From assembly GCA_021805865.1 (NCBI GenBank), contig JAJZDX010000008.1, forward strand, positions 62,001 to 126,000: a stretch of DNA of 64,000 nucleotides, in the 5' to 3' direction. This DNA comes from Pseudomonadota bacterium. GTDB lineage: Bacteria; Pseudomonadota; Gammaproteobacteria; Steroidobacterales; Steroidobacteraceae. The translations under genes were made by a program, and so were the position numbers. This document shows, piece by piece, positions 1 through 64,000 of this stretch (its first letter is position 1; each line of letters starts with the position of its first letter). The notes beneath the pieces are model-generated. The model was not told the DNA's origin and did not search any database. It saw only the letters and a program-made list of their open reading frames with translations.

Positions 1-588
1 TGCCTCAAGCGCCGAGGGGTCGGCGAGCCACGTCAGTTTGTAGAGTCCCGTGCCGTTGGTGCGCCGCGCGAGCAGGCTCGCTCGCGCATTCTCCATCGAC
101 CGGTAATGCAGCTCTCCCTGAACGGTGAGGCGCGCCAGCGCGCCGGCGGCGGGCGGCTCGAGCACGAGAGTGTCGATTCTCAAGTGATCGATATCGATGG
201 CCGGCAGATGCGACTTGCCGCCGCGGCTGCCCGGGGCGGGCGCGAGCGGCCGGCGAAGCACATCGAGGCGGCCGACCTCGAAGCGCTCGAGGTGCAGATG
301 CCAGGCGAGGAGCGCGAGGGGCGACCAGCGCAGCGAGATGCGCTCGGCGCGCATCCATACTCCATGCGTGTCGCTCAACTGGAGCCTGGCGATCTCGATG
401 CGGGAGGGAAAACGGCCGCCGAGTCCGGCGATGCGCACGCGCCCGGAGGTGAGCCGGGCAGTCTCGCGCTCGAGCAGGCCGCGTCCGGCGCGGGTATTGC
501 CCGCGACGATCAACGCGCCGATGGAAAGCAACACCAGCAGCAACAGGCCGGCGAGGCTCAAGCCCGCGATGCGTGCCGCCCGGCGCAT
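1..588 (-). CDS. tamB: TamB, translocation and assembly module inner-membrane subunit (N-terminal 196 residues, cut by window edge)
   Basis: Reading leftward from an ATG at 588, the frame is open to the window edge and gives a basic start (MRRAARIAG), one membrane anchor at about residues 8-30 (LSLAGLLLLVLLSIGALIV), then beta-rich sequence with a TamB-like N-terminus (GRVRIAGLGGRFPSRIEIARL, LRIDTLVLEPP). TamB is a very large periplasm-spanning protein that works with TamA in outer-membrane protein insertion and phospholipid transport; only the start is visible. Its ATG overlaps the tamA stop (TGATG), so the pair is translationally coupled, as is usual. The frame runs off the left edge without a stop, so nothing can be said about the C-terminal domain. 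Confidence 0.88.
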   Translation of the reverse strand, partial: MRRAARIAGLSLAGLLLLVLLSIGALIVAGNTRAGRGLLERETARLTSGRVRIAGLGGRFPSRIEIARLQLSDTHGVWMRAERISLRWSPLALLAWHLHLERFEVGRLDVLRRPLAPAPGSRGGKSHLPAIDIDHLRIDTLVLEPPAAGALARLTVQGELHYRSMENARASLLARRTNGTGLYKLTWLADPSALEA

Positions 589-2552
589 CAGAACGCCTGC
601 CCGAGGCCGATGTAGACCTCGAACCGCCCGCTGTTGTGCAGCCGGCGCGTCGGCACCGCGAAATCGAGCCGGACCGGGCCGATGGAGGTGTAGTAGAGCA
701 CGCCCATTCCCACCCCCACACGGTATACGCTTTGGGAGCCGCTTGCGACGCCGCCGCCGTCGGCGAACAGGACGAAGCCGAATTTTTTGCCCACGCGCTG
801 GCGCAGCTCGAGGTTGACGGCCTGCATGCTCGTCCCGCCTTGCGGATTGCCGTCGGGAAACTGCGGACCGACCGACTGATAGCGGTAGCCGCGCACGGTG
901 CCGCTGCCGCCTGCGTAGAAGCGCTGATCGGGCGGCAGACTGAACTGGCTCGCCCCTTCGGCCACCCCGGCGATCAGCCTCGAGGCGATCACGGTGCGTC
1001 CGGGCGGATCGCTCGGGAAGAGCCTGTGCAGGTCAAAGTACGTCGCCAGGCTTCCCTGCATGATGACGAATACCTGACGGCCCGAGGCGCCCGAGGAGAG
1101 CGTGGGCGAGACGCTGAGCGAGATCCGGTAGCCGTGCGTCGGGTCAAGGAGCGGGGAGGTGAGATCGGTGGAATCGAATCGTGCGGACAGCGGCATCGAG
1201 ACCAGATCGTACTGGTACTGATGGCTCTCCTGATCGATGCGCTCGTACTCGTAGGAAGCGCCGGCGCTCGCGGTCCAATCGCTCGAGAGCCGCCGGGTGA
1301 GGGTGGTCTGCGCGGTCGCACCGTTCTGCGTATACGCCTGCAGCGTCTGGCGCAGCGCCGCAACCGAGAATCCGAGCGTCTGGGCGCGGCGGTGGAAGTC
1401 GGGGATGTCGTATCCGACCCGCGCATCATAGCCCACGCCCGTACTGGCCGTGCCGCCGAGATCGAGGGCGGTCGCCGAAACGGTGAGGTGTTGTCCGTCG
1501 CCAAGGACGTCGAGGTCGCTCCAGTGGACGCCGCCGCTGCCACCGAGATCGCTCGAATAGGCGCCGCTCACGCCGACGGCAAAGCGCTTGCTTTCCCGCA
1601 CGAGAAACGTGAGAGGCACCCGCCGCTCGGCGTCGGGGGCACCCATGCGCACACTCACGCTCGAGAAGAGCCCGCGGCCCAGCAAGTCCTGGCGCGCCTT
1701 CTCGACGGCGGCCGCGTCGTAGACTTCCCCGGCGTGGACCAGAAGGCGGCGCATGACGAGCGACTGACGAACGTGTCGAAGCCCCTCGATCCGGATCTCT
1801 CCGATGCGTACGCGCGGGCCGCTCGTTACGCGAAAGGTCAGATTGAGCACGTGCCGGGAGGGCACCTCGTAGGCGATGGGCTTGCCCACCTTCGCAAGCG
1901 CATAGCCGGCATCCTGAAGCCTGATCTGCAGGCCCGCGCCCGCCGCGAGGACCTCGGATGCGACGGCCGGCGCGCCGGAGGAAAGACCCGCCAGCGCGTG
2001 AGGCAGGCCGAGTGTCCGTTCCATGCCCGTGGGCAGTGTCCCTTCGATATCGATGCGACCCACGTGGAACAGCGGTCCGAGGTCGGGAACGATCCTCACG
2101 TGCGCAGCCACGCCTTTCGGCAGCGCGCTCAGGACTTCGCCAAGACCGGCACTCTCGAGCTCCCTGCCGTCGATCGTGATCGTGATGGCGCCCTGGTAGT
2201 ACCCGAAGCTCTCGAGCACCGTGCGCAATCGGCTGACATCGGCGCGTGCCCGGGCGATCAGCCCGTACGCTCCGACCGGGGCGGAGGCGCGCAGCGCCTG
2301 CAACTGCGAAGTCAATTTGAGCGTCGAGTCGATCCCGCCGTTGCCGGTTGAGACCCAGTCTATCCTGTAAGGCTGGGGATTCGCCGCGCAGGCGAAGCGC
2401 ATGGCGAGCGCGCAGTACACGAGCAGCGCGAGCGTGAAAGCCGCTCTCGCCCAGGCGGGAGGGCGGGGCGGGGGGGGACGGCGAGCCGTACGCACGGGGG
2501 CACCGCCGTGCGACTTCTTGAGCCCCGGCTCGAAGATCTTTCGGTTCCTCAT
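588..2552 (-). CDS. tamA: TamA, outer-membrane BamA/Omp85-family translocation module protein
   Basis: About 654 residues. After a proline-rich leader and a hydrophobic segment ending FACAA (probable signal peptide near residues 34-58), the protein has POTRA-like repeats (ALPKGVAAHVRIVPDLGP, VRIGEIRIEGLRHVRQS) and a C-terminal Omp85 barrel with GGSGTVRGYRYQSVGP and a terminal aromatic residue (GLGQAF). It inserts in the outer membrane and partners TamB, encoded immediately downstream with a TGATG overlap. The start is uncertain: two adjacent ATGs lie at 2555 and 2552 just after AAAGGGG, and a GTG 19 codons further in would give a more ordinary signal peptide. The frame stays open further upstream, but that part looks non-coding. 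Confidence 0.93.
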   Translation of the reverse strand: MRNRKIFEPGLKKSHGGAPVRTARRPPPPRPPAWARAAFTLALLVYCALAMRFACAANPQPYRIDWVSTGNGGIDSTLKLTSQLQALRASAPVGAYGLIARARADVSRLRTVLESFGYYQGAITITIDGRELESAGLGEVLSALPKGVAAHVRIVPDLGPLFHVGRIDIEGTLPTGMERTLGLPHALAGLSSGAPAVASEVLAAGAGLQIRLQDAGYALAKVGKPIAYEVPSRHVLNLTFRVTSGPRVRIGEIRIEGLRHVRQSLVMRRLLVHAGEVYDAAAVEKARQDLLGRGLFSSVSVRMGAPDAERRVPLTFLVRESKRFAVGVSGAYSSDLGGSGGVHWSDLDVLGDGQHLTVSATALDLGGTASTGVGYDARVGYDIPDFHRRAQTLGFSVAALRQTLQAYTQNGATAQTTLTRRLSSDWTASAGASYEYERIDQESHQYQYDLVSMPLSARFDSTDLTSPLLDPTHGYRISLSVSPTLSSGASGRQVFVIMQGSLATYFDLHRLFPSDPPGRTVIASRLIAGVAEGASQFSLPPDQRFYAGGSGTVRGYRYQSVGPQFPDGNPQGGTSMQAVNLELRQRVGKKFGFVLFADGGGVASGSQSVYRVGVGMGVLYYTSIGPVRLDFAVPTRRLHNSGRFEVYIGLGQAF

Positions 2553-3203
2553 CATCCCCTTTATGGTAATCAGTCGGGCCGCTCCCGGCTCGCTGCGCCC
2601 CTCCCGGCGCTTGCCCGGGCGGCCAGCGCCGGGCATGGGTCGGGCGCGTCCCGTTTCGGGCGCACGCGCGGGGCGGCCTTCGCGGCGACCAACATCCAAT
2701 CGCCGGTCAACGCGGGCATCGATCATGTCGTGTCCGCCGGGGGGCAGGCGGGCACCTTCACCTGCAGCAGCAACTCCGGCATGCAGGCCTTTCTGGCACG
2801 CTGCATGCGCAAGAACAGGCCGGGCGTGAAGGACGACAGCGGATGACGAGGGAGTACGGGTCCGCCTCGCCATCGGCTTGCGTGGTCTCACACGGGGCGT
2901 GCGAGATGGGCGAGTCCGCCATCCAGGCGGTCGAGGCCCTGAAGCACACCGATGCGTGGACCGCGCGAAATCCTTGCGGATCGCGACCGCGACGGCGCTG
3001 ATTTCCCAATCAACGCCCCGCCCACCCTGCGCGGCGGAGCGCCGGTGTGGAAAGCGGAGCAGTGGATCGCGACAAAATGGATACGGCAGCGCCGCCAGCG
3101 CAGGCGTTCCTGAGCCGGCACTTCGTGGAGCGGAAGCCGCGGGCCGCGCTGGTGCTGATCGGCCGGCTGATGCGCCGTCGCGGGCCCTGCGACCAGAGCC
3201 AAG
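2553..3203. other. Gap of about 650 bp with decayed coding sequence
   Basis: No intact gene is recognisable between tamA and tatD. Short plus-strand frames with protein-like composition are each broken by stops, for example one ending at 2846 (containing NIQSPVNAG and CSSNSGMQAFLARC) and one from 2843 to 3001 (containing ACEMGESAIQAVEALK). I could not assign these to a family. Only the oxygenase tail annotated separately at about 3018-3113 is recognisable. The tamA promoter is presumably at the left end of this stretch. Confidence 0.5.
3018..3113 (+). pseudogene. Remnant of a prolyl 4-hydroxylase-like 2OG-Fe(II) oxygenase (C-terminal tail only)
   Basis: The plus-strand frame ending in TGA at 3111-3113 reads RGGAPVWKAEQWIATKWIRQ. 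This closely matches the conserved C-terminal signature of bacterial prolyl 4-hydroxylase-like oxygenases (typically GGxPVxxGEKWIATKWxR), which follows the last iron-binding histidine and carries the 2-oxoglutarate-binding lysine. Upstream in the same frame a stop occurs near 2940, and the HxD motif and double-stranded beta-helix core are absent. It is therefore a fragment, not a working enzyme. Confidence is for the family assignment of this short tail; the boundaries are approximate. Confidence 0.6.
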
Positions 3204-4103
3204 TCACGATGCTCTCTCGTCATGGGCTCCTGCACCGGGGCTGCCCCGCACGAGGGGCCGGCGCGGCGATGCGTGGCTGTCGATTTCGGGCAGATGGAAC
3301 AGTCGTCGCGCCGCGGCCGTGCTCGCTCGCGCGAGCGCCTCCGGCGGCTCGCCGCGGGCGCGCGCGATCACCGCGGCGATATGCGGCAGAAATGCCGGCT
3401 CATTGCGCCGCGAGGCGGGCTTGGGCTCGAGGTCACGAGGCAGAAGATAGGGACCGTCCGTCTCGAGCAGCAGCCGATCGGCCGGGATTCGCCGCACCAG
3501 CTCAAGTAAATGTCTCCCTCGGCGCTCGTCGCAGATCCATCCGGTGATGCCGATCGCCAGGCCGAGATCGAGATAGCTGTCGAGCTCGCTGTCGCTGCCG
3601 GTGAAGCAGTGCGCCACACCGCCGGCAAGCTGCGGCCAGTGCTCGCGCAGGATGGCGAGGAAGTCCCCGTGCGCCTCGCGCTGATGCAGGAAGAGGGGCT
3701 TTCCAAGGCGCGCCGCCAGCTCGAGCTGGCGGTGGAAGGCCTGCCGCTGCGCTTCGTGGGGACAGTAGTTGCGGTAGTAGTCGAGGCCGCACTCGCCTAC
3801 GGCGAGCACCTCCGGTGCGCGCGCCAGCGGGCCGAGCTCGGCGAGCAGCTCCGGGGTAAGCTCCGTGGCATGGTGTGGATGCACGCCCGCGGTGGCAAAG
3901 AGCCTGCCGGGATGGGCGAGGGAAAGCGCGATCGCTTTGCGCGTACTGGCGCCACAGGAGCCGGTGATCATCATCTGCACGACGCCCACATCGAGCGCGC
4001 GTGCGATCACGGCGTCGCGATCCGAGTCGTAACTGTCGTGCACCAGGTTGATGCCGATGTCGATGAGGGGGGCGGGGGAGCGCGGTTCGGAGGGCACAGG
4101 CAT
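3204..4103 (-). CDS. tatD: TatD family metal-dependent hydrolase (3'-5' DNase)
   Basis: 299 residues, the usual TatD length. It opens with LIDIGINL, the form seen in true TatD (DIGVNL) rather than the DxHxH of its YcfH paralogues. Metal-site motifs are GVHPHH (73-78), GECGLDYYR (103-111, Glu metal bridge), FLHQRE (139-143), HCFTGS (165-170) and ETDGPYL (214-220). TatD enzymes are cytoplasmic TIM-barrel deoxyribonucleases linked to DNA repair and turnover. The ATG at 4103 was chosen because homology begins there; the in-frame extension upstream is low-complexity and arginine-rich. The C-terminal tail of about 20 residues after FHLPEID looks poorly conserved. No operon partner is evident. Confidence 0.92.
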   Translation of the reverse strand: MPVPSEPRSPAPLIDIGINLVHDSYDSDRDAVIARALDVGVVQMMITGSCGASTRKAIALSLAHPGRLFATAGVHPHHATELTPELLAELGPLARAPEVLAVGECGLDYYRNYCPHEAQRQAFHRQLELAARLGKPLFLHQREAHGDFLAILREHWPQLAGGVAHCFTGSDSELDSYLDLGLAIGITGWICDERRGRHLLELVRRIPADRLLLETDGPYLLPRDLEPKPASRRNEPAFLPHIAAVIARARGEPPEALARASTAAARRLFHLPEIDSHASPRRPLVRGSPGAGAHDERAS

Positions 4104-4436
4104 GGGTTGTGGATCTGTCGGAGTCGAGCGCGCTCGGAATTTTGCCACGCGGAGCCGTCGATGGCATTTCAGGAAGGCGTCGCGACTGTCAATGGGCCGG
4201 GCAGCCCCTCGCTCGCGCTCGCCGAGATCCGGTCGCTTCTCTCGGGGCTGGCCGCTGCGAGGCTGCGCCAAGCCCTCGCAGCGGCGCCAGAGATGGCACG
4301 CGCCTGTGGGGCTGCGCCGATGAGCGCGAGCTCGAGACGATCCGGTCGGAGGATTTCGAGGACGGTCGCTCATACGGTGGCGTGCGGGCCCGTAACCCGT
4401 CTCGCGCGTCTGCTGCGCCCCCGCATCGGCGCCGGG
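4104..4436. other. Gap of about 330 bp, no gene recognised
   Basis: Frames on both strands are open because the GC content is high, but none has a recognisable domain or a ribosome-binding site. A plus-strand frame from an ATG near 4161 (MAFQEGVATVNGPGS) reads protein-like for about 60 residues, then continues antisense through the next gene, so I regard it as non-coding or decayed. The stretch should contain the tatD promoter. Confidence 0.4.
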
Positions 4437-5009
4437 TCAGGCCCACTCGGGCGCGTTCCCCGCCTTCCATTTGATGCTGCAGCCGATGCTGGCGACCTGG
4501 TGCTCGACGCGCTTGCCGGCGAGCAGCGCATCCACCGCGGTGCGCAGCTCGATCCCCGTGACGGGCTTGTGGTTTCCCGGGGTGCTGGCATCGAACCGGC
4601 CGCGATAAACGAGCTTCAGCGCCTCATCGAACAGGAAGAAGTCCGGCGTACAGATCGCCTCGTACGCGAGCGCAGTGCGCTGGCTCTCGTCATACAGGTA
4701 GGGGAAGGGGAAGCCCTGGGCGGCGGCGACCCTCGCCATGCTCTGCGGGCCGTCCTCCGGGCGGGCGCTGGCATCGTTGGCATTGATCGCCACGATGCTC
4801 AACCCCTTCGGGCCGTACTCGCGCGCGAACGCGACAAAGCCCTCCAGGATGTGCTTTACGTAGGGGCAATGGTTGCAGATGAAGGTGACCAGCAATCCCC
4901 TGGGGGCGGCAAAGTCCTTCAGGCTCCACAGCCTGCCCTCGGTGTCGGGCAGCGAGAAATCCGGAGCGGAGGTGCCGAGCGGCAGCATGCGCGATTGTCT
5001 TGCGGCCAT
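4437..5009 (-). CDS. Thioredoxin-fold AhpC/TSA-type redox protein
   Basis: 190 residues. The protein has the peroxiredoxin/TlpA-type start (GTSAPDFSLPDTEGRLWSL), then VTFICNHCPYVKH with a CNHC pair at 45-48, and a later IDEA-like segment CTPDFFLFDEALKLVYRGR. This matches a proteobacterial 'thioredoxin family protein' group in which CNHCPY replaces the usual redox motif. No signal peptide is visible, so it is probably cytoplasmic. The start has a good site, AGGAG about six bases before the ATG. It lies 27 bp downstream of the threonine aldolase gene on the same strand and may be co-transcribed with it. Its substrate is unknown. Confidence 0.85.
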   Translation of the reverse strand: MAARQSRMLPLGTSAPDFSLPDTEGRLWSLKDFAAPRGLLVTFICNHCPYVKHILEGFVAFAREYGPKGLSIVAINANDASARPEDGPQSMARVAAAQGFPFPYLYDESQRTALAYEAICTPDFFLFDEALKLVYRGRFDASTPGNHKPVTGIELRTAVDALLAGKRVEHQVASIGCSIKWKAGNAPEWA

Positions 5010-5036
5010 GGGAGGCTCCTCGATCTTCTCGATCGT

Positions 5037-6077
5037 TCAGGCGCCCGGCAGCTCGCCGAGCGAGGCGCACAGCGCTTGCACCCCGTGCTCGCTCTGATCC
5101 CAGGAGGTGACCAGGCGAGCGAGACCGGAGGCGGGCGCGCCCCAATCATAGAACTCGAAGCCGGCCGAGCGCAGTGCCTTCTTTCCGGACTCGCCCAGGC
5201 TCACGAATACCTCGTTGGCCTCGACGGGATGCAGCAGGCGCGCACCGGCGGCCTCACCGATCGCGCGCGCCAGGCGATTGGCACGCTCGGCATTGCGCCG
5301 CCAGATGCCCGTTTCGACGTAGGCCAGCAATTGCGCCGACACGTACCGCGACTTGGACAGCAGATGGCCGGCGCGCTTGCGTCGAAGCTCGAAGTCGCGC
5401 ACGAGCCCGAGGTCGAAGAACACGACCGCTTCGGCGGCCAAGGCGCCGTTCTTGGTCGCCCCGAAGGAGAGCACGTCGATCCCGGCGCGCCAGGTCACAT
5501 CACCCGGATGGCAGCCGAGAAACGCGAGGGCATTCGCAAAGCGCGCCCCGTCCATGTGAACCTTGAGTCCGTGTGCATGAGCCGCCTCGCAGAGCCCGGC
5601 GAGCTCGGCCGGGCGGTACGCGCCGCCGAGCTCGGTCGCCTGGCTCACCGACACCGCCGCCGGCTGCACGGTGTGTACAGAGACCGGGTGCTCCTCGAGC
5701 GCCCGGGACAGCGTGGCGGCCGAGAGCTTGGCCTGCTGCCCGTCGAGGAGCACGAGCTGCGCTCCGCCGGTGAAGAATCCGGGGGCGCCGCACTCATCGC
5801 AGGCGATGTGGGCCTCATGGTGGGCGAGCACCGCCCCATAGGGAGGCGTCAGCGTGGCAAGCGCCAGGGCATTGGCCGCCGTCCCGGTGGCGATGGGGAA
5901 GGCGCGCACCTCGGTGCCGAAGAGCTCCCCGAGCGCCCCATCGAGGCGCTCGGTCCAGGGATCATCGCCGTAGGCGGGCGCAAGGCCGGTATTGGCCTCG
6001 GCGAGGGCGCTGAGGATCTCCGGGCAGACGGTGGCCGTGTTGTCGCTGAAGAATCGCACGCGCCTGGAATCTGACAT
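5037..6077 (-). CDS. ltaE: Low-specificity L-threonine aldolase, PLP-dependent
   Basis: 346 residues, typical of the family. It cleaves L-threonine or L-allo-threonine to glycine and acetaldehyde. Visible features are FFSDNTATVCPEI at the start, the conserved HMDGARFANAL (174-184), and the PLP-lysine motif SFGATKNG with Lys209. It is a cytoplasmic fold-type I enzyme. The ATG at 6077 fits the family N-terminus. It is followed closely by the thioredoxin-fold gene and lies just downstream of the ABC permease on the same strand. Some close relatives act mainly on phenylserine, so the substrate preference is open. Confidence 0.92.
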   Translation of the reverse strand: MSDSRRVRFFSDNTATVCPEILSALAEANTGLAPAYGDDPWTERLDGALGELFGTEVRAFPIATGTAANALALATLTPPYGAVLAHHEAHIACDECGAPGFFTGGAQLVLLDGQQAKLSAATLSRALEEHPVSVHTVQPAAVSVSQATELGGAYRPAELAGLCEAAHAHGLKVHMDGARFANALAFLGCHPGDVTWRAGIDVLSFGATKNGALAAEAVVFFDLGLVRDFELRRKRAGHLLSKSRYVSAQLLAYVETGIWRRNAERANRLARAIGEAAGARLLHPVEANEVFVSLGESGKKALRSAGFEFYDWGAPASGLARLVTSWDQSEHGVQALCASLGELPGA

Positions 6078-6098
6078 TGGCCGTCTATCCTCTGTACG

Positions 6099-7187
6099 CT
6101 ATATGCGCCACCTGAACGACCACGCCCCAACGGCGAGGAAAACCACGGTGATGACGCTCAGGTAGATGAGATTGGGAGCGATCTGACTGAACCCGGCGCC
6201 GTAGAGCATCACCGCGCGCGCCGCGTGCAGCAGCTGCGTCAACGGCAGCGCGTCCGCCACCCGTCGCACCCATGCCGGGGACCCGGCGAGCGAGAACCAT
6301 ACGCCCGAGAGCAGCATCATGGGCCAGGTGATCAGGTTCAGCAGCCCATTTACCAGCTCCTCGCTGGAGAAGCGCGCCGAGATCGTGAGTCCGAGGGCGA
6401 TCATGGACAACGAGCCGAGCACGGCGAGCAGCAGCAGCAGCAGCACGCTGCCGCTGTCGTGGAAGCCGATCAGGGCCCCGACCCCGATGTACAGCGCCCC
6501 GGTGATGAAGACGGTGATGCTCAGGCGCGAGAGCACCTGGGCGCCGAGGAACTCGAACGCGGTGAGCGGCGTGGCGTGCAGGCGCTTGAGGAAGCCGCTC
6601 TGGCGGTACCTCATCACGATGTAGCCGACGCCGAAGAGGCAGCTGAACATGAGGTTCATGGCGAGGATGCCGGGAAAGAGCCAGTCGATGTAGCGCACCG
6701 TCTTGCCCGTCACCTGCACGCGTTGAGCCTGCGGGTCGGCGGAGAGCAGCAGCCTCTGGATGATGTAGCCCTTGGGCGAGTCGGTGTTCACCCAGTAGCG
6801 CGGCGGATCGCCGGGCGCGAACAGCATGTCGATCCGCTGGCGCCTGACATCCTGCACGCCCCTGCTTCGGGAGGCCACGCGGATGAACTGCACGTAGCGC
6901 TCGCGCAGGAACGGGTCCGCCGCGCACCGGCCGGGGGGGCACGAGCCGCGCCCGGGCGCGTGCGAGGCGCGGGGCTGCGCGAGAGGTGGTGGCGGAGCGG
7001 GCGGCACGGCGGCTCGATGCGCGCCCAGCACGCCCACCTTGAACAGCGGCCGGGGCGGGCCGCTGAAGATGATCGCCATGCCGATGATGATCGACAGCGG
7101 CAGGATCAAGGTAAAGAAAAGCGCACCCCTGTCGCGCAGGAACTCGAGGTTGCGCGCGTGCCAGACCGCAAGCAGCCGGCGCATCAT
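6099..7187 (-). CDS. ABC-2 type transporter permease
   Basis: 362 residues with a cytoplasmic start (MMRRLLAVWHARNLEFLRDR), a first membrane segment (LFFTLILPLSIIIGMAII), a large periplasmic loop of about 130 residues rich in proline near its start, and five further membrane segments in the C-terminal half. The cytoplasmic/TM2 region carries the ABC-2 pattern GVGYIVMRYRQSGFLKRLHATPL. It overlaps the ATPase stop by ATGA, so the two form one exporter unit. The architecture resembles DrrB/NodJ-type drug or polysaccharide exporters; the substrate cannot be read from the sequence. Confidence 0.9.
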   Translation of the reverse strand: MMRRLLAVWHARNLEFLRDRGALFFTLILPLSIIIGMAIIFSGPPRPLFKVGVLGAHRAAVPPAPPPPLAQPRASHAPGRGSCPPGRCAADPFLRERYVQFIRVASRSRGVQDVRRQRIDMLFAPGDPPRYWVNTDSPKGYIIQRLLLSADPQAQRVQVTGKTVRYIDWLFPGILAMNLMFSCLFGVGYIVMRYRQSGFLKRLHATPLTAFEFLGAQVLSRLSITVFITGALYIGVGALIGFHDSGSVLLLLLLAVLGSLSMIALGLTISARFSSEELVNGLLNLITWPMMLLSGVWFSLAGSPAWVRRVADALPLTQLLHAARAVMLYGAGFSQIAPNLIYLSVITVVFLAVGAWSFRWRI

Positions 7188-8071
7188 GAGCGCAGCTCCC
7201 GTCCGGTGAGCTCGAGGAACAGGTCCTCCAGGTTCGGCGGCCGGATGCGCAGGTTCTTCAACGGTACGTGCGCCGAGATCAGCGTGCGCAGCGTCCCGTC
7301 CAGATCATCCGTGGTGATCTCCACACGCTCGCTCGCCTCGATGAGCTGCAGCGTAAGCCGGCGGGCGGCCTGCGGGAAGTCCTGGCGGGGCAGCTCGAGC
7401 AACACCTCGGCGAAGTGCTCCTTCAGCAGCCGCTGCGGGGGACCCTGGGCGACGATGCGACCGCGGTCCACGATGGCGATCTCGTCGCAGAGCACTTCCG
7501 CTTCCTCCATGTAGTGCGTGGTGAGCAGGATCGTCTTGCGCTGGGCCTTGATCGACTGCACCAGGGCCCAGAAGTTGCGCCGCGCCTGCGGGTCGAGCCC
7601 GGTCGTGGGCTCATCGAGGAACAGCACCGCGGGGTCATTCACCAGCGCGATGGCGAGCAGCAGCCTCTGGCGCTGACCGCCCGAGAGCTTGCGATTGTCG
7701 CGGTGGGCGAGCTTCTCCAGGGAGCAGAGCTTCAGGACCTCGTCGATGTCGAGGCCGCGGCGATAGAGCCCTCGGAACATCGCCACGCTCTGGCGCACCG
7801 TCAGAAAGTTCTGCAGCGCGGTCTCCTGGAAGAGGATGCCGGCCTCCTCGTGGAAGCGGGCGCCGAGGGGCTCGCCGCGATAGAGCACCTCGCCCGAGGT
7901 TGGCGCGAGGATTCCCTCCATGATCTCGACGGTGGTGGTCTTGCCGGCGCCGTTCGGGCCGAGCAGCCCGAAGCAGTTGCCCTCGGGCACGGCGAACGAG
8001 ATGCCGTTTACAGCGGTCAAAGCGGGGTACTGTTTGACGAGATCGCGGACCTCGAGAATCGGTGTGCTCAC
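7184..8071 (-). CDS. ABC transporter ATP-binding protein
   Basis: About 295 residues from a GTG at 8071; an ATG ten codons upstream (8101) is the alternative. The nucleotide-binding domain carries Walker A GPNGAGKTT (38-46), signature LSGGQRQR (129-136), Walker B LFLDEPTTGLDP (150-161) and the H-loop TTHYMEEAE. A C-terminal extension of about 80 residues ending in NLEDLFLELTGREL is typical of DrrA/CcmA-type exporter ATPases. It is the first gene of the exporter pair, and the permease start overlaps its stop. Confidence 0.92.
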   Translation of the reverse strand: MSTPILEVRDLVKQYPALTAVNGISFAVPEGNCFGLLGPNGAGKTTTVEIMEGILAPTSGEVLYRGEPLGARFHEEAGILFQETALQNFLTVRQSVAMFRGLYRRGLDIDEVLKLCSLEKLAHRDNRKLSGGQRQRLLLAIALVNDPAVLFLDEPTTGLDPQARRNFWALVQSIKAQRKTILLTTHYMEEAEVLCDEIAIVDRGRIVAQGPPQRLLKEHFAEVLLELPRQDFPQAARRLTLQLIEASERVEITTDDLDGTLRTLISAHVPLKNLRIRPPNLEDLFLELTGRELRS

Positions 8072-8162
8072 GGTATGCCTGATCGCTCCAGGAGCGCGCA
8101 TCCTAGCCGATTACGCCCGCACCGTCTGCCGCTCTTGCCGGTGCAAGCGGCGGCCCCCTGGT

Positions 8163-8966
8163 ATGATGAGCGGGCAGGCTGCGAGAGGGTCTGCGTTCGA
8201 TGCGGCGGTTTCCTTGACTCCCGAGAGTGTGGCGTCCCAGTTGCCGTTGTGGTCTGAGCAAGACGCCGGCTGGAGCGTGCGTGAGAGCCAACGCGCACGC
8301 CGCATGGTGGTTCGCGTCTTTCACACGGGGCGTGTGGAGGTCGTGGTTCCGGCCAGGACCTCACCGCGCGCGATCGAGAGCTTTCTGGCGCGGCATCGCA
8401 CCTGGATCGAGCGAAAGCGCGAGGAGGCCCGCCTCAAGGCGGCGCCCCCGGCGCCCTTTCCGCCGCCGCGGATCGAGTTGGCGGCCTGCCGGGAGCTGTG
8501 GCGCGTGTATCTCGCCGGCGGCCGCGGGCGGATGAGTGTGGCGCCGGGGGGCGAGGGGCTGTTGGTGCTCTCAGGCGATGCCGGCGACCGCCAGGCGGTG
8601 CGCGAGGCGCTCAGGTGCTGGCTCATGGAGCGGGCGCGGCAGGTGCTCTCGCCCTGGCTCAGCGGGTGCGCGCGCGAGCTCGGCTTTGACTATGAGCGCG
8701 TGGTGATCCGCCGGCAGCGCACCCGCTGGGGCAGCTGCTCGACGCGCGGCACCATCAGCCTCAACTGCTGCCTGCTCTTCCAACCGGCCCCCGTGGTGCG
8801 CTATCTCATGATCCACGAGCTCTCCCACACCCGCCACATGAATCACTCGAGCGAGTTCTGGCAGTGCGTGGCGCGGCACTGTCCGCAGTACCGCCGTCTC
8901 GATCACCAGCTGCTCGAGGGCTGGCGGGTCGTGCCTCACTGGGTATTCGGAGATCAGATCGCATGA
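8163..8966 (+). CDS. YgjP-like (DUF45) zinc metallopeptidase, M48-related
   Basis: About 267 residues. The C-terminal half has HELSHTRHMNHSSEFW, matching the HExxH...H-x3-FW zinc motif of the YgjP-like family (His218, Glu219, His222 and His228), preceded by RQRTRWGSCSTRGTISLN, the other family hallmark. Members are soluble and of unknown substrate. Two adjacent ATGs (8163, 8166) could start it; no strong ribosome-binding site is visible and the first 35 residues are poorly conserved. Its stop overlaps the kynA start (ATGA), suggesting co-transcription with tryptophan dioxygenase, which is not a pairing I recognise as functional. Confidence 0.88.
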   Translation: MMSGQAARGSAFDAAVSLTPESVASQLPLWSEQDAGWSVRESQRARRMVVRVFHTGRVEVVVPARTSPRAIESFLARHRTWIERKREEARLKAAPPAPFPPPRIELAACRELWRVYLAGGRGRMSVAPGGEGLLVLSGDAGDRQAVREALRCWLMERARQVLSPWLSGCARELGFDYERVVIRRQRTRWGSCSTRGTISLNCCLLFQPAPVVRYLMIHELSHTRHMNHSSEFWQCVARHCPQYRRLDHQLLEGWRVVPHWVFGDQIA

Positions 8967-9820
8967 GCAAGCGGCCCTACGAGAAGTCCGAGCGTGTCGA
9001 TCTGACCGACGAGGCGATCCACTGGGACCTCGGCTCCTCGCTCTCGTACGGGGAGTACCTGCAGCTCGAGAAGGTGCTCGATGCGCAGAAGCCCTTGTCC
9101 TTCGAGCACGACGAGATGATGTTCATCATCGTGCACCAGGCGTCGGAGCTGTGGATGCGCCTGATGCTGCACGAGCTCGAAGGAGTGCTCGAGTGCGTGC
9201 GGCGGGACGATCTCGATCCCTCATTCAAGCGCCTGACGCGCATCTCGCGGGTGCAGACCCAGCTGCTCTCGAGCTGGGAGGTGCTCTCCACCATGACGCC
9301 GTTCGACTACTCGGCGTTTCGCAACGCGCTCGGGCGCTCCTCGGGCTTCCAGTCCTATCAGTACCGGCTGCTCGAGTTCCTGCTCGGCAACAAGAACGCC
9401 GAGATGATCGAGGTGCACCGGCGCGACCCGCGGATCCATGAGCGGCTCGCGCGCGCGCTCGAGGCGCCATCGCTCTACGATGAGGCGCTGCGGCTGCTCA
9501 GCCGCCGCGGCTACGGCATTCCCGAGGACTATGTGATGCGGGACTTTCGCGAGCCGTACCAGCCGAGCAAGCAGGTCGCGGGCGCCTGGCTCGGGGTGTA
9601 TCACAACGCGCAGAAGGACTGGGACCTGTACGAGCTCGCCGAGCGTCTGGTGGACCTCGATTACAGGTTCCAGCTTTGGCGCTTCCACCACGTGAAGACG
9701 GTGGAGCGCATCATCGGCTACAAGCCCGGCACGGGCGGCACGGGCGGGGTATCGTACCTCGCCAAGGCGCTCGAGCTGAGATTCTTCCCCGAGCTGTGGC
9801 AGGTGCGCACGTCGATGTAA
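8963..9820 (+). CDS. kynA: Tryptophan 2,3-dioxygenase (haem enzyme)
   Basis: 285 residues, the typical bacterial length. It opens the indole ring of L-tryptophan to N-formylkynurenine, the first step of kynurenine-pathway catabolism. Motifs seen are EMMFIIVHQASELWMRLMLHE (distal His58), the loop YGIPEDYVMRDF, and FHHVKTVERIIGYKPGTGGT with the probable haem-ligand His243 and the substrate-loop GTGGT. The ATG at 8963 overlaps the preceding stop by ATGA. No other kyn genes lie nearby, so the rest of the pathway must be elsewhere or absent. Confidence 0.96.
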   Translation: MSKRPYEKSERVDLTDEAIHWDLGSSLSYGEYLQLEKVLDAQKPLSFEHDEMMFIIVHQASELWMRLMLHELEGVLECVRRDDLDPSFKRLTRISRVQTQLLSSWEVLSTMTPFDYSAFRNALGRSSGFQSYQYRLLEFLLGNKNAEMIEVHRRDPRIHERLARALEAPSLYDEALRLLSRRGYGIPEDYVMRDFREPYQPSKQVAGAWLGVYHNAQKDWDLYELAERLVDLDYRFQLWRFHHVKTVERIIGYKPGTGGTGGVSYLAKALELRFFPELWQVRTSM

Positions 9821-9830
9821 CGGGCCGGTC

Positions 9831-10484
9831 TTACCGCCATACCGCGCAGGCAATCCCTCTCCGGGCGGCCTCGCGCCTCGCAGCCGCCGAGCCGTTGACG
9901 AGCACTCCGTGCTCGACGAGCTTCAGGTGAGCGAGGTCGCTCGCGGCGTTGCCGTAGGCGGTGGCCTCCCCGGGATGACGCTCGCGCAGCTCGCGCAGGC
10001 AGCGGGCCTTCTCCTCGCCGCGCCGGTTGGGTGTGCTCAGATGACCGTCCAGTCGATCGCCGCGCCAGCGCACGCCGGTGCAGATCGCCTCGTGAAAGCC
10101 GAGTGCGCGTGCGATGGCCGGCACGTACAGGTCGACGGTCGCGCTCATGAGCACCAGGTGGTCGCCTTCGCGGAGGTGTCTGGCGATCGCCTCGCGCGCA
10201 CCAGCGAAGGTGCCGTTCTCGAGCACGCGAGGCACGAACTCGGCCGTCCAGCACTCGATCTCTGCCCGGGGCACGCCGCCGAGGGTGGCGCGCAGGAGGG
10301 TGGATTTCAGCCGGCCGCGGCCGATCAGGCGCAGGCTGAAAGCGGCCGCCGCGGGCACCACGAGCAGCGCCCGCGGCAGACGCCAGGGCCGTCTCAGGAG
10401 GTAGCCGAGCACATACCGCACGAGGGTGTCGTGCCGGGTGATGGTTCCGTCGAGGTCGAAGACGGCGAGGCGCTTCGGCGACAT
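9831..10484 (-). CDS. HAD-IB family phosphatase (SerB-like)
   Basis: 217 residues. HAD motif I is FDLDGTIT (residues 9-16, nucleophile Asp10), motif II is VLMSATVDLY, and the C-terminal motif III/IV region has GEEKARCLREL and AYGNAASDLAHLKLV. The insert with WRLPRALLVVPAAAAF and RLKSTLLRATLGG is typical of the HAD-IB phosphoserine-phosphatase-like subfamily that also includes CicA-like and acyltransferase-fused members. The natural substrate is unknown. It is convergent with kynA (10 bp apart) and lies downstream of acnA on the same strand. Confidence 0.87.
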   Translation of the reverse strand: MSPKRLAVFDLDGTITRHDTLVRYVLGYLLRRPWRLPRALLVVPAAAAFSLRLIGRGRLKSTLLRATLGGVPRAEIECWTAEFVPRVLENGTFAGAREAIARHLREGDHLVLMSATVDLYVPAIARALGFHEAICTGVRWRGDRLDGHLSTPNRRGEEKARCLRELRERHPGEATAYGNAASDLAHLKLVEHGVLVNGSAAARREAARRGIACAVWR

Positions 10485-10527
10485 GTGAGGAGGAGCCTCG
10501 ACCGATGGTCGAGGCTCCGATTGCCGC

Positions 10528-13221
<2,694 letters not shown>

Positions 13222-13358
13222 GAGTGGAGCTCTCCGGGAGGGGGCCAGGAAAAGGCGCGCGGATTATAGTCTGTCCGCGCGCCGCTCGCTCCGTGTCATG
13301 TGCGTACGAGGCACCGCAGCGGCATGAATTCTTAATACAAATCGATTCCCCTTCCGGC

Positions 13359-14447
13359 TCAGGCCCGCTCCTGCGCCGTGACGGTCTCGATCACCGCGCC
13401 TGCGAGGCAGCGCTCGCCCTCGTACACGACGGCGTATTGACCGGGCGTGACCGCCCGCTGCGGCCGCTCGAACAGAATCCGGGCCGCTCCATCGGGCAGC
13501 GGCACGAGCGAGGCGGCCTGATCGGCCTGGCGGTAGCGGACCTTCACGGTGCAGGGGAAGGGCGCGGGCCGCGGGCGCGCCAGCCAGTGCACCGGACCGG
13601 TCGTGAGCGATGAGCTGATAAGCAGGGGGTGATCCTGCCCCTGAACGACGATGAGTGTGTTGCGCTCGCTGTCCTTGGCGGCCACGTACCAGGGCAGCTG
13701 CGGCCGGCCGGGGCGCCCGCCGATGTTGAGCCCGGCGCGCTGGCCGAGGGTGTAGAAGGAGAGCCCCGGGTGCTCCCCGAGCGGCTCGCCGTCGGCCGAC
13801 TCGATGGGCCCGGGACGATCGGGGAGGTAGCGGCCGAGGAATTCACGAAACGGGCGCTCGCCGACGAAGCAGATGCCGGTGCTGTCGGGCTTGTCGAACA
13901 CCGGCAGGCCCGCTTGCCGGGCCCGCTCGCGCACCTCGGCCTTCTCGAGATCCCCGATCGGCATCACGGTGTGCGCGAGCTCGGATGCCTGCACGGCGTG
14001 CAGAAAGTAACTCTGGTCCTTGCCCCGATCGCGCGCCTTGTGCAGCTCGATGCCTTCACGGCCTTGCACGAGACGCGCATAGTGGCCCGTGGCGAGGGCC
14101 TCGGCGCCGAGGCGCTCGGCGTAGCGCAGCGCCACGCCGAACTTGATTTCGCGGTTGCAGAGCACGTCCGGGTTGGGCGTGCGGCCGGCGCGGTACTCCG
14201 CGAGGAAGTGCCGGAAAACCCGCTCGCGGTACTCGGCCGCGAAGCTCACCCGGTGCAGGGGGATGGCGAGCTCGGCGGCCACCGCGCGCGCGTCCTGGAA
14301 ATCCTGCGCCGCGGTGCAGTAGCCGTCATCGTCCTCCTCCCAGTTGCTCATGAAGAGCCCGTGCACTTCCCAGCCGCGCTCCTTCAGCATGAGTGCCGCC
14401 ACCGCCGAGTCGACCCCGCCGGAGAGGCCGACGATGACGCGCTTCAT
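13359..14447 (-). CDS. mnmA: tRNA-specific 2-thiouridylase MnmA
   Basis: 362 residues. It performs the sulfur transfer for 2-thiouridine at tRNA position 34 (Lys, Glu, Gln). The PP-loop SGGVDSAVAALML (9-21) binds ATP; the catalytic cysteines are Cys97 (NPDVLCNREIKFG) and Cys193 (DSTGICFVGERPF). The C-terminal beta-barrel domain is present (VTPGQYAVVYEGERCLAGAVI). The gene overlaps nudJ by ATGA, the usual mnmA neighbour in gammaproteobacteria. Confidence 0.97.
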   Translation of the reverse strand: MKRVIVGLSGGVDSAVAALMLKERGWEVHGLFMSNWEEDDDGYCTAAQDFQDARAVAAELAIPLHRVSFAAEYRERVFRHFLAEYRAGRTPNPDVLCNREIKFGVALRYAERLGAEALATGHYARLVQGREGIELHKARDRGKDQSYFLHAVQASELAHTVMPIGDLEKAEVRERARQAGLPVFDKPDSTGICFVGERPFREFLGRYLPDRPGPIESADGEPLGEHPGLSFYTLGQRAGLNIGGRPGRPQLPWYVAAKDSERNTLIVVQGQDHPLLISSSLTTGPVHWLARPRPAPFPCTVKVRYRQADQAASLVPLPDGAARILFERPQRAVTPGQYAVVYEGERCLAGAVIETVTAQERA

Positions 14448-14923
14448 ACCTCGACCGCCGCCACCGCGCCTGCGCTGTCGAGGTCGAGCTGCGCCACGTC
14501 CGCGAGCGCCGAGCGCGCGCCGGAGAGGAAGTCTTCGATGCAGCGCAGCACCAGGGGGCTGCGCAGCGTCGCCTCGCGCGCGCGGATCTGCGCGGGCGTG
14601 AGCCAGCAGGTGGCGACGATGCCCTCATCGAGCGGCTGCGCGGGACGATGGTCGCTCACCGAGCCGGTGAAGGCGAAGCGCTTGAAAGGGCGGCCCGTGC
14701 GCGGGTGGCGCCAGAGGTACACACCGATCAGTGCGCTGGCGCTGAAGCGCCACGCGGCCTCCTCCTGCACTTCGCGCACGATGGCCTGCAGCAGGCTCTC
14801 CCCGCGCTCGAGGTGGCCGGCGGGCTGGTTGAGCACCAGGCGCCCCTCGATGCGCTCCTCGACGAGCAGGAAGCGCCCCTCGCGCTCGGTCACGGCGGCG
14901 ACGGTGATCTCCGGGGTGCACAT
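14444..14923 (-). CDS. nudJ: Nudix phosphatase NudJ
   Basis: 159 residues. The Nudix box runs GHLERGE ... REVQEEA (36-56), fitting GX5EX7REUXEE. The N-terminus TVAAVTEREGRFLLVEE and WRFSASALIGVYLWRHP match NudJ, which hydrolyses HMP-PP (a thiamin precursor) and nucleoside di- and triphosphates. It lies upstream of mnmA, which it overlaps by ATGA; this order is conserved in gammaproteobacteria and supports the symbol. Confidence 0.93.
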   Translation of the reverse strand: MCTPEITVAAVTEREGRFLLVEERIEGRLVLNQPAGHLERGESLLQAIVREVQEEAAWRFSASALIGVYLWRHPRTGRPFKRFAFTGSVSDHRPAQPLDEGIVATCWLTPAQIRAREATLRSPLVLRCIEDFLSGARSALADVAQLDLDSAGAVAAVEV

Positions 14924-14950
14924 GCCGGCGATTATAAAGCCGGACGCGAT

Positions 14951-15526
14951 TTATCTGCGCGCGATGCGCAGGCCGGGCTCCGGCGCGCAGACCTCCCACA
15001 GGTGATCGAACTCGTGCAGGTAGAGCTTGGCGACCGGCGGGTTGTCGATGTCGGCGATGCCGTCCCAGGTGTCCGAGCGCAGCCGGTACACGAGGGCGTG
15101 GCTGTCGGCGATGAGGTAGGCGCAGTGATGCTCGCGGGCGCGCAGCGTCGGCGTGCGCACCTCGATGCAGCTCGAGAGCCGGCGCGCCATGGCCATGAAG
15201 CGGTGGCTGTCGGCGGTCACCCGGCCGGGCTCGGAGAGCAGCACGCGCACCTTGGCGAAGGGGCGCGCCAGCACGAAGCACTTGATGACCTCGAGGAAAG
15301 CGCTCTGATCGTACAGGTCGGGCTCGAGATCGGCGCTGTAGATGGAGATGAGCCGCTGCGCGCAGGCCGCCACCTGGTTCACCGCCGCGCGCACCTCAGG
15401 CACCGTGGTGAGCACCGTGAGGGCCTCGACGCTGACGGTGGGGTCCTCCTGCTCCGACTCCGGCGAGTAGCGCGCGTGAGCAAGCCTCTCCAGCACATTG
15501 TTGTCATTTTGGGTGTAGGCAGACAC
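14951..15526 (-). CDS. Uncharacterised conserved protein, about 191 residues
   Basis: Starts at a GTG (15526) giving MSAYTQNDNNVLERL. There is no signal peptide or membrane segment. The middle (LISIYSADLEPDLYDQSAFLEVIKCFVLARPFAKVRVLL) and end (HCAYLIADSHALVYRL) recall the strand-helix spacing of phospholipase D-like folds, but I see no HKD motif. I believe this is a gammaproteobacterial family of unknown function; the resemblance is impressionistic. It lies 27 bp upstream of nudJ on the same strand, so it may head a nudJ-mnmA transcript. Confidence 0.75.
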   Translation of the reverse strand: MSAYTQNDNNVLERLAHARYSPESEQEDPTVSVEALTVLTTVPEVRAAVNQVAACAQRLISIYSADLEPDLYDQSAFLEVIKCFVLARPFAKVRVLLSEPGRVTADSHRFMAMARRLSSCIEVRTPTLRAREHHCAYLIADSHALVYRLRSDTWDGIADIDNPPVAKLYLHEFDHLWEVCAPEPGLRIARR

Positions 15527-15633
15527 AGGCAGACATCGGCATCGCCTGCTCGGCAGGCCTCGATGCCCATCTTAATGAGCCCGGCGGGCGCGGCGTAGCC
15601 GAGCCAGTCACAATTTGGACTTGCCGCGGGGCG

Positions 15634-15655
15634 CGGCGGGCGGCGCCGCCCGCCG
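15634..15655. terminator. Perfect 22-bp GC palindrome between purB and the upstream unknown gene
   Basis: CGGCGGGCGGC followed immediately by its reverse complement, nine bases past the purB stop on the purB transcript. It would fold into a very stable hairpin and may terminate or stabilise purB mRNA. There is no T-run after it on the minus strand, so it is not a textbook intrinsic terminator. Confidence 0.4.
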
Positions 15656-15663
15656 GGAATTTG

Positions 15664-17046
15664 TCATATTCCGCGGGCGAGGCGGGCGGCGAGGCCGGTG
15701 TAGCCTGCGGGCGTGAGCGCCTTCAGCCGCCGCTTTTCCTCCCCGGGCAGGGGCAGCGCCTCGATGAACTCGGCCAGCGAGCGCGCGTCGATGGCCCGTC
15801 CGCGCGTGAAGGCCTTGAGCCGCTCGTAGCCCTCCGGCACGCCCGCCGCGCGCAGCACCGTCTGCACCGCCTCGCCGAGCACTTCCCACGCGCCCTCGAG
15901 ATCGGCGCTCATGCGCGCCGGGTCGGCATCGACCTTGCCGAGCCCCCGAGCGAGCGAGCGCCAGGCGATGAGCGTGTGCCCGAGCGCCACGCCGAGGTTG
16001 CGCAGCACCGTCGAGTCGGTGAGATCGCGCTGCCAGCGCGACACGGGCAGCTTCTCGGCGAAGTGGCGCAGCAGCGCGTTGGCGAGGCCGAGGTTGCCCT
16101 CGGCGTTCTCGAAATCGATCGGGTTGACCTTGTGCGGCATGGTCGAGGAGCCGACCTCACCGGAGGTGGCGCGCTGCCTCAGGTAGCCGAGGGAGATGTA
16201 GCCCCAGAAATCCCGGCACAGGTCAAGGAGCACCACGTTGATGGCGCAGAGCGCATCGCAGTACTCGCCGATCCAGTCGTGCGGCTCGATCTGCGTGGTG
16301 TAGGCGTTGCGCGCCAGGCCCTGGGCCTCGATGAACGAGGCGCTGAGGGCGTCCCAGTCCACCTCGGGGAGCGCGGCCTGATGGGCGTTGAAATTGCCGA
16401 CCGCGCCGTTCCATTTGCCGAGGATCTGCACCGCGCCCCATCGCCCCCCGGCGCGTCTGAGGCGGGCGATGAAGTTGGCGATCTCCTTGCCGAGGGTGGT
16501 TGGGCTCGCCGGCTGGCCGTGCGTGCGCGCGAGCATCGGCAGATCGGCGTAACGGTGCGCGAGCTCGGCGAGGGTCGCGATTCTCGCGGTCAACGTGTCA
16601 TCGAGCAGCGCGCGCGCCTCGCGCAGCAGCCGGGCGTAGCTGATGTTGTTGATGTCCTCGGAGGTGCAGCCGAAGTGCACCAGCTCGAGCGTCGCGGCCC
16701 CGGCGCCGGCGGCCGCGAGCTGCTCGCGCACGTAGTACTCGACCGCCTTGACGTCGTGGTTGATCCGTGCCTCGATGGCCTTGACCGCGCTCGCGCAGTC
16801 CTGACCCGGCTCCTCGGCGAGCTCGCGGGCGCGCTCGCGCACGGCCGCAGGCAGGCTCGCCCCGGGCAGCTGCCTCACCGCGCCCGCCAGATGCGCAAGC
16901 CACGCCGCCTCCACCCGCACGCGCTCGCGGATCAGGCCCGCCTCGGACATCAGGCGCCGAAGCGGCTCGGTGGCCGCCCGGTAGCGGCCGTCGACCGGAG
17001 AGAGGGCGAGGACGGCGGGAAGATCGTCGCGGAAGCTGTCGGTCAT
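15664..17046 (-). CDS. purB: Adenylosuccinate lyase
   Basis: 460 residues, the longer PurB type of gammaproteobacteria. It acts twice in purine synthesis (SAICAR to AICAR, adenylosuccinate to AMP). Motifs are LSPVDGRY (15-22), FGCTSEDINN (125-134), TRTHGQPASPTT with His176, and the fumarase-superfamily signature GSSTMPHKVNPIDFENAEGN (299-318). The ATG at 17046 is divergent from fumC, a member of the same superfamily, across 115 bp that must hold both promoters. Confidence 0.98.
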   Translation of the reverse strand: MTDSFRDDLPAVLALSPVDGRYRAATEPLRRLMSEAGLIRERVRVEAAWLAHLAGAVRQLPGASLPAAVRERARELAEEPGQDCASAVKAIEARINHDVKAVEYYVREQLAAAGAGAATLELVHFGCTSEDINNISYARLLREARALLDDTLTARIATLAELAHRYADLPMLARTHGQPASPTTLGKEIANFIARLRRAGGRWGAVQILGKWNGAVGNFNAHQAALPEVDWDALSASFIEAQGLARNAYTTQIEPHDWIGEYCDALCAINVVLLDLCRDFWGYISLGYLRQRATSGEVGSSTMPHKVNPIDFENAEGNLGLANALLRHFAEKLPVSRWQRDLTDSTVLRNLGVALGHTLIAWRSLARGLGKVDADPARMSADLEGAWEVLGEAVQTVLRAAGVPEGYERLKAFTRGRAIDARSLAEFIEALPLPGEEKRRLKALTPAGYTGLAARLARGI

Positions 17047-17161
17047 GCGCTGAATGGGAAGGCGAAGTGCTAGGATTCACATCATAACGCATCCCGTGCC
17101 GCGCTCGCAGGCGCCCCCCGCGGCACGGGCGCAGCATCGAGCGGGCCCCGGAGCCAATTGA

Positions 17162-18557
<1,396 letters not shown>

Positions 18558-18565
<8 letters not shown>

Positions 18566-19343
18566 GGAGAGCGCCTTGGGGCCCGGGGCCCCGGCCGGCG
18601 CCGGGCGGGGAGCGCCGCCCGCTCTGGCACAGATCGAGCGGCGTCTCGCGGGCACCGCGCCCCGGCACGCGCCGGAGGACTGGCTCGTGCCGAGCCAGAC
18701 GGCCGAGGCGAGCCGCGAGCTGAGCCGCTACTTTCCCGCAGACCCCGTACCGGCGGCCGTGCTCATCCCTCTGGTGGCGCGCCCGGAGCCCACCGTGCTG
18801 CTGACCCGCCGGGCACAGGCGCTGCGCAACCACGCCGGCCAGGTGAGCTTCCCCGGCGGTCACATCGAGGCCGGGGACGGCAGTGCGCTCGAGGCGGCGC
18901 TGCGCGAGGCGCGCGAGGAGATCGGGCTCGAGGCGCGCTTCGTGTCGGTGATCGGCTTTCTGCCGGATCACGTGGTGATCAGCGGCTTTCGCGTCACGCC
19001 GGTGGTGGCGCGCGTCTCGCCCGGCTTTTCGCTCATTCTCGATGAAGAAGTCGAAGAGGCTTTCGAGGTGCCGCTGTCGTTCGTATTCGATCCGCGCAAC
19101 CAGCGGCCCCGCCGTCATCGCTTCCTCGACACGGACGTCGAGGTGACGATGATCGACATCTTCTACGGGGAGCATCGGATCTGGGGCGCCACCTCCGGCA
19201 TGCTGATGACGCTGTACCGGATGTGTTTCTCCGAGGGCGAGTCGCCGGGCGAGGAGCGCTCGGGCGAGCGGGGTGGCCGGGAACGAGCGGCGGGCGCAGC
19301 TCGGCAGCAAGGGACCTCAAACCGGGTGGACCATGAGTCATAG
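18558..19343 (+). CDS. Nudix hydrolase of the CoA pyrophosphatase type
   Basis: About 261 residues from a GTG (18558) overlapping the fumC stop; a TTG at 18522 is an alternative. The CoA-diphosphatase signature is visible: [21 protein letters not shown] followed by the Nudix box HIEAGD ... [11 protein letters not shown]. Such enzymes cleave CoA and its derivatives to 4'-phosphopantetheine and 3',5'-ADP. The C-terminal 40 residues after MCFSEGES are low-complexity and overlap the mazG start by 11 bp, so they may be an unconserved extension. Confidence 0.9.
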
Positions 19344-20139
19344 CGAGGCGGGTGAGGCGCTCGGGACGCTCCTTGCGCTCATGCAGCGCCTGCGCGACCC
19401 GGAGCGGGGCTGTCCCTGGGACCGCGAGCAGACCTTCGCCTCGATCGCCCCCTACACCATCGAGGAGGCCTACGAGGTTCGCGATGCGATCGAGCGCGGG
19501 GCCCCGGAGGCGTTGCGCGAGGAGCTTGGCGATCTGCTGTTCCAGGTTGTTTTCCATGCGCGCATGGCCGAGGAGCGCGGCTGGTTCGGCTTCGCCGCCG
19601 TCGCGCGCTCGATTCACGAGAAGCTCGTGCGCCGCCATCCGCACGTGTTCGGTGAGCGCGAGCAGGACGCCGATGCGGCCCGGCAGTCCCGGCAATGGGA
19701 TGAAATCAAGGCGCACGAGCGCTCGCGGGCGGGGTCCGGCGAGGACGGCGCGCTCGCGGGGGTGCCGCTTGCCCTGCCGGCGCTCCTGCGCGCGGCGAAG
19801 CTCGGACGCCGGGCCGCGCGGGTCGGGTTCGACTGGGAGCACCCGGGGCAAGTGCGCGACAAGGTGCTCGAGGAGCTCGGCGAGATCGATGCGGCGCTCG
19901 CCGCGAGGGCCGGCCCGGGCGAGATCGCCGAGGAGATCGGGGATCTCCTTTTCGCCGTGGCGAACTGGAGCGTGCATCTCGCGGTCGACCCGGAGGAGGC
20001 GCTGCGCGCGGCCAATGCGAAGTTCGAGCGCCGTTTCCGCCGGATGGAGCGGTTGGCGGGCGAGCGCGGGGCGGCGCTCGGGACGCTCGACGCCTCCGAG
20101 TGGGATGCGCTGTGGCGCGAGGCCAAGCGGCAGGGCTGA
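19333..20139 (+). CDS. mazG: Nucleoside triphosphate pyrophosphohydrolase MazG
   Basis: 268 residues with the two MazG repeats of the full-length enzyme. The first has CPWDREQTFASI (27-38), EEAYEVRDAI (44-53) and REELGDLLFQVVFHA (62-76); the second has EELGEIDAAL and EEIGDLLFAVANW. The paired EExxE/ExxD clusters bind Mg2+. It hydrolyses NTPs and dNTPs to monophosphates, removing damaged nucleotides. Start ATG at 19333 overlaps the Nudix gene, so two house-cleaning hydrolases share a transcript. A second, single-repeat MazG-like protein is encoded in the prophage. Confidence 0.95.
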   Translation: MSHSEAGEALGTLLALMQRLRDPERGCPWDREQTFASIAPYTIEEAYEVRDAIERGAPEALREELGDLLFQVVFHARMAEERGWFGFAAVARSIHEKLVRRHPHVFGEREQDADAARQSRQWDEIKAHERSRAGSGEDGALAGVPLALPALLRAAKLGRRAARVGFDWEHPGQVRDKVLEELGEIDAALAARAGPGEIAEEIGDLLFAVANWSVHLAVDPEEALRAANAKFERRFRRMERLAGERGAALGTLDASEWDALWREAKRQG

Positions 20140-20248
20140 AGCGGCGTGGATATTCAGCGACGATTCACCGGGGGTGGGCTATCGTGCGGGCGGTCCCTCG
20201 GGCGGCGCGCCTCCGGGAGAGTGAAAGACGAAGCGAGCTCGTTTTGCA

Positions 20249-20539
20249 ATGAATGTCGTGCGTGTGTGGGTCGCCGTGACCGCCCTGGCGCTCGCCGGGA
20301 TCCTCCCGGCTGTTTCGCAGGCTCGCGCCCCGGGCGCCCGGACCGCGCACACCGTGAAATCCGCCCGCATGACCATGGATCAGGCGGTGAAGATGGTCGA
20401 GGCGAGGTTCAAGGCCCGGGTGGTGCGGGCCGACACCCGCAGGCAGGGCGGGCGGGTCATTTACGTGATGCGCCTGTTGGATCGCAATGGACGGGTGTTC
20501 ACGGTGCGTGTTGATGCATCGAGTGGCACGGTTCTCTGA
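20249..20539 (+). CDS. Small secreted PepSY-domain protein
   Basis: 96 residues with a signal peptide (VRVWVAVTALALAGILPAVSQA) and a single PepSY-like domain (MTMDQAVKMVEARFKARVVRADTRRQGGRVIYVMRLL, then GRVFTVRVDASSGTVL). It should be periplasmic. It sits 32 bp before a PhoP-type response regulator and histidine kinase on the same strand, an arrangement common in proteobacteria where the PepSY protein is thought to act with the sensor. That role is inference. Confidence 0.88.
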   Translation: MNVVRVWVAVTALALAGILPAVSQARAPGARTAHTVKSARMTMDQAVKMVEARFKARVVRADTRRQGGRVIYVMRLLDRNGRVFTVRVDASSGTVL

Positions 20540-20571
20540 ATGCGGCCGCGCGGGCATACCGGGAGGGCGGG

Positions 20572-21258
20572 ATGAGGGTGCTGGTGATCGAAGATGAGAC
20601 TTCGCTGCGCGAGACCCTGAAAGCGCAGCTCGCCGAGGCGGGTTTCACCGTCGATGTGGCCCAGGATGGCGTCGAGGGGCTGTTCGCGGGCCTGGAATAC
20701 CCGCTCGATGTGGCCATCGTCGACCTGGGGCTCCCCAAGCTCACCGGCCTCGAGGTGATCGGGCGCCTGCGGGCGGCGGGCAAGACCTACCCCATTCTCA
20801 TTCTCACCGCGCGCGACAGCTGGCAGGACAAGGTCGAGGGTCTTCAGGCCGGCGCCGATGACTATGTCGCCAAGCCCTTCCACTTCGAGGAGGTGCTGGC
20901 GCGGCTGCAGGCGCTGCTGCGCCGCGCCGGCGGCTGGGCGAGCCCGGAGCTCAAGTGCGGCCCCGTGGTCCTCGACACGCGCGCCCAGACGGTCAAGGTG
21001 GGGGAGACGCCGGTCGAGCTCACCACCTTCGAGTACCGGATTCTCGAGCACCTGATGCTGCGCGCCGGCGAGGTGATCTCCAAGGCCGAGCTCACCGAGC
21101 GGCTGTACGACCAGGACTTCGAGCGCGACAGCAACGTCATCGAGGTGTTGGTCGGCCGGCTGCGAAGAAAGCTCGATCCCGAGGAGCGCTTGAGGCCGAT
21201 CGAGACGCTGCGCGGCCGCGGCTACCGCTTCTCGCTCTCGCGAGAGACGGTCGGCTAG
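20572..21258 (+). CDS. OmpR/PhoP-family response regulator
   Basis: 228 residues. Receiver domain with phospho-acceptor Asp51 (VDLGLP), acid pair Glu7-Asp8, T79 and Lys101 (KPF), then a winged-helix DNA-binding domain (FEYRILEHLMLRAGEVISKAELTERLY ... IEVLVGRLRRKL ... LRGRGYRF). Best resemblance is to PhoP/QseB. It is followed after 25 bp by its kinase. The PhoQ-like periplasmic domain of that kinase supports a PhoP-like, envelope-stress or cation-sensing system, but the signal is not readable here. Confidence 0.93.
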   Translation: MRVLVIEDETSLRETLKAQLAEAGFTVDVAQDGVEGLFAGLEYPLDVAIVDLGLPKLTGLEVIGRLRAAGKTYPILILTARDSWQDKVEGLQAGADDYVAKPFHFEEVLARLQALLRRAGGWASPELKCGPVVLDTRAQTVKVGETPVELTTFEYRILEHLMLRAGEVISKAELTERLYDQDFERDSNVIEVLVGRLRRKLDPEERLRPIETLRGRGYRFSLSRETVG

Positions 21259-21283
21259 CGGGCGGGCTTGCGGGGACGCGCCC

Positions 21284-22654
21284 GTGCACTCGCTCAGCCA
21301 GCGCATCCTGTTTTCGGTCGCGGTGCCGCTCGCGCTGTTCTTCGGCGTCATGATGCTGGTGCTGGACAGCGGTTTTCGGACGCTCACGAGGAACGGACTG
21401 CACGAGCTGCTCGATTCGCAGATCATCACCCTGATCGCCGCCGCACAGCGAGAAGCCTCGGGCGGCTATGACGTGCCGCTTCGCGACCTCGACTCCCGCT
21501 TCGCCACGCCCCGCTCGGGACTGTATGCGCAGGTCGCCTCGCCCGGCCACGTGTGGCGCTCGCCTTCGACCGCCGGCGAGGTCGTGAATTTCGGTCCCCT
21601 GCTGCCCCAGGGCAAGCGGCGCTTCTCGTACGCCCTGGTGGATCACCGGCGCCTGGAGATCGAAAGCCGCGGCGTCTCCTTCGAGGATGTCCCCGGGCAT
21701 GGCCAGCCCGTCACCTTCAGTGTGGCAGTGAGCCTGACACCCTACGAGCAGCAGGTGTGGGAGTTCCGCCGCCGCATGGTGCTGTGGTTCAGCGGATTGA
21801 TGCTGCTGCTGCTCGCCTCCCTCGCCGTGCTGCTTCGGGCGGTGCTCGCCCCCGTGCGCCGGCTCGAGCGCGAGATCCATGAGGTCGAGGAAGGGCGGGC
21901 CGAAGGCCTCGGCGGCGGCTATCCGCGCGAGCTGCGCGGGGTGGCGCGGCACTTGAATGCGCTGCTCGTGGCCGAGCGCAAGCGTGTGGCCCGCTATCGC
22001 GATACGCTCGGGAATCTCGCGCACAGCCTGAAAACGCCACTCGCCGTCATGCGCTCGGCGCTGCGCGCCGGCGCCGTCCCCGCAAGCGCATCCGCCGAGG
22101 GTGCCTCGGGCGATGCCATGGGCCCGGAAATCGACCGCATGACCGACATCATCGAGCATCAGCTGAAGCGCGCCGCGGCCTCCGGCGGCGCGATCCTCGG
22201 CCAGGCGCCGGTGCCGGTCGCGCCGATCGCCGCGGAGCTGCGTCTGGCGCTGCTCAAGGTCTACGCGCGCAAGGACCTCTCCCTCGAGCTCGCCGTGCAG
22301 GCCGACAGCCAGTTCGTGGGCGACCGGGGCGATCTCATGGAGATGCTCGGCAACCTGCTCGACAATGCCTGCAAATGGTGCCGGCAGCGCGTCGTGCTGA
22401 CGGTGGCGGTCGATCCGGGCGCCGAGGCGCGGGATAACATGACGCTGACGGTCGAGGACGACGGGCCGGGCATCTCGCAGGAGAACCGTGCGCGGATCCT
22501 GGAGCGCGGCGTGCGCACGGATGAGACGATGCCCGGACACGGCCTGGGGCTCGCCATGGTGCGTGAGACGGTGGAGCTCTACGGCGGCGACCTCAATGTT
22601 GAGACCTCGCCGCTCGGGGGCGCCCGGTTCACGCTGCGCCTGCCGGGACGCTGA
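21284..22654 (+). CDS. PhoQ-like sensor histidine kinase
   Basis: 456 residues from a GTG. Two membrane segments (about 8-27 and 165-187) flank a periplasmic sensor of about 135 residues. The HAMP-like linker is followed by the H-box NLAHSLKTPLAVM (His247), N-box NLLDNACKWC (Asn361), G1 EDDGPGI and G2 GHGLGLAMV. The NLAHSLKTPL form of the H-box is that of the PhoQ group. It is paired with the response regulator upstream. Its stop abuts the stop of the convergent LOG gene with no base between. Confidence 0.92.
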   Translation: MHSLSQRILFSVAVPLALFFGVMMLVLDSGFRTLTRNGLHELLDSQIITLIAAAQREASGGYDVPLRDLDSRFATPRSGLYAQVASPGHVWRSPSTAGEVVNFGPLLPQGKRRFSYALVDHRRLEIESRGVSFEDVPGHGQPVTFSVAVSLTPYEQQVWEFRRRMVLWFSGLMLLLLASLAVLLRAVLAPVRRLEREIHEVEEGRAEGLGGGYPRELRGVARHLNALLVAERKRVARYRDTLGNLAHSLKTPLAVMRSALRAGAVPASASAEGASGDAMGPEIDRMTDIIEHQLKRAAASGGAILGQAPVPVAPIAAELRLALLKVYARKDLSLELAVQADSQFVGDRGDLMEMLGNLLDNACKWCRQRVVLTVAVDPGAEARDNMTLTVEDDGPGISQENRARILERGVRTDETMPGHGLGLAMVRETVELYGGDLNVETSPLGGARFTLRLPGR

Positions 22655-23443
22655 TCAGGCGGGCGGGTTGGGCTCGGCGAGGCGGCGCCGGACCTGCGAG
22701 TGCGCGAATCCGGGCATCTCGCGCGGCTCGGGCGCGAGGCGCCGCTGCAGGATCTTCAAGGCCTCCGCCGGAGAGTCGGCGAATTCAAACAGCTCGAGGT
22801 CCTCCGGGCTGATGACGCCGTGGCGCTTGAGCGCCTCGAAGTTGACGATCTCGCGCCAATAGTCCGGGCCATAGAGGATCACGGGGATGTCGCGCGAGAG
22901 CTTGCGCGTCTGCGCCAGCGTCAGGATCTCCGTGAGCTCATCGAGCGTGCCGAAGCCGCCGGGAAAGGCGATGAGCGCCCGCGCAAGGTGCGCGAACCAC
23001 AGCTTGCGCATGAAGAAATAGTGAAACTCGAACAGCAGCTCGCGCGGGATGTAGGGGTTGGGATGCTGCTCGCGCGGCAGGCTGATGTTCAGCCCGATGC
23101 TTTTGCCGCCGGCCTCGTGCGCGCCGCGGTTCGCCGCCTCCATGATGCCCCCGCCCCCTCCGGAGCACACCACGTAGCGGTGCACGTGCTCGGGGAGCGA
23201 GGCCGACCATTGTGTGATCAGGCGCGCGAGCTCCCGGGCCTCCTCGTAGTAGCGCCCGAGCGGATCTCCGGGCTGCAGTCGCGCGGAGCCGAAGAACACG
23301 ACGGTCGCGTGCACGCCCGCCCGCCGGAAGCGCTCGAGGGGCTCGAGATACTCCGCCAGGATGCGCAGCGGCCGCGCCGGGTCGCTTTCCAGGAATTCCC
23401 ACTCTTCATACGCGAGGGGCGGCAGGTCGGAGGAGTTCTTCAT
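22655..23443 (-). CDS. LOG family protein (Rossmann-fold, TIGR00730-like)
   Basis: 262 residues. The LOG/lysine decarboxylase-like signature is complete: VVFFGSAR (48-55), CSGGGGGIMEAANRGAHEAGG (93-113), FMRKLWF (144-150) and FPGGFGTLDEL (160-170). Related proteins are nucleotide 5'-monophosphate phosphoribohydrolases that release cytokinin-type bases or act on AMP; this longer version is a bacterial subgroup of untested function. The ATG at 23443 overlaps the upstream ribonuclease stop (TGATG), indicating coupled translation. Confidence 0.9.
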   Translation of the reverse strand: MKNSSDLPPLAYEEWEFLESDPARPLRILAEYLEPLERFRRAGVHATVVFFGSARLQPGDPLGRYYEEARELARLITQWSASLPEHVHRYVVCSGGGGGIMEAANRGAHEAGGKSIGLNISLPREQHPNPYIPRELLFEFHYFFMRKLWFAHLARALIAFPGGFGTLDELTEILTLAQTRKLSRDIPVILYGPDYWREIVNFEALKRHGVISPEDLELFEFADSPAEALKILQRRLAPEPREMPGFAHSQVRRRLAEPNPPA

Positions 23444-24903
23444 CAGTGCGCTCGCTCGAAGTCGATATAACCCCGTTCCACATCGACACTCAGGAGCCTC
23501 ACGCGTACGCGCTGCCCGATGTCGGTGCCCTCGAGGCCGCGCGTCAGCCGGCCCTCGACCGCGGGACGGATGATGCGCACCCACGTGCCCTTGGCCGCCG
23601 CGCCGGTGACGATGCCGTCGAATGTCTCGCCGAGGCGATGCGCAAGCAGCAGCGCGGCGGCGGATTTGGCCACGCGCCGCTGCACCTTGGCGGCGTGGTC
23701 TTCCTGCGCCGTGCAGTGCCCGGCGAGGGACTTGAGCTCCGCCTCGTCGTAGGGCGGGGGTCGGCCGGCGAGCGCCGCCTTGATGAGCCGGTGGCTCAAC
23801 AGGTCCGGGAAACGCCGGTTGGGCGCGGTCGAGTGGGTGTAGTCGCTCACCGCGAGCCCGAAGTGCCCGGGAGAGCCTCTCCCCGGGGGCTCGGCGAGGT
23901 ACTCGCCCTTGCCGAGGGACTTGACGACCGCAAGCGAGAGGTCCGGGAAGCGCTCCGGGTCGGCCCGGCGTCTGCGGGCGAGGAAGGCGTTGAGCGCCTG
24001 GGCGTCGGCCGCAGAGGGCAGGCGCTCGCCGACTTCTGCGGCGAGCTCGACGATGCGCTCCCAGCGCCTCGGGGTGCGCAGCACCCGGCGGATCGAGGGG
24101 AAGCCCCGGAGATCGAGGAAGTGCGCCGCCGCGCCGTTGGCGGCGATCATCAGGTCCTCGATCAGCTCGTGGGCGCGGCTCTTGCGATCCGGGAGCAGGT
24201 CGCGCAGCGTATCGCCGTCGAACACGGCGTACGTCCTCAGGGTCTCCAGCGTGAGCGCACCGTGCAGATGGCGCTGCGCACGCAGCGCCTGGGCGAGCTC
24301 GTCCTGAAGCCGCAGCTGGCGCTGCAGCGCGGGGTCTGACAGCCCCTGCGGCGCCGGCGATCGCTCCTCGAGCCAGTCGGCGAGCGAGGGGTAGGCGAGC
24401 TTGGCGTGATTGCGCACCATCGCGAGGTACAGCTCGGAGCGCCCGATGCGCCCGTCGGTGCCGATCAGCATGTCGGCGACGAGCGCAAGGCGATCCTCGC
24501 CCGGATTGAGCGAGGTGAGGTCGGTCGAGAGCCGCTCCGGCAGCATCGGAAAGATCCGTGCGGCGGTATAGACCGATGTCGTGTTGTGGTGCGCGTGCAG
24601 GTCCACGGGCGTATCGATACCCACGAGCGCATCGACGTCGGCGAGTGCTACACGCGCTCTCGTGACACCATCGGGAAGGGATTCGGCGACGGACAGCTGA
24701 TCGAGGTCGCGCGAGTCGTCGTTGTCGATCGACACCCACGGCAGGGCGCGAAGGTCCTGCGCAGGCTGCGTCCGCGCCGGCCGGGCGGCGCCCGCCTGGC
24801 GCATCGCGGCCGGGGGAAATTCCGGCTCCAGGCCGCGTTCGATCATCGCCACGCGCGCGATGTTCCTCAGGATCTGCCGGCCCCCGCGCGAGCCCGAGTG
24901 CAT
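23443..24903 (-). CDS. RNB-domain exoribonuclease (RNase II/R-like), lacking N-terminal cold-shock domains
   Basis: 486 residues. The RNB catalytic domain begins at about residue 48 with PWVSIDNDDSRDLDQLSVAE, whose aspartates (60, 66, 68) match the Mg2+-binding set of RNase II. DLTSLNPGEDRLALVADM, SDYTHSTAPNRRFPDLL and a C-terminal S1-like region follow. Compared with RNase II (about 640) it lacks the N-terminal OB domains, as in a known short subgroup. It degrades RNA 3' to 5'. Its stop overlaps the LOG start. Confidence 0.92.
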   Translation of the reverse strand: MHSGSRGGRQILRNIARVAMIERGLEPEFPPAAMRQAGAARPARTQPAQDLRALPWVSIDNDDSRDLDQLSVAESLPDGVTRARVALADVDALVGIDTPVDLHAHHNTTSVYTAARIFPMLPERLSTDLTSLNPGEDRLALVADMLIGTDGRIGRSELYLAMVRNHAKLAYPSLADWLEERSPAPQGLSDPALQRQLRLQDELAQALRAQRHLHGALTLETLRTYAVFDGDTLRDLLPDRKSRAHELIEDLMIAANGAAAHFLDLRGFPSIRRVLRTPRRWERIVELAAEVGERLPSAADAQALNAFLARRRRADPERFPDLSLAVVKSLGKGEYLAEPPGRGSPGHFGLAVSDYTHSTAPNRRFPDLLSHRLIKAALAGRPPPYDEAELKSLAGHCTAQEDHAAKVQRRVAKSAAALLLAHRLGETFDGIVTGAAAKGTWVRIIRPAVEGRLTRGLEGTDIGQRVRVRLLSVDVERGYIDFERAH

Positions 24904-25123
24904 GCGCCGCCCCCGTCCTACGATGTTGGTATCCTAACGGCCCGCGCGGGAGGGGTCAAATGGGCGCGCGGCCCGCGCTGCGGAAAACCCCTATTTACGC
25001 CATGGGTGCGAAGCGGGTGCGATGTCGGCCGCGAGAGACATGATTCCGACACACGAGGGTGGCAAGATCGGCCGTGAGGCGCGGCCGTGCTTCCCGCGCG
25101 GCGGCTCGACCGGAGGATTCGCG

Positions 25124-27502
25124 ATGAGCTCACCACATCCTGCGCAGAACGGGGAACCCTTGTCGGCCGAGGAGCTGCGCCGCATCGATGCGTACTGGCG
25201 CGCAGCCAACTACCTGAGCGTCGGGCAGATCTATCTGCGCGGCAATCCGCTGCTGCGCGAGCCGCTCTCGAGCGGGCACATCAAGGCGATGCTGCTCGGT
25301 CACTGGGGCACGACGCCGGGACAGAACTTCATCTACGCGCACCTGAACCGGCTCATCAAGGCGCACGCTCTCGACATGATCTACCTCTCCGGTCCGGGGC
25401 ATGGGGGGCCTGCGCTCATCGCCAACACGTATCTCGAGGGCACCTACAGCGAGCTCTATCCGGAGGTGAGCCTCGATGAGGCGGGCATGAAGCGCCTGTT
25501 CACCCAGTTCTCCTTCCCCGGAGGGATCCCGAGTCACGTCTCGCCCGAGTGTCCGGGCTCGATCCACGAGGGCGGGGAGCTCGGCTACTCGCTCGCCCAC
25601 GCCTTCGGCGCGGTGCTCGACAACCCGCAGCTGATCGCCGCCTGCGTGGTCGGGGACGGGGAGGCCGAGACCGGGCCCCTCGCGGGCAGCTGGCACCTCA
25701 ACAAGTTTCTCGATCCCAGAGGGGACGGAGCGGTGCTGCCCATCCTGCACCTGAACGGCTACAAGATCTCCAACCCCACGGTGCTCGCGCGCATCGAGCG
25801 CGAGGAGCTCGAGCAGCTGCTGCGAGGGTGCGGATGGGTGCCGTACTTCCTCGAGGGTCACGAGCCCGCGCCGATGCACCAGGCGATGGCGCGCACGCTC
25901 GATCGGGTGCTCGCCGAGATCCGCGCCCTGCAGCATCGGGCACGCACCGCCGGCGCCGCGCCCGAGCGGCCCCGCTGGCCGATGATCGTGCTCGTCACAC
26001 CCAAGGGCTGGACGGGTCCGAAGACGGTGGACGGCAAGGCGGTCGAGGGGAGCTTCCGCGCCCACCAGGTGCCGATCAGCGATCCGGCGGCCAATCCGGC
26101 GCATCTGGCCCAGCTCGAGCAGTGGCTGCGCAGCTATCGTCCCGAGGAGCTGTTCGATGCCGAGGGGCGGCTCCAGGGCGAGCTCGCCGGGCTCGCCCCG
26201 AGCGGTGCCCGGCGCATGGGCGCCAACCCGCACGCCAACGGCGGGGCGCTGCTGAAGGATCTGCGCCTGCCGGAGTTCCGCGATTACGCGGTGCCGGTGG
26301 CCTCGCCCGGGACCCTCGTGGCATCGGACACCGGTACGCTCGGGGCGTTTCTGCGCGATGTCATCCGGCTCAATCCCGACAGCTTCCGGCTGTTCGGTCC
26401 CGATGAGACGGTCTCCAACAAGCTGCAATCGGTGTTCGAGACGACCAACCGGCAATGGCAGGCACGCACGCTCTCCTCGGATGAGTTTCTCGCCGGCAGC
26501 GGCCGGGTGCTCGAGATCCTGAGCGAGCACCAGTGCGAGGGCTGGCTCGAGGGGTACCTGCTCACGGGCCGGCACGGCCTCTTCAACTGCTACGAGGCCT
26601 TCATCCACATCGTCGACTCGATGTTCAATCAGCACGCCAAGTGGCTGAAGGTGGCCGCGCAGATCCCCTGGCGCCGTCCGATCGCATCGCTCAACTATCT
26701 GCTCACCTCGCACGTGTGGCGGCAGGATCACAACGGGTTCACCCACCAGGATCCGGGCTTCATCGACCATGTCGTCAACAAGAAGGCCGGGATCGTGCGG
26801 GTGTATCTGCCGCCCGATGCCAACTGCCTGCTCTCGGTGATGGACCATTGTCTGCGCAGCCGCCACAAGGTCAACGTGGTGGTGGCGGGCAAGCAGCCGG
26901 CGCTGCAGTGGCTCGCGATCGATGAGGCCGCCGCGCACTGCACGGCCGGCATCGGCATCTGGCGCTGGGCGAGCAGCGATGAGGGCGCGGAGCCGGATCT
27001 GGTCATGGCCTGCGCCGGGGATGTGCCGACGCTCGAGACCCTGGCGGCGGTGTCGATTCTGCGCAAGGCGCTGCCGGAGCTGAAGATCCGGGTCGTCAAC
27101 ATCGTGGACCTGATGCGCCTTCAGCCGAGCTCCGAGCACCCCCATGGCCTCTCGGATGCGGATTTCGATTCGCTGTTCACGCGCGAGAAGCCCGTCATCT
27201 TCGCCTTCCACGGCTATCCGTGGCTCATTCACCGCCTGACCTATCGCCGGCACAACAACTCCGGGATCCACGTGCGCGGCTACAAGGAGGAAGGCACGAT
27301 CACGACGCCGTTCGACATGACGGTGCTCAACGAGATGGACCGCTTCCACCTGGTGCAGGATGCGATCGACCGCCTGCCGCAGCTGCGCGACCGCGGCGCC
27401 TACCTCAAGGAGGAGGTCCGCCACCGCCTGATCGAGCACTCGGCCTACATCCGCCGCCACGGCCGGGACATGCCGCTCGTCGCCGATTGGCACTGGCCGT
27501 GA
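25124..27502 (+). CDS. xfp: Xylulose-5-phosphate/fructose-6-phosphate phosphoketolase
   Basis: 792 residues, full length. A thiamin-diphosphate enzyme that splits xylulose-5-P (or fructose-6-P) with phosphate to acetyl-P and glyceraldehyde-3-P (or erythrose-4-P). Family marks: [18 protein letters not shown] (59-76), [11 protein letters not shown] (87-97), the cofactor motif [18 protein letters not shown] (177-194), and [17 protein letters not shown] [13 protein letters not shown]. The ATG at 25124 has a strong GGAGG eight bases upstream, which decides the start. Acetate kinase follows with a GTGA overlap. The 220 bp before it, divergent from the ribonuclease gene, should hold the promoter. 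Confidence 0.97.
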
Positions 27503-28653
27503 TCATCATGACGGTCAACAGCGGCAGCACCTCGATCAAGCTCGCCGCCTTCGAGACCGGTGCTTTGGCGGGGGCGCGCGAGCCGGCGTTGCGCAAGCTC
27601 GCCTCGGTGCACCACGAGGCAACGCACCTCGAGCCCGAGCCCGAGCTGCGGGACTTCCTCGCCCGGCTGGCGAAGCCCCCGGAGGCGGTGGTGCACCGGG
27701 TGGTCCACGGCGGGGCTCGCTTCAAGCAGCCGGTGCTCATCGACGATGGCGTGCGCACGGCGATCAACCATCTCTCCGAGCTCGCGCCGCTGCACAATCC
27801 ACTCTCGGTCCGCTGGATCGATGCCGCGCGCCGCATGTGCGGGGCGCAGGCCGCACACGTGGCGGCGTTCGACACGGCGTTCTTTGCCTCCCTGCCGCGC
27901 GTGGCGGGCGAATACGCCCTGCCGCCGCAGCTGGGGGTCGATCTGGGGGTGCGGCGCTATGGCTTTCACGGTCTCGCCCATGAGGCCATGTGGCGCCGCT
28001 TCTGCGAGCTCGAGCCGGGGTTGCCGCGCGGCGGGCGGCTGGTCACCGTGCAGCTCGGCGGCGGCTGCTCGATCACGGCGATCGACCAGGGCTGCCCGCG
28101 AGATACCTCCATGGGGTTCTCGCCGCTCGAGGGGCTGGTGATGGCGACTCGATCGGGCAACGTGGACCCGGCAATCGTGCCCTACGTGAGTGCCCGGCTC
28201 GGACTGCGTCCCCAGGAAGTGATCGAGCGGTTGAATCGCGAGGCGGGGCTCGCAGGGCTCGCGGGCGCGGCCGGGGAGGAGGCGAGTCCGGCGACGCTGC
28301 TCGCTTCGGGCTCGGAGCGGGCGCAGTTTGCCATCGAGCTGTACTGCTACCGGGTGCGCAAGTACCTCGGAGCGTACCTCGCGGTGCTCGGCGGCTGCGA
28401 CGGCATCGTCTTCGGCGGCGGGGTCGGGGAGCACGTGCCCGGGGTGCGCGAGCGCATCCTCTCGGGGATGCGATGGGCGGGGATCGAGCTCGACACGCGC
28501 GCCAATGAGGAGGCGAGCGGCACGCAGGGGCGCATCAGCCCCCCCGGGAGCAAGGTTTCGGTGTGGGTGGTCGCGGTGGAGGAGGAGCCGCTGATGGTAC
28601 GCGAGGCGTTGAGCGTGTTGGGCGGCGGCGCTCGCACGCAGCCCGTTGAATAG
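27499..28653 (+). CDS. ackA: Acetate kinase
   Basis: 384 residues. Starts at a GTG giving [15 protein letters not shown], aligned with the usual acetate kinase start; an ATG three codons in is possible. Seen: the phosphate-binding [17 protein letters not shown] (67-75), [30 protein letters not shown] and FGGGVGEH. It converts acetyl-P and ADP to acetate and ATP. Overlap with xfp (GTGA) couples the two into a phosphoketolase bypass that yields ATP from sugar phosphates without pyruvate. It is somewhat diverged from E. coli AckA. Confidence 0.95.
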
Positions 28654-28695
28654 GGCCGCGGCCTCGAGCGACCGCGCCCCCCGTCGCCGTCCTGC

Positions 28696-30291
28696 TTACA
28701 ACTCGAACTTGATTCCTTGCGCGAGCGGCAGCGCGCCGCTCCAGTTGATGGTGTTGGTCTGGCGGCGCATGTAGGCCTTCCAGGCGTCCGAGCCCGATTC
28801 GCGCCCGCCGCCGGTGTCCTTCTCGCCGCCGAAGGCCCCGCCGATCTCCGCACCCGAAGTGCCGATGTTGACATTGGCGATGCCGCAGTCGCTGCCCGAG
28901 TGCGAGAGGAAGCGCTCGGCGGCCGAGAGCCGGTCGGTGAACAGCGCCGAGGAGAGCCCGTAGCGGCTCTCGTTCTGCTTCCCGATCGCCTCCTCGAGCG
29001 AGTCCACGGGAATCAGGTAGAGAATGGGCGCGAAGGTCTCGGCCTGCACGACGGGCCACTCGTTGCGAGCGCGGATGAGCGTCGGCTCGACGAAGTGCCC
29101 GGGGCCGGGGAGCCCCTGGCCGCCGAAGAGCAGCTCCCCGCCGGCGGCCTCGGCCGCGGCCACCGCGGCCTTGAACTGCTCGACCGCGTGCGCATCGATC
29201 AGCGGGCCCATGAGCGTTGCCGGATCGAGGGGGTTGCCGATCCTCACCTGGCGGTACGCACTGGCCAGGCGGCGCTCGAGCGCGGCGGCGACGGTCTTGT
29301 GCACGAACACCCGTCGGGTGCTGGTGCAGCGCTGTCCGGCCGTGCCGACCGCGCCGAAAAGGATCGCCGGCACGGCAAGATCCAGGTTGGCGGTCTCATC
29401 GACGATGATGGCGTTGTTGCCGCCGAGCTCGAGCAGGCTCTTGCCGAGACGAGCCGCGACGCGCTCACCGACCTTGCGCCCGACGGCGGTCGAGCCGGTG
29501 AAGGAGATGAGCGCGACGCGCGTGTCCTCGACGAAACGGGTGGCCAGCGTGGCGCCGGCGTCGATGAAGAGCTGGAAAACCGGCGGCAGCTCGTGCATCC
29601 GGAGCACGCGCTCAACGAGCTTGTGCACGGCGATGGCCGTGAGAGGGGTCTTCGGCGAGGGCTTCCATACCGACACGTTGCCGCAGATCGCCGCGAGGAA
29701 CGCGTTCCAGGACCACACGGCGACCGGGAAGTTGAAGGCCGAGATGATGCCGACGACCCCGAGCGGATGCCATTGCTCGTACATGCGGTGGCCGGGGCGC
29801 TCCGAGTGCATGGTGAGGCCGTAGAGCATGCGCGACTGGCCGACGGCGAAGTCGGCGATGTCGATCATCTCCTGCACCTCGCCCAGGCCCTCGGCGAGGA
29901 TCTTGCCGTTCTCGAGCGACACGAGGCGGCCGAGATCCTCCTTCACGCGCCGCAGCTCCTCGCCGATCAGGCGGATGGCCTCGCCGCGCTTCGGCGCGGG
30001 AACCGAGCGCCACAATGAAGCCGCCTGCGCCGCCGAGGTCATGACGTCCTCATAGTCCTCGGCCGAGGCCGTGCGCACTTGCGCGATGCGCTCGCCCGTC
30101 GCCGGATTGTGGACGTCGAGGAGTGCCGCGCTGGGCATCCCTGGCGGTGAGGCCGCCGGATCGCGCAATCCCGCGTGGTCGCTCCTCGCTGCGCGACCCG
30201 CCCAGCCGCGCTCCCCGGACCATGCCCCGGGGTTCACGGGCCCGAGGTCCAGCCGGCAGAGCAGGGCGTGGATGTCGAGGGTGACGCCCAT
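28696..30291 (-). CDS. Aldehyde dehydrogenase of the ALDH7 / alpha-aminoadipate-semialdehyde dehydrogenase type
   Basis: 531 residues. ALDH motifs: [13 protein letters not shown] (184-196), [11 protein letters not shown] (264-274), LELGGNNA (general base Glu288) and [12 protein letters not shown] (nucleophile Cys322). The GQRCTS and [22 protein letters not shown] patterns are those of the ALDH7/AmaB group, which oxidises alpha-aminoadipate semialdehyde in lysine breakdown. The start at 30291 retains [18 protein letters not shown], typical of the family N-terminus. Three bp upstream ends a saccharopine dehydrogenase-like gene, which strongly suggests a lysine catabolic operon. Confidence 0.92.
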
Positions 30292-30294
30292 CGC

Positions 30295-31461
30295 TCAGGC
30301 CGCCTTGTTTGTACGCTGATGGCCGGTCTTGCCGGCGACGATGACTTCCGCGGAGACGTCCTTGCTGCCGCTCGTGGCGTAGTAGCGCCCGAAGCGGTTG
30401 GCAAGGATATCGGTCAGGCGAAACTGCTCCTGCGCCACGAAACCCTGGTAGCGCTGCGGGTGCTCGAGCACCAGGTCCACCACCGCGGTGATGCCGGCGG
30501 CGGTGGTGACCTGGATGGCCGACCAGAGTCTGCCCGCGATCAGCTGCGGATAGATCTTGTTGACATAGTTCTCCTCGCGCAGCTGCCCATCCTGGAAGCC
30601 GGTGACGGCGGCATACACGATGACCACGTCCTGCAGCGTCTGCGGCACGGCATTCTCGAGGATGCGCTTGAGGGTGTCGCGGTCCTGGTTGAGCTTCAGG
30701 TCGTTCATCAGCAGACGCATCTGCTCGCAGTGCCCGGGATAGCGGATGGTCTTGTAGTTCATCGACTCCGCATGCGCGCCCTGGGTCTCGGCGAGCGAGC
30801 CGAGGCCCCCCGAGGTGTTGAAGGCCTCGTACAGCGTACCGTCGATCTCGATCTCCTCCATGCCCTCGAGGGGCGCGACCTCCACGGTGCGGCCCTCCAC
30901 GATGGCCTGGCAGGGATTGCCGTATTCGTTGATGAGTCCCTCGGTCGACCAGGTGAGCGAGTACTTCAGGACGTTGTTTGGATGTTGCGGCAGCGCACCG
31001 ACACGCAGTTTCACCGCGCGCAGCGTCTCGAAGTGGGTGATGAGCTCGGCGGCGGCGATGCTGATGAAGCCGGGCGCGAGCCCGCACTGAGGCACGAAGG
31101 CCTGGGTCGAGCCCGTGGCCACGGCGCGTACGGCTCGGGTCACGGCCACATCCTCGGTGAGGTCGAAGTAGTGGACCGCGGCCCGGCGCGCCGCGTCCGC
31201 GACCGTGACGTTGCAGTAAAACGGCAGGCTGGAGATGACGGCATCGACCGGGTGCTCGGCGAGGTGCCGATCGAGCGCTTCGCGGCTCTGCGCATCGAGT
31301 GCGTGGCCGGTGAGGCCCTTGAGTCCGTGCGCCTTGACGACGGCCTCAGCCACGGCCCCATCGACGTCGGCAAGCTGGACCTGGTAGGCGCCTGAGCTGG
31401 CGAGCAGGCCGGAAATCAATGCGCCGATCTTGCCGGCGCCGAGAATCAGTACACGGTGCAT
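30295..31461 (-). CDS. Saccharopine dehydrogenase family protein
   Basis: 388 residues. Rossmann start HRVLILGAGKIGALISGLLAS, then VDAVISSLPFYCNVTVADAARR and YFDLTEDVAVT, and QCGLAPGFISIAAAEL, all typical of the saccharopine dehydrogenase NADP-binding and catalytic regions. Such enzymes convert saccharopine to glutamate and alpha-aminoadipate semialdehyde (or the reverse). The next gene encodes the dehydrogenase expected to use that product, so a lysine degradation role is likely. It is divergent from the DAHP synthase gene across 87 bp. Confidence 0.93.
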   Translation of the reverse strand: MHRVLILGAGKIGALISGLLASSGAYQVQLADVDGAVAEAVVKAHGLKGLTGHALDAQSREALDRHLAEHPVDAVISSLPFYCNVTVADAARRAAVHYFDLTEDVAVTRAVRAVATGSTQAFVPQCGLAPGFISIAAAELITHFETLRAVKLRVGALPQHPNNVLKYSLTWSTEGLINEYGNPCQAIVEGRTVEVAPLEGMEEIEIDGTLYEAFNTSGGLGSLAETQGAHAESMNYKTIRYPGHCEQMRLLMNDLKLNQDRDTLKRILENAVPQTLQDVVIVYAAVTGFQDGQLREENYVNKIYPQLIAGRLWSAIQVTTAAGITAVVDLVLEHPQRYQGFVAQEQFRLTDILANRFGRYYATSGSKDVSAEVIVAGKTGHQRTNKAA

Positions 31462-31548
31462 ATGACCCTCAGGCTGATACAGAGTGAAACCCGCGATTCT
31501 CCCCTCAAGGTCCGATCGGCGCCAGTCCGTGGTAGCATCTGCCCCGCT

Positions 31549-32916
31549 ATGCGCTCCCCTGAGACCACATCCTGGCACCCGGCCAGCTGGCAAGGCAAAC
31601 CGGCCCTGCAGCAGCCGGTGTACGACGATCCGGTCGCTCTCGGGCAGGTGGTGGCCGAGCTTTCCCGGCTTCCGCCCATCGTGGTGTCGTGGGAGATCGA
31701 GGCACTGCGCGAGCGCCTGGCGGCCGCGCAGCGCGGCCAGGCTTTCCTGCTTCAGGGTGGGGACTGCGCCGAAACCTTCACCGACTGCGAGTCGGACTCG
31801 ATCGCCAAGAAGCTCAAGATCCTGCTGCAGATGAGCCTGGTGCTGCTGCAGGGGCTGAAGCGGCCCATCATCCGCGTCGGACGCATGGCCGGGCAATACG
31901 CCAAGCCACGCTCGGCAGACACCGAGTCGCGCGATGGAGTGGCCCTGCCGAGCTTCCGCGGCGATCTGGTGAACCGGCCGGAGTTCACCCCCGAGGCGCG
32001 CCGCGCCGACCCGCAGCTGCTCTTGCGCGGCTATGAGCGCGCCGCGCTCACGCTGAATTTCGTGCGCGCGCTGGTGGACGGGGGATTTGCCGACCTGCAC
32101 CACCCGGAGTACTGGGATCTCGGCTTCGTCAAGCACGCGCCGCTCAAGGACGCCTACCAGCGCATCGTGCAGTCGATCGGGGATGCCCTCGATTTCTTCG
32201 AGGGCATCAGCGGCGCGGCGGTGCACGAGGCGACGCTGGTGGACTTCTACGCGAGCCACGAGGGCCTGCATCTGCTGTACGAGCAGGCGCAGACCCGCTT
32301 CATTCCGCGGCAGAACCGCTGGTACAACCTCTCGACGCACATGCCGTGGATCGGCATGCGCACCGCGCGGCTCGACGGGGCGCACGTGGAGTACTTCCGC
32401 GGCATTTCCAACCCCATCGGGGTGAAGGTCTCGGCCGGCATGGACAGCGCCTGGCTTCAGGGCGTCATCGCAGCCTTGAACCCCCAGAACATCCCGGGGC
32501 GCTTGACTCTCATCCACCGCTTCGGGGCGAAGGACATCGCCTCGGCGTTGCCGAAGGCCATCGAGGCGGTGCGCCAGAGCGGGCAGACGGTGCTGTGGGT
32601 CTGCGATCCCATGCACGGCAACACCGAGACCACCACGGGGGGCTTGAAGACCCGGCGCTTCGAGAACATTCTGAAGGAGCTCGATCTCGCCTTCACCCTC
32701 CATGCGGAGATGGGCTCGCACCTCGGCGGGGTGCACATCGAGCTCACCGGTGACGATGTGACCGAGTGCACCGGCGGGGCGAGAGGGCTCACCGATGCGG
32801 ATTTGGCCCGGGCCTATCGCTCCACGGTCGACCCGCGCCTGAATCACGAGCAGGCGCTCGAGCTCGCCATGCTCATCGCCGAGCGCAGTCAGAACCGGCG
32901 GGTGATGCGCATCTGA
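31549..32916 (+). CDS. Class II 3-deoxy-7-phosphoheptulonate (DAHP) synthase
   Basis: 455 residues, plant/Mycobacterium-type (AroAII). It condenses phosphoenolpyruvate and erythrose-4-phosphate, the first shikimate-pathway step. Motifs: [17 protein letters not shown] (9-25), QGGDCAETF (69-77) with the metal cysteine, [46 protein letters not shown], and [14 protein letters not shown] near the C-terminus. The ATG at 31549 is the family start. Phosphoketolase acting on fructose-6-P would also make erythrose-4-P, its substrate; that link is only inference. Confidence 0.96.
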
Positions 32917-32986
32917 AGCCCTCCGGCGGGGCCACGCCCCGAATCGGATTCAGGATGAGGTGTTCGTTTCCCGGTACAATGGGCGA

Positions 32987-34307
<1,321 letters not shown>

Positions 34308-34315
<8 letters not shown>

Positions 34316-34979
34316 AGAGATGCGTCCGGCACTTGTAGTCCGGCGCGACAAGACGTACGACCCAGACTGCAGTCGCTGCCCGCGGCTCGCCGGATTCTTG
34401 AGCGAGATCCGCGAGCGCTACCCCGACTACTGGGCACGCCCCGTGCCCTCCTTCGGGTCGGCCGATCCGCGCATCGTGATCGTGGGTCTCGCTCCGGGGC
34501 TGCACGGGGCGAACCGGACGGGCCGGCCGTTCACGGGCGATTATGCGGGGATCCTGCTTTACCGGACGCTCCATGAGGCGGGCCTCGCCACCCGGGCACA
34601 CTCCGAGTCGGCCGATGACGGGCTTGCGCTGCGCAACGCCCGCATCATCAACTCCGTGAAGTGCCTGCCGCCGCGGAACAAGCCCTTGCCGGCCGAGATC
34701 CGCGCCTGCAACGCGTATCTGGCGGCCGAGCTTGAGCGGCTGAAGCACGTGCGGGTGGTGCTGGCGCTCGGGAGGATCGCCCACGAGGCCTTCCTCATGG
34801 CCACCGGGAGACGGCGCAGCGAGTTCCCGTTCGCGCACGGCCGCGAGCACGCCCTGGGCGGGGGCGCGCACCTGATCGACTCCTACCACTGCAGCCGCTA
34901 CAACACCTCGACCCGGCGGCTCACCCCGCCGATGTTCCAGAAGGTGCTCGCCCGGGCGTGCGAGCTGGCCGGCGTGTGA
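34308..34979 (+). CDS. Uracil-DNA glycosylase, family 5 (UDGb)
   Basis: 223 residues from the ATG at 34308, which overlaps icd; an ATG at 34320 is equally possible. Motif 1 is [19 protein letters not shown] (60-78) and motif 2 is [14 protein letters not shown], matching UDGb, which has no catalytic Asp or Asn in motif 1. Four cysteines (21, 24, 119, 134) fit the [4Fe-4S] cluster. The enzyme removes uracil, hypoxanthine and related deaminated bases from DNA. It precedes uvrC by 25 bp, so two repair genes may share a transcript. Confidence 0.93.
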
Positions 34980-35004
34980 GCCGGCCAGCCTTTGAAATCG
35001 GGCG

Positions 35005-36825
35005 ATGAGCCCGGCGTTCGATCCCAAGTCCTTCATCGCGGCGCTGCCGCGCCGGCCCGGCGTCTATCGGATGTTCAATGGCGCGCACGAGCTGCTCTAC
35101 GTCGGCAAGGCGAGGAGTCTGAAGGACCGGGTGGGCACGTATTTCGCCCCCGGCAACATCAACCCGAAGGTCCAGGCGCTGGTGCACCAGATCGCCGACA
35201 TCGAGGTCACCGTCACCAACTCCGAGACCGAGGCGCTGCTGCTCGAGTACAACCTCATCAAGGAGCACCGGCCACGATTCAACGTCGTGCTGCGCGACGA
35301 CAAGAGTTTCCCCTACATTCATCTCACCGCCAATCACCCCTTCCCGCGGCTCGCGTTCTACCGCGGCGCGCGCAGCGCCCCCGGGCGCTACTTCGGCCCG
35401 TTCCCGAACGCCGGGGCGGTCCGCGACACCTTGAACCAGCTGCAGAAGCTCTTCCGCATGCGCAACTGCCGCGACAGCTTCTTCGAGAACCGCAGCCGTC
35501 CGTGCCTGCAGTACCAGATCGGCCGCTGCTCGGCCCCGTGCGTGGGGCTCATCAGCCGCGAGGCGTATGCGCAGGACATCGACTCGGCGGTCCAGGTGCT
35601 CGAGGGACGAAGCGATGAGGTCAACGCCACCCTGCAGGCGCGCATGCAGGAGGAATCGAGCCGGCTGCAGTTCGAGCGGGCTGCCCAGATCCGCGACCAG
35701 CTTGCGGCGCTCAAGGCGATCCAGGCCCAGCAGGTGGTGACCGCCGAGGACGAGCGCGACGTGGACGTGCTCGAGATCGTCGGGGAGCCGGGCGAGTACG
35801 CGGTCAGTGTCATGCTGGTGCGCGGCGGGCGCAATCTGGGCACCAGCAGCAGCTTCCCCCGTGCGGCGCTCGCAGAGCCGGAAGAGGCGCTCTCGTCCTT
35901 CCTGATGCAGTACTACGCCGGCCACGAGCCGCCGCCGGAGGTGCTCGTGGGGCGCCGGCTGGAGGACGCCGAGTCGCTCGAGCAGGCGCTCAGCGGGCTC
36001 GCTGGTCACGCCGTACACGTGCGCTGCCCGGCGCGGGGCCTTGCGGTGCGGTGGGTGGAGCTGACGCGGGAGAATGCCGCGCAGGCGTTGCGCATGCGGC
36101 TCTCGCGCAGGCAGGGGATGGAGGAGATGCTCTCTGCGCTCGCCGCGGAGCTGGATCTGCCGGCGCCGCCCTCGCGCATGGAGTGCTTCGACATCAGCCA
36201 CACGGGCGGGGAGGGGACGGTGGCCTCCTGCGTGGTGTTCGGGGCGGAGGGGCCGCTCAAGAAGGAATATCGGCGCTTCAATATCACCGGGGTGACCCCG
36301 GGGGACGACTACGGCGCGCTCAAGCAGGCCCTCGAGCGCCGCTACACCCGCATCCGGGACGAGGAGGCCCCGGCGCCCGATCTGCTGCTGATCGACGGCG
36401 GCCTCGGACAAATCGACGGGGTGCACGAGGTGCTCGCCAGGCTGGGCTTTGCCGACCTCGCTCTGGTGGGGGTGGCCAAGGGACCTGACCGGCGCCCCGG
36501 GCAGGAGCGGCTCTTTGTCTACGGGGAGCCGGTGCCGAGGGTTCCGGAGGCGCACTCGCCGGCCTCGCGGCTCATTCAGCGGATCCGGGACGAGGCGCAC
36601 CGCTTCGCCATCACCGGCCACCGCCGCAAGCGCGCGCGGCGCTATACCGAGTCCGTGCTGGAGGCGATCCCGGGCCTGGGCCCGGCCAAGCGCAGGGCGT
36701 TGCTCACGCACTTCGGGGGACTGCAGGGGGTGCTGCGCGCCGGGGTGGCGGATCTCGAAAAAGTGTCCGGAATCGGCGCAACCCTGGCCCGCACGATTTA
36801 TGATCATCTGCATCCCGGCTCTTGA
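35005..36825 (+). CDS. uvrC: Excinuclease ABC subunit C
   Basis: 606 residues. N-terminal GIY-YIG nuclease (PGVYRMFNGAHELLYVGKARSLKDRV, 14-39) makes the 3' incision; a cysteine-containing region (RPCLQYQIGRCSAPCVG) and a UVR motif (about 200-235) follow. The RNase H-like endonuclease domain with ECFDISHTGGEGTVASCVVF and LLIDGGLGQI makes the 5' incision. Tandem helix-hairpin-helix motifs end the protein (AIPGLGPAKRRALLTHFGG). Part of nucleotide-excision repair. It is followed by pgsA, the conserved uvrC-pgsA-tRNA order of many gammaproteobacteria. Confidence 0.98.
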   Translation: MSPAFDPKSFIAALPRRPGVYRMFNGAHELLYVGKARSLKDRVGTYFAPGNINPKVQALVHQIADIEVTVTNSETEALLLEYNLIKEHRPRFNVVLRDDKSFPYIHLTANHPFPRLAFYRGARSAPGRYFGPFPNAGAVRDTLNQLQKLFRMRNCRDSFFENRSRPCLQYQIGRCSAPCVGLISREAYAQDIDSAVQVLEGRSDEVNATLQARMQEESSRLQFERAAQIRDQLAALKAIQAQQVVTAEDERDVDVLEIVGEPGEYAVSVMLVRGGRNLGTSSSFPRAALAEPEEALSSFLMQYYAGHEPPPEVLVGRRLEDAESLEQALSGLAGHAVHVRCPARGLAVRWVELTRENAAQALRMRLSRRQGMEEMLSALAAELDLPAPPSRMECFDISHTGGEGTVASCVVFGAEGPLKKEYRRFNITGVTPGDDYGALKQALERRYTRIRDEEAPAPDLLLIDGGLGQIDGVHEVLARLGFADLALVGVAKGPDRRPGQERLFVYGEPVPRVPEAHSPASRLIQRIRDEAHRFAITGHRRKRARRYTESVLEAIPGLGPAKRRALLTHFGGLQGVLRAGVADLEKVSGIGATLARTIYDHLHPGS

Positions 36826-36837
36826 GGTGGGGGGCGC

Positions 36838-37416
36838 TTGCGCTGGAATCTGCCGAACACGCTGACCTTGTTGCGGATTGCCGCCATACCGCTCATCGTG
36901 CTGCTCTTTTACCTGCCCTACCCGTGGTCGAGCCCGGCCGCAGGGCTGCTGTTCGCCGCGGCCGGCGTCACCGATACCCTGGATGGCTATTTCGCGCGCC
37001 GTCTGGGACAGACCTCGCGCCTCGGCGCCTTCCTCGATCCGGTGGCCGATAAGCTGATCGTGGCCGTGGCTCTGGTGCTGATCGTGAGCCGCGACACCCG
37101 CCTCATCATCGTGCTGACGGCGGTCGTCATCATCGGGCGGGAGATCACCATCTCGGCGCTGCGCGAGTGGATGGCCGAGATCGGCCAGCGGCGCAAGGTC
37201 GCTGTCTCGCAGCTCGGCAAGATCAAGACCGTCCTGCAGATCGTCGGGCTGTCGATGATGCTCTACCGCGTGCCGCTCGTCTTCTTCCCCACCTACCGGA
37301 CCGGAGTGATCCTCACCGAGCTTGCCGCTCTGGCCACTCTCATCTCAATGGTGGCCTACCTGCGGGCGGCCTGGCCGGAGCTCAAGCGCCCGGACCCCAA
37401 GCTTCCGGATCCCTAG
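36838..37416 (+). CDS. pgsA: CDP-diacylglycerol-glycerol-3-phosphate 3-phosphatidyltransferase
   Basis: 192 residues from a TTG start with GAGGTGGGG just upstream, 12 bp after uvrC. The CDP-alcohol phosphotransferase motif is complete: DGYFARRLGQTSRLGAFLD, with Asp49, Gly50, Arg54, Gly63, Asp67 and Asp71. About five membrane segments. It makes phosphatidylglycerol-phosphate in the inner membrane. TTG starts are common for pgsA. The tRNA-Gly and prophage follow. Confidence 0.95.
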   Translation: MRWNLPNTLTLLRIAAIPLIVLLFYLPYPWSSPAAGLLFAAAGVTDTLDGYFARRLGQTSRLGAFLDPVADKLIVAVALVLIVSRDTRLIIVLTAVVIIGREITISALREWMAEIGQRRKVAVSQLGKIKTVLQIVGLSMMLYRVPLVFFPTYRTGVILTELAALATLISMVAYLRAAWPELKRPDPKLPDP

Positions 37417-37452
37417 CCGCGAGTGGTCAGGCTCAAGCTTGACTTGCCCGTC

Positions 37453-37480
37453 TTGACTTCAGGCAGGGGCCCCCTAAAAT
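37453..37480 (+). promoter_or_regulatory. Promoter of tRNA-Gly
   Basis: TTGACT (37453-37458) and TAAAAT (37475-37480) are separated by 16 bp, followed by a GCCGCC discriminator and the tRNA 5' end 18 bp after the -10. It fits a strong stable-RNA promoter. Confidence 0.65.
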
Positions 37481-37498
37481 GCCGCCTCGCATCGCGAT

Positions 37499-37574
37499 GC
37501 GGGAATAGCTCAGTTGGTAGAGCGCAACCTTGCCAAGGTTGAGGTCGCGAGTTCGAGCCTCGTTTCCCGCTCCA
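37499..37574 (+). tRNA. tRNA-Gly (anticodon GCC), CCA encoded
   Basis: 76 nt with all four arms: acceptor GCGGGAA/TTCCCGC, D-arm GCTC...GAGC, anticodon arm CAACC-TTGCCAA-GGTTG, and T-arm GCGAG-TTCGAGC-CTCGT, ending in TCCA. The anticodon GCC reads glycine codons. A phage integrase gene lies 75 bp past its 3' end, so its 3' half is the likely integration site; it remains intact. Confidence 0.97.
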
Positions 37575-37606
37575 TAAATTCAATCACTTAGCACCTCAGG
37601 TCCCTA

Positions 37607-37649
37607 ATGCAGATTCACGCGCGATTCACGCGCGGCGCGTGATCTGCAT
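37607..37649. repeat. Inverted and direct repeats between tRNA-Gly and the integrase stop
   Basis: ATGCAGATTCACGCGC on the left and GCGCGTGATCTGCAT on the right form an inverted repeat with one base bulge, and GATTCACGCGC is present twice in tandem (37612-37622 and 37623-37633). The element ends at the integrase stop codon. It could be an integrase arm-type binding site at attL or a hairpin ending the int transcript. Confidence 0.55.
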
Positions 37650-38965
37650 CACTCTCCGCCAGTTCCGGACTCTTCGGACGTGCCGGGGACCAGGAAATTG
37701 CACACGCGAATCTCGCCACGCCGCCGCACCATGGTGGCGGCAGCGCGCACGGCCGGGTCATCCGGGGCCGGCTGATCCACCGTCACGTGACTCTTAAAGG
37801 ACCGCGTGACGAGTCCTGCGAGCGCCTCGTAGAGCCCCTCGATGCTGTCCGCCACGTTGCGCAGATACTCGGGTCGGCGGTGCTTGTAGCGCCGCCCTGT
37901 GGGGCTGCCTTCCTCGCGGTGCCCCATGAAGACATCCGCCTCGGAGTCCGGTACGCCATCCTCCGCGAGCCATGTGCGCACGGTGTGGCGAATGACGTTC
38001 GGCCCACCGCTGACACCGGCCTTCTCGGCGAGCAGGTCGAAGAACTCGCGGGTGGCAAGCGGTTTGCCGTAGTACGTGATGACGTGGGTAGCGCCCCGCA
38101 GGACATGCGCGCCGACAGCGCCATGAGACTTCGGAGGCGCTTTGCCCGAGGGGGCAGCGCCTGCCACGTCCTCGTCGCGCCATGCGGCGAGTTCCGCGGC
38201 GAGCGTCGGAGCAATGACGATCGTCGGCCGACGCTTCTTCGTCTGGCGCCGACCCTCCGGGTTCAACTGGATCCGCCCGATCCGAAGATCGACGCGATCC
38301 CAAGTGAGCTCTCGAAGCGCCGCCTCGCGACTCGCCGTGCCGACGGCGAGCACGAGAAAGCGCCACCAATGCTCGCGGGTGTAGCGCTCATTCTCAGGCC
38401 GCGCCGCCGCCGCATTAAAGAGCGCGGCGAGTTCCTCGAGTGAGTAGGTTCGATCGCGGTCGACGAGTACGGGTTTCCAATCCTCCGCCCGGATCTGCTC
38501 GGGGATCACCAAGTCCTTGTTGTCGCGCTTGCACCAGTTCATCGCGGCCCAGATGCGATTCAGCCGCCCGTCGATGGTCCAGTCCGAGAGCCCGCGCTCG
38601 CGCAGCGCGGTCACGAGCTCCAATTGCTTCTTCCGGGTGAGCGCGCTGACATTCACGTCACCCCATAGATCAAGCGCATCGCGCTGCGCGGCCCGCTGCG
38701 CCGGCGCGCTCGGCAGGTGCTGCGCGTAGTGAATGTAGTAGGTTTGGAGGACTTCGGCTAACTGTGCATCGGCCCCGACGGCGGGACGCTCGTGCCGCAG
38801 GGCATACTCGAGGAGGGCTTGCCTTGCCGAGTCGCGGTCTGCCGTGCCAGTTGAAACAACAGCCGTCTGTCGGGTGTCGGCCTCGTACCAAGCGATGTAC
38901 CAGTATTTCGCACTGCCGAGGCGCTTGAGGAAGAAGCGCCCAACCCGGTCACGTTCGTCTTGCAT
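37649..38965 (-). CDS. int: Phage tyrosine integrase
   Basis: 438 residues. N-terminal arm-binding-like part (KYWYIAWYEADTRQTAVVSTGTADR), SAM-like core-binding domain (about 65-165), then the catalytic domain with Arg213 (ASREAALREL), His327-x2-Arg330 (IRHTVRTWL), His349 (MGHREEG) and nucleophile Tyr360 (RRYKHRRPEYL). It catalyses site-specific recombination between attP and tRNA-Gly. Its start, with GAGGGG upstream, lies inside the excisionase-like gene. A C-terminal tail of about 60 residues after the catalytic Tyr is longer than usual. Confidence 0.93.
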   Translation of the reverse strand: MQDERDRVGRFFLKRLGSAKYWYIAWYEADTRQTAVVSTGTADRDSARQALLEYALRHERPAVGADAQLAEVLQTYYIHYAQHLPSAPAQRAAQRDALDLWGDVNVSALTRKKQLELVTALRERGLSDWTIDGRLNRIWAAMNWCKRDNKDLVIPEQIRAEDWKPVLVDRDRTYSLEELAALFNAAAARPENERYTREHWWRFLVLAVGTASREAALRELTWDRVDLRIGRIQLNPEGRRQTKKRRPTIVIAPTLAAELAAWRDEDVAGAAPSGKAPPKSHGAVGAHVLRGATHVITYYGKPLATREFFDLLAEKAGVSGGPNVIRHTVRTWLAEDGVPDSEADVFMGHREEGSPTGRRYKHRRPEYLRNVADSIEGLYEALAGLVTRSFKSHVTVDQPAPDDPAVRAAATMVRRRGEIRVCNFLVPGTSEESGTGGE

Positions 38966-39150
38966 GTCCCCTCGCGCAGAAAGATTTCGAGGTCTTCCCG
39001 GCGGACCCGGGTTGATCGCCCGAACCGCACGGCGGCGAGCTTACCGGATTGGACGAATCGCTTCACGGTACGCACGCTGATTCGCAGATGCTCCGCCACC
39101 TCATCCAGGGTAAAGAGGGTCGGCAGCGGCGGCATCGCCTCGGCGGTCAT
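38758..39150 (-). CDS. Excisionase-like helix-turn-helix protein
   Basis: 130 residues as read; residues 10-60 are a MerR/excisionase-type winged helix (LFTLDEVAEHLRISVRTVKRFVQSGKLAAVRFGRSTRVRREDLEIFL). Such proteins direct excision or act as regulators. The last 68 residues overlap the integrase start by 208 bp in another frame and look like shadow sequence. Either the protein simply has an unstructured tail or the stop has shifted. It is the first gene after the operator-bearing promoter at 39206-39233. Confidence 0.82.
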   Translation of the reverse strand: MTAEAMPPLPTLFTLDEVAEHLRISVRTVKRFVQSGKLAAVRFGRSTRVRREDLEIFLREGTCKTNVTGLGASSSSASAVRNTGTSLGTRPTPDRRLLFQLARQTATRQGKPSSSMPCGTSVPPSGPMHS

Positions 39151-39205
39151 GATGACCGTCCTCCCGATGCGAATCCGTGAGATAGCGCGCTGGACATGGA
39201 CTCAG

Positions 39206-39233
39206 AGTATGGCAAGCCATACCTATTTGTCAA
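39206..39233 (-). promoter_or_regulatory. Promoter of the excisionase-integrase transcript with 16-bp palindromic operator
   Basis: On the minus strand TTGACA (39233-39228), a 16-bp spacer, and CATACT (39211-39206). The operator GTATGGCAAGCCATAC (39207-39222), with perfectly paired arms GTATGG/CCATAC, fills the spacer and overlaps the -10. Transcription would start near 39199, about 50 nt before the excisionase ATG. A bound repressor would block polymerase. Confidence 0.7.
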
Positions 39234-39287
39234 GCATGAGATACGGCGCCGGGCGTTTCGTCTCGGTGCCACAGTTAAGGGTCTCGG

Positions 39288-39929
39288 TCAGCGACCGTCA
39301 TCCGGTGATCGACGACCCGGCATGATAGCCGCGGCTCCCCGCCGGCAATGAGCTGACGCCTGCTGCGCGTGCGCTCCAAGCTGAGTTTCCACGCTCCCGA
39401 TCATCTCCCGCCAGTTGTCCCATGTCATACGCGGCCCGTGGACACCTCTGTTGTACGGGGCGTCGAAGATCACGTGTCGCCATAGCGGCATCTCCGCACC
39501 ATCGACGCGCGGCTTGTCGTCCACCAGCACATGGCCGCGGACGAGCGTCTTGTCCTTCGTGACGATCAGTCGCTGCAGGAACTCCGCGCCCAGGTGCCGT
39601 TCGACCCACTCGTACTTCTCCGGCACGCAGTTCCGCCAGAATGTGAGCGGCGAGGTGCAGATTCGTACGTCGTGTCCTTCCTCGAGCAGGACATGAACGC
39701 CCTTGAGCGCCCCGTGCATCGGCAGGAGATTGCGATAGAATCCCCGCGCCTCGTAGATACTCCTCACGGCATCCGCCAGACGAGGGGAATAGTCATCAGT
39801 CAGGCGGAAGGACTTGCGCTCGCTCGGCGCGAGCGCCGGCACGTGATCACCATAGCGCAGGTTCCAGGCATCGCGGAATCCGCGTTCGAAATCCGCGAGC
39901 ACGCCGTCCTGATCGAGTAGGATCAACAT
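39288..39929 (-). CDS. 5'(3')-deoxyribonucleotidase, HAD superfamily (NT5C type)
   Basis: 213 residues. HAD motif I is LLDQDGVLADFERGF (nucleophile Asp6, acid Asp8); the middle has FYRNLLPMHGALKGVHVLLEEGHDVRICTS with the motif II threonine/serine, and VTKDKTLVRGHVLVDDKPRVDG gives motifs III and IV. This fits the NT5C family that dephosphorylates dUMP/dTMP-type nucleotides, found in several phages where it reshapes the nucleotide pool. The last 30 residues are unconserved. It is the last gene of the leftward cluster before the excisionase promoter. Confidence 0.85.
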   Translation of the reverse strand: MLILLDQDGVLADFERGFRDAWNLRYGDHVPALAPSERKSFRLTDDYSPRLADAVRSIYEARGFYRNLLPMHGALKGVHVLLEEGHDVRICTSPLTFWRNCVPEKYEWVERHLGAEFLQRLIVTKDKTLVRGHVLVDDKPRVDGAEMPLWRHVIFDAPYNRGVHGPRMTWDNWREMIGSVETQLGAHAQQASAHCRRGAAAIMPGRRSPDDGR

Positions 39930-39956
39930 CGCGAGGGACCTTCGGCCAGCGGCAGG

Positions 39957-40523
39957 TCAGGCGACGAGCCGCGCGACATGGGGTGCCAACGCCGCGAGCA
40001 TCGTGCCGAGCGGCAGGATCGCGCCCCAGGCGAAGGGAATGTCATCGTCGAAATCGACCCCTGCGGGGGCCATTCCCCCTGCGCCGGGCGCGGCCGGGTT
40101 CGGGGCGGCACCCCCCGAAGACCCTGGGGCACCGGTACCGGGCGCTGCCGCCGCGGCATTATCCGAACGGCTCTGCGCGCCGCGGGCCGCGGGACTGCCG
40201 AGCATCTGCAGGTCGTTCACGATGACCTCGGTGCTGTAGCGGTCGTGTCCTTCGCGGTCCTGCCACTTGCGGGTGCGAAGGCTCCCCTCGACATAGATTT
40301 GCGAGCCCTTGCGCAGGTACTCGCCCGCGATCTCAGCGAGCCGTCCGAAGAACACACAGCGATGCCATTCCGTGCGCTCGTGCTGCTCGCCCGTCTGTTT
40401 GTCGCGCCAGGACTCATTCGTGGCGAGACTCACGTTCGCTACGGCGGTGCCGGAGGGCAGGGCGCGCATATCAGGGTCCTGCCCCAGGTTTCCGACCAGA
40501 ATCACCTTGTTCACGCCACGCAT
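39957..40523 (-). CDS. ssb: Phage single-stranded DNA-binding protein with a C-terminal extension
   Basis: 188 residues. OB-fold 1-108 ([64 protein letters not shown]), then a glycine/proline/alanine-rich linker. The acidic tip DFDDDIPF, which is normally the extreme C-terminus and recruits partner proteins, is at 157-164 and is followed by a further 24 mostly hydrophobic residues ([20 protein letters not shown]...). AGGAG eight bases before the ATG at 40523 decides the start. It follows the helicase gene in the leftward cluster. Confidence 0.94.
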
Positions 40524-40556
40524 GTCATGTCTCCTGCGTTGGCCTTGCAAGCCACG

Positions 40557-42362
40557 CTATTCCTGCGGCCGCTCGGCCGCATGCTTACCCTCATTCCCCG
40601 CGCCGCGCGCGAGGTATCGCTCGATCAGTCGCCGCAGGTGACTCTCGTCAGCCTCCGCGACTTGCACGCCGAGGTGGGGGTCTACGATCTGTGTCGCCTC
40701 GCTTTTCTTGATCCCGAGCACGTCCATCATGGGCGGATCCGAGCCATCGTCCGTGACGAGCAGGAAACACGTCACCGGGTTCTTCTGTCCCTCGCGATCG
40801 AGCCGCCAGAGGATCTGCTGGTGGATGCCGGGGGACCAGTCGAGCTCCCCGAGTATCACGACGGAGGAGCGGTGCTGAAGCCCGTCCACCCCTGCGCCGG
40901 AGCGAAGCGACAGGATGAGGATGTCCGTGTCGCCGTCCAGGAACCGGCGCTTCTCGGCCTCCTTGCGAGCCGCGGTCTCGGAGCCCGTGTACATTGCGGG
41001 TTTCAAGTCCGCGAGCGCCTCGAGCCAGATTCGGTAGACCTCGCGGTGCCAGCCGACGAGCAGCACCGGCTCGCCGGCCTCCACCATGAGCCGCGCGAAC
41101 TGCGCAACGGTCTTGGCCTTGGCGATCCCGGTGGCCTGGCGCACCATAATGTCGAGTTCGCGGGCCGCTTGGCCGCGCTCGACGAAGCTGCCGGTGGTGG
41201 CGCGAATGGCGAGCTGCTGCGCGAGCGCTTCCACGGATTCGACGGTCTTGGCGTCATAGTCGATGGTTTCGACGATGATCGAGGTCTTCGGCAGTTGCTG
41301 CCCTACGTCGCTCTTCAATCGGCGGATGAGTGCGTGCTGCTCGCGCAGGTAAGTCCCGAGGGCCTTCGGGTCCTTGATGTGCCCGCCGCGCCCCGCAGCG
41401 CGGTTGACCCATTCGCGCTCGAAGTCCGTCCATCCGCCGAGGACGGCATCGTCGATGAACTGCATCACGTTCCACATCTCGACGCCGTAGTTGTAGATCG
41501 GCGTGGCGGTCAAGCCGAGGCGGTACGTGACCCCCTGGGAGAGGAGGAATGCCGCGGCACCTTTCTGCGTGCCCTTCCCGGTGCGCAGACTTTGCGGCTC
41601 GTCGAACACGGCGGTCTTGAAGAAATTGCCGTGCGACTTGAAGAACTGGATCCACCCGCCGATCTGACTCACGCGAAAGATGTACACGTCGGCGAGCGGC
41701 AGATTGTACGGGGAACCCTTCTCGATCAGGTGGACCGAGAGTTCCGTGAAAGCGGTGATCTTGTCCGCCCATTGCCGCTGCATGTGAGCGTCGCAGATTA
41801 CTGCGGCGGGCAACGTGCCCGACGTACTCGCGAGAAATCCCGCCGCGGTGTACGTCTTGCCGAGTCCGCCTTCATCGCCGAGGAGAAGACTCTTGCGCCG
41901 GCGCAGGACCTCGATCGCCTGCGCCTGGTAGTCGCGGATCCGCTGTCCCGGCTTCACGCCCGCGATGGGGGATGCGCGATAGGCGGGCAGCAGGATGCGC
42001 TCGAGTTCGGCCTGCTCATGATCCCATCCGCGCCGGCCGGTATCGAGCACATGGCGGTCCTCCGCCGTCATGGCAAGCGGATATCGCAAGGTGAACCACT
42101 CGAGGTCTGCGGCGTGCATCAGGTCGTTCGGCAGGTGAAACGGGCCAGCCGATTCCTTCGGCACACGCGGGAAGAGATGCTTGAAGCGGATCGCGACGTG
42201 TGGCTCCAAGTCGGCGATCTCCCATCGGCCCTGCGCCGGACTCGGTCCGGTGCGGCGGCACCCATTGTCATCGGCGACGAGCCGCAGCGTCCCGTAGGTC
42301 CGTGCCTGCGGCGGGCGCTCTTGCGGAGGCGACTCAAGAGGTAGGGGAAGCGCAGCGCTCAC
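40557..42362 (-). CDS. SNF2-type DEAD-box family helicase/translocase
   Basis: 601 residues from a GTG at 42362 that overlaps the nuclease stop (GTGA). Walker A LLLGDEGGLGKTYTA (about 160-174, the GDExGxGKT form of SNF2 proteins), motif II VFDEPQSL (DEPQ instead of DEAH), motif III LTATPIYN, and a C-terminal helicase domain with VLLVGWHREVY, ILSLRSGAGVDGLQ and QQILWRLDREGQ (motifs IV-VI). The overlap with a PD-(D/E)XK nuclease gene suggests the two act together on DNA, possibly in recombination or phage replication. Confidence 0.88.
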   Translation of the reverse strand: MSAALPLPLESPPQERPPQARTYGTLRLVADDNGCRRTGPSPAQGRWEIADLEPHVAIRFKHLFPRVPKESAGPFHLPNDLMHAADLEWFTLRYPLAMTAEDRHVLDTGRRGWDHEQAELERILLPAYRASPIAGVKPGQRIRDYQAQAIEVLRRRKSLLLGDEGGLGKTYTAAGFLASTSGTLPAAVICDAHMQRQWADKITAFTELSVHLIEKGSPYNLPLADVYIFRVSQIGGWIQFFKSHGNFFKTAVFDEPQSLRTGKGTQKGAAAFLLSQGVTYRLGLTATPIYNYGVEMWNVMQFIDDAVLGGWTDFEREWVNRAAGRGGHIKDPKALGTYLREQHALIRRLKSDVGQQLPKTSIIVETIDYDAKTVESVEALAQQLAIRATTGSFVERGQAARELDIMVRQATGIAKAKTVAQFARLMVEAGEPVLLVGWHREVYRIWLEALADLKPAMYTGSETAARKEAEKRRFLDGDTDILILSLRSGAGVDGLQHRSSVVILGELDWSPGIHQQILWRLDREGQKNPVTCFLLVTDDGSDPPMMDVLGIKKSEATQIVDPHLGVQVAEADESHLRRLIERYLARGAGNEGKHAAERPQE

Positions 42363-42790
42363 AGCAGCCACCCCTTCGAGAGGGACGCGGCGTAGACGGG
42401 TTTGCCGCGAATCTCGGCCGGCAGCCCCATGCTGAGGTTCGAGGCGAGGATGATGGCCGCGACCTCGGGGTGTCGGGTGTAGCGCTCGATCTGTCGGTAG
42501 ATGTCGATTTTGCGCGGCCCGCCGCCCGGGCCTTTGAGTTTGCACTCGACTGCGATCCATTGGGTGAGTGCGCGGGGGCAGGGTATTAGGAAGTCGGGGA
42601 TGTCCTCGGCCGAGAGGCGGTGCTCGCGCTCGAAGGGAATTCCGGCTGATGCGAGGGCGACGCTGATCCCGGACTGCATGACTTTCTCCGTGGATAGGTC
42701 CACGCGCGTCCTCGAGAGCAGCCGTACGAGGGTGGCGCAGAAAGACGGCGTGTCGGGGCAGCCGGCACCAGGTGGTGCGGTCTCAGTCAT
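42359..42790 (-). CDS. PD-(D/E)XK nuclease-like protein (VRR-NUC-like)
   Basis: 143 residues. A nuclease core is visible: EREHRLSAEDIPDFLIP then QWIAVECKLKG, giving the D...ExK triad (IPD-x(n)-ECK), followed by IERYTRHPEVAAIILASN and MGLPAEIRGKPVYAASLSKGWL. Holliday-junction-resolvase-like or VRR-NUC-type nucleases look like this. The ATG at 42790 overlaps the upstream DUF4031 stop (ATGA), and its own stop overlaps the helicase start, so three genes are translationally coupled. Confidence 0.75.
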   Translation of the reverse strand: MTETAPPGAGCPDTPSFCATLVRLLSRTRVDLSTEKVMQSGISVALASAGIPFEREHRLSAEDIPDFLIPCPRALTQWIAVECKLKGPGGGPRKIDIYRQIERYTRHPEVAAIILASNLSMGLPAEIRGKPVYAASLSKGWLL

Positions 42791-43113
42791 GTCTGCGCGA
42801 AACCTCTGGTGCACCGAAGGTCCTCGGCCCAGGCCAACCCGACAGTGGTGCGCCGACGAATGGCGTCGTGAATTCGACGTATGATGGCGACGAGCTCGTG
42901 GCGGTCGACTTCGAGGGCACCATGCGCGATCGCGAGTGCTCGCTTGCCTTTGGCGATGTCGTAGTGGGGCGTGCTGGCCGAGTGCTGATACCAGCGCCGC
43001 GCGACACCAATCCGGTCGACCATGGCATGGAGTTCAGTCGGCGTATCGGCCAGCAGATGGCACATGAGCATCCAGCCAAAGCGGTGTTGAGGTTGATCGA
43101 CGTACACGCCCAT
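42787..43113 (-). CDS. DUF4031 family protein
   Basis: 108 residues. The start MGVYVDQPQHRFGWMLMCHLLADTPTELHAMVDRIGVARRWYQ and the following PHYDIAKGKRALAIAHGALEVDR match DUF4031, a small family common in phages and actinobacteria whose function is unknown. It has no membrane segment or cysteine cluster. Its stop overlaps the nuclease start, placing it at the head of the DUF4031-nuclease-helicase set. Confidence 0.85.
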   Translation of the reverse strand: MGVYVDQPQHRFGWMLMCHLLADTPTELHAMVDRIGVARRWYQHSASTPHYDIAKGKRALAIAHGALEVDRHELVAIIRRIHDAIRRRTTVGLAWAEDLRCTRGFAQT

Positions 43114-43118
43114 GCCGT

Positions 43119-43448
43119 TTACCGTTTCACGCCCGCGATGGATTCCTGTTCCAATCCGCCGGCCGCGCTTCGCGCCCTCCGGACACAGTGATCAACGTCC
43201 GCATAATCTGCGGCGCCACGTTCGCGGTAGACCTCGCTCTTGAGACACTGGCGAAATTCTTTGATCGCGGAAGTGCGAAAGGCTTGGGGGACTGCGGAGA
43301 CACGATTGACGGCAGCCTGAACGTATGCGGGTGACGCGGTGTTGTTTGGAGCAGCGGCATACCAGATAATGCCTCCGACGCCGCCACATATGAAAACGAC
43401 AAGGCCGATTGCGAAGACGGCCGGCCAAAAATCGCTATCAGTAGACAT
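43119..43448 (-). CDS. Small single-pass membrane protein
   Basis: 109 residues: short polar start (MSTDSDFWP), one membrane helix (AVFAIGLVVFICGGVGGIIWYAA, about 10-32), then a polar domain with two cysteines (QCLKSE, DHCVRR) probably outside the cytoplasm. No family recognised. Start chosen at 43448 because it gives a clean N-terminus and overlaps the preceding gene by 11 bp. Confidence 0.65.
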   Translation of the reverse strand: MSTDSDFWPAVFAIGLVVFICGGVGGIIWYAAAPNNTASPAYVQAAVNRVSAVPQAFRTSAIKEFRQCLKSEVYRERGAADYADVDHCVRRARSAAGGLEQESIAGVKR

Positions 43449-43707
43449 GTTGAATCGCCTTCTTGATGATCGCCAGCAGTCGTAATTCCGCACGGCTGGC
43501 TTGTGCTGCGGAAATGCATCGGGTCGCGCTCAACTGGATGATGGCCCGGCGCGTTCGCTCCAGCGAAGCGGTGGTATGGAGGGGTAACTTAATGCCCTGA
43601 GCCCGGAGCTGGTCGCGGATGTGCTCCGCGAAGGTGCCGAGTTCGACGGTGAGCGTCGCGGGCGTGCCGTTGTCGGAGCGACGACGTCGGTGGGAATTCA
43701 TGGTCAT
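43438..43707 (-). CDS. Hypothetical phage protein
   Basis: About 89 residues from the ATG at 43707 (alternatives at 43725 and 43701). A basic start (MNSHRRRRSDNG) leads into LTVELGTFAEHIRDQLRAQGIKL and helical sequence ending RLLAIIKKAIQHVY. The middle could pack as a small helical DNA-binding protein but no motif is clear. It lies between the MazG-like gene and the membrane protein gene, overlapping the latter. Confidence 0.6.
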   Translation of the reverse strand: MTMNSHRRRRSDNGTPATLTVELGTFAEHIRDQLRAQGIKLPLHTTASLERTRRAIIQLSATRCISAAQASRAELRLLAIIKKAIQHVY

Positions 43708-43714
43708 TTGCTCG

Positions 43715-44050
43715 TTACTCAGCATTGAACCGTCCGGTACCATTCAACGTTGCTGGCACGACGGAATGGTGTAGATAACGTTCAATGTGCTTCAGCTTCT
43801 CATCGGCCAGCAAATGAATCGTGCTCTCTCGCGCGATGCCCGCTTCGCAGACGAGTTTCATGGCTGCGCGGACATCACCCATCTCGCGCTCGAGCGTATA
43901 GGCGTTCACTTCCCGAGATTCCGGGTGGTAGTTCCGCAGCCCGTGGCGCTGAATCTTCGAGATGATCTGGATGACTTCGGCGCACTCCTCTGCGAGGACC
44001 GCCAGGAGTTCATCTTCGGCCGGGGTCAGACCATTGAAATGCTCAGTCAT
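43715..44050 (-). CDS. Single-repeat MazG-like protein
   Basis: 111 residues. The dimetal motif of the all-alpha NTP pyrophosphatase superfamily is visible: LLAVLAEECAEVIQIISKIQRHG followed by LEREMGDVRAAMKLV (EExxE then ExxD). Phage MazG-like proteins hydrolyse (d)NTPs or lower (p)ppGpp levels, although the phage role is debated. Together with the deoxyribonucleotidase it suggests the phage adjusts host nucleotide pools. Confidence 0.82.
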   Translation of the reverse strand: MTEHFNGLTPAEDELLAVLAEECAEVIQIISKIQRHGLRNYHPESREVNAYTLEREMGDVRAAMKLVCEAGIARESTIHLLADEKLKHIERYLHHSVVPATLNGTGRFNAE

Positions 44051-44060
44051 GGCAGTCTCC

Positions 44061-44699
44061 TCACTGAGAAGCCAATGCAGGTGCTTGGGACCGCTGCACG
44101 CGCTCCCAGTGAGTCAGTTCCTCGATTCGGCGTTCGCACTTGAGGACGAACCCTTGCCCCTTCTCGCCGAGCCACTCCATGAGGTGCTCGACGCATTCGT
44201 AGTCATCGACGGTGAGTTCGGGCCGTTTCTTCAGCGCCTCGCCGCATAGATAACTCGTGATGTCTCGGCCGAAGTGATCGTCGGGGGCCAGGAGATGTTC
44301 GAGCGTCCGGTATCCATGGTTGATGCCCGGTGAGCGCGTGTTCTGTGTCGTCCAGGCGATGAGCCACGCACGGCCTGGGTACTCACGGAATTTCTCGACG
44401 AGCCGATTGGCGGAGAGCCGAATCCCTTGCCCGCAGGCGGTGCCGAGCCAGATCACCACGGAAGTGCAGATTGAGGCGTGACGCTGCGTCACGTAGGAGG
44501 GGTGTTTCCACAGAATATCGACCAACATGCCATTTGGCACGTGGTAGCCATCCTGCGGGAGCTCGCGCATCAGGTGCTGCCACTCCTCGAAGTAGACACG
44601 CTCGCCGATGTGACCGGATCGGGGATAGCAGGCGCGGATCGGCCTGTATTCGAACCAACCCTGCTCGAAGAGGTAGTCTTCGTATTCGCTGTTTTCCAT
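44061..44699 (-). CDS. Hypothetical phage protein, 212 residues
   Basis: Soluble, acidic start (MENSEYEDYLFEQGWFEYRPI), aromatic-rich, with ICTSVVIWLGTACGQG and HFGRDITSYLCGEALKKRPELTVDDYECVEHLMEWLGEKG. No motif I can name. It lies directly upstream of the MazG-like gene (10 bp) in the leftward cluster. Confidence 0.7.
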   Translation of the reverse strand: MENSEYEDYLFEQGWFEYRPIRACYPRSGHIGERVYFEEWQHLMRELPQDGYHVPNGMLVDILWKHPSYVTQRHASICTSVVIWLGTACGQGIRLSANRLVEKFREYPGRAWLIAWTTQNTRSPGINHGYRTLEHLLAPDDHFGRDITSYLCGEALKKRPELTVDDYECVEHLMEWLGEKGQGFVLKCERRIEELTHWERVQRSQAPALASQ

Positions 44700-44761
44700 G
44701 ATTCATTCCCTCCGCTGTGGGAGAGCCGCGGCGGGTGTGCTGGTGAGCGAGCGAATTGCCT

Positions 44762-45298
44762 TCACGTTGCTGAGCCCGTGAACCAAGAGCGAGACTCCAA
44801 GAATCCGTCCAAAGTGTGGTGCTCGGCAGCGTAAGCGCTCATTTCTTTTGCGGCCTGGGCGCTGGTCACTCGACCTTCCAGGATGGCTATTCGGACTCGC
44901 TTCTGTAGTTCCGTTGGCTCGAACCCCTCCAGTCGATGGATCGCATCGACCTGTGCGAATACAGCGAGCATCTGATCACGACCTGAGCGTGTCCCGGCTT
45001 GACCATCAGGCATCAATCCCAAGAAACCGAGTGCCTTCTCCTGGTCCGCCGAGTAAGCCGGCGAGCCAATATCCGCGATGAGATCGTCTCGGTGCGCCCA
45101 CTGCGCAGCGCACACGGTGAATCCGGCATCGAAGGCTTGTAGGAGTGCGCCGTTCAGCCGCTTGATTTCCTTCGCCTGGTGTTCGATGTGGGCAGCGATG
45201 CGCCGCAGTGGCACGGCCAGAAGCGCGTTGCCGTGGGCCTGCCGTTGTAGAAAGCGCAGTGCATCGTCGATGGTGGACGGAATGGGTGTGTCGGTCAT
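44762..45298 (-). CDS. Hypothetical phage protein, 178 residues
   Basis: Begins MTDTPIPSTIDDALRFLQRQ; predicted mainly helical, with a coiled segment (IAAHIEHQAKEIKRLNGALLQAF) and a C-terminal helical domain. No recognised domain. Its start overlaps the stop of the upstream membrane-protein gene (ATGA), so it is co-translated with it. Confidence 0.7.
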   Translation of the reverse strand: MTDTPIPSTIDDALRFLQRQAHGNALLAVPLRRIAAHIEHQAKEIKRLNGALLQAFDAGFTVCAAQWAHRDDLIADIGSPAYSADQEKALGFLGLMPDGQAGTRSGRDQMLAVFAQVDAIHRLEGFEPTELQKRVRIAILEGRVTSAQAAKEMSAYAAEHHTLDGFLESRSWFTGSAT

Positions 45299-45864
45299 GA
45301 CTCGATCACTCCCCGCCGCGCCAGGACGGCGAAATTCGAATCGACTGGCGGCACCGCTGTGTGCTCTGGCAGGATCCGGACCGATTCGCGAATGTGCACC
45401 GCCTCTCGCTCAATGAGCATGGATTGCGCAACAGGGATTGCGGGCATCGCCACCGCGCGCGGGTCGCTGCGCATGACCGGTTCCGCCCGGGTCGGGGCGT
45501 TGGACTCATGCCCACGTGCCATCATCCGGCTCATCGCTTCGCGCATGGCGGGACTCGAAAAGAACTCAAACCCCTCGTCGCGCACAAAGAGACGCAGTTG
45601 CGCCGCCGTCCGCCGCTCGGCCCGCCGCCAATGAACGAGCCCCATGATCGAGGTCACGAAGTAGTAGGCGAAGAGGGCGAGTGTCCACCACTCGTTCAAC
45701 AGGGCGAAGTACAGCACGGCGAGTGCGTTCGCCGGGATCCAGAATCGCCACCCCCGCGCATCTCGTCGGCGAATGAACTCGTTACCCGCGATGGCGAGCA
45801 GCACGAAGGCGATATTGAGCACGGTGAGGGTGGAGAGAGTGGCGGGAATGTTGGGAAGAGTCAT
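45295..45864 (-). CDS. Three-helix membrane protein resembling part of PnuC
   Basis: 189 residues. Three membrane segments: VLNIAFVLLAIAGNEF, WIPANALAVLYFALL and ALFAYYFVTSIMGLVHW. The arrangement, with aromatic-rich ends and a WRR after the third helix, resembles one half of the nicotinamide riboside transporter PnuC, which some phages carry; this is a weak resemblance. A cytoplasmic tail of about 100 residues follows. AGGAG seven bases before the ATG at 45864 fixes the start. It overlaps both neighbours by ATGA. Confidence 0.6.
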   Translation of the reverse strand: MTLPNIPATLSTLTVLNIAFVLLAIAGNEFIRRRDARGWRFWIPANALAVLYFALLNEWWTLALFAYYFVTSIMGLVHWRRAERRTAAQLRLFVRDEGFEFFSSPAMREAMSRMMARGHESNAPTRAEPVMRSDPRAVAMPAIPVAQSMLIEREAVHIRESVRILPEHTAVPPVDSNFAVLARRGVIES

Positions 45865-46085
45865 GACGCGCTCTCCTGGCTCGCGCCCCCGTCGTAGGGC
45901 GTGATGCGACGACGTTGGTCCGAAATGCCGATCACAACTACGACGATCACGAAGGATAGGGCGTAGAGGGCGATGATCCAATGAACGGGATGCGGATGGA
46001 GCGAGTAAACGTGCCACCCGAGATACCCGAGTCCGAGGATCACAATGACAAAGATCCGTGCGAGCATCGTGATGTCGTGGCTCAT
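45861..46085 (-). CDS. Small two-helix membrane protein
   Basis: 74 residues: MSHDITM, helix 1 LARIFVIVILGLGYLGWHVY, a short loop with histidines (SLHPHPVHW), helix 2 IIALYALSFVIVVVVIGI, then a basic tail. No family recognised. It sits between the lipoprotein and the PnuC-like gene and overlaps the latter. Small membrane proteins at this place in temperate phages are often exclusion factors or holin-like; that is only a suggestion. Confidence 0.65.
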   Translation of the reverse strand: MSHDITMLARIFVIVILGLGYLGWHVYSLHPHPVHWIIALYALSFVIVVVVIGISDQRRRITPYDGGASQESAS

Positions 46086-46089
46086 AGTG

Positions 46090-46749
46090 TCATCCGCCTC
46101 TGTCCCAATGTAGTTTGTGGTTGTCCGGAGTCGGCCCGATGTATCGCTTGTAAGCTGCAATCCAGTCGTGTGCGATTTCGCTTTGCGCTGTGGCAAGGGG
46201 CAGCTCACGGTGGCACACCAACCAGTGCAGCCGGGCCTCGAGCCGGTCTTTCGCGTAGCTGCCCCATCCTCCTGCGACGCGATGGGGTTGCGGCCACAGG
46301 TTCTTCGGGCTTGTTGGTGATCCCCCGAGAGACAGGGCGACTTCGTGATCTTCCTCATAATCCCGCAGCCAGCGGTCCCGGTAGCCGTACTCGCGGATCT
46401 GCAAGCGCTTCAGCCGTTCAGTGTAGCGCTCCGGCGGGCGGATGCTGCGCGAGTAGCCGCGCACGCAAATCGTCTGGTGGATATCAGCCTGCGTGACCGC
46501 AGGATTCAACGCGCCAGGGGTGAGACCTGGATTTGGAAGCGCCTCGCGCAGCGGATGCTGCGCATCGTGGTGGCGGTGGGAATCGTATCGGGCACGCCAA
46601 TAGGTGTCCCGAGACCGGAAATTGCTCGTGTTCTGACTCGATCCGCCGAGCCCGTGCTGTGAGGCAAGGGCCGACGGGTGACCGCAACCCAAGAGGGCGA
46701 GCGAGCCGAGAAGAGCGGCGATAGCGGCGGCGCGGTGACGTGAGAACAC
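46090..46749 (-). CDS. Predicted lipoprotein with HNH-type endonuclease motif
   Basis: About 219 residues from a GTG at 46749 with GGAG upstream. The N-terminus is a lipoprotein signal: basic start, AAAIAALLGSLALLGC, with Cys22 as acylation site. The C-terminal domain has YEEDHEVALSLGGSPTSPKNLWPQP (about 131-155), the EDH...GG...NLWPQ form of a widespread HNH-like family, often secreted. A DNA-cutting enzyme held at the membrane by a phage could damage incoming DNA, but this is inference. It is the first gene after the operator promoter at 46819-46846. Confidence 0.75.
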   Translation of the reverse strand: MFSRHRAAAIAALLGSLALLGCGHPSALASQHGLGGSSQNTSNFRSRDTYWRARYDSHRHHDAQHPLREALPNPGLTPGALNPAVTQADIHQTICVRGYSRSIRPPERYTERLKRLQIREYGYRDRWLRDYEEDHEVALSLGGSPTSPKNLWPQPHRVAGGWGSYAKDRLEARLHWLVCHRELPLATAQSEIAHDWIAAYKRYIGPTPDNHKLHWDRGG

Positions 46750-46818
46750 TCGGTACTTCTCCTCCCTTCCTTGGGCCGACCATCCGACCCAAGGAAGGGC
46801 TTCAGCAATGTTGCAGAG

Positions 46819-46846
46819 CGTATGGTATACCATACGTCCCTGTCAA
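46819..46846 (-). promoter_or_regulatory. Promoter of the distal leftward cluster with 18-bp perfect palindromic operator
   Basis: On the minus strand TTGACA (46846-46841), 16-bp spacer, CATACG (46824-46819). The palindrome CGTATGGTATACCATACG (46819-46836) is perfect and covers most of the spacer and the -10. It would serve the gene at 46749 and probably the run of minus-strand genes down to 39288. Expected start near 46812. Confidence 0.7.
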
Positions 46847-46907
46847 GAGAAACCTACTCTGATCGAAGGCACGGACCGTTCCGGGGTCCGAGCGATGAAG
46901 CCCGACG

Positions 46908-47210
46908 TTATGCCGTGCCAGGCGGTATCTGGATCCCGCCCTGCAGGCGATCCTCGGCGGCGATTTCGGCGCGCAGATTCTCCATCACAGGATCGCGCGC
47001 GCCACCGGCCGCGAGGTGCAGGTCGTACCAGCGCTGCATGAGCTCGCAGCGCTGACTCACGCCGAGATGGGTCATGGCGATCTCATTGTGATGACAGAAC
47101 CGCAGGAACGGGCGTGCCTCATAAAGGTAATCAGTGCCGTCGACGCGAAATGCGAGGTCGGCGAAATCGACGCTGGTTGGGAGAGTGAGGGACTTGAAAC
47201 GGTCAAACAT
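46908..47210 (-). CDS. Hypothetical phage protein, 100 residues
   Basis: Start MFDRFKSLTLPTSVDFADLAFRV with AGGA nine bases before the ATG. Soluble, with FCHHNEIAMTHLGVSQRCELMQRWYDLHLAAGG; no family recognised. Last gene of the proximal leftward cluster, just before the intergenic operator. Confidence 0.65.
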   Translation of the reverse strand: MFDRFKSLTLPTSVDFADLAFRVDGTDYLYEARPFLRFCHHNEIAMTHLGVSQRCELMQRWYDLHLAAGGARDPVMENLRAEIAAEDRLQGGIQIPPGTA

Positions 47211-47305
47211 GGGAAGAAATCCTCGCGATGGGTTGTGTTGGGACCTCTTCGAAAAGAGGTCGATCATAGAGTGAAGGCACCGGTTTTATCCCGAGTCCCG
47301 CGTGC

Positions 47306-47473
47306 TCATGGGGATGCTCGGGGTTCGGTCTCTGTTGCCTGGGAAGCCAATTGCGCCTCGAGGATGCGGATTCGGTCGCGGAGAGACTTGTGCAGGCAGA
47401 CGGCTTCGGCCATCACGCCGGCAGCGAGACATTTTGGCTCGAAGGCCCTGCCGGACGCAGTGAGCATGGGCAT
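47306..47473 (-). CDS. Small hypothetical protein, 55 residues
   Basis: Reads MPMLTASGRAFEPKCLAAGV then a helical segment with LHKSLRDRIRILEAQLASQ. It starts five bases after the preceding stop and keeps the spacing of the cluster, which is the main reason to accept it. No family recognised; the C-terminal half could be a short coiled coil. Confidence 0.5.
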   Translation of the reverse strand: MPMLTASGRAFEPKCLAAGVMAEAVCLHKSLRDRIRILEAQLASQATETEPRASP

Positions 47474-47478
47474 GGTCG

Positions 47479-47739
47479 CTAATCCCGCAGAGCGTTGACG
47501 CGCTGCATTGCGGCATGGAGACGCGCGCGCACGATGACGAGTGTGATCTGCACATCTTCGGGATCGACACCGTCGGCGTCCACGGCGACGATTGCCGTGG
47601 CCAGCACGCTTTCGGTGTCCATAAGGTCATCGACGATGCCGAGGAGCTCTCGGCGGTGCGTCGAGTCTGTGGCCGATATGGCGGTTGAGGCTGGCATCGC
47701 TGAGCGTTGGCGAGTCTTGAGGGTGGTCTTTTGAGTCAT
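47479..47739 (-). CDS. Hypothetical phage protein, 86 residues
   Basis: Start MTQKTTLKTRQRSAMPAS with AGGA eight bases upstream. The C-terminal 50 residues (HRRELLGIVDDLMDTESVLATAIVAVDADGVDPEDVQITLVIVRARLHAAMQRVNAL) look like two helices. No family recognised. Part of the proximal leftward cluster. Confidence 0.65.
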   Translation of the reverse strand: MTQKTTLKTRQRSAMPASTAISATDSTHRRELLGIVDDLMDTESVLATAIVAVDADGVDPEDVQITLVIVRARLHAAMQRVNALRD

Positions 47740-47816
47740 GTGGAAGTCCTGGGAACGAAGTCCATCGTTTTATGCTATGAAATCCGCGCGCTCTGCGCTC
47801 GTCGAGTTCCCGAATG

Positions 47817-48539
47817 TCATTCGGAAAAATATTCCACGTGTCGATGCAGGATTTCTTCGAAGCATTCGCGAACCGGATCATCGCTGCTGCCGCGCCTGGC
47901 GTGCCAGGCCGTGAGGCGTTCCGCCAAGACACGAACCAGGGCGAGTTGATCGCGTGCACAGAGGTCATCGCCGATGATGGCGAGGAGGTCCCGCGCGAAC
48001 TCGTCGCAATCCACGTGGGGGTCTCTTCTCTCGTACCGCAGCGCTTCCAAATTGCAATTGGTTTCGATCGCGATGCGCACGCGCCGCTGAGGATGGGGGT
48101 AGGCGCATCCAGATGCGTCCGTCGTCCAAGGGCCGGGCAAAAGCGCCGCGATTTCCTTCGCGCTCATCCCGTGCGCAGGAGAGTCCGTGTTGCTGGAAAA
48201 ATCGCTACCGATGCCGAGGCTCGTCGTCGCGAAGCCTGCTTTTTCAGGTGACTCAGCCTCGCTAATCGGCCCCGTCCGTACCGCGAGAATCACGCTGTAA
48301 ACGATGAGGATTGCGCCAAGCGCGGGGAAGAACCATCTGGCGTGCCAGATGACAGCTTGAATGGCATCGGTCCAACAATCCGGTCCGGGCGTACAGTAGG
48401 GACGGGGACGGAGAAGGTGAGCCAGGAAGGGCACGGAGCTCGAAAGGATCACCAGGAGGACAAGGAATGCTCCTGCGGGAATCCAGGCCAAAATGAACCG
48501 GTTCTGCTCCGGCTTCTGTGTGGGCCAGTTCATCGGCAT
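47817..48539 (-). CDS. Two-pass membrane protein with a cytoplasmic C-terminal domain
   Basis: About 240 residues. Membrane segments at FILAWIPAGAFLVLLVILSS and WFFPALGAILIVYSVILAV flank a short external loop with two cysteines (CTPGPDCW). The C-terminal 130 residues are soluble and acidic (HVDCDEFARDLLAIIGDDLCARDQL). No family recognised. The ATG at 48539 follows the upstream stop by four bases; a second ATG two codons in is possible. Confidence 0.65.
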   Translation of the reverse strand: MPMNWPTQKPEQNRFILAWIPAGAFLVLLVILSSSVPFLAHLLRPRPYCTPGPDCWTDAIQAVIWHARWFFPALGAILIVYSVILAVRTGPISEAESPEKAGFATTSLGIGSDFSSNTDSPAHGMSAKEIAALLPGPWTTDASGCAYPHPQRRVRIAIETNCNLEALRYERRDPHVDCDEFARDLLAIIGDDLCARDQLALVRVLAERLTAWHARRGSSDDPVRECFEEILHRHVEYFSE

Positions 48540-48543
48540 GCAC

Positions 48544-48912
48544 TCATTCACACGGGCCGGTCTCACCGGACATTTGCAGTGCGAGCCGCAGGATTTGTCC
48601 GGCACTGCGCAACCGGACTGCCGCCACGAGGGCGACGCGCAATCGCTCGATCTTGTAGCGGCGCGCGAGGGTGTCCGGTTGCCGTGCGGCGAGGCGCAGG
48701 TCCTCGGCAATCCCATCAATGCGCCGCTCGAGTGCCACGTCCGTTTCTGTGGGTGCGGGACAGAGGGGCAGCGCAGGTCCTGATTCTTTGCTCATACAGG
48801 CGCTGCAGGTCCTGCGCCGCCTCCCGCTACGCATCAGGGCGAAGGATTCGGCGGGCCGCGGGCGGCGGCATGATGAGCACACTTGGGGATTGCCGTCGAG
48901 CACGGCGTTCAT
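48544..48912 (-). CDS. Small zinc-finger-like protein
   Basis: 122 residues from the ATG at 48912 with GGAG eight bases upstream. It has two CxxC pairs, VCSSCRRPRPAESFALM and RRRTCSACMS, spaced as in a small zinc ribbon resembling HNH-associated or restriction-alleviation-type fingers, followed by a long basic helical region. Its start overlaps the stop of the upstream gene. Function unknown. Confidence 0.65.
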   Translation of the reverse strand: MNAVLDGNPQVCSSCRRPRPAESFALMRSGRRRRTCSACMSKESGPALPLCPAPTETDVALERRIDGIAEDLRLAARQPDTLARRYKIERLRVALVAAVRLRSAGQILRLALQMSGETGPCE

Positions 48913-49181
48913 CCAGTACTCCACAGACAGACAGTGATCGACCCGCGCAGCCAGGCACCCGAGGTGCGCCAGCGACGGGGTGCTTGGGCAATAGTCCATT
49001 CGCGCAGCCGCGCGTACCGTCGCAGACTTATTTGGTGACGGTGCCGTGGCGCGTCGCGGCGCTCGATGATTGCGATGGCGCTGCCGGTTTTTCGATACGC
49101 CTTGATCACGGCGATGGGTTTTGTCTGCGTGATCGGTGGGTTGTTCGTCAGCCGAGCCACAGGTTGCGTTTGATCAGTCAT
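48909..49181 (-). CDS. Hypothetical phage protein, 90 residues
   Basis: Reads MTDQTQPVARLTNNPPITQT, then AYRKTGSAIAIIERRDAPRHRHQISLRRYARLREWTIAQ. AAGGGA lies shortly before the ATG at 49181. No family recognised; basic, possibly nucleic-acid binding. ATGA overlap with the zinc-finger gene downstream. Confidence 0.55.
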   Translation of the reverse strand: MTDQTQPVARLTNNPPITQTKPIAVIKAYRKTGSAIAIIERRDAPRHRHQISLRRYARLREWTIAQAPRRWRTSGAWLRGSITVCLWSTG

Positions 49182-49501
49182 TGCGAATCCCTTTGGTGTG
49201 TCGTGGACGCATCGTTCACGCAAGCGCGTCGCGTATCACAGACGCGCCCCATTCGCGCGCGGTAATCTCCATCGGATGAAGCCAGCATTGCCTTTCCGAC
49301 AACGGTGCGGCCGGAGGTCGCATCGCCCCCACCGTACGTGGGCGGCGACGCGCGGCCTTCAGGCGCAAGTCGTTCGGCCGATACGGTAGGCGTGGTGAAC
49401 TCGACGTCATGCGTCGGTACAAGCCTTGGGGTCAAACACTGCGGGTGATCGCCTGTACCTGTAGTGGACGGAGAGAAAACGGAATTGCGCCGGGGGACCA
49501 T
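49178..49501 (-). CDS. Possible small hypothetical gene
   Basis: About 107 residues (MVPRRNSVFSPSTTGTGDH...THQRDSQ). The only support is the ATGA overlap with the next gene and the need to fill the cluster; composition is not clearly protein-like. A different minus-strand frame over part of the same stretch (49216-49422, with CWLHPMEITAREWG) is a competing candidate. One of the two may be real. Confidence 0.3.
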   Translation of the reverse strand: MVPRRNSVFSPSTTGTGDHPQCLTPRLVPTHDVEFTTPTVSAERLAPEGRASPPTYGGGDATSGRTVVGKAMLASSDGDYRARMGRVCDTRRACVNDASTTHQRDSQ

Positions 49502-49508
49502 GTTCGCT

Positions 49509-49835
49509 CTATCGCCGCTCAGCAGCTTCATCGGCCTCGATGAGTGCGCGGGCGGCCAAAAGACCGATATCGCCCAACTGAAGTCCCGCCCGCTCCCTTG
49601 CCGGCGTGGCGAGCAGCGCCCGCATGCCGAATTGTTTGAGGAAACACCGGCCGTGATACGGCTTGCCGAACAAATGCAGGCAGTGCCGATCGTCGGTGAG
49701 GTCGCGGCAGTGCGCGCAGACCACGAGGTGGCGCACGTCGTGCGCGCGCCGGATGGCCGGTTTGGGCAGGGGCCCGAGGTCGCTCAGATACCGCTCGATT
49801 CCGCTCTCGTCGAGGAGTGAATTCTGAGTGTGCAT
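49509..49835 (-). CDS. Zinc-finger-like phage protein, first gene of the proximal leftward transcript
   Basis: 108 residues. A cysteine/histidine cluster HLVVCAHCRDLTDDRHCLHLFGKPYHGRCFLKQFG (CxxC, then H and C ligands) resembles a small LIM- or FYVE-like zinc-binding fold. The ATG at 49835 lies about seven bases beyond the -10 of the promoter at 49843-49870, so its mRNA would have essentially no leader. No family name. Confidence 0.7.
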   Translation of the reverse strand: MHTQNSLLDESGIERYLSDLGPLPKPAIRRAHDVRHLVVCAHCRDLTDDRHCLHLFGKPYHGRCFLKQFGMRALLATPARERAGLQLGDIGLLAARALIEADEAAERR

Positions 49836-49842
49836 GCCACAA

Positions 49843-49870
49843 ACGTAAGGCAGGCCATACGTTCAGTCAA
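49843..49870 (-). promoter_or_regulatory. Leftward immunity-region promoter with operator
   Basis: On the minus strand TTGACT (49870-49865), 16-bp spacer and TTACGT (49848-49843). The operator GTAAGGCAGGCCATAC (49845-49860) is a one-mismatch palindrome in the same place as at the other promoters. Start is expected near 49836, at the ATG of the gene that follows. Confidence 0.65.
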
Positions 49871-49888
49871 GTAAGTTTCGAAGAAAAC

Positions 49889-49904
49889 GTCTGGCAAGCC
49901 ATAC
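49889..49904. promoter_or_regulatory. Auxiliary operator upstream of the leftward promoter
   Basis: GTCTGGCAAGCCATAC matches the consensus at 15 of 16 positions. It lies 19 bp beyond the -35 of the leftward promoter with no -10/-35 pair of its own, so it could be a second repressor site for cooperative binding. The 247 bp between it and the repressor gene hold no convincing gene. Confidence 0.6.
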
Positions 49905-50151
49905 GTACGGGCAGAATTTGTTAATAGTCAGCCGCGGAGCTGCGGCGAAAGGACGAGAGCGATGATCAATTGGCGACGGGTTCGCGGGGTACGGGTAGCG
50001 GTGATCGAGGCAGTGATATTCGTGGATCGGCCCGGACCTCCGAGAGGTGAACTCGGAGGGTCCCCAATAGACCGAGAACGCCCGGAGAGTCTCCGCGCGC
50101 AAAAGCGTCGTGCGCGCGCAATGGCGCCGGCCCGTCGCCGGCCGCGCCGCT

Positions 50152-50424
50152 CTAGGGCGGAGAGGTCTTCTTAGTCTTCCGTACTCTTCCGGGCTGGGGG
50201 ACGTTGACCGTGCCGGGCGGGCCGAGAATCAAATGGTTCGGCGTGCAGCCGAGCACCTGGGTGACTTTGAGGAGCATCTCAAGCTTGATGTTCTTGATTG
50301 CTCCGCCTTCCCATTGATTCACGGTGGCACGGGTCACGCCGACCCGTCTCGCGAGCTCCGCCCCCGACCACTCTCTTTGGATGCGCATTTCACGGATGCG
50401 CTCGCCCATACGTTTACTTTCCAT
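50152..50424 (-). CDS. XRE-family repressor (CI-like), short form
   Basis: 90 residues. Helix-turn-helix at about 8-62 (RIREMRIQREWSGAELARRVGVTRATVNQWEGGAIKNIKLEMLLKVTQVLG). It is too short to carry an S24 self-cleavage domain. AGGA lies before the ATG at 50424. It is divergent from the Cro-like gene with operators between them, the classical arrangement of a phage immunity switch, so it is the best candidate for the protein that binds the 16-bp palindromes. Confidence 0.87.
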   Translation of the reverse strand: MESKRMGERIREMRIQREWSGAELARRVGVTRATVNQWEGGAIKNIKLEMLLKVTQVLGCTPNHLILGPPGTVNVPQPGRVRKTKKTSPP

Positions 50425-50448
50425 GGCGGCAATCCTCGCAGAACGCGC

Positions 50449-50464
50449 GTATGGCATAAATGAC
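50449..50464. promoter_or_regulatory. Half-operator upstream of the repressor gene
   Basis: GTATGGCATAAATGAC keeps the left arm of the operator exactly while the right arm is degenerate (4 mismatches). It lies 25 bp upstream of the repressor ATG, where it could give weak autoregulation. Confidence 0.45.
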
Positions 50465-50483
50465 ATGCGAGCAGTCGGGTCCA

Positions 50484-50511
50484 TTGACACGAACGTATGG
50501 CATGCTATACA
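50484..50511 (+). promoter_or_regulatory. Rightward (cro) promoter with operator
   Basis: TTGACA (50484-50489), 16-bp spacer, TATACA (50506-50511). The operator GTATGGCATGCTATAC (50495-50510) fills the spacer and the -10. The start point would be near 50518, only about five bases before the ATG of the Cro-like gene, with no Shine-Dalgarno between. Confidence 0.75.
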
Positions 50512-50522
50512 TTCTGCTGCGT

Positions 50523-50816
50523 ATGAGAACGGTAGATGCCATTCGCCACTTTGGCAGCAAGGCCGCAGTGGCCCGCGCGCTCGGGATCACCCGGGCGTCG
50601 CTCACGGACTGGAAGGACTTGGTCCCGGCGCTGCGCGCCGCGCAGCTCGAGCAGATCACGGCGGGACATCTGAAGTTCGACCCGAACGAGTACCTGGACT
50701 GCGGTGTGCGGGCGATTCGGGATCCCGGGCCGCAGGCGGTCTCATCAGCGCGCGCCATGAACGCCGCCCGTCCGGCGCGCCCCGCTTCGAAGAAGCGCGC
50801 GTCGCGACGCCAATAG
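50523..50816 (+). CDS. Cro-type DNA-binding regulator
   Basis: 97 residues. The start MRTVDAIRHFGSKAAVARALGITRASLTDWKDLVPALRAAQLEQITAGHLKF is the Cro/YdaS-type helix-turn-helix found as the first gene of phage rightward operons. A basic tail ends the protein (SKKRASRRQ). It is divergent from the repressor and should compete for the same operators. Its transcript looks nearly leaderless. It heads a long plus-strand operon. Confidence 0.88.
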   Translation: MRTVDAIRHFGSKAAVARALGITRASLTDWKDLVPALRAAQLEQITAGHLKFDPNEYLDCGVRAIRDPGPQAVSSARAMNAARPARPASKKRASRRQ

Positions 50817-50839
50817 ACCGTCACCCAGGACACCGTCAC

Positions 50840-51115
50840 ATGAGTCTTCCTCTTCACGACCTCAAACGCATCAAACTGTCCGACGAGGGGTACGCCTTCG
50901 CGGTGGCGTGGGCACGCCGAAAGCGTTGCACGATTCAAGCGGCGGTCCGGGAGATCGTCGATCAAGTTGCGGTAACTGAAATTCATGCGGCAAGGGTGCT
51001 TGTTTCGTTGGCCCCGCGCGAGGCCCGCGTGGGGGACGCCGAGGGACAGCGCGCCGCCGCGCAGGAACATGGTCCGCGTATTCCTTTCGCGGACCTGCGG
51101 CGCTCGATGCCGTGA
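50840..51115 (+). CDS. Hypothetical phage protein, 91 residues
   Basis: MSLPLHDLKRIKLSDEGYAFAVAWARRKRCTIQAAVREIVDQVAVTEI: helical, possibly DNA-binding, in the position often held by a CII-like or replication-associated gene. AGGA ten bases before the ATG. No family recognised. GTGA overlap with the next gene. Confidence 0.65.
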   Translation: MSLPLHDLKRIKLSDEGYAFAVAWARRKRCTIQAAVREIVDQVAVTEIHAARVLVSLAPREARVGDAEGQRAAAQEHGPRIPFADLRRSMP

Positions 51116-51558
51116 GCGTCGAGTCTCCGATGCGGACTCTGACTTGCGAGGCTCTGCTCGAGCCCTTGTCAGCGGGCAACGTGATTTGCGTTGTGCAGTG
51201 TGTCAAGAGCGTGCGAATGGAATTCTCGGCGGTGGTCGCCGCCTCCCCTCCTGGATCAATTCTCCGTTCAGCCGGTCGAGCGCTTGAGCAATATCCGCGC
51301 TCCTCGATTCTGATGCTGTCGAACGTCGCATCGGTCACGCTCGAGGACCATAGCCCGAAGGGAGTCCCGCCAACACCGAATGTGTACAAACTCCTTCTCG
51401 GGCGGGGGTTTCTGAGGCTGTTCGATCTCGCGGACACCGTCACCCGGGAATGGCGTTTTCTGCCTTACGGCTCGCATCGATTCCAGGCGACTGTGCTGGA
51501 GTTTACTGCCGAACTCAGTGCCTGGCTGGAACGTAGTGCGTATGGGGCGTTGCACTGA
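51112..51558 (+). CDS. Hypothetical phage protein, 148 residues
   Basis: GTG start overlapping the preceding stop. Mixed beta/alpha composition (GNVICVVQCVKSVRMEFSAVVAASPPGS, SSILMLSNVASVTLEDH, VYKLLLGRGFLRLFDLADTV). No motif recognised. Its stop overlaps the next ATG (TGATG). Confidence 0.6.
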   Translation: MSVESPMRTLTCEALLEPLSAGNVICVVQCVKSVRMEFSAVVAASPPGSILRSAGRALEQYPRSSILMLSNVASVTLEDHSPKGVPPTPNVYKLLLGRGFLRLFDLADTVTREWRFLPYGSHRFQATVLEFTAELSAWLERSAYGALH

Positions 51559-52070
51559 TGGCGCAGGTCCCTCTGGCATTCGAGGATCCGACCGCACCGC
51601 AGGTCCCGGCGAAGGCCCCCGGCGGGGACCTGTCAGCCGGACCCTCCGCACAGAGGGGGTCGGCACCGCCGCCTGGCATGGCGCGGTGCGCCGCGTGCCG
51701 ATCGTTCCAAGCGCGCCCGGCGGGTGAACCAAACGGGATCGAAGGGTGGTGCACCAGGTTTCACGTGGAAACCTGGTCCGAGCCGCTCTTCGTATGCGCC
51801 GGCTACGTCCCGGCGGACCCGGGGGTCGTGGCGCTGCACCGTCGCAGGGTCGAGGTCATCCAGCGCCTCAAAGCGCAACCCGCTGTGCGATATGCGTGGG
51901 ACGTGGAGAACGCATCCCCGGCCGGCCCCGCTTCGGCGGACGTGTCCGTCATGCTGGGCATCCGTCAAGGCGATGGAACGATCCTGACGGGGGCGCTGCG
52001 TATCCCGGCCGCCCGGTGGGACATGGGGACGTTCATGGCTGCTCTGGATGGGGGGGGCGGTCAGCCATGA
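51558..52070 (+). CDS. Hypothetical cysteine-containing phage protein
   Basis: 170 residues. Proline-rich start, then RCAACRSFQARPAGEPNGIEGWCTRFHVETWSEPLFVCAGY: four or five cysteines (CxxC, C, C) spaced as a small zinc- or metal-binding module found in phage and plasmid proteins. The rest has no recognised domain. ATGA overlap with the helicase start suggests a role in replication. Confidence 0.65.
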   Translation: MAQVPLAFEDPTAPQVPAKAPGGDLSAGPSAQRGSAPPPGMARCAACRSFQARPAGEPNGIEGWCTRFHVETWSEPLFVCAGYVPADPGVVALHRRRVEVIQRLKAQPAVRYAWDVENASPAGPASADVSVMLGIRQGDGTILTGALRIPAARWDMGTFMAALDGGGGQP

Positions 52071-53569
52071 CGATTGCCGCTCCGGAGGGGTTTCCGCCCC
52101 CGCGCCCGTTTCAGGTCGAAGCGATCGAGGCCCTGCGTGGTCATATCCGCAGACAGATCCGCTCGCTGATCCTCTGCGCGCCAACCGGTGCCGGTAAGAC
52201 GTACACCGCGATGTGGCTTGCGAACCTGACGCTCGCCAAGGGCAAGCGGGTGGTGTTCATCGCGGATCGCATTTCCCTCATCGATCAGACCTCCCGCGTC
52301 GCTGACGGCTATGGCCTCGATCACGGGGTGATCCAGGCGAATCACCCGCGGCGCGCGCCGGAGAAGCCGTTTCAGATCGCGAGCACACAGACGCTCGCCC
52401 GCCGTGGCGAGGTTCCCGCCGCCGACGTCTACATCATCGACGAAGCGCACACGCAGTACGAAGAGACGCTGAAACTGCTCCGCGCGAAGAAGGCGGTCAT
52501 CATTGGCCTCACCGCAACACCGTGCACGGCGGGACTGAAGGATCACTTCGACGAACTCATCAACGCCGTCACGATGGAGAAGTTGACGGAGGATGGAGTT
52601 CTGGTTCCGTTGCGGGCCTTCAAGGGGCCGGTGCCCGATATGAAAGGCGTGCGCAAGCTCGGCGGCGAGTGGACGGCAGGTGGTGCCGAACGCCCTTGCG
52701 TGCTCAAGATCGAGGCCGTCGTGCGCGAGTGGCAGGCAAAGGGCCAAGGCCGCAAGACCATCGCCTTCGGCCCCACGATCGGTTACGCGCAGTTGCTCGC
52801 CGACGCATTCAATGCTGCTGACATTCGTGCAGCGAGCTACACAATGAGCACGCCGTCGCGCGAGCGCAAGGAACTGCTCGAAGAATTCCGCAAGTCGGAC
52901 TCCGCGATCCGCGTGTTAACGTCCGTCGAGGCCCTCGGCAAGGGCTTCGATGTACCCGATGTGGGCTGCATCGTCGACGCGCGGCCCTTCCAAAAATCAA
53001 TGTCGGCGGTGATCCAGATGTGGGGACGCGGCGTGCGCGCTGCGCCCGGCAAAACCGATTGCGTGCTCCTCGACTGCTCGGGAAACGTCGGGCGTTTCTG
53101 GCGGGACTTTCGCGTCATCTTCCAGCACGGTTTTGAGACGCTGAGGGCTGCTGAGGAAGCGGACGAGGAGGTCCGCGATGGCGAGGAGAAAGCGTGTCCG
53201 CAATGCAAAGCCATCCCTTTCGCAACACATTGCGCCGCCTGCGGGTACAGCGAGATCGGCAACACGGTTGAGATCGTGGATGGGGCGCTCGATGAAGAGG
53301 CGTTGCGTTTGTGCGGGTGGAGCCGCCGCTCGCTGTGGGAGCAGATCTGCGCCTACATGGAGGGATCGCGCACGCCGGCGCAGAAGCGCGCTTGGCGTGC
53401 GCGCTTCACGTATCGAGACTTCACGGGCGAGTTTCCGCCGCAGGCGTGGTCTTACCGTGCGGGCACTCGCGGCTGCCCGGGCGAACTGAAGCGGCGGATT
53501 TGGGCGCGCGATGCCGCGTGGCGGCGGCAGCACCCGAGACCGGGGAGTCTTTCGGGGGTATCGCGATGA
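52067..53569 (+). CDS. DEAD/DEAH-box helicase with zinc ribbon
   Basis: 500 residues. Superfamily 2 motifs: Q-like PPPRPFQVEAI, Walker A CAPTGAGKTYTA (37-48), DEAH (125-128), GLTATP (147-152), SVEALGKGFDVPDV and motif VI IQMWGRGVRAAPGK (316-329). A four-cysteine ribbon follows (CPQC at 377-380, CAAC at 389-392). The closest theme is phage replication/recombination helicases such as UvsW- or RadD-like. It lies directly before the candidate origin and primase, so it is the likely replicative or origin-opening helicase. Confidence 0.88.
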   Translation: MTIAAPEGFPPPRPFQVEAIEALRGHIRRQIRSLILCAPTGAGKTYTAMWLANLTLAKGKRVVFIADRISLIDQTSRVADGYGLDHGVIQANHPRRAPEKPFQIASTQTLARRGEVPAADVYIIDEAHTQYEETLKLLRAKKAVIIGLTATPCTAGLKDHFDELINAVTMEKLTEDGVLVPLRAFKGPVPDMKGVRKLGGEWTAGGAERPCVLKIEAVVREWQAKGQGRKTIAFGPTIGYAQLLADAFNAADIRAASYTMSTPSRERKELLEEFRKSDSAIRVLTSVEALGKGFDVPDVGCIVDARPFQKSMSAVIQMWGRGVRAAPGKTDCVLLDCSGNVGRFWRDFRVIFQHGFETLRAAEEADEEVRDGEEKACPQCKAIPFATHCAACGYSEIGNTVEIVDGALDEEALRLCGWSRRSLWEQICAYMEGSRTPAQKRAWRARFTYRDFTGEFPPQAWSYRAGTRGCPGELKRRIWARDAAWRRQHPRPGSLSGVSR

Positions 53570-53997
53570 GCGGTGGAGAGATCGGCATGTCGCCGCGGCA
53601 TCTGGCACATCCGGCTTTGGGCGCGGTGTTTGATCCCGAAGTGTCGCAAGTGTCGCAGAGTGTCGCAGGCCGTTGCGACACTCAGTTGGAGCTCGTAAGT
53701 GCCGGAAGCGACACGGAAAAATTACGAAGTGTCGCAAGTGTCGCAAGGTTCTCAGCGGAAATGATGGAATCGCGGGAAGAGAGCGGGAGTGTTGTAACTA
53801 AACAACAACATGGAAAATTTGCTTCAGGGGATTCCGCGTCACCTGCGACGCTGTCGGGAGTCTTGCGACACTTGCGACAGTTGAGTCGGCATCAAGCCGA
53901 TCAACGACTTACGCGCGCGAAGTGTCGCAAAACCCGCTGCGACAGTGTTGCGACACTTGCGACACTTGCGCGGCAGCGGTCAGGGAGGCGCTCATGA
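53566..53997 (+). CDS. Possible protein encoded across the repeat region
   Basis: 143 residues by overlap of both ends (ATGA with the helicase stop, ATGA with the primase start), which argues for translation. However its sequence is largely dictated by the 9-bp repeats (EVSQVSQSVAGRC, RSVASVARF, RHLRQLSRH), so it may be a by-product of keeping the operon translated through the origin. No domain. Confidence 0.4.
   Translation: MSGGEIGMSPRHLAHPALGAVFDPEVSQVSQSVAGRCDTQLELVSAGSDTEKLRSVASVARFSAEMMESREESGSVVTKQQHGKFASGDSASPATLSGVLRHLRQLSRHQADQRLTRAKCRKTRCDSVATLATLARQRSGRRS
53640..53966. repeat. Candidate replication origin: ten 9-bp iterons around an AT-rich core
   Basis: AGTGTCGCA occurs at 53640, 53649, 53659, 53728, 53737 and 53921, and its reverse complement TGCGACACT at 53674, 53864, 53949 and 53958. 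Near-matches lie at 53708, 53873 and 53938. Neighbours are mostly 9 bp apart. Left copies mostly point right and right copies mostly point left, around a core containing GGAAAAATTACG and a GTTGT/ACAAC hairpin (53791-53806) with GGAAAATTT. Position between a helicase and a primase supports an origin. Confidence 0.7.
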
Positions 53998-54464
53998 TCG
54001 ATGCGCTCCTGAACCGCTTGCAACGTGTGCGCCAGACCGGAGACGGTCATTGGACCGCGCTCTGTCCCGCGCACGCCGACCGCTCGCCGTCGCTCTCGAT
54101 CCATGAGACCCGCGACGGGCGCATTCTCATCCACTGTTTCGCGGGCTGCGCGCCGGGGGACGTTCTCTCGAGCCTGGGACTGACCTTCACAGACCTATTC
54201 CCCGAGCGGTTGCGCGCGCTTGCGACCGAGCAGGGATTCGCGCCGGTGCGGTTGCGCGAGGCCGCGGAGCAGGTACTGGCCTCGATCGATCATGACCTCC
54301 TAGTCGCCGCGCTGGTGCTCGCCGACTGCATGGAAGCCGGGCGGATCGAGCGTGACCAACTCGATCTCCTGATCTCGATCACGGGCAAGGTCGCGACGGC
54401 GAAAGAAGTGTCAGGCCGGTGCGTTCATGTGGTGGACTCATGTGGGAAGCCGCGTGCCAACTGA
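53994..54464 (+). CDS. Zinc-finger primase-like protein
   Basis: 156 residues. The N-terminus has the CHC2-type primase zinc finger: WTALCPAHADRSPSLSIHETRDGRILIHCFAGC with Cys24, His27, Cys48 and Cys52. The rest is helical and no TOPRIM domain is present, so only the template-recognition part of a primase is encoded here. GGGAGG precedes the ATG. It is followed, with a 38-bp overlap, by the DUF3987 protein, the usual partner in this split arrangement. Confidence 0.85.
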   Translation: MIDALLNRLQRVRQTGDGHWTALCPAHADRSPSLSIHETRDGRILIHCFAGCAPGDVLSSLGLTFTDLFPERLRALATEQGFAPVRLREAAEQVLASIDHDLLVAALVLADCMEAGRIERDQLDLLISITGKVATAKEVSGRCVHVVDSCGKPRAN

Positions 54465-56058
54465 GCCGGAATACCAGCCGCGCGGGATTGCCGCGCAGGA
54501 GATCCTCCGCCGTATGGAGGCGGACGGCGGCGGCGTCGCAGCCAAGATCGACGCCTGGCCGAAGCCGGAGCAGATCGTGCCGGCACTCGCTGCGGCGCCG
54601 TATCCCATCGAGGCGCTGCCCGATGTCGTGCGCGAGGCGGTGCAGGAAGTGCAAGGCTTCTTGAAGGCACCACTTTCGATGGTGGCGATGAGCGCGGTGA
54701 CCGCGATGAGTCTCGCCGCGCAAGGCATTGCGGATGTGGAGCGTGCGGAGGGATTGCGCGGTCCGAGCAGCCTGTTCGTGATCACCGTGGCGGAATCCGG
54801 TGAGCGTAAGAGCGCGTGCGACAATTTTTTTGCCAAGCCCCTGCGTGAGTATGAGCAGGCGCGGCTCGACGAGAATCTCGAGCAAGTGAAGGACTACGAG
54901 GCGGAGCTCGCCGCATGGACGGCTCGGATGGAGGCGCTCACGGCGGGGCTGCGCAAGGAGAAAGGGAAATCCGCCTCGAGCGCTGACAGTGTGGCGGAGC
55001 TCGCAGAGGCTCAGCGGGCGAAGCCCGAGGCGCCGCGAATGCCGCAGATGTTCTATGAGGACACGACGCCGGAGGCGATTGCGTGGGGGCTGGCGAAGAA
55101 GTGGCCCTCGGCCGCGATCATGGCCGCTGAGGGCGGGATGATCCTGGGTGGGCATGGCATGAGCAAGGAGACGCTCGTCCGGAACCTCGCGCTGATCAAC
55201 GTCCTCTGGGATGGGGCGAGTGTGACGATCGATCGGCGCACCAAGGAGAGTTTTCGGGTCGCCGGTGCGCGCCTCACAGTCGGTATTCAGGTGCAATCCG
55301 GTCTGCTGCTGGACTTCGTGCAGAGCACCCGTGGCCTCGCACGCTCATCGGGTTTTCTCGCGCGATTTCTCATCGCATGGCCGGAGAGTACGCAGGGGTA
55401 TCGAGACTTCTGCGAACCGCCACCGGGGTTCCCGGCACTCACGGCCTATCACGCCCAGTTGCGAACGATGCTCGAGCGCCAGGGGACGCTGGATGAGCAC
55501 GGGCGTCTGGTGCCGCGCGTGCTGCCGCTTGAGTCGGCTGCGAAACGATCATGGGTGGCCTGGCACGACAACGTGGAGCACTCCATGCGGCCGACGCGGG
55601 AGATGGTGGACCTCAAGGACGTGGCCGCCAAAGCGGCCGACAATCTCGCGCGGGTTGCCGCCGTCCTCGCGGTCTTCGAGGACCCTGCCACTGCGGTCGT
55701 GGCCGAGCGGCACATCTGCGCCGGGGCGGCGATCATGAATTGGCACCTTCAGGAGGCGCGTCGGTTCTTTGGCCAAGTTGCTTTGCCGGTGGAAATTGGC
55801 GATGCGGTATTGATCGACGGTTGGTTGGCCAAGCGCTCCCGCGATACCGGCAAGACTCGATTTGCCAAGCGCGACGTACAGCGATTGGGACCGGTGCGCG
55901 AGCGCGAGCGGTTCACGCTGGCACTCTCCATTCTTGAAGACTCCGCTCGGGTACGGATCGTTCGTGAAGGACGCGCGTGGCTCGTGGAACTCAATCCTGC
56001 GCTCGCAGGTAGTGCGGCGGGAAACACATCGAGCGGTCCGGTGGCCGCTCGCAGTTAG
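54427..56058 (+). CDS. DUF3987 (YfjI-type) replication-associated P-loop protein
   Basis: 543 residues; the start may instead be a GTG at 54442 or 54454. SLFVITVAESGERKSACDNFF (116-136) holds a P-loop variant (SGERKS); EDTTPEAIAWGLAKKWPSAAIMAAEGGMILGGHGM and GARLTVGIQVQSG ... FLARFLIAWP complete the DUF3987 pattern. Members act as helicase-like partners of zinc-finger primases in phages and plasmids. A central coiled segment (about 135-175) is inserted. Confidence 0.85.
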   Translation: MWWTHVGSRVPTEPEYQPRGIAAQEILRRMEADGGGVAAKIDAWPKPEQIVPALAAAPYPIEALPDVVREAVQEVQGFLKAPLSMVAMSAVTAMSLAAQGIADVERAEGLRGPSSLFVITVAESGERKSACDNFFAKPLREYEQARLDENLEQVKDYEAELAAWTARMEALTAGLRKEKGKSASSADSVAELAEAQRAKPEAPRMPQMFYEDTTPEAIAWGLAKKWPSAAIMAAEGGMILGGHGMSKETLVRNLALINVLWDGASVTIDRRTKESFRVAGARLTVGIQVQSGLLLDFVQSTRGLARSSGFLARFLIAWPESTQGYRDFCEPPPGFPALTAYHAQLRTMLERQGTLDEHGRLVPRVLPLESAAKRSWVAWHDNVEHSMRPTREMVDLKDVAAKAADNLARVAAVLAVFEDPATAVVAERHICAGAAIMNWHLQEARRFFGQVALPVEIGDAVLIDGWLAKRSRDTGKTRFAKRDVQRLGPVRERERFTLALSILEDSARVRIVREGRAWLVELNPALAGSAAGNTSSGPVAARS

Positions 56059-56072
56059 TTTTTTCGTGGTAG

Positions 56073-56088
56073 GTATGGCATGCCACAC
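56073..56088. promoter_or_regulatory. Operator-like palindrome downstream of the DUF3987 gene
   Basis: GTATGGCATGCCACAC matches the consensus at 15 of 16 positions. It stands in a 228-bp non-coding stretch, the largest in the rightward operon. Flanking -35/-10 matches are weak (TTTCGT, CACACA), so a second repressible promoter for the methyltransferase genes is possible but not clear. Confidence 0.5.
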
Positions 56089-56286
56089 ATGCTGAGGGTA
56101 ATTGGGTTCGAAGACGGCGCGCGGGGCGCGCCGCCGCCCCTCACAGGGGGAACGCGCGCGGAGGGGACCGCAAGGGATGGCACCGCGCGCGGGGCGTTGG
56201 AAACGGCGAATTCGTGGGACGTGACGGGCCCGTCCGCCGTCTGCGCCTCCCCCTGTCCCCACTCATCGCTCTCACGGAGACCGTGG

Positions 56287-56538
56287 ATGTTTCAGACCCT
56301 AGTGGAAATCGAACCGAGGCGCTTGCAGTGGATCGAGCGGCAGTTCAGCCGATCGAATCTGCTGAGTGTGGTCAACATCGAGGTCGATGAGAAGACCGGT
56401 ATCGCCTCCGTACTGTGGGCGGAGCGGACCCGGGGCGATATGCGCAACGTCGCGGCCGTTGGCTTTCTCATCGAGCTCTCGCGCCTCGACCTGCCGCTCT
56501 TCTGTCTCTACCAGGACGAGCAGGAGCGTCCCTCATGA
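56287..56538 (+). CDS. Small hypothetical phage protein, 83 residues
   Basis: MFQTLVEIEPRRLQWIERQF, then NIEVDEKTGIASVLWAERTRGDMRNVAAVGFLIELSRLDLPLFCLYQ: a compact alpha/beta protein. Family not recognised. First gene after the operator at 56073; its stop overlaps the methyltransferase start by ATGA. Confidence 0.6.
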   Translation: MFQTLVEIEPRRLQWIERQFSRSNLLSVVNIEVDEKTGIASVLWAERTRGDMRNVAAVGFLIELSRLDLPLFCLYQDEQERPS

Positions 56539-57776
56539 CCCGTTGCGTGGGAGCACACAATGCAAGCGTCGCGCAATCAGAGGACTCGGGATCGGCGGCG
56601 GCAGCATACGCCTCGGATGGGAGAGTTCCCGCAGAGGCGGACTCCCGTGCGCCCATTGTCATCGGCGGTGCGACGCTCTACCGCGCCGATTGCCGGGATG
56701 TACTGCGGAGTCTCGCGCCCGAGTGCATCGATGGCATCGTCTGCGACCCGCCGTACAACCTGACCTCGGCGCGGCCCGGTGGCCGCAGCGCGGCGACCCG
56801 TGGTGCAGTGATGCGCGGGTTCATGGGACTCTCATGGGACGCGACGGGGATCGCATATGACCCCGCGCTCTGGCGGGAGTGCCTGCGAGTCTTGAAGCCA
56901 GGTGCGCATCTCCTTGCGTTTGGTGGCACGCGCACCGCGCACCGGATGGTGTGCGCGATCGAGGATGCGGGATTCGAGATCCGTGATTCGATCCTCTGGA
57001 TCTACGGCTCGGGGTTCCCGAAGTCGAAGAACCTCGCGGGCGAGCGGGATGGTTGGGGATCGGCGCTGAAGCCCGCCTGTGAACCCATCGTGCTCGCGAG
57101 GAAGCCTCTTGCGGAGCGGACGCTCGAGGCGAACGTCGCGCGCTTTGGCACCGGTGCGTTGAATATCGATGCGTGTCGCGTCTCGGCCCCGGAGGGTGCC
57201 GTGGTGCGGATCGCGCACTTTGAGAGCGGATCGAAGCGCGGATTTGGTGGCGGACTCAAGGGCGGGTCCCGAAGCGTGCCGCAGGAGCGTGGGCGCTGGC
57301 CGGCGAACGTCATCCACGACGGGAGCGATGAAGTGCTCGGGTGCTTCCCGGAGGCACCCGGCCAGCTCGTGCGCGCGCGGACCGACGGCGCCGCGCAGGG
57401 CAACGCGGTGTACGGCGCGCTGCGGCACGTGACTCGGGAGCCTGAGCCGCGAGCGGATTCCGGGATTGCCGCGCGCGGCACCGCCGCGCGGTTCTTCTAC
57501 TGCGCGAAGGCGAGCCGCGCGGACCGAGGGACCGGCAACACACATCCGACGGTCAAGCCGACCACGCTGCTCGGCTATCTCTGCCGACTCGTGACCCCGA
57601 TTGGGGGCACCGTTCTCGGCTGCTTCATGGGATCGGGGTCGACGGGTATTGCTGCGCTCCGCGAGGGCTTTCGCTTCATCGGCGTCGAGAAGGACCCGTC
57701 ATATTTCGCGATCGCGTGCGGCCGGCTGCTGCGAACCGAGAAGGATGTCCGCGTGGCCGAGGAGCGCGCCCGATGA
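56535..57776 (+). CDS. DNA methyltransferase (N6-adenine or N4-cytosine)
   Basis: 413 residues. Motif IV is IVCDPPYNLTS (68-78) and the AdoMet motif I near the C-terminus is VLGCFMGSGSTGIAAL (about 359-374), an order placing it in the beta class, common in phage. The DPPY form favours adenine methylation. A target-recognition region lies between. It starts the run of three methyltransferases, ATGA-overlapping the next. Confidence 0.9.
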   Translation: MTRCVGAHNASVAQSEDSGSAAAAYASDGRVPAEADSRAPIVIGGATLYRADCRDVLRSLAPECIDGIVCDPPYNLTSARPGGRSAATRGAVMRGFMGLSWDATGIAYDPALWRECLRVLKPGAHLLAFGGTRTAHRMVCAIEDAGFEIRDSILWIYGSGFPKSKNLAGERDGWGSALKPACEPIVLARKPLAERTLEANVARFGTGALNIDACRVSAPEGAVVRIAHFESGSKRGFGGGLKGGSRSVPQERGRWPANVIHDGSDEVLGCFPEAPGQLVRARTDGAAQGNAVYGALRHVTREPEPRADSGIAARGTAARFFYCAKASRADRGTGNTHPTVKPTTLLGYLCRLVTPIGGTVLGCFMGSGSTGIAALREGFRFIGVEKDPSYFAIACGRLLRTEKDVRVAEERAR

Positions 57777-59242
57777 GTCCCGCTTGCGGTGCGCAGCACC
57801 TCGTCTACGGCAGCGTTTTCTCCGGCATCGAGGCGGCGACCGTCGCGTGGCATCGACTCGCCTGGCAACCCGCGTTCTTTTCGGAAATCGATCCGTTCTG
57901 CTGCGCGCTCCTCGCGCATCACTATCCCGGGGTCGCCAATCTAGGCGACATCAACAGACACGAGGACTGGCCGAATGCAACAGTTGACCTTATTGTCGGG
58001 GGATCACCCTGTCAGGACTTCTCCGTCGCTGGACGACGGGAAGGACTTGGCGGCTCGCGTGGTCGGCTCACCCTGGTCTATCTGGAGGTTCTTCGACGCC
58101 TTAAGCCCCGTTGGGTTGTGTGGGAGAACGTACCCGGCGTCCTGTCATCGCACGGCGGACGGGATTTTGGAGCCTTCCTCGGGCAACTGGGCCAACTCGG
58201 GTATGGGTGGGCGTACCGGGTGCTGGACGCTCAGTACGTCCGAGTGGAATCACACGCTCGTGCCGTCCCGCAACGCCGACGCCGTGTCATCCTTGTCGGA
58301 TATCTTGGAGACATCCGACCCGCAGCGGCGGTACTTTTTGAGCCCGCGTGCCTGCTCGGGGATCCTCCGCCGCGCCGCGAAGCGCGGCAAGCAATTACCG
58401 GCACACTTAACTCGCGCCCTCGAGGCAGCGGTGGCCTTGGCACGGACTTCGATCTCGACGGCGGACTCATAGGCGCGTCGCACGCGCTTTGTGCCTCGAG
58501 CGGCGGTGTCGATTCCGAGGACCGGCACACACTCATCGCGCGCGCCTTCGGTGGCAATAACACGAGTGGCCCGATTGATGTCGCCACCGCGCTGAACGCA
58601 TGCGGGTCGGCCAGCGGGCGCATGGATTTCGAGACGGAGACCTTCGTCGCGCATTGCCTGAAAGCCGAAGGAGCGGACGCCTCAGAGGACGGTACAGGCC
58701 GGGGGGTGCCGCTGGTGGCGTTCGACACGACGCAGATCACGTCAAAGACGAACCGCTGCAATCCGCAGCCCGGTGACCCGTGTCATCCATTGGCGGCCGG
58801 GGCACATGCGCCTGCGATTGCGTTCAACCTGCGTGGCCGGGAGGGCGGTTCGCAGCCGGAAGCCTCCGATGTGGCCTCGCTGCGCGCCGCGAATGGCGGG
58901 AGTTCGCGGACCTTCGTCGCTCAGACCTTGACGGCTGAGCAGCACAGATCCGGTGGGGCAGTGGCCGGTAATAGTGCTGGCGTCGTCAACCCCGTATTCC
59001 CGCCGGCCGGCGGCGTGCGAAGGCTTACGCCCCGCGAGTGCGAGCGGCTTCAAGGGTTCCCCGACGATTACACGTTGATCCCGTACCGCGGCAAGTCGGC
59101 TGCGGACGGTCCCCGCTACAAAGCGCTCGGCAACAGCATGGCGATCAACGTCATGTCGTGGGTCGGCGAGCGTATCCAGATGGTCAACGGACTCATCCGT
59201 GACCTGCCGCAATTCCACCAGGAGACGAGGAAACGAGTATGA
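57773..59242 (+). CDS. C5-cytosine DNA methyltransferase
   Basis: 489 residues. Motif I VYGSVFSGIEAATVAWHRLAW (11-31), motif IV GGSPCQDFS (catalytic Cys80), motif VI WENV (117-120), motif VIII QRRRRV, and terminal motifs IX-X (RLTPRECERLQGFPDDY, ALGNSMA). The target-recognition region is long and contains phage-type repeats (FGGNNTSGPIDVATALNACGS). It methylates cytosine in a specific site. No cognate restriction gene is visible. Confidence 0.93.
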   Translation: MSPACGAQHLVYGSVFSGIEAATVAWHRLAWQPAFFSEIDPFCCALLAHHYPGVANLGDINRHEDWPNATVDLIVGGSPCQDFSVAGRREGLGGSRGRLTLVYLEVLRRLKPRWVVWENVPGVLSSHGGRDFGAFLGQLGQLGYGWAYRVLDAQYVRVESHARAVPQRRRRVILVGYLGDIRPAAAVLFEPACLLGDPPPRREARQAITGTLNSRPRGSGGLGTDFDLDGGLIGASHALCASSGGVDSEDRHTLIARAFGGNNTSGPIDVATALNACGSASGRMDFETETFVAHCLKAEGADASEDGTGRGVPLVAFDTTQITSKTNRCNPQPGDPCHPLAAGAHAPAIAFNLRGREGGSQPEASDVASLRAANGGSSRTFVAQTLTAEQHRSGGAVAGNSAGVVNPVFPPAGGVRRLTPRECERLQGFPDDYTLIPYRGKSAADGPRYKALGNSMAINVMSWVGERIQMVNGLIRDLPQFHQETRKRV

Positions 59243-60471
59243 GCGAGCGAAGTGTTGCCCCCGAACTGCCGTTCGGGGATGGGCCTCTGAAACCGAGGGA
59301 GTTCCGGGAACTCCCCGTCAACGACATCGTGCCGGACCCCGATCAGATCCGCACGTTCATCGACCCGGATCGCTTTGGCGAGCTCTGTCGAAGCATCGCG
59401 GTGATCGGGCTACTGCACCCGATCGGGGTGCGCGAGATCGCCTCTGGGGCGAATCGCTGGATGATCATTGATGGCGAGCGTCGCTGGCGTGCCGCGAAGT
59501 TCATCGGGTTGGAGACGCTTCCGTGCCGCATCTATCTCACGCATAGCGTGACGGAGCTCCGGGTGCTGCAGACCTCGGAGAACATGCACCGCGAGGAGCT
59601 GAAGCTCGACGAGTACGCAGAGGCCGTGCGCGAACTCGTGGAGGGTGGGATGGAACCCGATGTGATTGCCCATGTGCTCGCCAGGAGCGAGGAGTGGGTC
59701 AAGGGGGCGCTCGATATCGCGCGCACGCCCGATGCGCTCGCACTCATCCACGCTGATCGGCTCTCGAGCGTCGAGGCATGGCAGATGTACTGCGACCTGC
59801 CGCCGGAGGCGCGGAAGATTCTCCTCGATTCGCTGGATCCGATTTCAGTCGGTCGCTGCCGCAAGGCGCTCGCGTTCATCGAACGGCAGAACGCAAAGAG
59901 GCAGGCCGTGCTCTTTGGCCCTGCGGGCGGCGCGACCAAGGCCGGTACCCACGGCACGGGGGCGGATGGGGTGAATGGTGGAGGGAGTGAGGCTGAAACC
60001 GATGTCGCCGCCGCCGGGATGAGCACGGGGACCGGTGAACCGGGTGAAAGCGATGCGTGCTTTATGTCGCATGAGGCGAGCGGTTCGGAGGAAGCGCATG
60101 CGCTCGGCGGCGATCTCGAGTCGGTCAGTGCCGATGCGGGAGATCGAGATTTCGCATCGTCGTCGCCGCCCGAGGCGAGCACTTCTTTTGGCCTCGGCGG
60201 TATGGCAAGCCACACGTCGGAGGATTCCTCGTCAGGACCGGGACCCGGACATCGGGGAATGGCGGGTCCGCCGTGCCCACATTGCGGAAAGGGCGCGCAC
60301 GCGGCGGTGTGTGTCGACCGGCCGAGCGATACCTGGCGCGTGACCTGCTACGTCTGCGGGGACATGGGACCGCCTGGGTTCGGGTTTCAGGGGGCCTATG
60401 CAAAGTGGTCCGAGCGCGCGTCGGGTGTAGGCGGCGCTGCCGCGCAGGGCATCGGGGAGGCCGCAGCATGA
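59239..60471 (+). CDS. ParB-like protein with C-terminal zinc ribbon
   Basis: 410 residues. N-terminal ParB/Spo0J domain (NDIVPDPDQIRTFIDPDRFGELCRSI, DGERRWRAAKFIG at 78-90, TSENMHREELKLDEYAEAV), then helix-turn-helix sequence. After a long serine/glycine-rich linker comes PPCPHCG ... WRVTCYVCGDMGP (cysteines at about 346, 349, 370, 373), resembling the restriction-alleviation Lar family. ParB domains of phage bind or cut DNA with CTP. Clustering with methyltransferases suggests DNA protection. Confidence 0.85.
   Translation: MSERSVAPELPFGDGPLKPREFRELPVNDIVPDPDQIRTFIDPDRFGELCRSIAVIGLLHPIGVREIASGANRWMIIDGERRWRAAKFIGLETLPCRIYLTHSVTELRVLQTSENMHREELKLDEYAEAVRELVEGGMEPDVIAHVLARSEEWVKGALDIARTPDALALIHADRLSSVEAWQMYCDLPPEARKILLDSLDPISVGRCRKALAFIERQNAKRQAVLFGPAGGATKAGTHGTGADGVNGGGSEAETDVAAAGMSTGTGEPGESDACFMSHEASGSEEAHALGGDLESVSADAGDRDFASSSPPEASTSFGLGGMASHTSEDSSSGPGPGHRGMAGPPCPHCGKGAHAAVCVDRPSDTWRVTCYVCGDMGPPGFGFQGAYAKWSERASGVGGAAAQGIGEAAA
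60200..60215. promoter_or_regulatory. Operator-like sequence inside the ParB-like gene
   Basis: GTATGGCAAGCCACAC differs from the consensus at one position. It is within coding sequence and without promoter elements, so it may be chance, or an extra binding site for the repressor. Confidence 0.3.
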
Positions 60472-61157
60472 TGCTGGGTGTGGGAGCGGAGTCCCCCTCA
60501 TGCCGTCCCGTAACGGATGGGCGTGGCGGCGAGCAGCAGAGTGTTCGCGGCGCGCGGGCAGAGGAGGTCGCATCCGCGGGCGGGAGGAGCAACGGTGATC
60601 GACCCGCCCGGACTGAGAGGAGTCAGGATGCGCGCGCAGAAAAGCTCCTCGCGGCGAATAGTCTCTTTACTGCGCTCGAGGCGAGTTGCGAGAAATGGGC
60701 GAGCCGAGCGCGGGTGCCGATCGAGGATATCCGCCAGGACCTCTACGTCCTGTGTCTCGAGGTGGTGCTCGAGAAGAGCGAGTATCGGACGTTCGCGGCG
60801 GCGAGCGTATACGTGTCAGGCCGCATGTGGGGTGCGGCGGAGCGCTACCGGGAATTTCGCGCACGCCCTGACAAGGTACTCCCGGAGCGCCCTGCGGCCG
60901 ATACGGCGCAAGCCGAGCAGTGTCGCGCCATCGATGAATGCCTGGAAGTGGCCGAACGGCGCCGAGAGAAAGATCGGGAGGATGCTGCGGCGCTGCGGCT
61001 TGCGTATCGGGCGCATGCGGAACTGTCAACGCTCGCGCTCATGCGCCGTGCCACCTGGTCTCAGAGCCGCGCGGCGCGGGAGACGGGGCTTTCCAAGGCC
61101 ACTATTCGCTCGCGCGAGCGTCGCGAGCGCAAGAGGCGGGCGGAGAGCGCATCATGA
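60468..61157 (+). CDS. Sigma-like helix-turn-helix protein
   Basis: 229 residues. After a low-complexity start, residues 80-130 resemble sigma region 2 (PIEDIRQDLYVLCLEVVLEK ... SVYVSGRMWGAAERYREFR) and residues 190-220 resemble region 4 (ATWSQSRAARETGLSKATIRSRERRERKRR). This could be a phage late-gene activator or divergent sigma factor. Assignment is from pattern only. ATGA overlaps at both ends. Confidence 0.6.
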   Translation: MMLGVGAESPSCRPVTDGRGGEQQSVRGARAEEVASAGGRSNGDRPARTERSQDARAEKLLAANSLFTALEASCEKWASRARVPIEDIRQDLYVLCLEVVLEKSEYRTFAAASVYVSGRMWGAAERYREFRARPDKVLPERPAADTAQAEQCRAIDECLEVAERRREKDREDAAALRLAYRAHAELSTLALMRRATWSQSRAARETGLSKATIRSRERRERKRRAESAS

Positions 61158-61582
61158 GTGCCGGGAAACATCGGAAGGTGGCTCGCAGTCGGGGTGCACT
61201 GGGTTGCGCTCACCGGAGGAAGGTCCGCGAGTGGCGTCGCAAGTACGACGACGGCAGTTATCCGAGGGACTTTTGGCCCTGGCTCGCCGAGAACCGCCAC
61301 GTCTTCGATGCGTTCATACGTCTGGCGCGGTTGTCGCGTCGTCGGGGAATCAAGCGGTGGTCGGCCGATGGTCTCTGTCACGTGCTGCGCTGGCGCACCG
61401 AGGTGAACCAGAGGTACCGATCGCGCGCGCGACACTTCAAAATCGACAACTGTGCCACCGCAGGGCTTGCGCGCCTCGTCATGCGTGTCAGCCCGCGCCT
61501 TCGCGGCTTTTTCGAGCTCCGTGAGCCGCCTGGAGGCCATCGCGACACCAATCTGCCATCCGCAGGACTCCGTCATGCGTGA
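61154..61582 (+). CDS. Conserved phage protein, 142 residues
   Basis: Basic protein with YPRDFWPWLAENRHVFDAFIRLAR, KRWSADGLCHVLRWRTEVNQ and FKIDNCATAGLARLVMRVSPRLRGFFELRE. This pattern is shared by a phage protein family of unknown function. Start by ATGA overlap; it overlaps the next methyltransferase by 8 bp. Confidence 0.7.
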   Translation: MSAGKHRKVARSRGALGCAHRRKVREWRRKYDDGSYPRDFWPWLAENRHVFDAFIRLARLSRRRGIKRWSADGLCHVLRWRTEVNQRYRSRARHFKIDNCATAGLARLVMRVSPRLRGFFELREPPGGHRDTNLPSAGLRHA

Positions 61583-62516
61583 GTGGCTGAATCGGACGCA
61601 CGTGGGCGATTGCCACGAGCTGATGCGTGCAATGGCGGATGCTGGGGTGCGCGTTCAGACCTGTGTCACATCGCCGCCGTACTTTGGGCTTCGGGACTAC
61701 GGCGTTGAGGGTCAGATCGGTCTCGAGCGCAGCCCGGGGGAGTATGTCGATCGGATGGTCGAGGTATTCCGTGCCGTCCGCGACGTGCTTGCGGACAACG
61801 GTACGGTCTGGCTCAACCTCGGCGATAGCTACACCGGTAATGGTAGCCAATCACCCCAGGTGGGTCCGTTGTTCAAGGGACGGCGGCGCCAGAGGGAGAA
61901 CATTTGCCTCAGTCCGCGCCGCACGTTCGAAGGGTTGAAGCGAAAGGAGCTGATCGGTATTCCCTGGCGAGTCGCCCTGGCGCTGCAGTCCGACGGTTGG
62001 TATTTGCGCTCGGACATCATCTGGCACAAGCCGAATCCGATGCCGGAGAGCGTCACGGACCGGCCCACGAAGGCGCACGAGTATCTGTTTCTCCTCTCGA
62101 AGTCGGAGCGCTACTACTTCGACGCGGAAGCGATCCGTGAGCCCGATAGCGGACAGGATCATGCGCGCAACGTGCTGGATCTGTGGGAACCGAGCGGCGG
62201 GCTCATGTCGCCGCATCGCGGTCTTCGAAGCGCCGAGGGTAGGGTCGGAAGAGGCCGCAACAGGCGCTCCGTCTGGACGGTAGCGACCCGCCCGTTCGCC
62301 GGTGCCCACTTCGCGGTGTTCCCGCACGCGCTCATCGAGCCGTGCGTGCTCGCCGGCAGTCGGCCGGGGGATACCGTGCTCGATCCGTTCATGGGTTCCG
62401 GTACCACGGCCGAGGTTGCGACCCGCTTCGGCCGCAATTTTGTCGGCTGCGAGCTCAATCCGAAGTATCTCGCGCTGCACGAACTGCGGCGCACCACCGT
62501 GGGGATGCCGATATGA
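61575..62516 (+). CDS. Site-specific DNA methyltransferase (beta class)
   Basis: 313 residues. Motif IV CVTSPPYFGLRDYG (30-43) precedes motif I DTVLDPFMGSGTTAEVA (about 266-282), the beta-class order; SPPY favours N4-cytosine, though adenine enzymes also use it. The target region contains WRVALALQSDGWYLRSDIIWHKPNPMPES, typical of phage and type II enzymes. ATG at 61575 has little leader sequence but fits homology. Third methyltransferase of the cluster. Confidence 0.93.
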   Translation: MREWLNRTHVGDCHELMRAMADAGVRVQTCVTSPPYFGLRDYGVEGQIGLERSPGEYVDRMVEVFRAVRDVLADNGTVWLNLGDSYTGNGSQSPQVGPLFKGRRRQRENICLSPRRTFEGLKRKELIGIPWRVALALQSDGWYLRSDIIWHKPNPMPESVTDRPTKAHEYLFLLSKSERYYFDAEAIREPDSGQDHARNVLDLWEPSGGLMSPHRGLRSAEGRVGRGRNRRSVWTVATRPFAGAHFAVFPHALIEPCVLAGSRPGDTVLDPFMGSGTTAEVATRFGRNFVGCELNPKYLALHELRRTTVGMPI

Positions 62517-62845
62517 CCAACGATAAGCATGTCGAATACGCGGAAGCTGACTGGTACGCCGAAGGGCGACGCCTGTTCGGTCCCGATATGCGTCAATGGC
62601 GGTTTGTGTGCCCCTGCTGCGGGTACGTTGCGAAGGCCGGGGAATGGATCGATGCCGGCGCAGAGCGCATGGCGGCCTTTAGTTGCATCGGTCGATCGGT
62701 CGGTGCCAAGCGCAAGGCTTTCGGCGGCAAAGGCGACGGCCCGTGCGATTACGCCGGCGGTGGTCTGTTTGGTCTTAACCCAGTGAAGGTGACCCATCCA
62801 GATGGGACGGTGACCCAGTATTTCGCGTTTGCGGAGGCATCATGA
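62513..62845 (+). CDS. Small cysteine-rich phage protein (VVA0879-like)
   Basis: 110 residues. RFVCPCCGYVAKAGEWIDAG, AAFSCIGRS and GPCDYAGGGLFGLNPVKV match a phage family of small zinc-ribbon-like proteins; the name is from memory and should be checked. Starts by ATGA overlap. Function unknown. Confidence 0.65.
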   Translation: MTNDKHVEYAEADWYAEGRRLFGPDMRQWRFVCPCCGYVAKAGEWIDAGAERMAAFSCIGRSVGAKRKAFGGKGDGPCDYAGGGLFGLNPVKVTHPDGTVTQYFAFAEAS

Positions 62846-63021
62846 CCACAAAGGAGCTTCAGCATGGAGGCGAACGCCTCTGCAAGTGCTGCGGTGCTCC
62901 GAAGCCGCTCACCGAGTTCCGGGTGGTCGGCCCGCCGGGATGCCGCCGCCGCCTCAGCACCCGCAAGGGCTGCCAGAAGCGGCTGGGACTTGGGACGGCC
63001 TGCCATTCACCTCAGTTGTGA
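62842..63021 (+). CDS. Small zinc-finger protein, 59 residues
   Basis: MTTKELQHGGERLCKCCGAPKPLTEFRVVGPPGCRRRLSTRKGC...: CxxC with two further cysteines, arranged like a short HNH-associated zinc ribbon. Starts by ATGA overlap with the previous stop and ends nine bases before the next gene. No family recognised. Confidence 0.6.
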   Translation: MTTKELQHGGERLCKCCGAPKPLTEFRVVGPPGCRRRLSTRKGCQKRLGLGTACHSPQL

Positions 63022-63030
63022 GGGGAAGCG

Positions 63031-63954
63031 ATGGCTGAGCAAACTGCAATCTCCTGGTGCGATGCGACATTCAACCCCTGGATCGGGTGCATGAAGGTGT
63101 CGCCGGCCTGCGATCACTGCTACGCCGAGCGGTGGGTCGCGCGCTTTGGTCGCGTTGCTTGGGGTAGACCTCCGGTACGGACGATGGCTGCGAATTGGCG
63201 CGAACCGCTCGCCTGGAACGCGAAGGCGGCTCGGACGGGCAGGGACCTTCGCGTATTCTGCGCGAGCCTGGGCGATGTCTTCGACAACGCGGCGCCCGCC
63301 GCCTGGCGCACGGACCTCTGGGCGCTCATCGAGGCGACGCCTGCGCTCACCTGGCTGCTGCTCACGAAGCGCATTGGGAACGCGCAGCGCATGCTGCCGT
63401 CGACGTGGCTCGAGCGGCCACGACCGAATGTGTGGCTTGGCGCGACGGTCGTCAATCAGGAAGAGGCGGATCGGGACATTCCCAAACTCATTGCGACACC
63501 TGCGGCGGTGCGCTTCGTGTCCTGCGAGCCGCTGCTCGTCCCCATTGAGTTCGATCACGAGTGGCTCGAGTCTGAATCCTTCGGTCACGCCGATGACTGC
63601 AACGATGATCTATGCGCACTGAATGCCGATGAGCATTCCTGCGTCGGGCGGGTGTACTCGCAGCCTTCGATCAACTGGGTGATCGTCGGCGGGGAGAGCG
63701 GCCCGGGTGCGCGGCCGATGCATCCGGAGTGGGCACGCTCGATCCGGGATCAGTGTGTCGACGCTCATGTGCCCTTTCACTTCAAGCAGTGGGGCGAGTG
63801 GGCACCGAACTGCCTGTGCGGCACGCGGGACGCCCACCGGCCGACGAAGCGGCCAGAGCCGGGCAAGATGGGCGTCATGTTCCGGTGCGGCAAGCGAAAC
63901 GCCGGTCGAGAACTCGACGGTCGAATATGGGCGGAATTTCCAGCGGAGGTATGA
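63031..63954 (+). CDS. Phage Gp37/Gp68 (DUF5131) family protein
   Basis: 307 residues. ISWCDATFNPWIGCMKVSPACDHCYAERW has Cys20, Cys27, Cys30 (C-x6-C-x2-C), and WLLLTKRIGNAQRMLP, WLGATVVNQEEADRDIP, VSCEPLL, WVIVGGESGPGARPM are hallmarks of the family, which is related to radical-SAM-type proteins. The target is unknown. GAGGGGAAG precedes the ATG. Confidence 0.9.
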   Translation: MAEQTAISWCDATFNPWIGCMKVSPACDHCYAERWVARFGRVAWGRPPVRTMAANWREPLAWNAKAARTGRDLRVFCASLGDVFDNAAPAAWRTDLWALIEATPALTWLLLTKRIGNAQRMLPSTWLERPRPNVWLGATVVNQEEADRDIPKLIATPAAVRFVSCEPLLVPIEFDHEWLESESFGHADDCNDDLCALNADEHSCVGRVYSQPSINWVIVGGESGPGARPMHPEWARSIRDQCVDAHVPFHFKQWGEWAPNCLCGTRDAHRPTKRPEPGKMGVMFRCGKRNAGRELDGRIWAEFPAEV

Positions 63955-64000
63955 ACATGTTGCGTGGACTTCTTAAGCGACGTGCCGAAACGAAGCGGCT
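63951..64000 (+). CDS. Start of a gene cut by the window edge
   Basis: ATG at 63951 overlaps the preceding stop (ATGA), with GGAGGT directly upstream. It reads MNMLRGLLKRRAETKR to the edge. Too little to identify. Confidence 0.5.
   Translation, partial: MNMLRGLLKRRAETKR

Follow-up and report, generated by a model that had tools for sequence, protein, structure and literature searches.

A dispersed palindrome probably places the excision genes and the type IV-A CRISPR-Cas operon of an integrative element under one repressor

Introduction

In the SXT/R391 family, the CI-like repressor SetR keeps the integrative and conjugative element quiescent (PMC4542580). Mycobacteriophages of the L5 type feature stoperators, i.e., repressor sites which are spread across the element and lie in some cases off promoters (PMC9283540). 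On the conjugative plasmid RK2, KorB operators coordinate silencing (PMC11790492), and type IV-A CRISPR-Cas systems are described from plasmids as well as from conjugative integrating elements (PMC11656645). The locus studied here lies in a window, i.e., the whole analysed DNA stretch of 64,000 nucleotides, for which an original prediction had proposed a phage regulon defined by a dispersed palindrome. Dispersed operators are also known from other phages, namely phiC31 and P1. Sites, their confinement, promoter geometry and conservation, the CRISPR operon with its array and the spacer matches are presented below as observed.

Occurrence of the palindrome

The dispersed palindrome is genuine and element-specific. 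With up to three mismatches, GTATGGCAWGCCATAC gave 14 strand matches in the window, corresponding to seven places, all within 39207-60215 and all seven with at most two mismatches, compared with a mean of 0.42 and a maximum of 4 matches in shuffles. A scan of the whole genome (4,683,097 bases on 83 contigs) with at most two mismatches resulted in 16 strand matches, i.e., eight places, every one in C70:101207-126762, and none elsewhere in the 4.68-Mb genome. The single dispersed operator family claimed by the original prediction is supported, and so is its confinement to the element. At three mismatches, the rest of the genome showed a mild excess of 28 strand matches (21 places) over 17 for the reversed control pattern. 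The eighth site (C70:126747-126762) corresponds to window position 64747, 0.75 kb beyond the window end; the reach of the regulon to a CRISPR-Cas operon lay outside the earlier reader's view. The operators in the window are as follows.

39207..39222: operator O1, leftward promoter TTGACA-16-CATACT (39206-39233) of xis-int; counterpart at G013:C84:30276
46820..46835: operator O2, leftward promoter TTGACA-16-CATACG by eye (46819-46846); counterpart at G019:C31:4284
49845..49860: operator O3, leftward promoter TTGACT-15-CTTACG by eye (49844-49870)
49889..49904: operator O4, 44 bp away from O3, lacking its own promoter
50449..50464: weak operator-like site beside the repressor start, matrix score 11.2
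50495..50510: operator O5, rightward promoter TTGACA-16-TATACA by eye (50484-50511)
56073..56088: operator O6, between the genes 54514-56058 and 56287-56538, without a clear promoter; counterpart at G013:C84:12950
60200..60215: operator O7, within the parB linker, no promoter; symmetric variant at G013:C84:8643, where the linker protein has diverged

A position matrix derived from the eight sites scored them at 21.4-27.2, whereas 20 order-1 Markov simulations of the element peaked at 16.5, a contrast which is partly circular because the matrix stems from the sites being scored; the host part of the window had no match of at least 12. Two sites had been ranked as weak beforehand. This holds for 50449-50464, whose score falls inside the simulated range, but not for 60200-60215, which has one mismatch and a matrix score of 24.0, higher than the sites at 49845 and 49889. 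A further place, C55:34478, scored 17.6 but has three mismatches and no TTGACA, and was taken as chance. In IMG/VR, the exact motif occurred in 26 stretches, with only L038 featuring element genes plus a second site above 15 (19.2); in L029, L036 and L041 the second match is weak (14.4-14.6) and the remaining stretches have a single one, so that by our estimate all except L038 represent chance in so large a collection.

Promoter geometry

At least five of the six bases of TTGACA stand 4-5 bp from the operator at five of the eight own sites, compared with 0.9% of positions, and four relative contigs share this offset at 11 of their 19 sites; three own sites and eight of those in relatives lie off it. 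The eighth site features a perfect TTGACA. No convincing promoter was found around 49889, 56073 and 60200. As predicted, operators are built into the promoters of xis-int, two leftward clusters and cro. The common spacer of 16 bp was retained only in part, being seen by eye at 39207, 46820 and 50495 but amounting to 15 bp at 49845, while an automatic fit moved the -10 by 2 bp and gave 17-18 bp at three of these four (46820, 49845, 50495) and at 64747. The two fits differ, so that the -10 positions given here are approximate. The cro start would lie a few nucleotides past the predicted transcription start, leaving the transcript nearly leaderless.

The element and its genes

37499..37576, plus strand: tRNA-Gly(GCC) (37499-37574) and attL, with an exact second copy of the 48 bp at 37529-37576 on G000:C81:1712-1759 (attR)
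37649..38965, minus strand: tyrosine integrase (PF00589, 9.7e-10; phrog_1, 4.1e-25)
38962..39150, minus strand: excisionase-like HTH_17 protein (PF12728, 4.2e-15; phrog_66 excisionase and regulator, 5.9e-10)
39288..42560, minus strand: leftward genes for 5'-deoxynucleotidase (39288-39929), SSB (39957-40523) and SNF2-type helicase (40557-42560)
46090..46749, minus strand: gene opening the leftward cluster behind O2, no Pfam match; homologues 68% and 77% identical in relatives
49509..49835, minus strand: ORF behind O3, no Pfam or PHROG match
52067..56058, plus strand: replication-type genes for RadD-like helicase (52067-53569), primase-like (53994-54464) and helicase-like (54514-56058) proteins
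59239..60471, plus strand: ParB-type protein with ParB_N and C-terminal Lar-like zinc ribbon, a rival candidate binder

Direct att repeats of 48 bp flank the element in tRNA-Gly, and a site-specific integrase is present. With 14-bp words, no att repeat was found on the element's own contig; the match lies instead on C81. A 12-bp tRNA match on C69 was rejected as attR on orientation. Moreover, the element encodes a relaxase (L007:4107-5381; PF03432, 9.4e-23; TraI_middle, 1.2e-13) which is cut by the contig end, as well as a NikA-like protein, a TraT homologue, a topoisomerase and the ParB-type protein. VirB4 matches are located on C69, a T4SS/pilus contig, and on C55, contigs separate from C70.

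The original prediction spoke of a phage, and an ordinary immunity regulon of a prophage would indeed be in line with the repressor/Cro pair, with xis-int beside a tRNA, with the PHROGs matches of helicases, primase and methyltransferases, and with the presence of one relative fragment in a viral collection. Three weak structural-type PHROGs matches point the same way, namely a terminase small subunit for the excisionase-like HTH protein (6.7e-4), a tail assembly chaperone (0.0056) and a head-tail adaptor (0.025). Nevertheless, the TraI_middle relaxase and the NikA-like and TraT homologues argue against it, and the PHROGs scan, which took in 30 proteins of this partly unassembled element (67 ORFs by a simple script), yielded nothing convincing for terminase, portal, capsid or tail. 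A prophage is accordingly very improbable and the term is not supported in view of the relaxase, NikA-like, TraT and ParB-type proteins and the tRNA att repeats; the element is best read as one of the integrative mobilizable or conjugative kind, inserted in tRNA-Gly.

Conservation in relatives

Sites occur at corresponding positions in relatives with repressors of 57-71% identity. The motif is present on all four contigs that encode a close homologue of the repressor; at 19 loci with distant homologues, no score exceeded 15.4, with three loci having one match of 14.7-15.4 and 16 lacking any of at least 14. Four aligned site pairs between the own element and G013:C84, selected for having a site in both, each keep 14 of 16 bases, compared with 42-82% in the 100-bp flanks. 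Tandem site pairs stand beside xre in relatives, and the presumed recognition helix of the XRE protein is, by eye, nearly unchanged across them.

Candidate binders

50152..50424, minus strand: XRE repressor of 90 aa with P22 C2/434-like HTH, low-confidence tail and no detected peptidase domain
50523..50816, plus strand: P22-Cro-like protein (PF14549, 6.6e-19, scanned from 50502), 47% identical to P22 Cro over 57 aa

The 90-aa XRE protein is the most likely candidate for binding the palindromes, as had been proposed before and as suggested by its HTH_3 domain (4.9e-13), by 434 and P22 C2 as nearest solved relatives and by the motif on the four contigs with close homologues. The P22 C2 match of the fold search is the structure of an operator complex. 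The structure model itself is of moderate quality (mean pLDDT 72), with low confidence for residues 72-89. P22 and lambda repressors feature a C-terminal peptidase/dimerisation domain; Pfam gave no match for a C-terminal S24 peptidase domain in the 90-aa XRE, nor for an S24 or ImmA-type partner in ten proteins (nine from 46-52 kb of the window, one from a relative). In PLSDB, the repressor had a single match (32%).

The palindrome could also be a parS- or KorB-operator-like site of the ParB-type protein, combining partition with long-range silencing in the manner of KorB on RK2. The protein has the ParB_N domain and a GERRWRA motif, which we take to be the CTP motif, parS sites likewise measure 16 bp, and O7 is conserved within parB without a promoter. 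On a plasmid, KorB acts as CTP clamp and repressor (PMC11790492). Most own sites, however, are repressor-like in geometry and inside promoters, the relatives' tandem pairs lie beside xre, and G019 and G028, both fragmentary assemblies, combine the motif and an XRE protein (67-71%) with only distant ParB (34-37%), which makes a ParB site unlikely. Similarly, the main binder could be the Cro-like protein, or there could be competition between XRE and Cro for the same operators in a shared switch as in P22, where C2 and Cro share operators. The gene of this P22_Cro family member follows O5 directly, and homologues exist in G013 as well as on G019:C297; yet no Cro homologue was found on L043 and L044, two of the four motif-bearing relative contigs (both short), and shared binding would be compatible with XRE as maintenance repressor. 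We regard a leading role of Cro or such a shared switch as improbable, slightly more so than a ParB site, and retain the XRE protein as the predicted binder.

The type IV-A CRISPR-Cas operon

A type IV-A CRISPR-Cas operon with an array of its own carries the eighth operator in its promoter. PADLOC matches comprise Csf3 (1.5e-30), Csf2 (6.1e-29), CasDinG (2.9e-99) and Cas6 (1.4e-12), with those of csf2 (Cas7), csf3 (Cas5) and DinG all under the NCBIfam curated cut-offs. As regards a csf1/Cas8-like large subunit, the first gene of the operon (231 aa) had no family match and no significant similarity to the first gene in Bosea. The array (L006:6859-8176) consists of 17 repeat units, of which the distal ones are degenerate. 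Its leader contains no site with a matrix score of at least 8, and transcription of the array may therefore be independent. Type IV-A systems silence their targets and do not cut them.

Four of 14 spacers (sp1, sp3, sp4 and sp5) match one pilV-like gene family on conjugative contigs, and one of these four matches contig C48 of the same assembly at 36/36 positions. Spacer sp10 differs from L042 by eight mismatches and was not counted as having a target there. The whole array had no match to plasmids and phages, and the Csf2 alignment found no relative in viral contigs.

The operator begins 49 and 50 bp upstream of the first csf gene in the own element and G013:C84, respectively; the link of csf and operator is thus seen in two elements. 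In the fragmentary assembly G028, where repressor and motif are present, no Csf2 was found. The type IV loci of G602, Alteromonas and Bosea (20-25 kb each) lack a comparable shared operator upstream of csf, featuring only weak recurrences at 2-3 mismatches, and the coupling is therefore claimed for the two elements only.

Proposed mechanism

Binder, sign of regulation, timing and benefit are proposed here from the sequence. The palindromes probably serve as operators for a single repressor which the element itself encodes. This repressor, in all likelihood the 90-aa XRE protein, would jointly silence excision, replication-type genes and CRISPR. The repressor probably binds as a dimer, as P22 C2 and 434 repressors do. 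In the integrated state, it would occupy the -35/-10 interval of the xis-int, both leftward cluster, cro-like and csf promoters, so that these stay off together while the element is integrated. O4 may aid O3 through cooperative binding, and O6 and O7 may block read-through. Upon failure of repression, or in a new host before the repressor builds up, these promoters would fire together, and the CRISPR effector would then appear on excision, replication or arrival of the element. The spacers are directed against pilV-like genes carried by other conjugative elements. This suggests a common switch which restrains both the CRISPR weapon and mobility.

A weapon of arrival or excision is a further, tentative reading which we consider possible, if somewhat short of even chances. 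The xis-int repressor would keep csf off in residence, and the effector, produced only on induction or in a repressor-free host, would silence the pilV-like genes of resident rivals; a perfectly matched rival such as C48 could then coexist with the resident element.

Little was found in print on the timing at which CRISPR systems of mobile elements are switched on. For one family, a csf promoter with the xis-int operator would answer this directly and in a testable way; mobility and RNA-guided competition may form a single programme.

Comparison with known systems

Type IV systems were reportedly found in integrative and conjugative elements of Acidithiobacillia by Moya-Beltran in 2021. With type IV-A systems in general, the locus shares csf2, csf3, cas6, dinG, an array and spacers against conjugative elements; its cas promoter, however, has the xis-int operator of the element, of which no description was met in the available texts of the literature surveyed. 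For TnSmu1 of Streptococcus mutans with its ImmR, the available text lists a different CRISPR type, apart from the TnSmu1 genes, and contains 0 occurrences of 'operator' and 'palindrom'. SetR comprises 215 aa, including an S24 peptidase, and binds to four operators of one intergenic region (PMC4542580), whereas the present sites are scattered and no S24 was found. KorB is of the ParB type, in contrast to the XRE protein as the better candidate here. L5 stoperators are described as more than 20 asymmetric 13-mers with predicted monomer binding (PMC9283540), in contrast to eight 16-bp palindromes, five of them at promoters.

The immunity switch of the element is phage-like. In common with the C2-Cro switch of P22/434, it features a P22 C2/434-type HTH repressor and a P22-type Cro in divergent orientation with an operator between them; the comparison concerns this arrangement, with the P22 operator sequence outside it. 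Here, the repressor has 90 aa and the operators extend over 25 kb, reaching non-phage genes, which would add a further case of a phage-type switch governing a conjugative-type element.

Distribution and geometry of the palindrome

The palindrome GTATGGCAWGCCATAC occurs with at most two mismatches at seven places in the window, all within 39207-60215 (pattern search), and the shuffle control yielded a mean of 0.42 strand hits even at three or fewer mismatches. A search of the whole genome (83 contigs, 4.68 Mb) at two or fewer mismatches revealed an eighth site at C70:126747-126762 on the contig of the window (which spans C70:62001-126000), 0.75 kb beyond its end, and none further. The original prediction of a dispersed palindrome regulon is well supported with regard to the set of sites. 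Sites of this quality are restricted to the element instead of being equally frequent outside it. With exactly three mismatches, the rest of the genome yielded 28 strand hits and the reversed control 17; this mild excess is treated as background. A symmetric matrix built from the eight sites scored them at 21.4-27.2, with a maximum of 16.5 in 20 simulated sequences, and gave no hit of at least 12 within the host sequence of the window; since it was trained on the very sites scored, the pattern counts represent the cleaner test. The promoter geometry at the sites (window positions, the eighth site being 64747) reads as follows:

39207: TTGACA 5 bp from the operator, spacer 16 bp, possible -10 CATACT from the operator's far end
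46820 (O2): TTGACA 5 bp from the operator, spacer 16 bp, possible -10 CATACG from the far end
64747: TTGACA 5 bp from the operator, spacer 16 bp, possible -10 CATACG from the far end
50495: read as TTGACA-16-TATACA
49845: read as TTGACT-15-CTTACG
49889, 56073 (O6) and 60200 (O7): no TTGACA at the promoter offset

The predicted common architecture of TTGAC(A/T) and a 16-bp spacer was recovered by reading at 39207, 46820 and 50495, but the spacer at 49845 measures 15 bp. Of the two promoter boxes, the -10 is the less secure, because the automatic fit preferred a -10 moved by 2 bp in four of the five promoter sites. At least five of the six TTGACA bases at offset 4-5 were present at 5/8 own sites and at 11/19 sites of relatives (score of at least 14; 4/8, 2/4, 3/4 and 2/3 on the four contigs), compared to a background of 0.9% on either strand.

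Conservation in relatives

Among 99 genomes searched, the repressor was found at high similarity on five contigs, i.e., the own one, two of G019 and one each of G028 and G013, with the four relatives sharing 57-71% identity with the own protein over the alignment. Their named records, which are MAGs, carry the labels Proteobacteria, Pseudomonadota or Gammaproteobacteria. The motif is present on all four contigs, with eight sites scoring at least 14 in G013:C84, four and four in G019 and three in G028. As a control, 20 loci with distant repressor homologues (L012-L014, L052-L068) were considered, of which L060 is the G013 element; of the remaining 19 loci, 16 lack any hit of at least 14 and three feature just one, scoring 14.7-15.4.

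G013:C84 (35.5 kb) represents a syntenic element adjoining the same host genes, and its csf proteins share 72-80% identity with the own ones. Four operator pairs, picked because both elements have the site (xis-int, 56073, parB, csf), could be aligned, each retaining 14 of 16 bases, with 100-bp flanks at 42-82%; the contrast is weak at xis-int, whose left flank reaches 82%. The operator inside parB falls on DNA encoding a linker with low protein conservation and is changed symmetrically to GTCTGGCAAGCCAGAC in G013, which argues for selection acting on the DNA. At the place of O2, G013:C84 has no site of at least 12; O2 is retained in G019:C31.

Candidate binders

The 90-aa XRE protein (50152-50424) matches the DNA-binding domains of 434 and P22 C2 in sequence, and its structural model (mean pLDDT 72, tail low) fits best to P22 C2 in operator complex, besides single-domain controllers, e.g., C.BclI and C.AhdI. 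Its gene adjoins operators in all four relative contigs. In line with the original prediction, we infer that the XRE protein is the most likely binder of the sites. The P22-Cro-like protein, with homologues in G013 and G019:C297, may share the operators. A rival binder of the palindrome is the ParB-type protein (59239-60471), which is 77% identical in G013, whereas matches in G019 and G028, both fragmentary assemblies, reach only 34-37%. Its C-terminus, which is strongly conserved in G013, shows a weak match to a zinc ribbon family of the Lar type (0.0013).

Nature of the element

The left end of the element lies at tRNA-Gly(GCC), accompanied by genes for an integrase and an excisionase-like protein, and the 48 bp at 37529-37576 have an exact second copy at C81:1712-1759 (attR). 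G049 features an element-free site, in which the left flank continues across the tRNA into the sequence found right of attR, although this right flank contains another integrase-like gene. On C81, this second integrase-like gene (C81:1780-3063; 427 aa, by eye) is located directly right of attR in the sequence common to G049, and it represents another element or a remnant at the same tRNA.

At its end, C70 cuts through a relaxase carrying TraI_middle; a NikA-like protein as well as a TraT homologue and a topoisomerase lie ahead of it. A simple script delivered 67 ORFs for the element, with evident errors at the end. A PHROGs scan of 30 of its proteins gave no convincing structural phage match. 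Weak hits were obtained with the excisionase-like HTH protein (terminase small subunit, 6.7e-4) and for a tail assembly chaperone (0.0056) and a head-tail adaptor (0.025). A designation as phage finds no support here, and we label the element as integrative mobilizable or conjugative. Two separate contigs encode VirB4: C69, as part of a system with a type IVb pilus, and C55. A related element fragment, G021:C125 (L111), carries homologues, by eye, of the pre-csf genes and the topoisomerase. These are separated by one more gene and a solitary CRISPR-like repeat, and csf seems to be missing.

The csf operon and its spacer targets

The eighth site, which lies just outside the window and is the regulon's most interesting member, begins 49 bp upstream of a five-gene operon, in order:

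231-aa protein without family
Cas6-like protein
Csf3
Csf2
CasDinG

An array of 17 repeat units with a degenerate distal part follows. NCBIfam scores are below the curated cut-offs, so that operon and array represent a diverged form of type IV-A. Relatives of Csf2 seem to be rare, being found in 1/296 genomes sampled in the order (own) and 2/398 in the phylum (own and G602); G013 carries csf2 and is missing among the matches, either not drawn or missed, so that these counts represent minimum numbers. Among plasmids, Csf2 has matches in 33 records, with 30% identity or less.

The array has 16 intervals, of which the two long ones were omitted; the other 14, none longer than 45 nt, were compared with C69, C55 (part), C70 (part), C84, L043, G602 and four short loci, and later with seven loci from the sp4 search. 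One C69 gene is matched by spacers sp1 (5 mismatches), sp4 (3) and sp5 (4); it is named pilV-like due to its position after PilS in the type IVb pilus cluster and a match to Shufflon_N that stays under the Pfam cut-off. Near matches of sp4 (1-3 mismatches) occur in 5/58 genus genomes, including the own one (C16, C48, C69). Spacer sp3 matches 36/36 in G045:C30 and own C48 and with three mismatches in own C16 and C43, with no match in the other 56 genomes. The matched genes on C16, C43 and C48 and in G045, G011, G005 and G019 share 53-100% identity with the C69 gene, although Pfam gave no hit for the C48 and G045 genes themselves. A T occupies position -2 before all listed spacer matches. C16 features a relaxase (PF03432, 4.9e-21) and C48 NikA-like and TrbL proteins, and neither stretch has an operator scoring at least 14. 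Since the binned assembly may mix strains, co-residence of element and targets in one cell is no more than probable. The related pilV-like genes on own C16, C43, C48 and C69 reflect either a host with several conjugative elements or a mixture of strains.

Outside the array, hairpins resembling the repeat of the type IV CRISPR also occur, single or paired 43 bp apart, in 9/58 genus genomes including the own one (at most three mismatches). One, at L007:4077-4102 (C70:150077-150102), stands directly before this element's relaxase start; pairs in other genomes include, among others:

G045:C16:1845/1888
G022:C109:26102/26145
G025:C15:9894/9937

Several are near a recurring 'STGSLATGNE' protein, which also follows pilV on C69, and the distal array contains an irregular unit (L006:7896-7960) that resembles the paired hairpins by eye. 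Possibly, the stray hairpins act as Racr-like decoys or gave rise to the CRISPR repeat.

Proposed mechanism and comparison with known systems

Building on what was directly observed, i.e., the sites with their geometry, confinement and conservation, the csf operon, the array and the spacer matches, a scheme can be proposed in which the XRE protein would bind the operators and repress their promoters. Consequently, csf would follow the mobility programme, and O6 and O7 could serve as roadblocks. In the literature examined, no report was found of a cas operon controlled by the xis-int operator of its own mobile element, and the available part of a review of CRISPR regulation holds no 'type IV' content (PMC10013973). 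SOS-induced self-cleavage, as described for SetR (PMC4542580), is unlikely for the repressor studied here, since it features no S24 domain.
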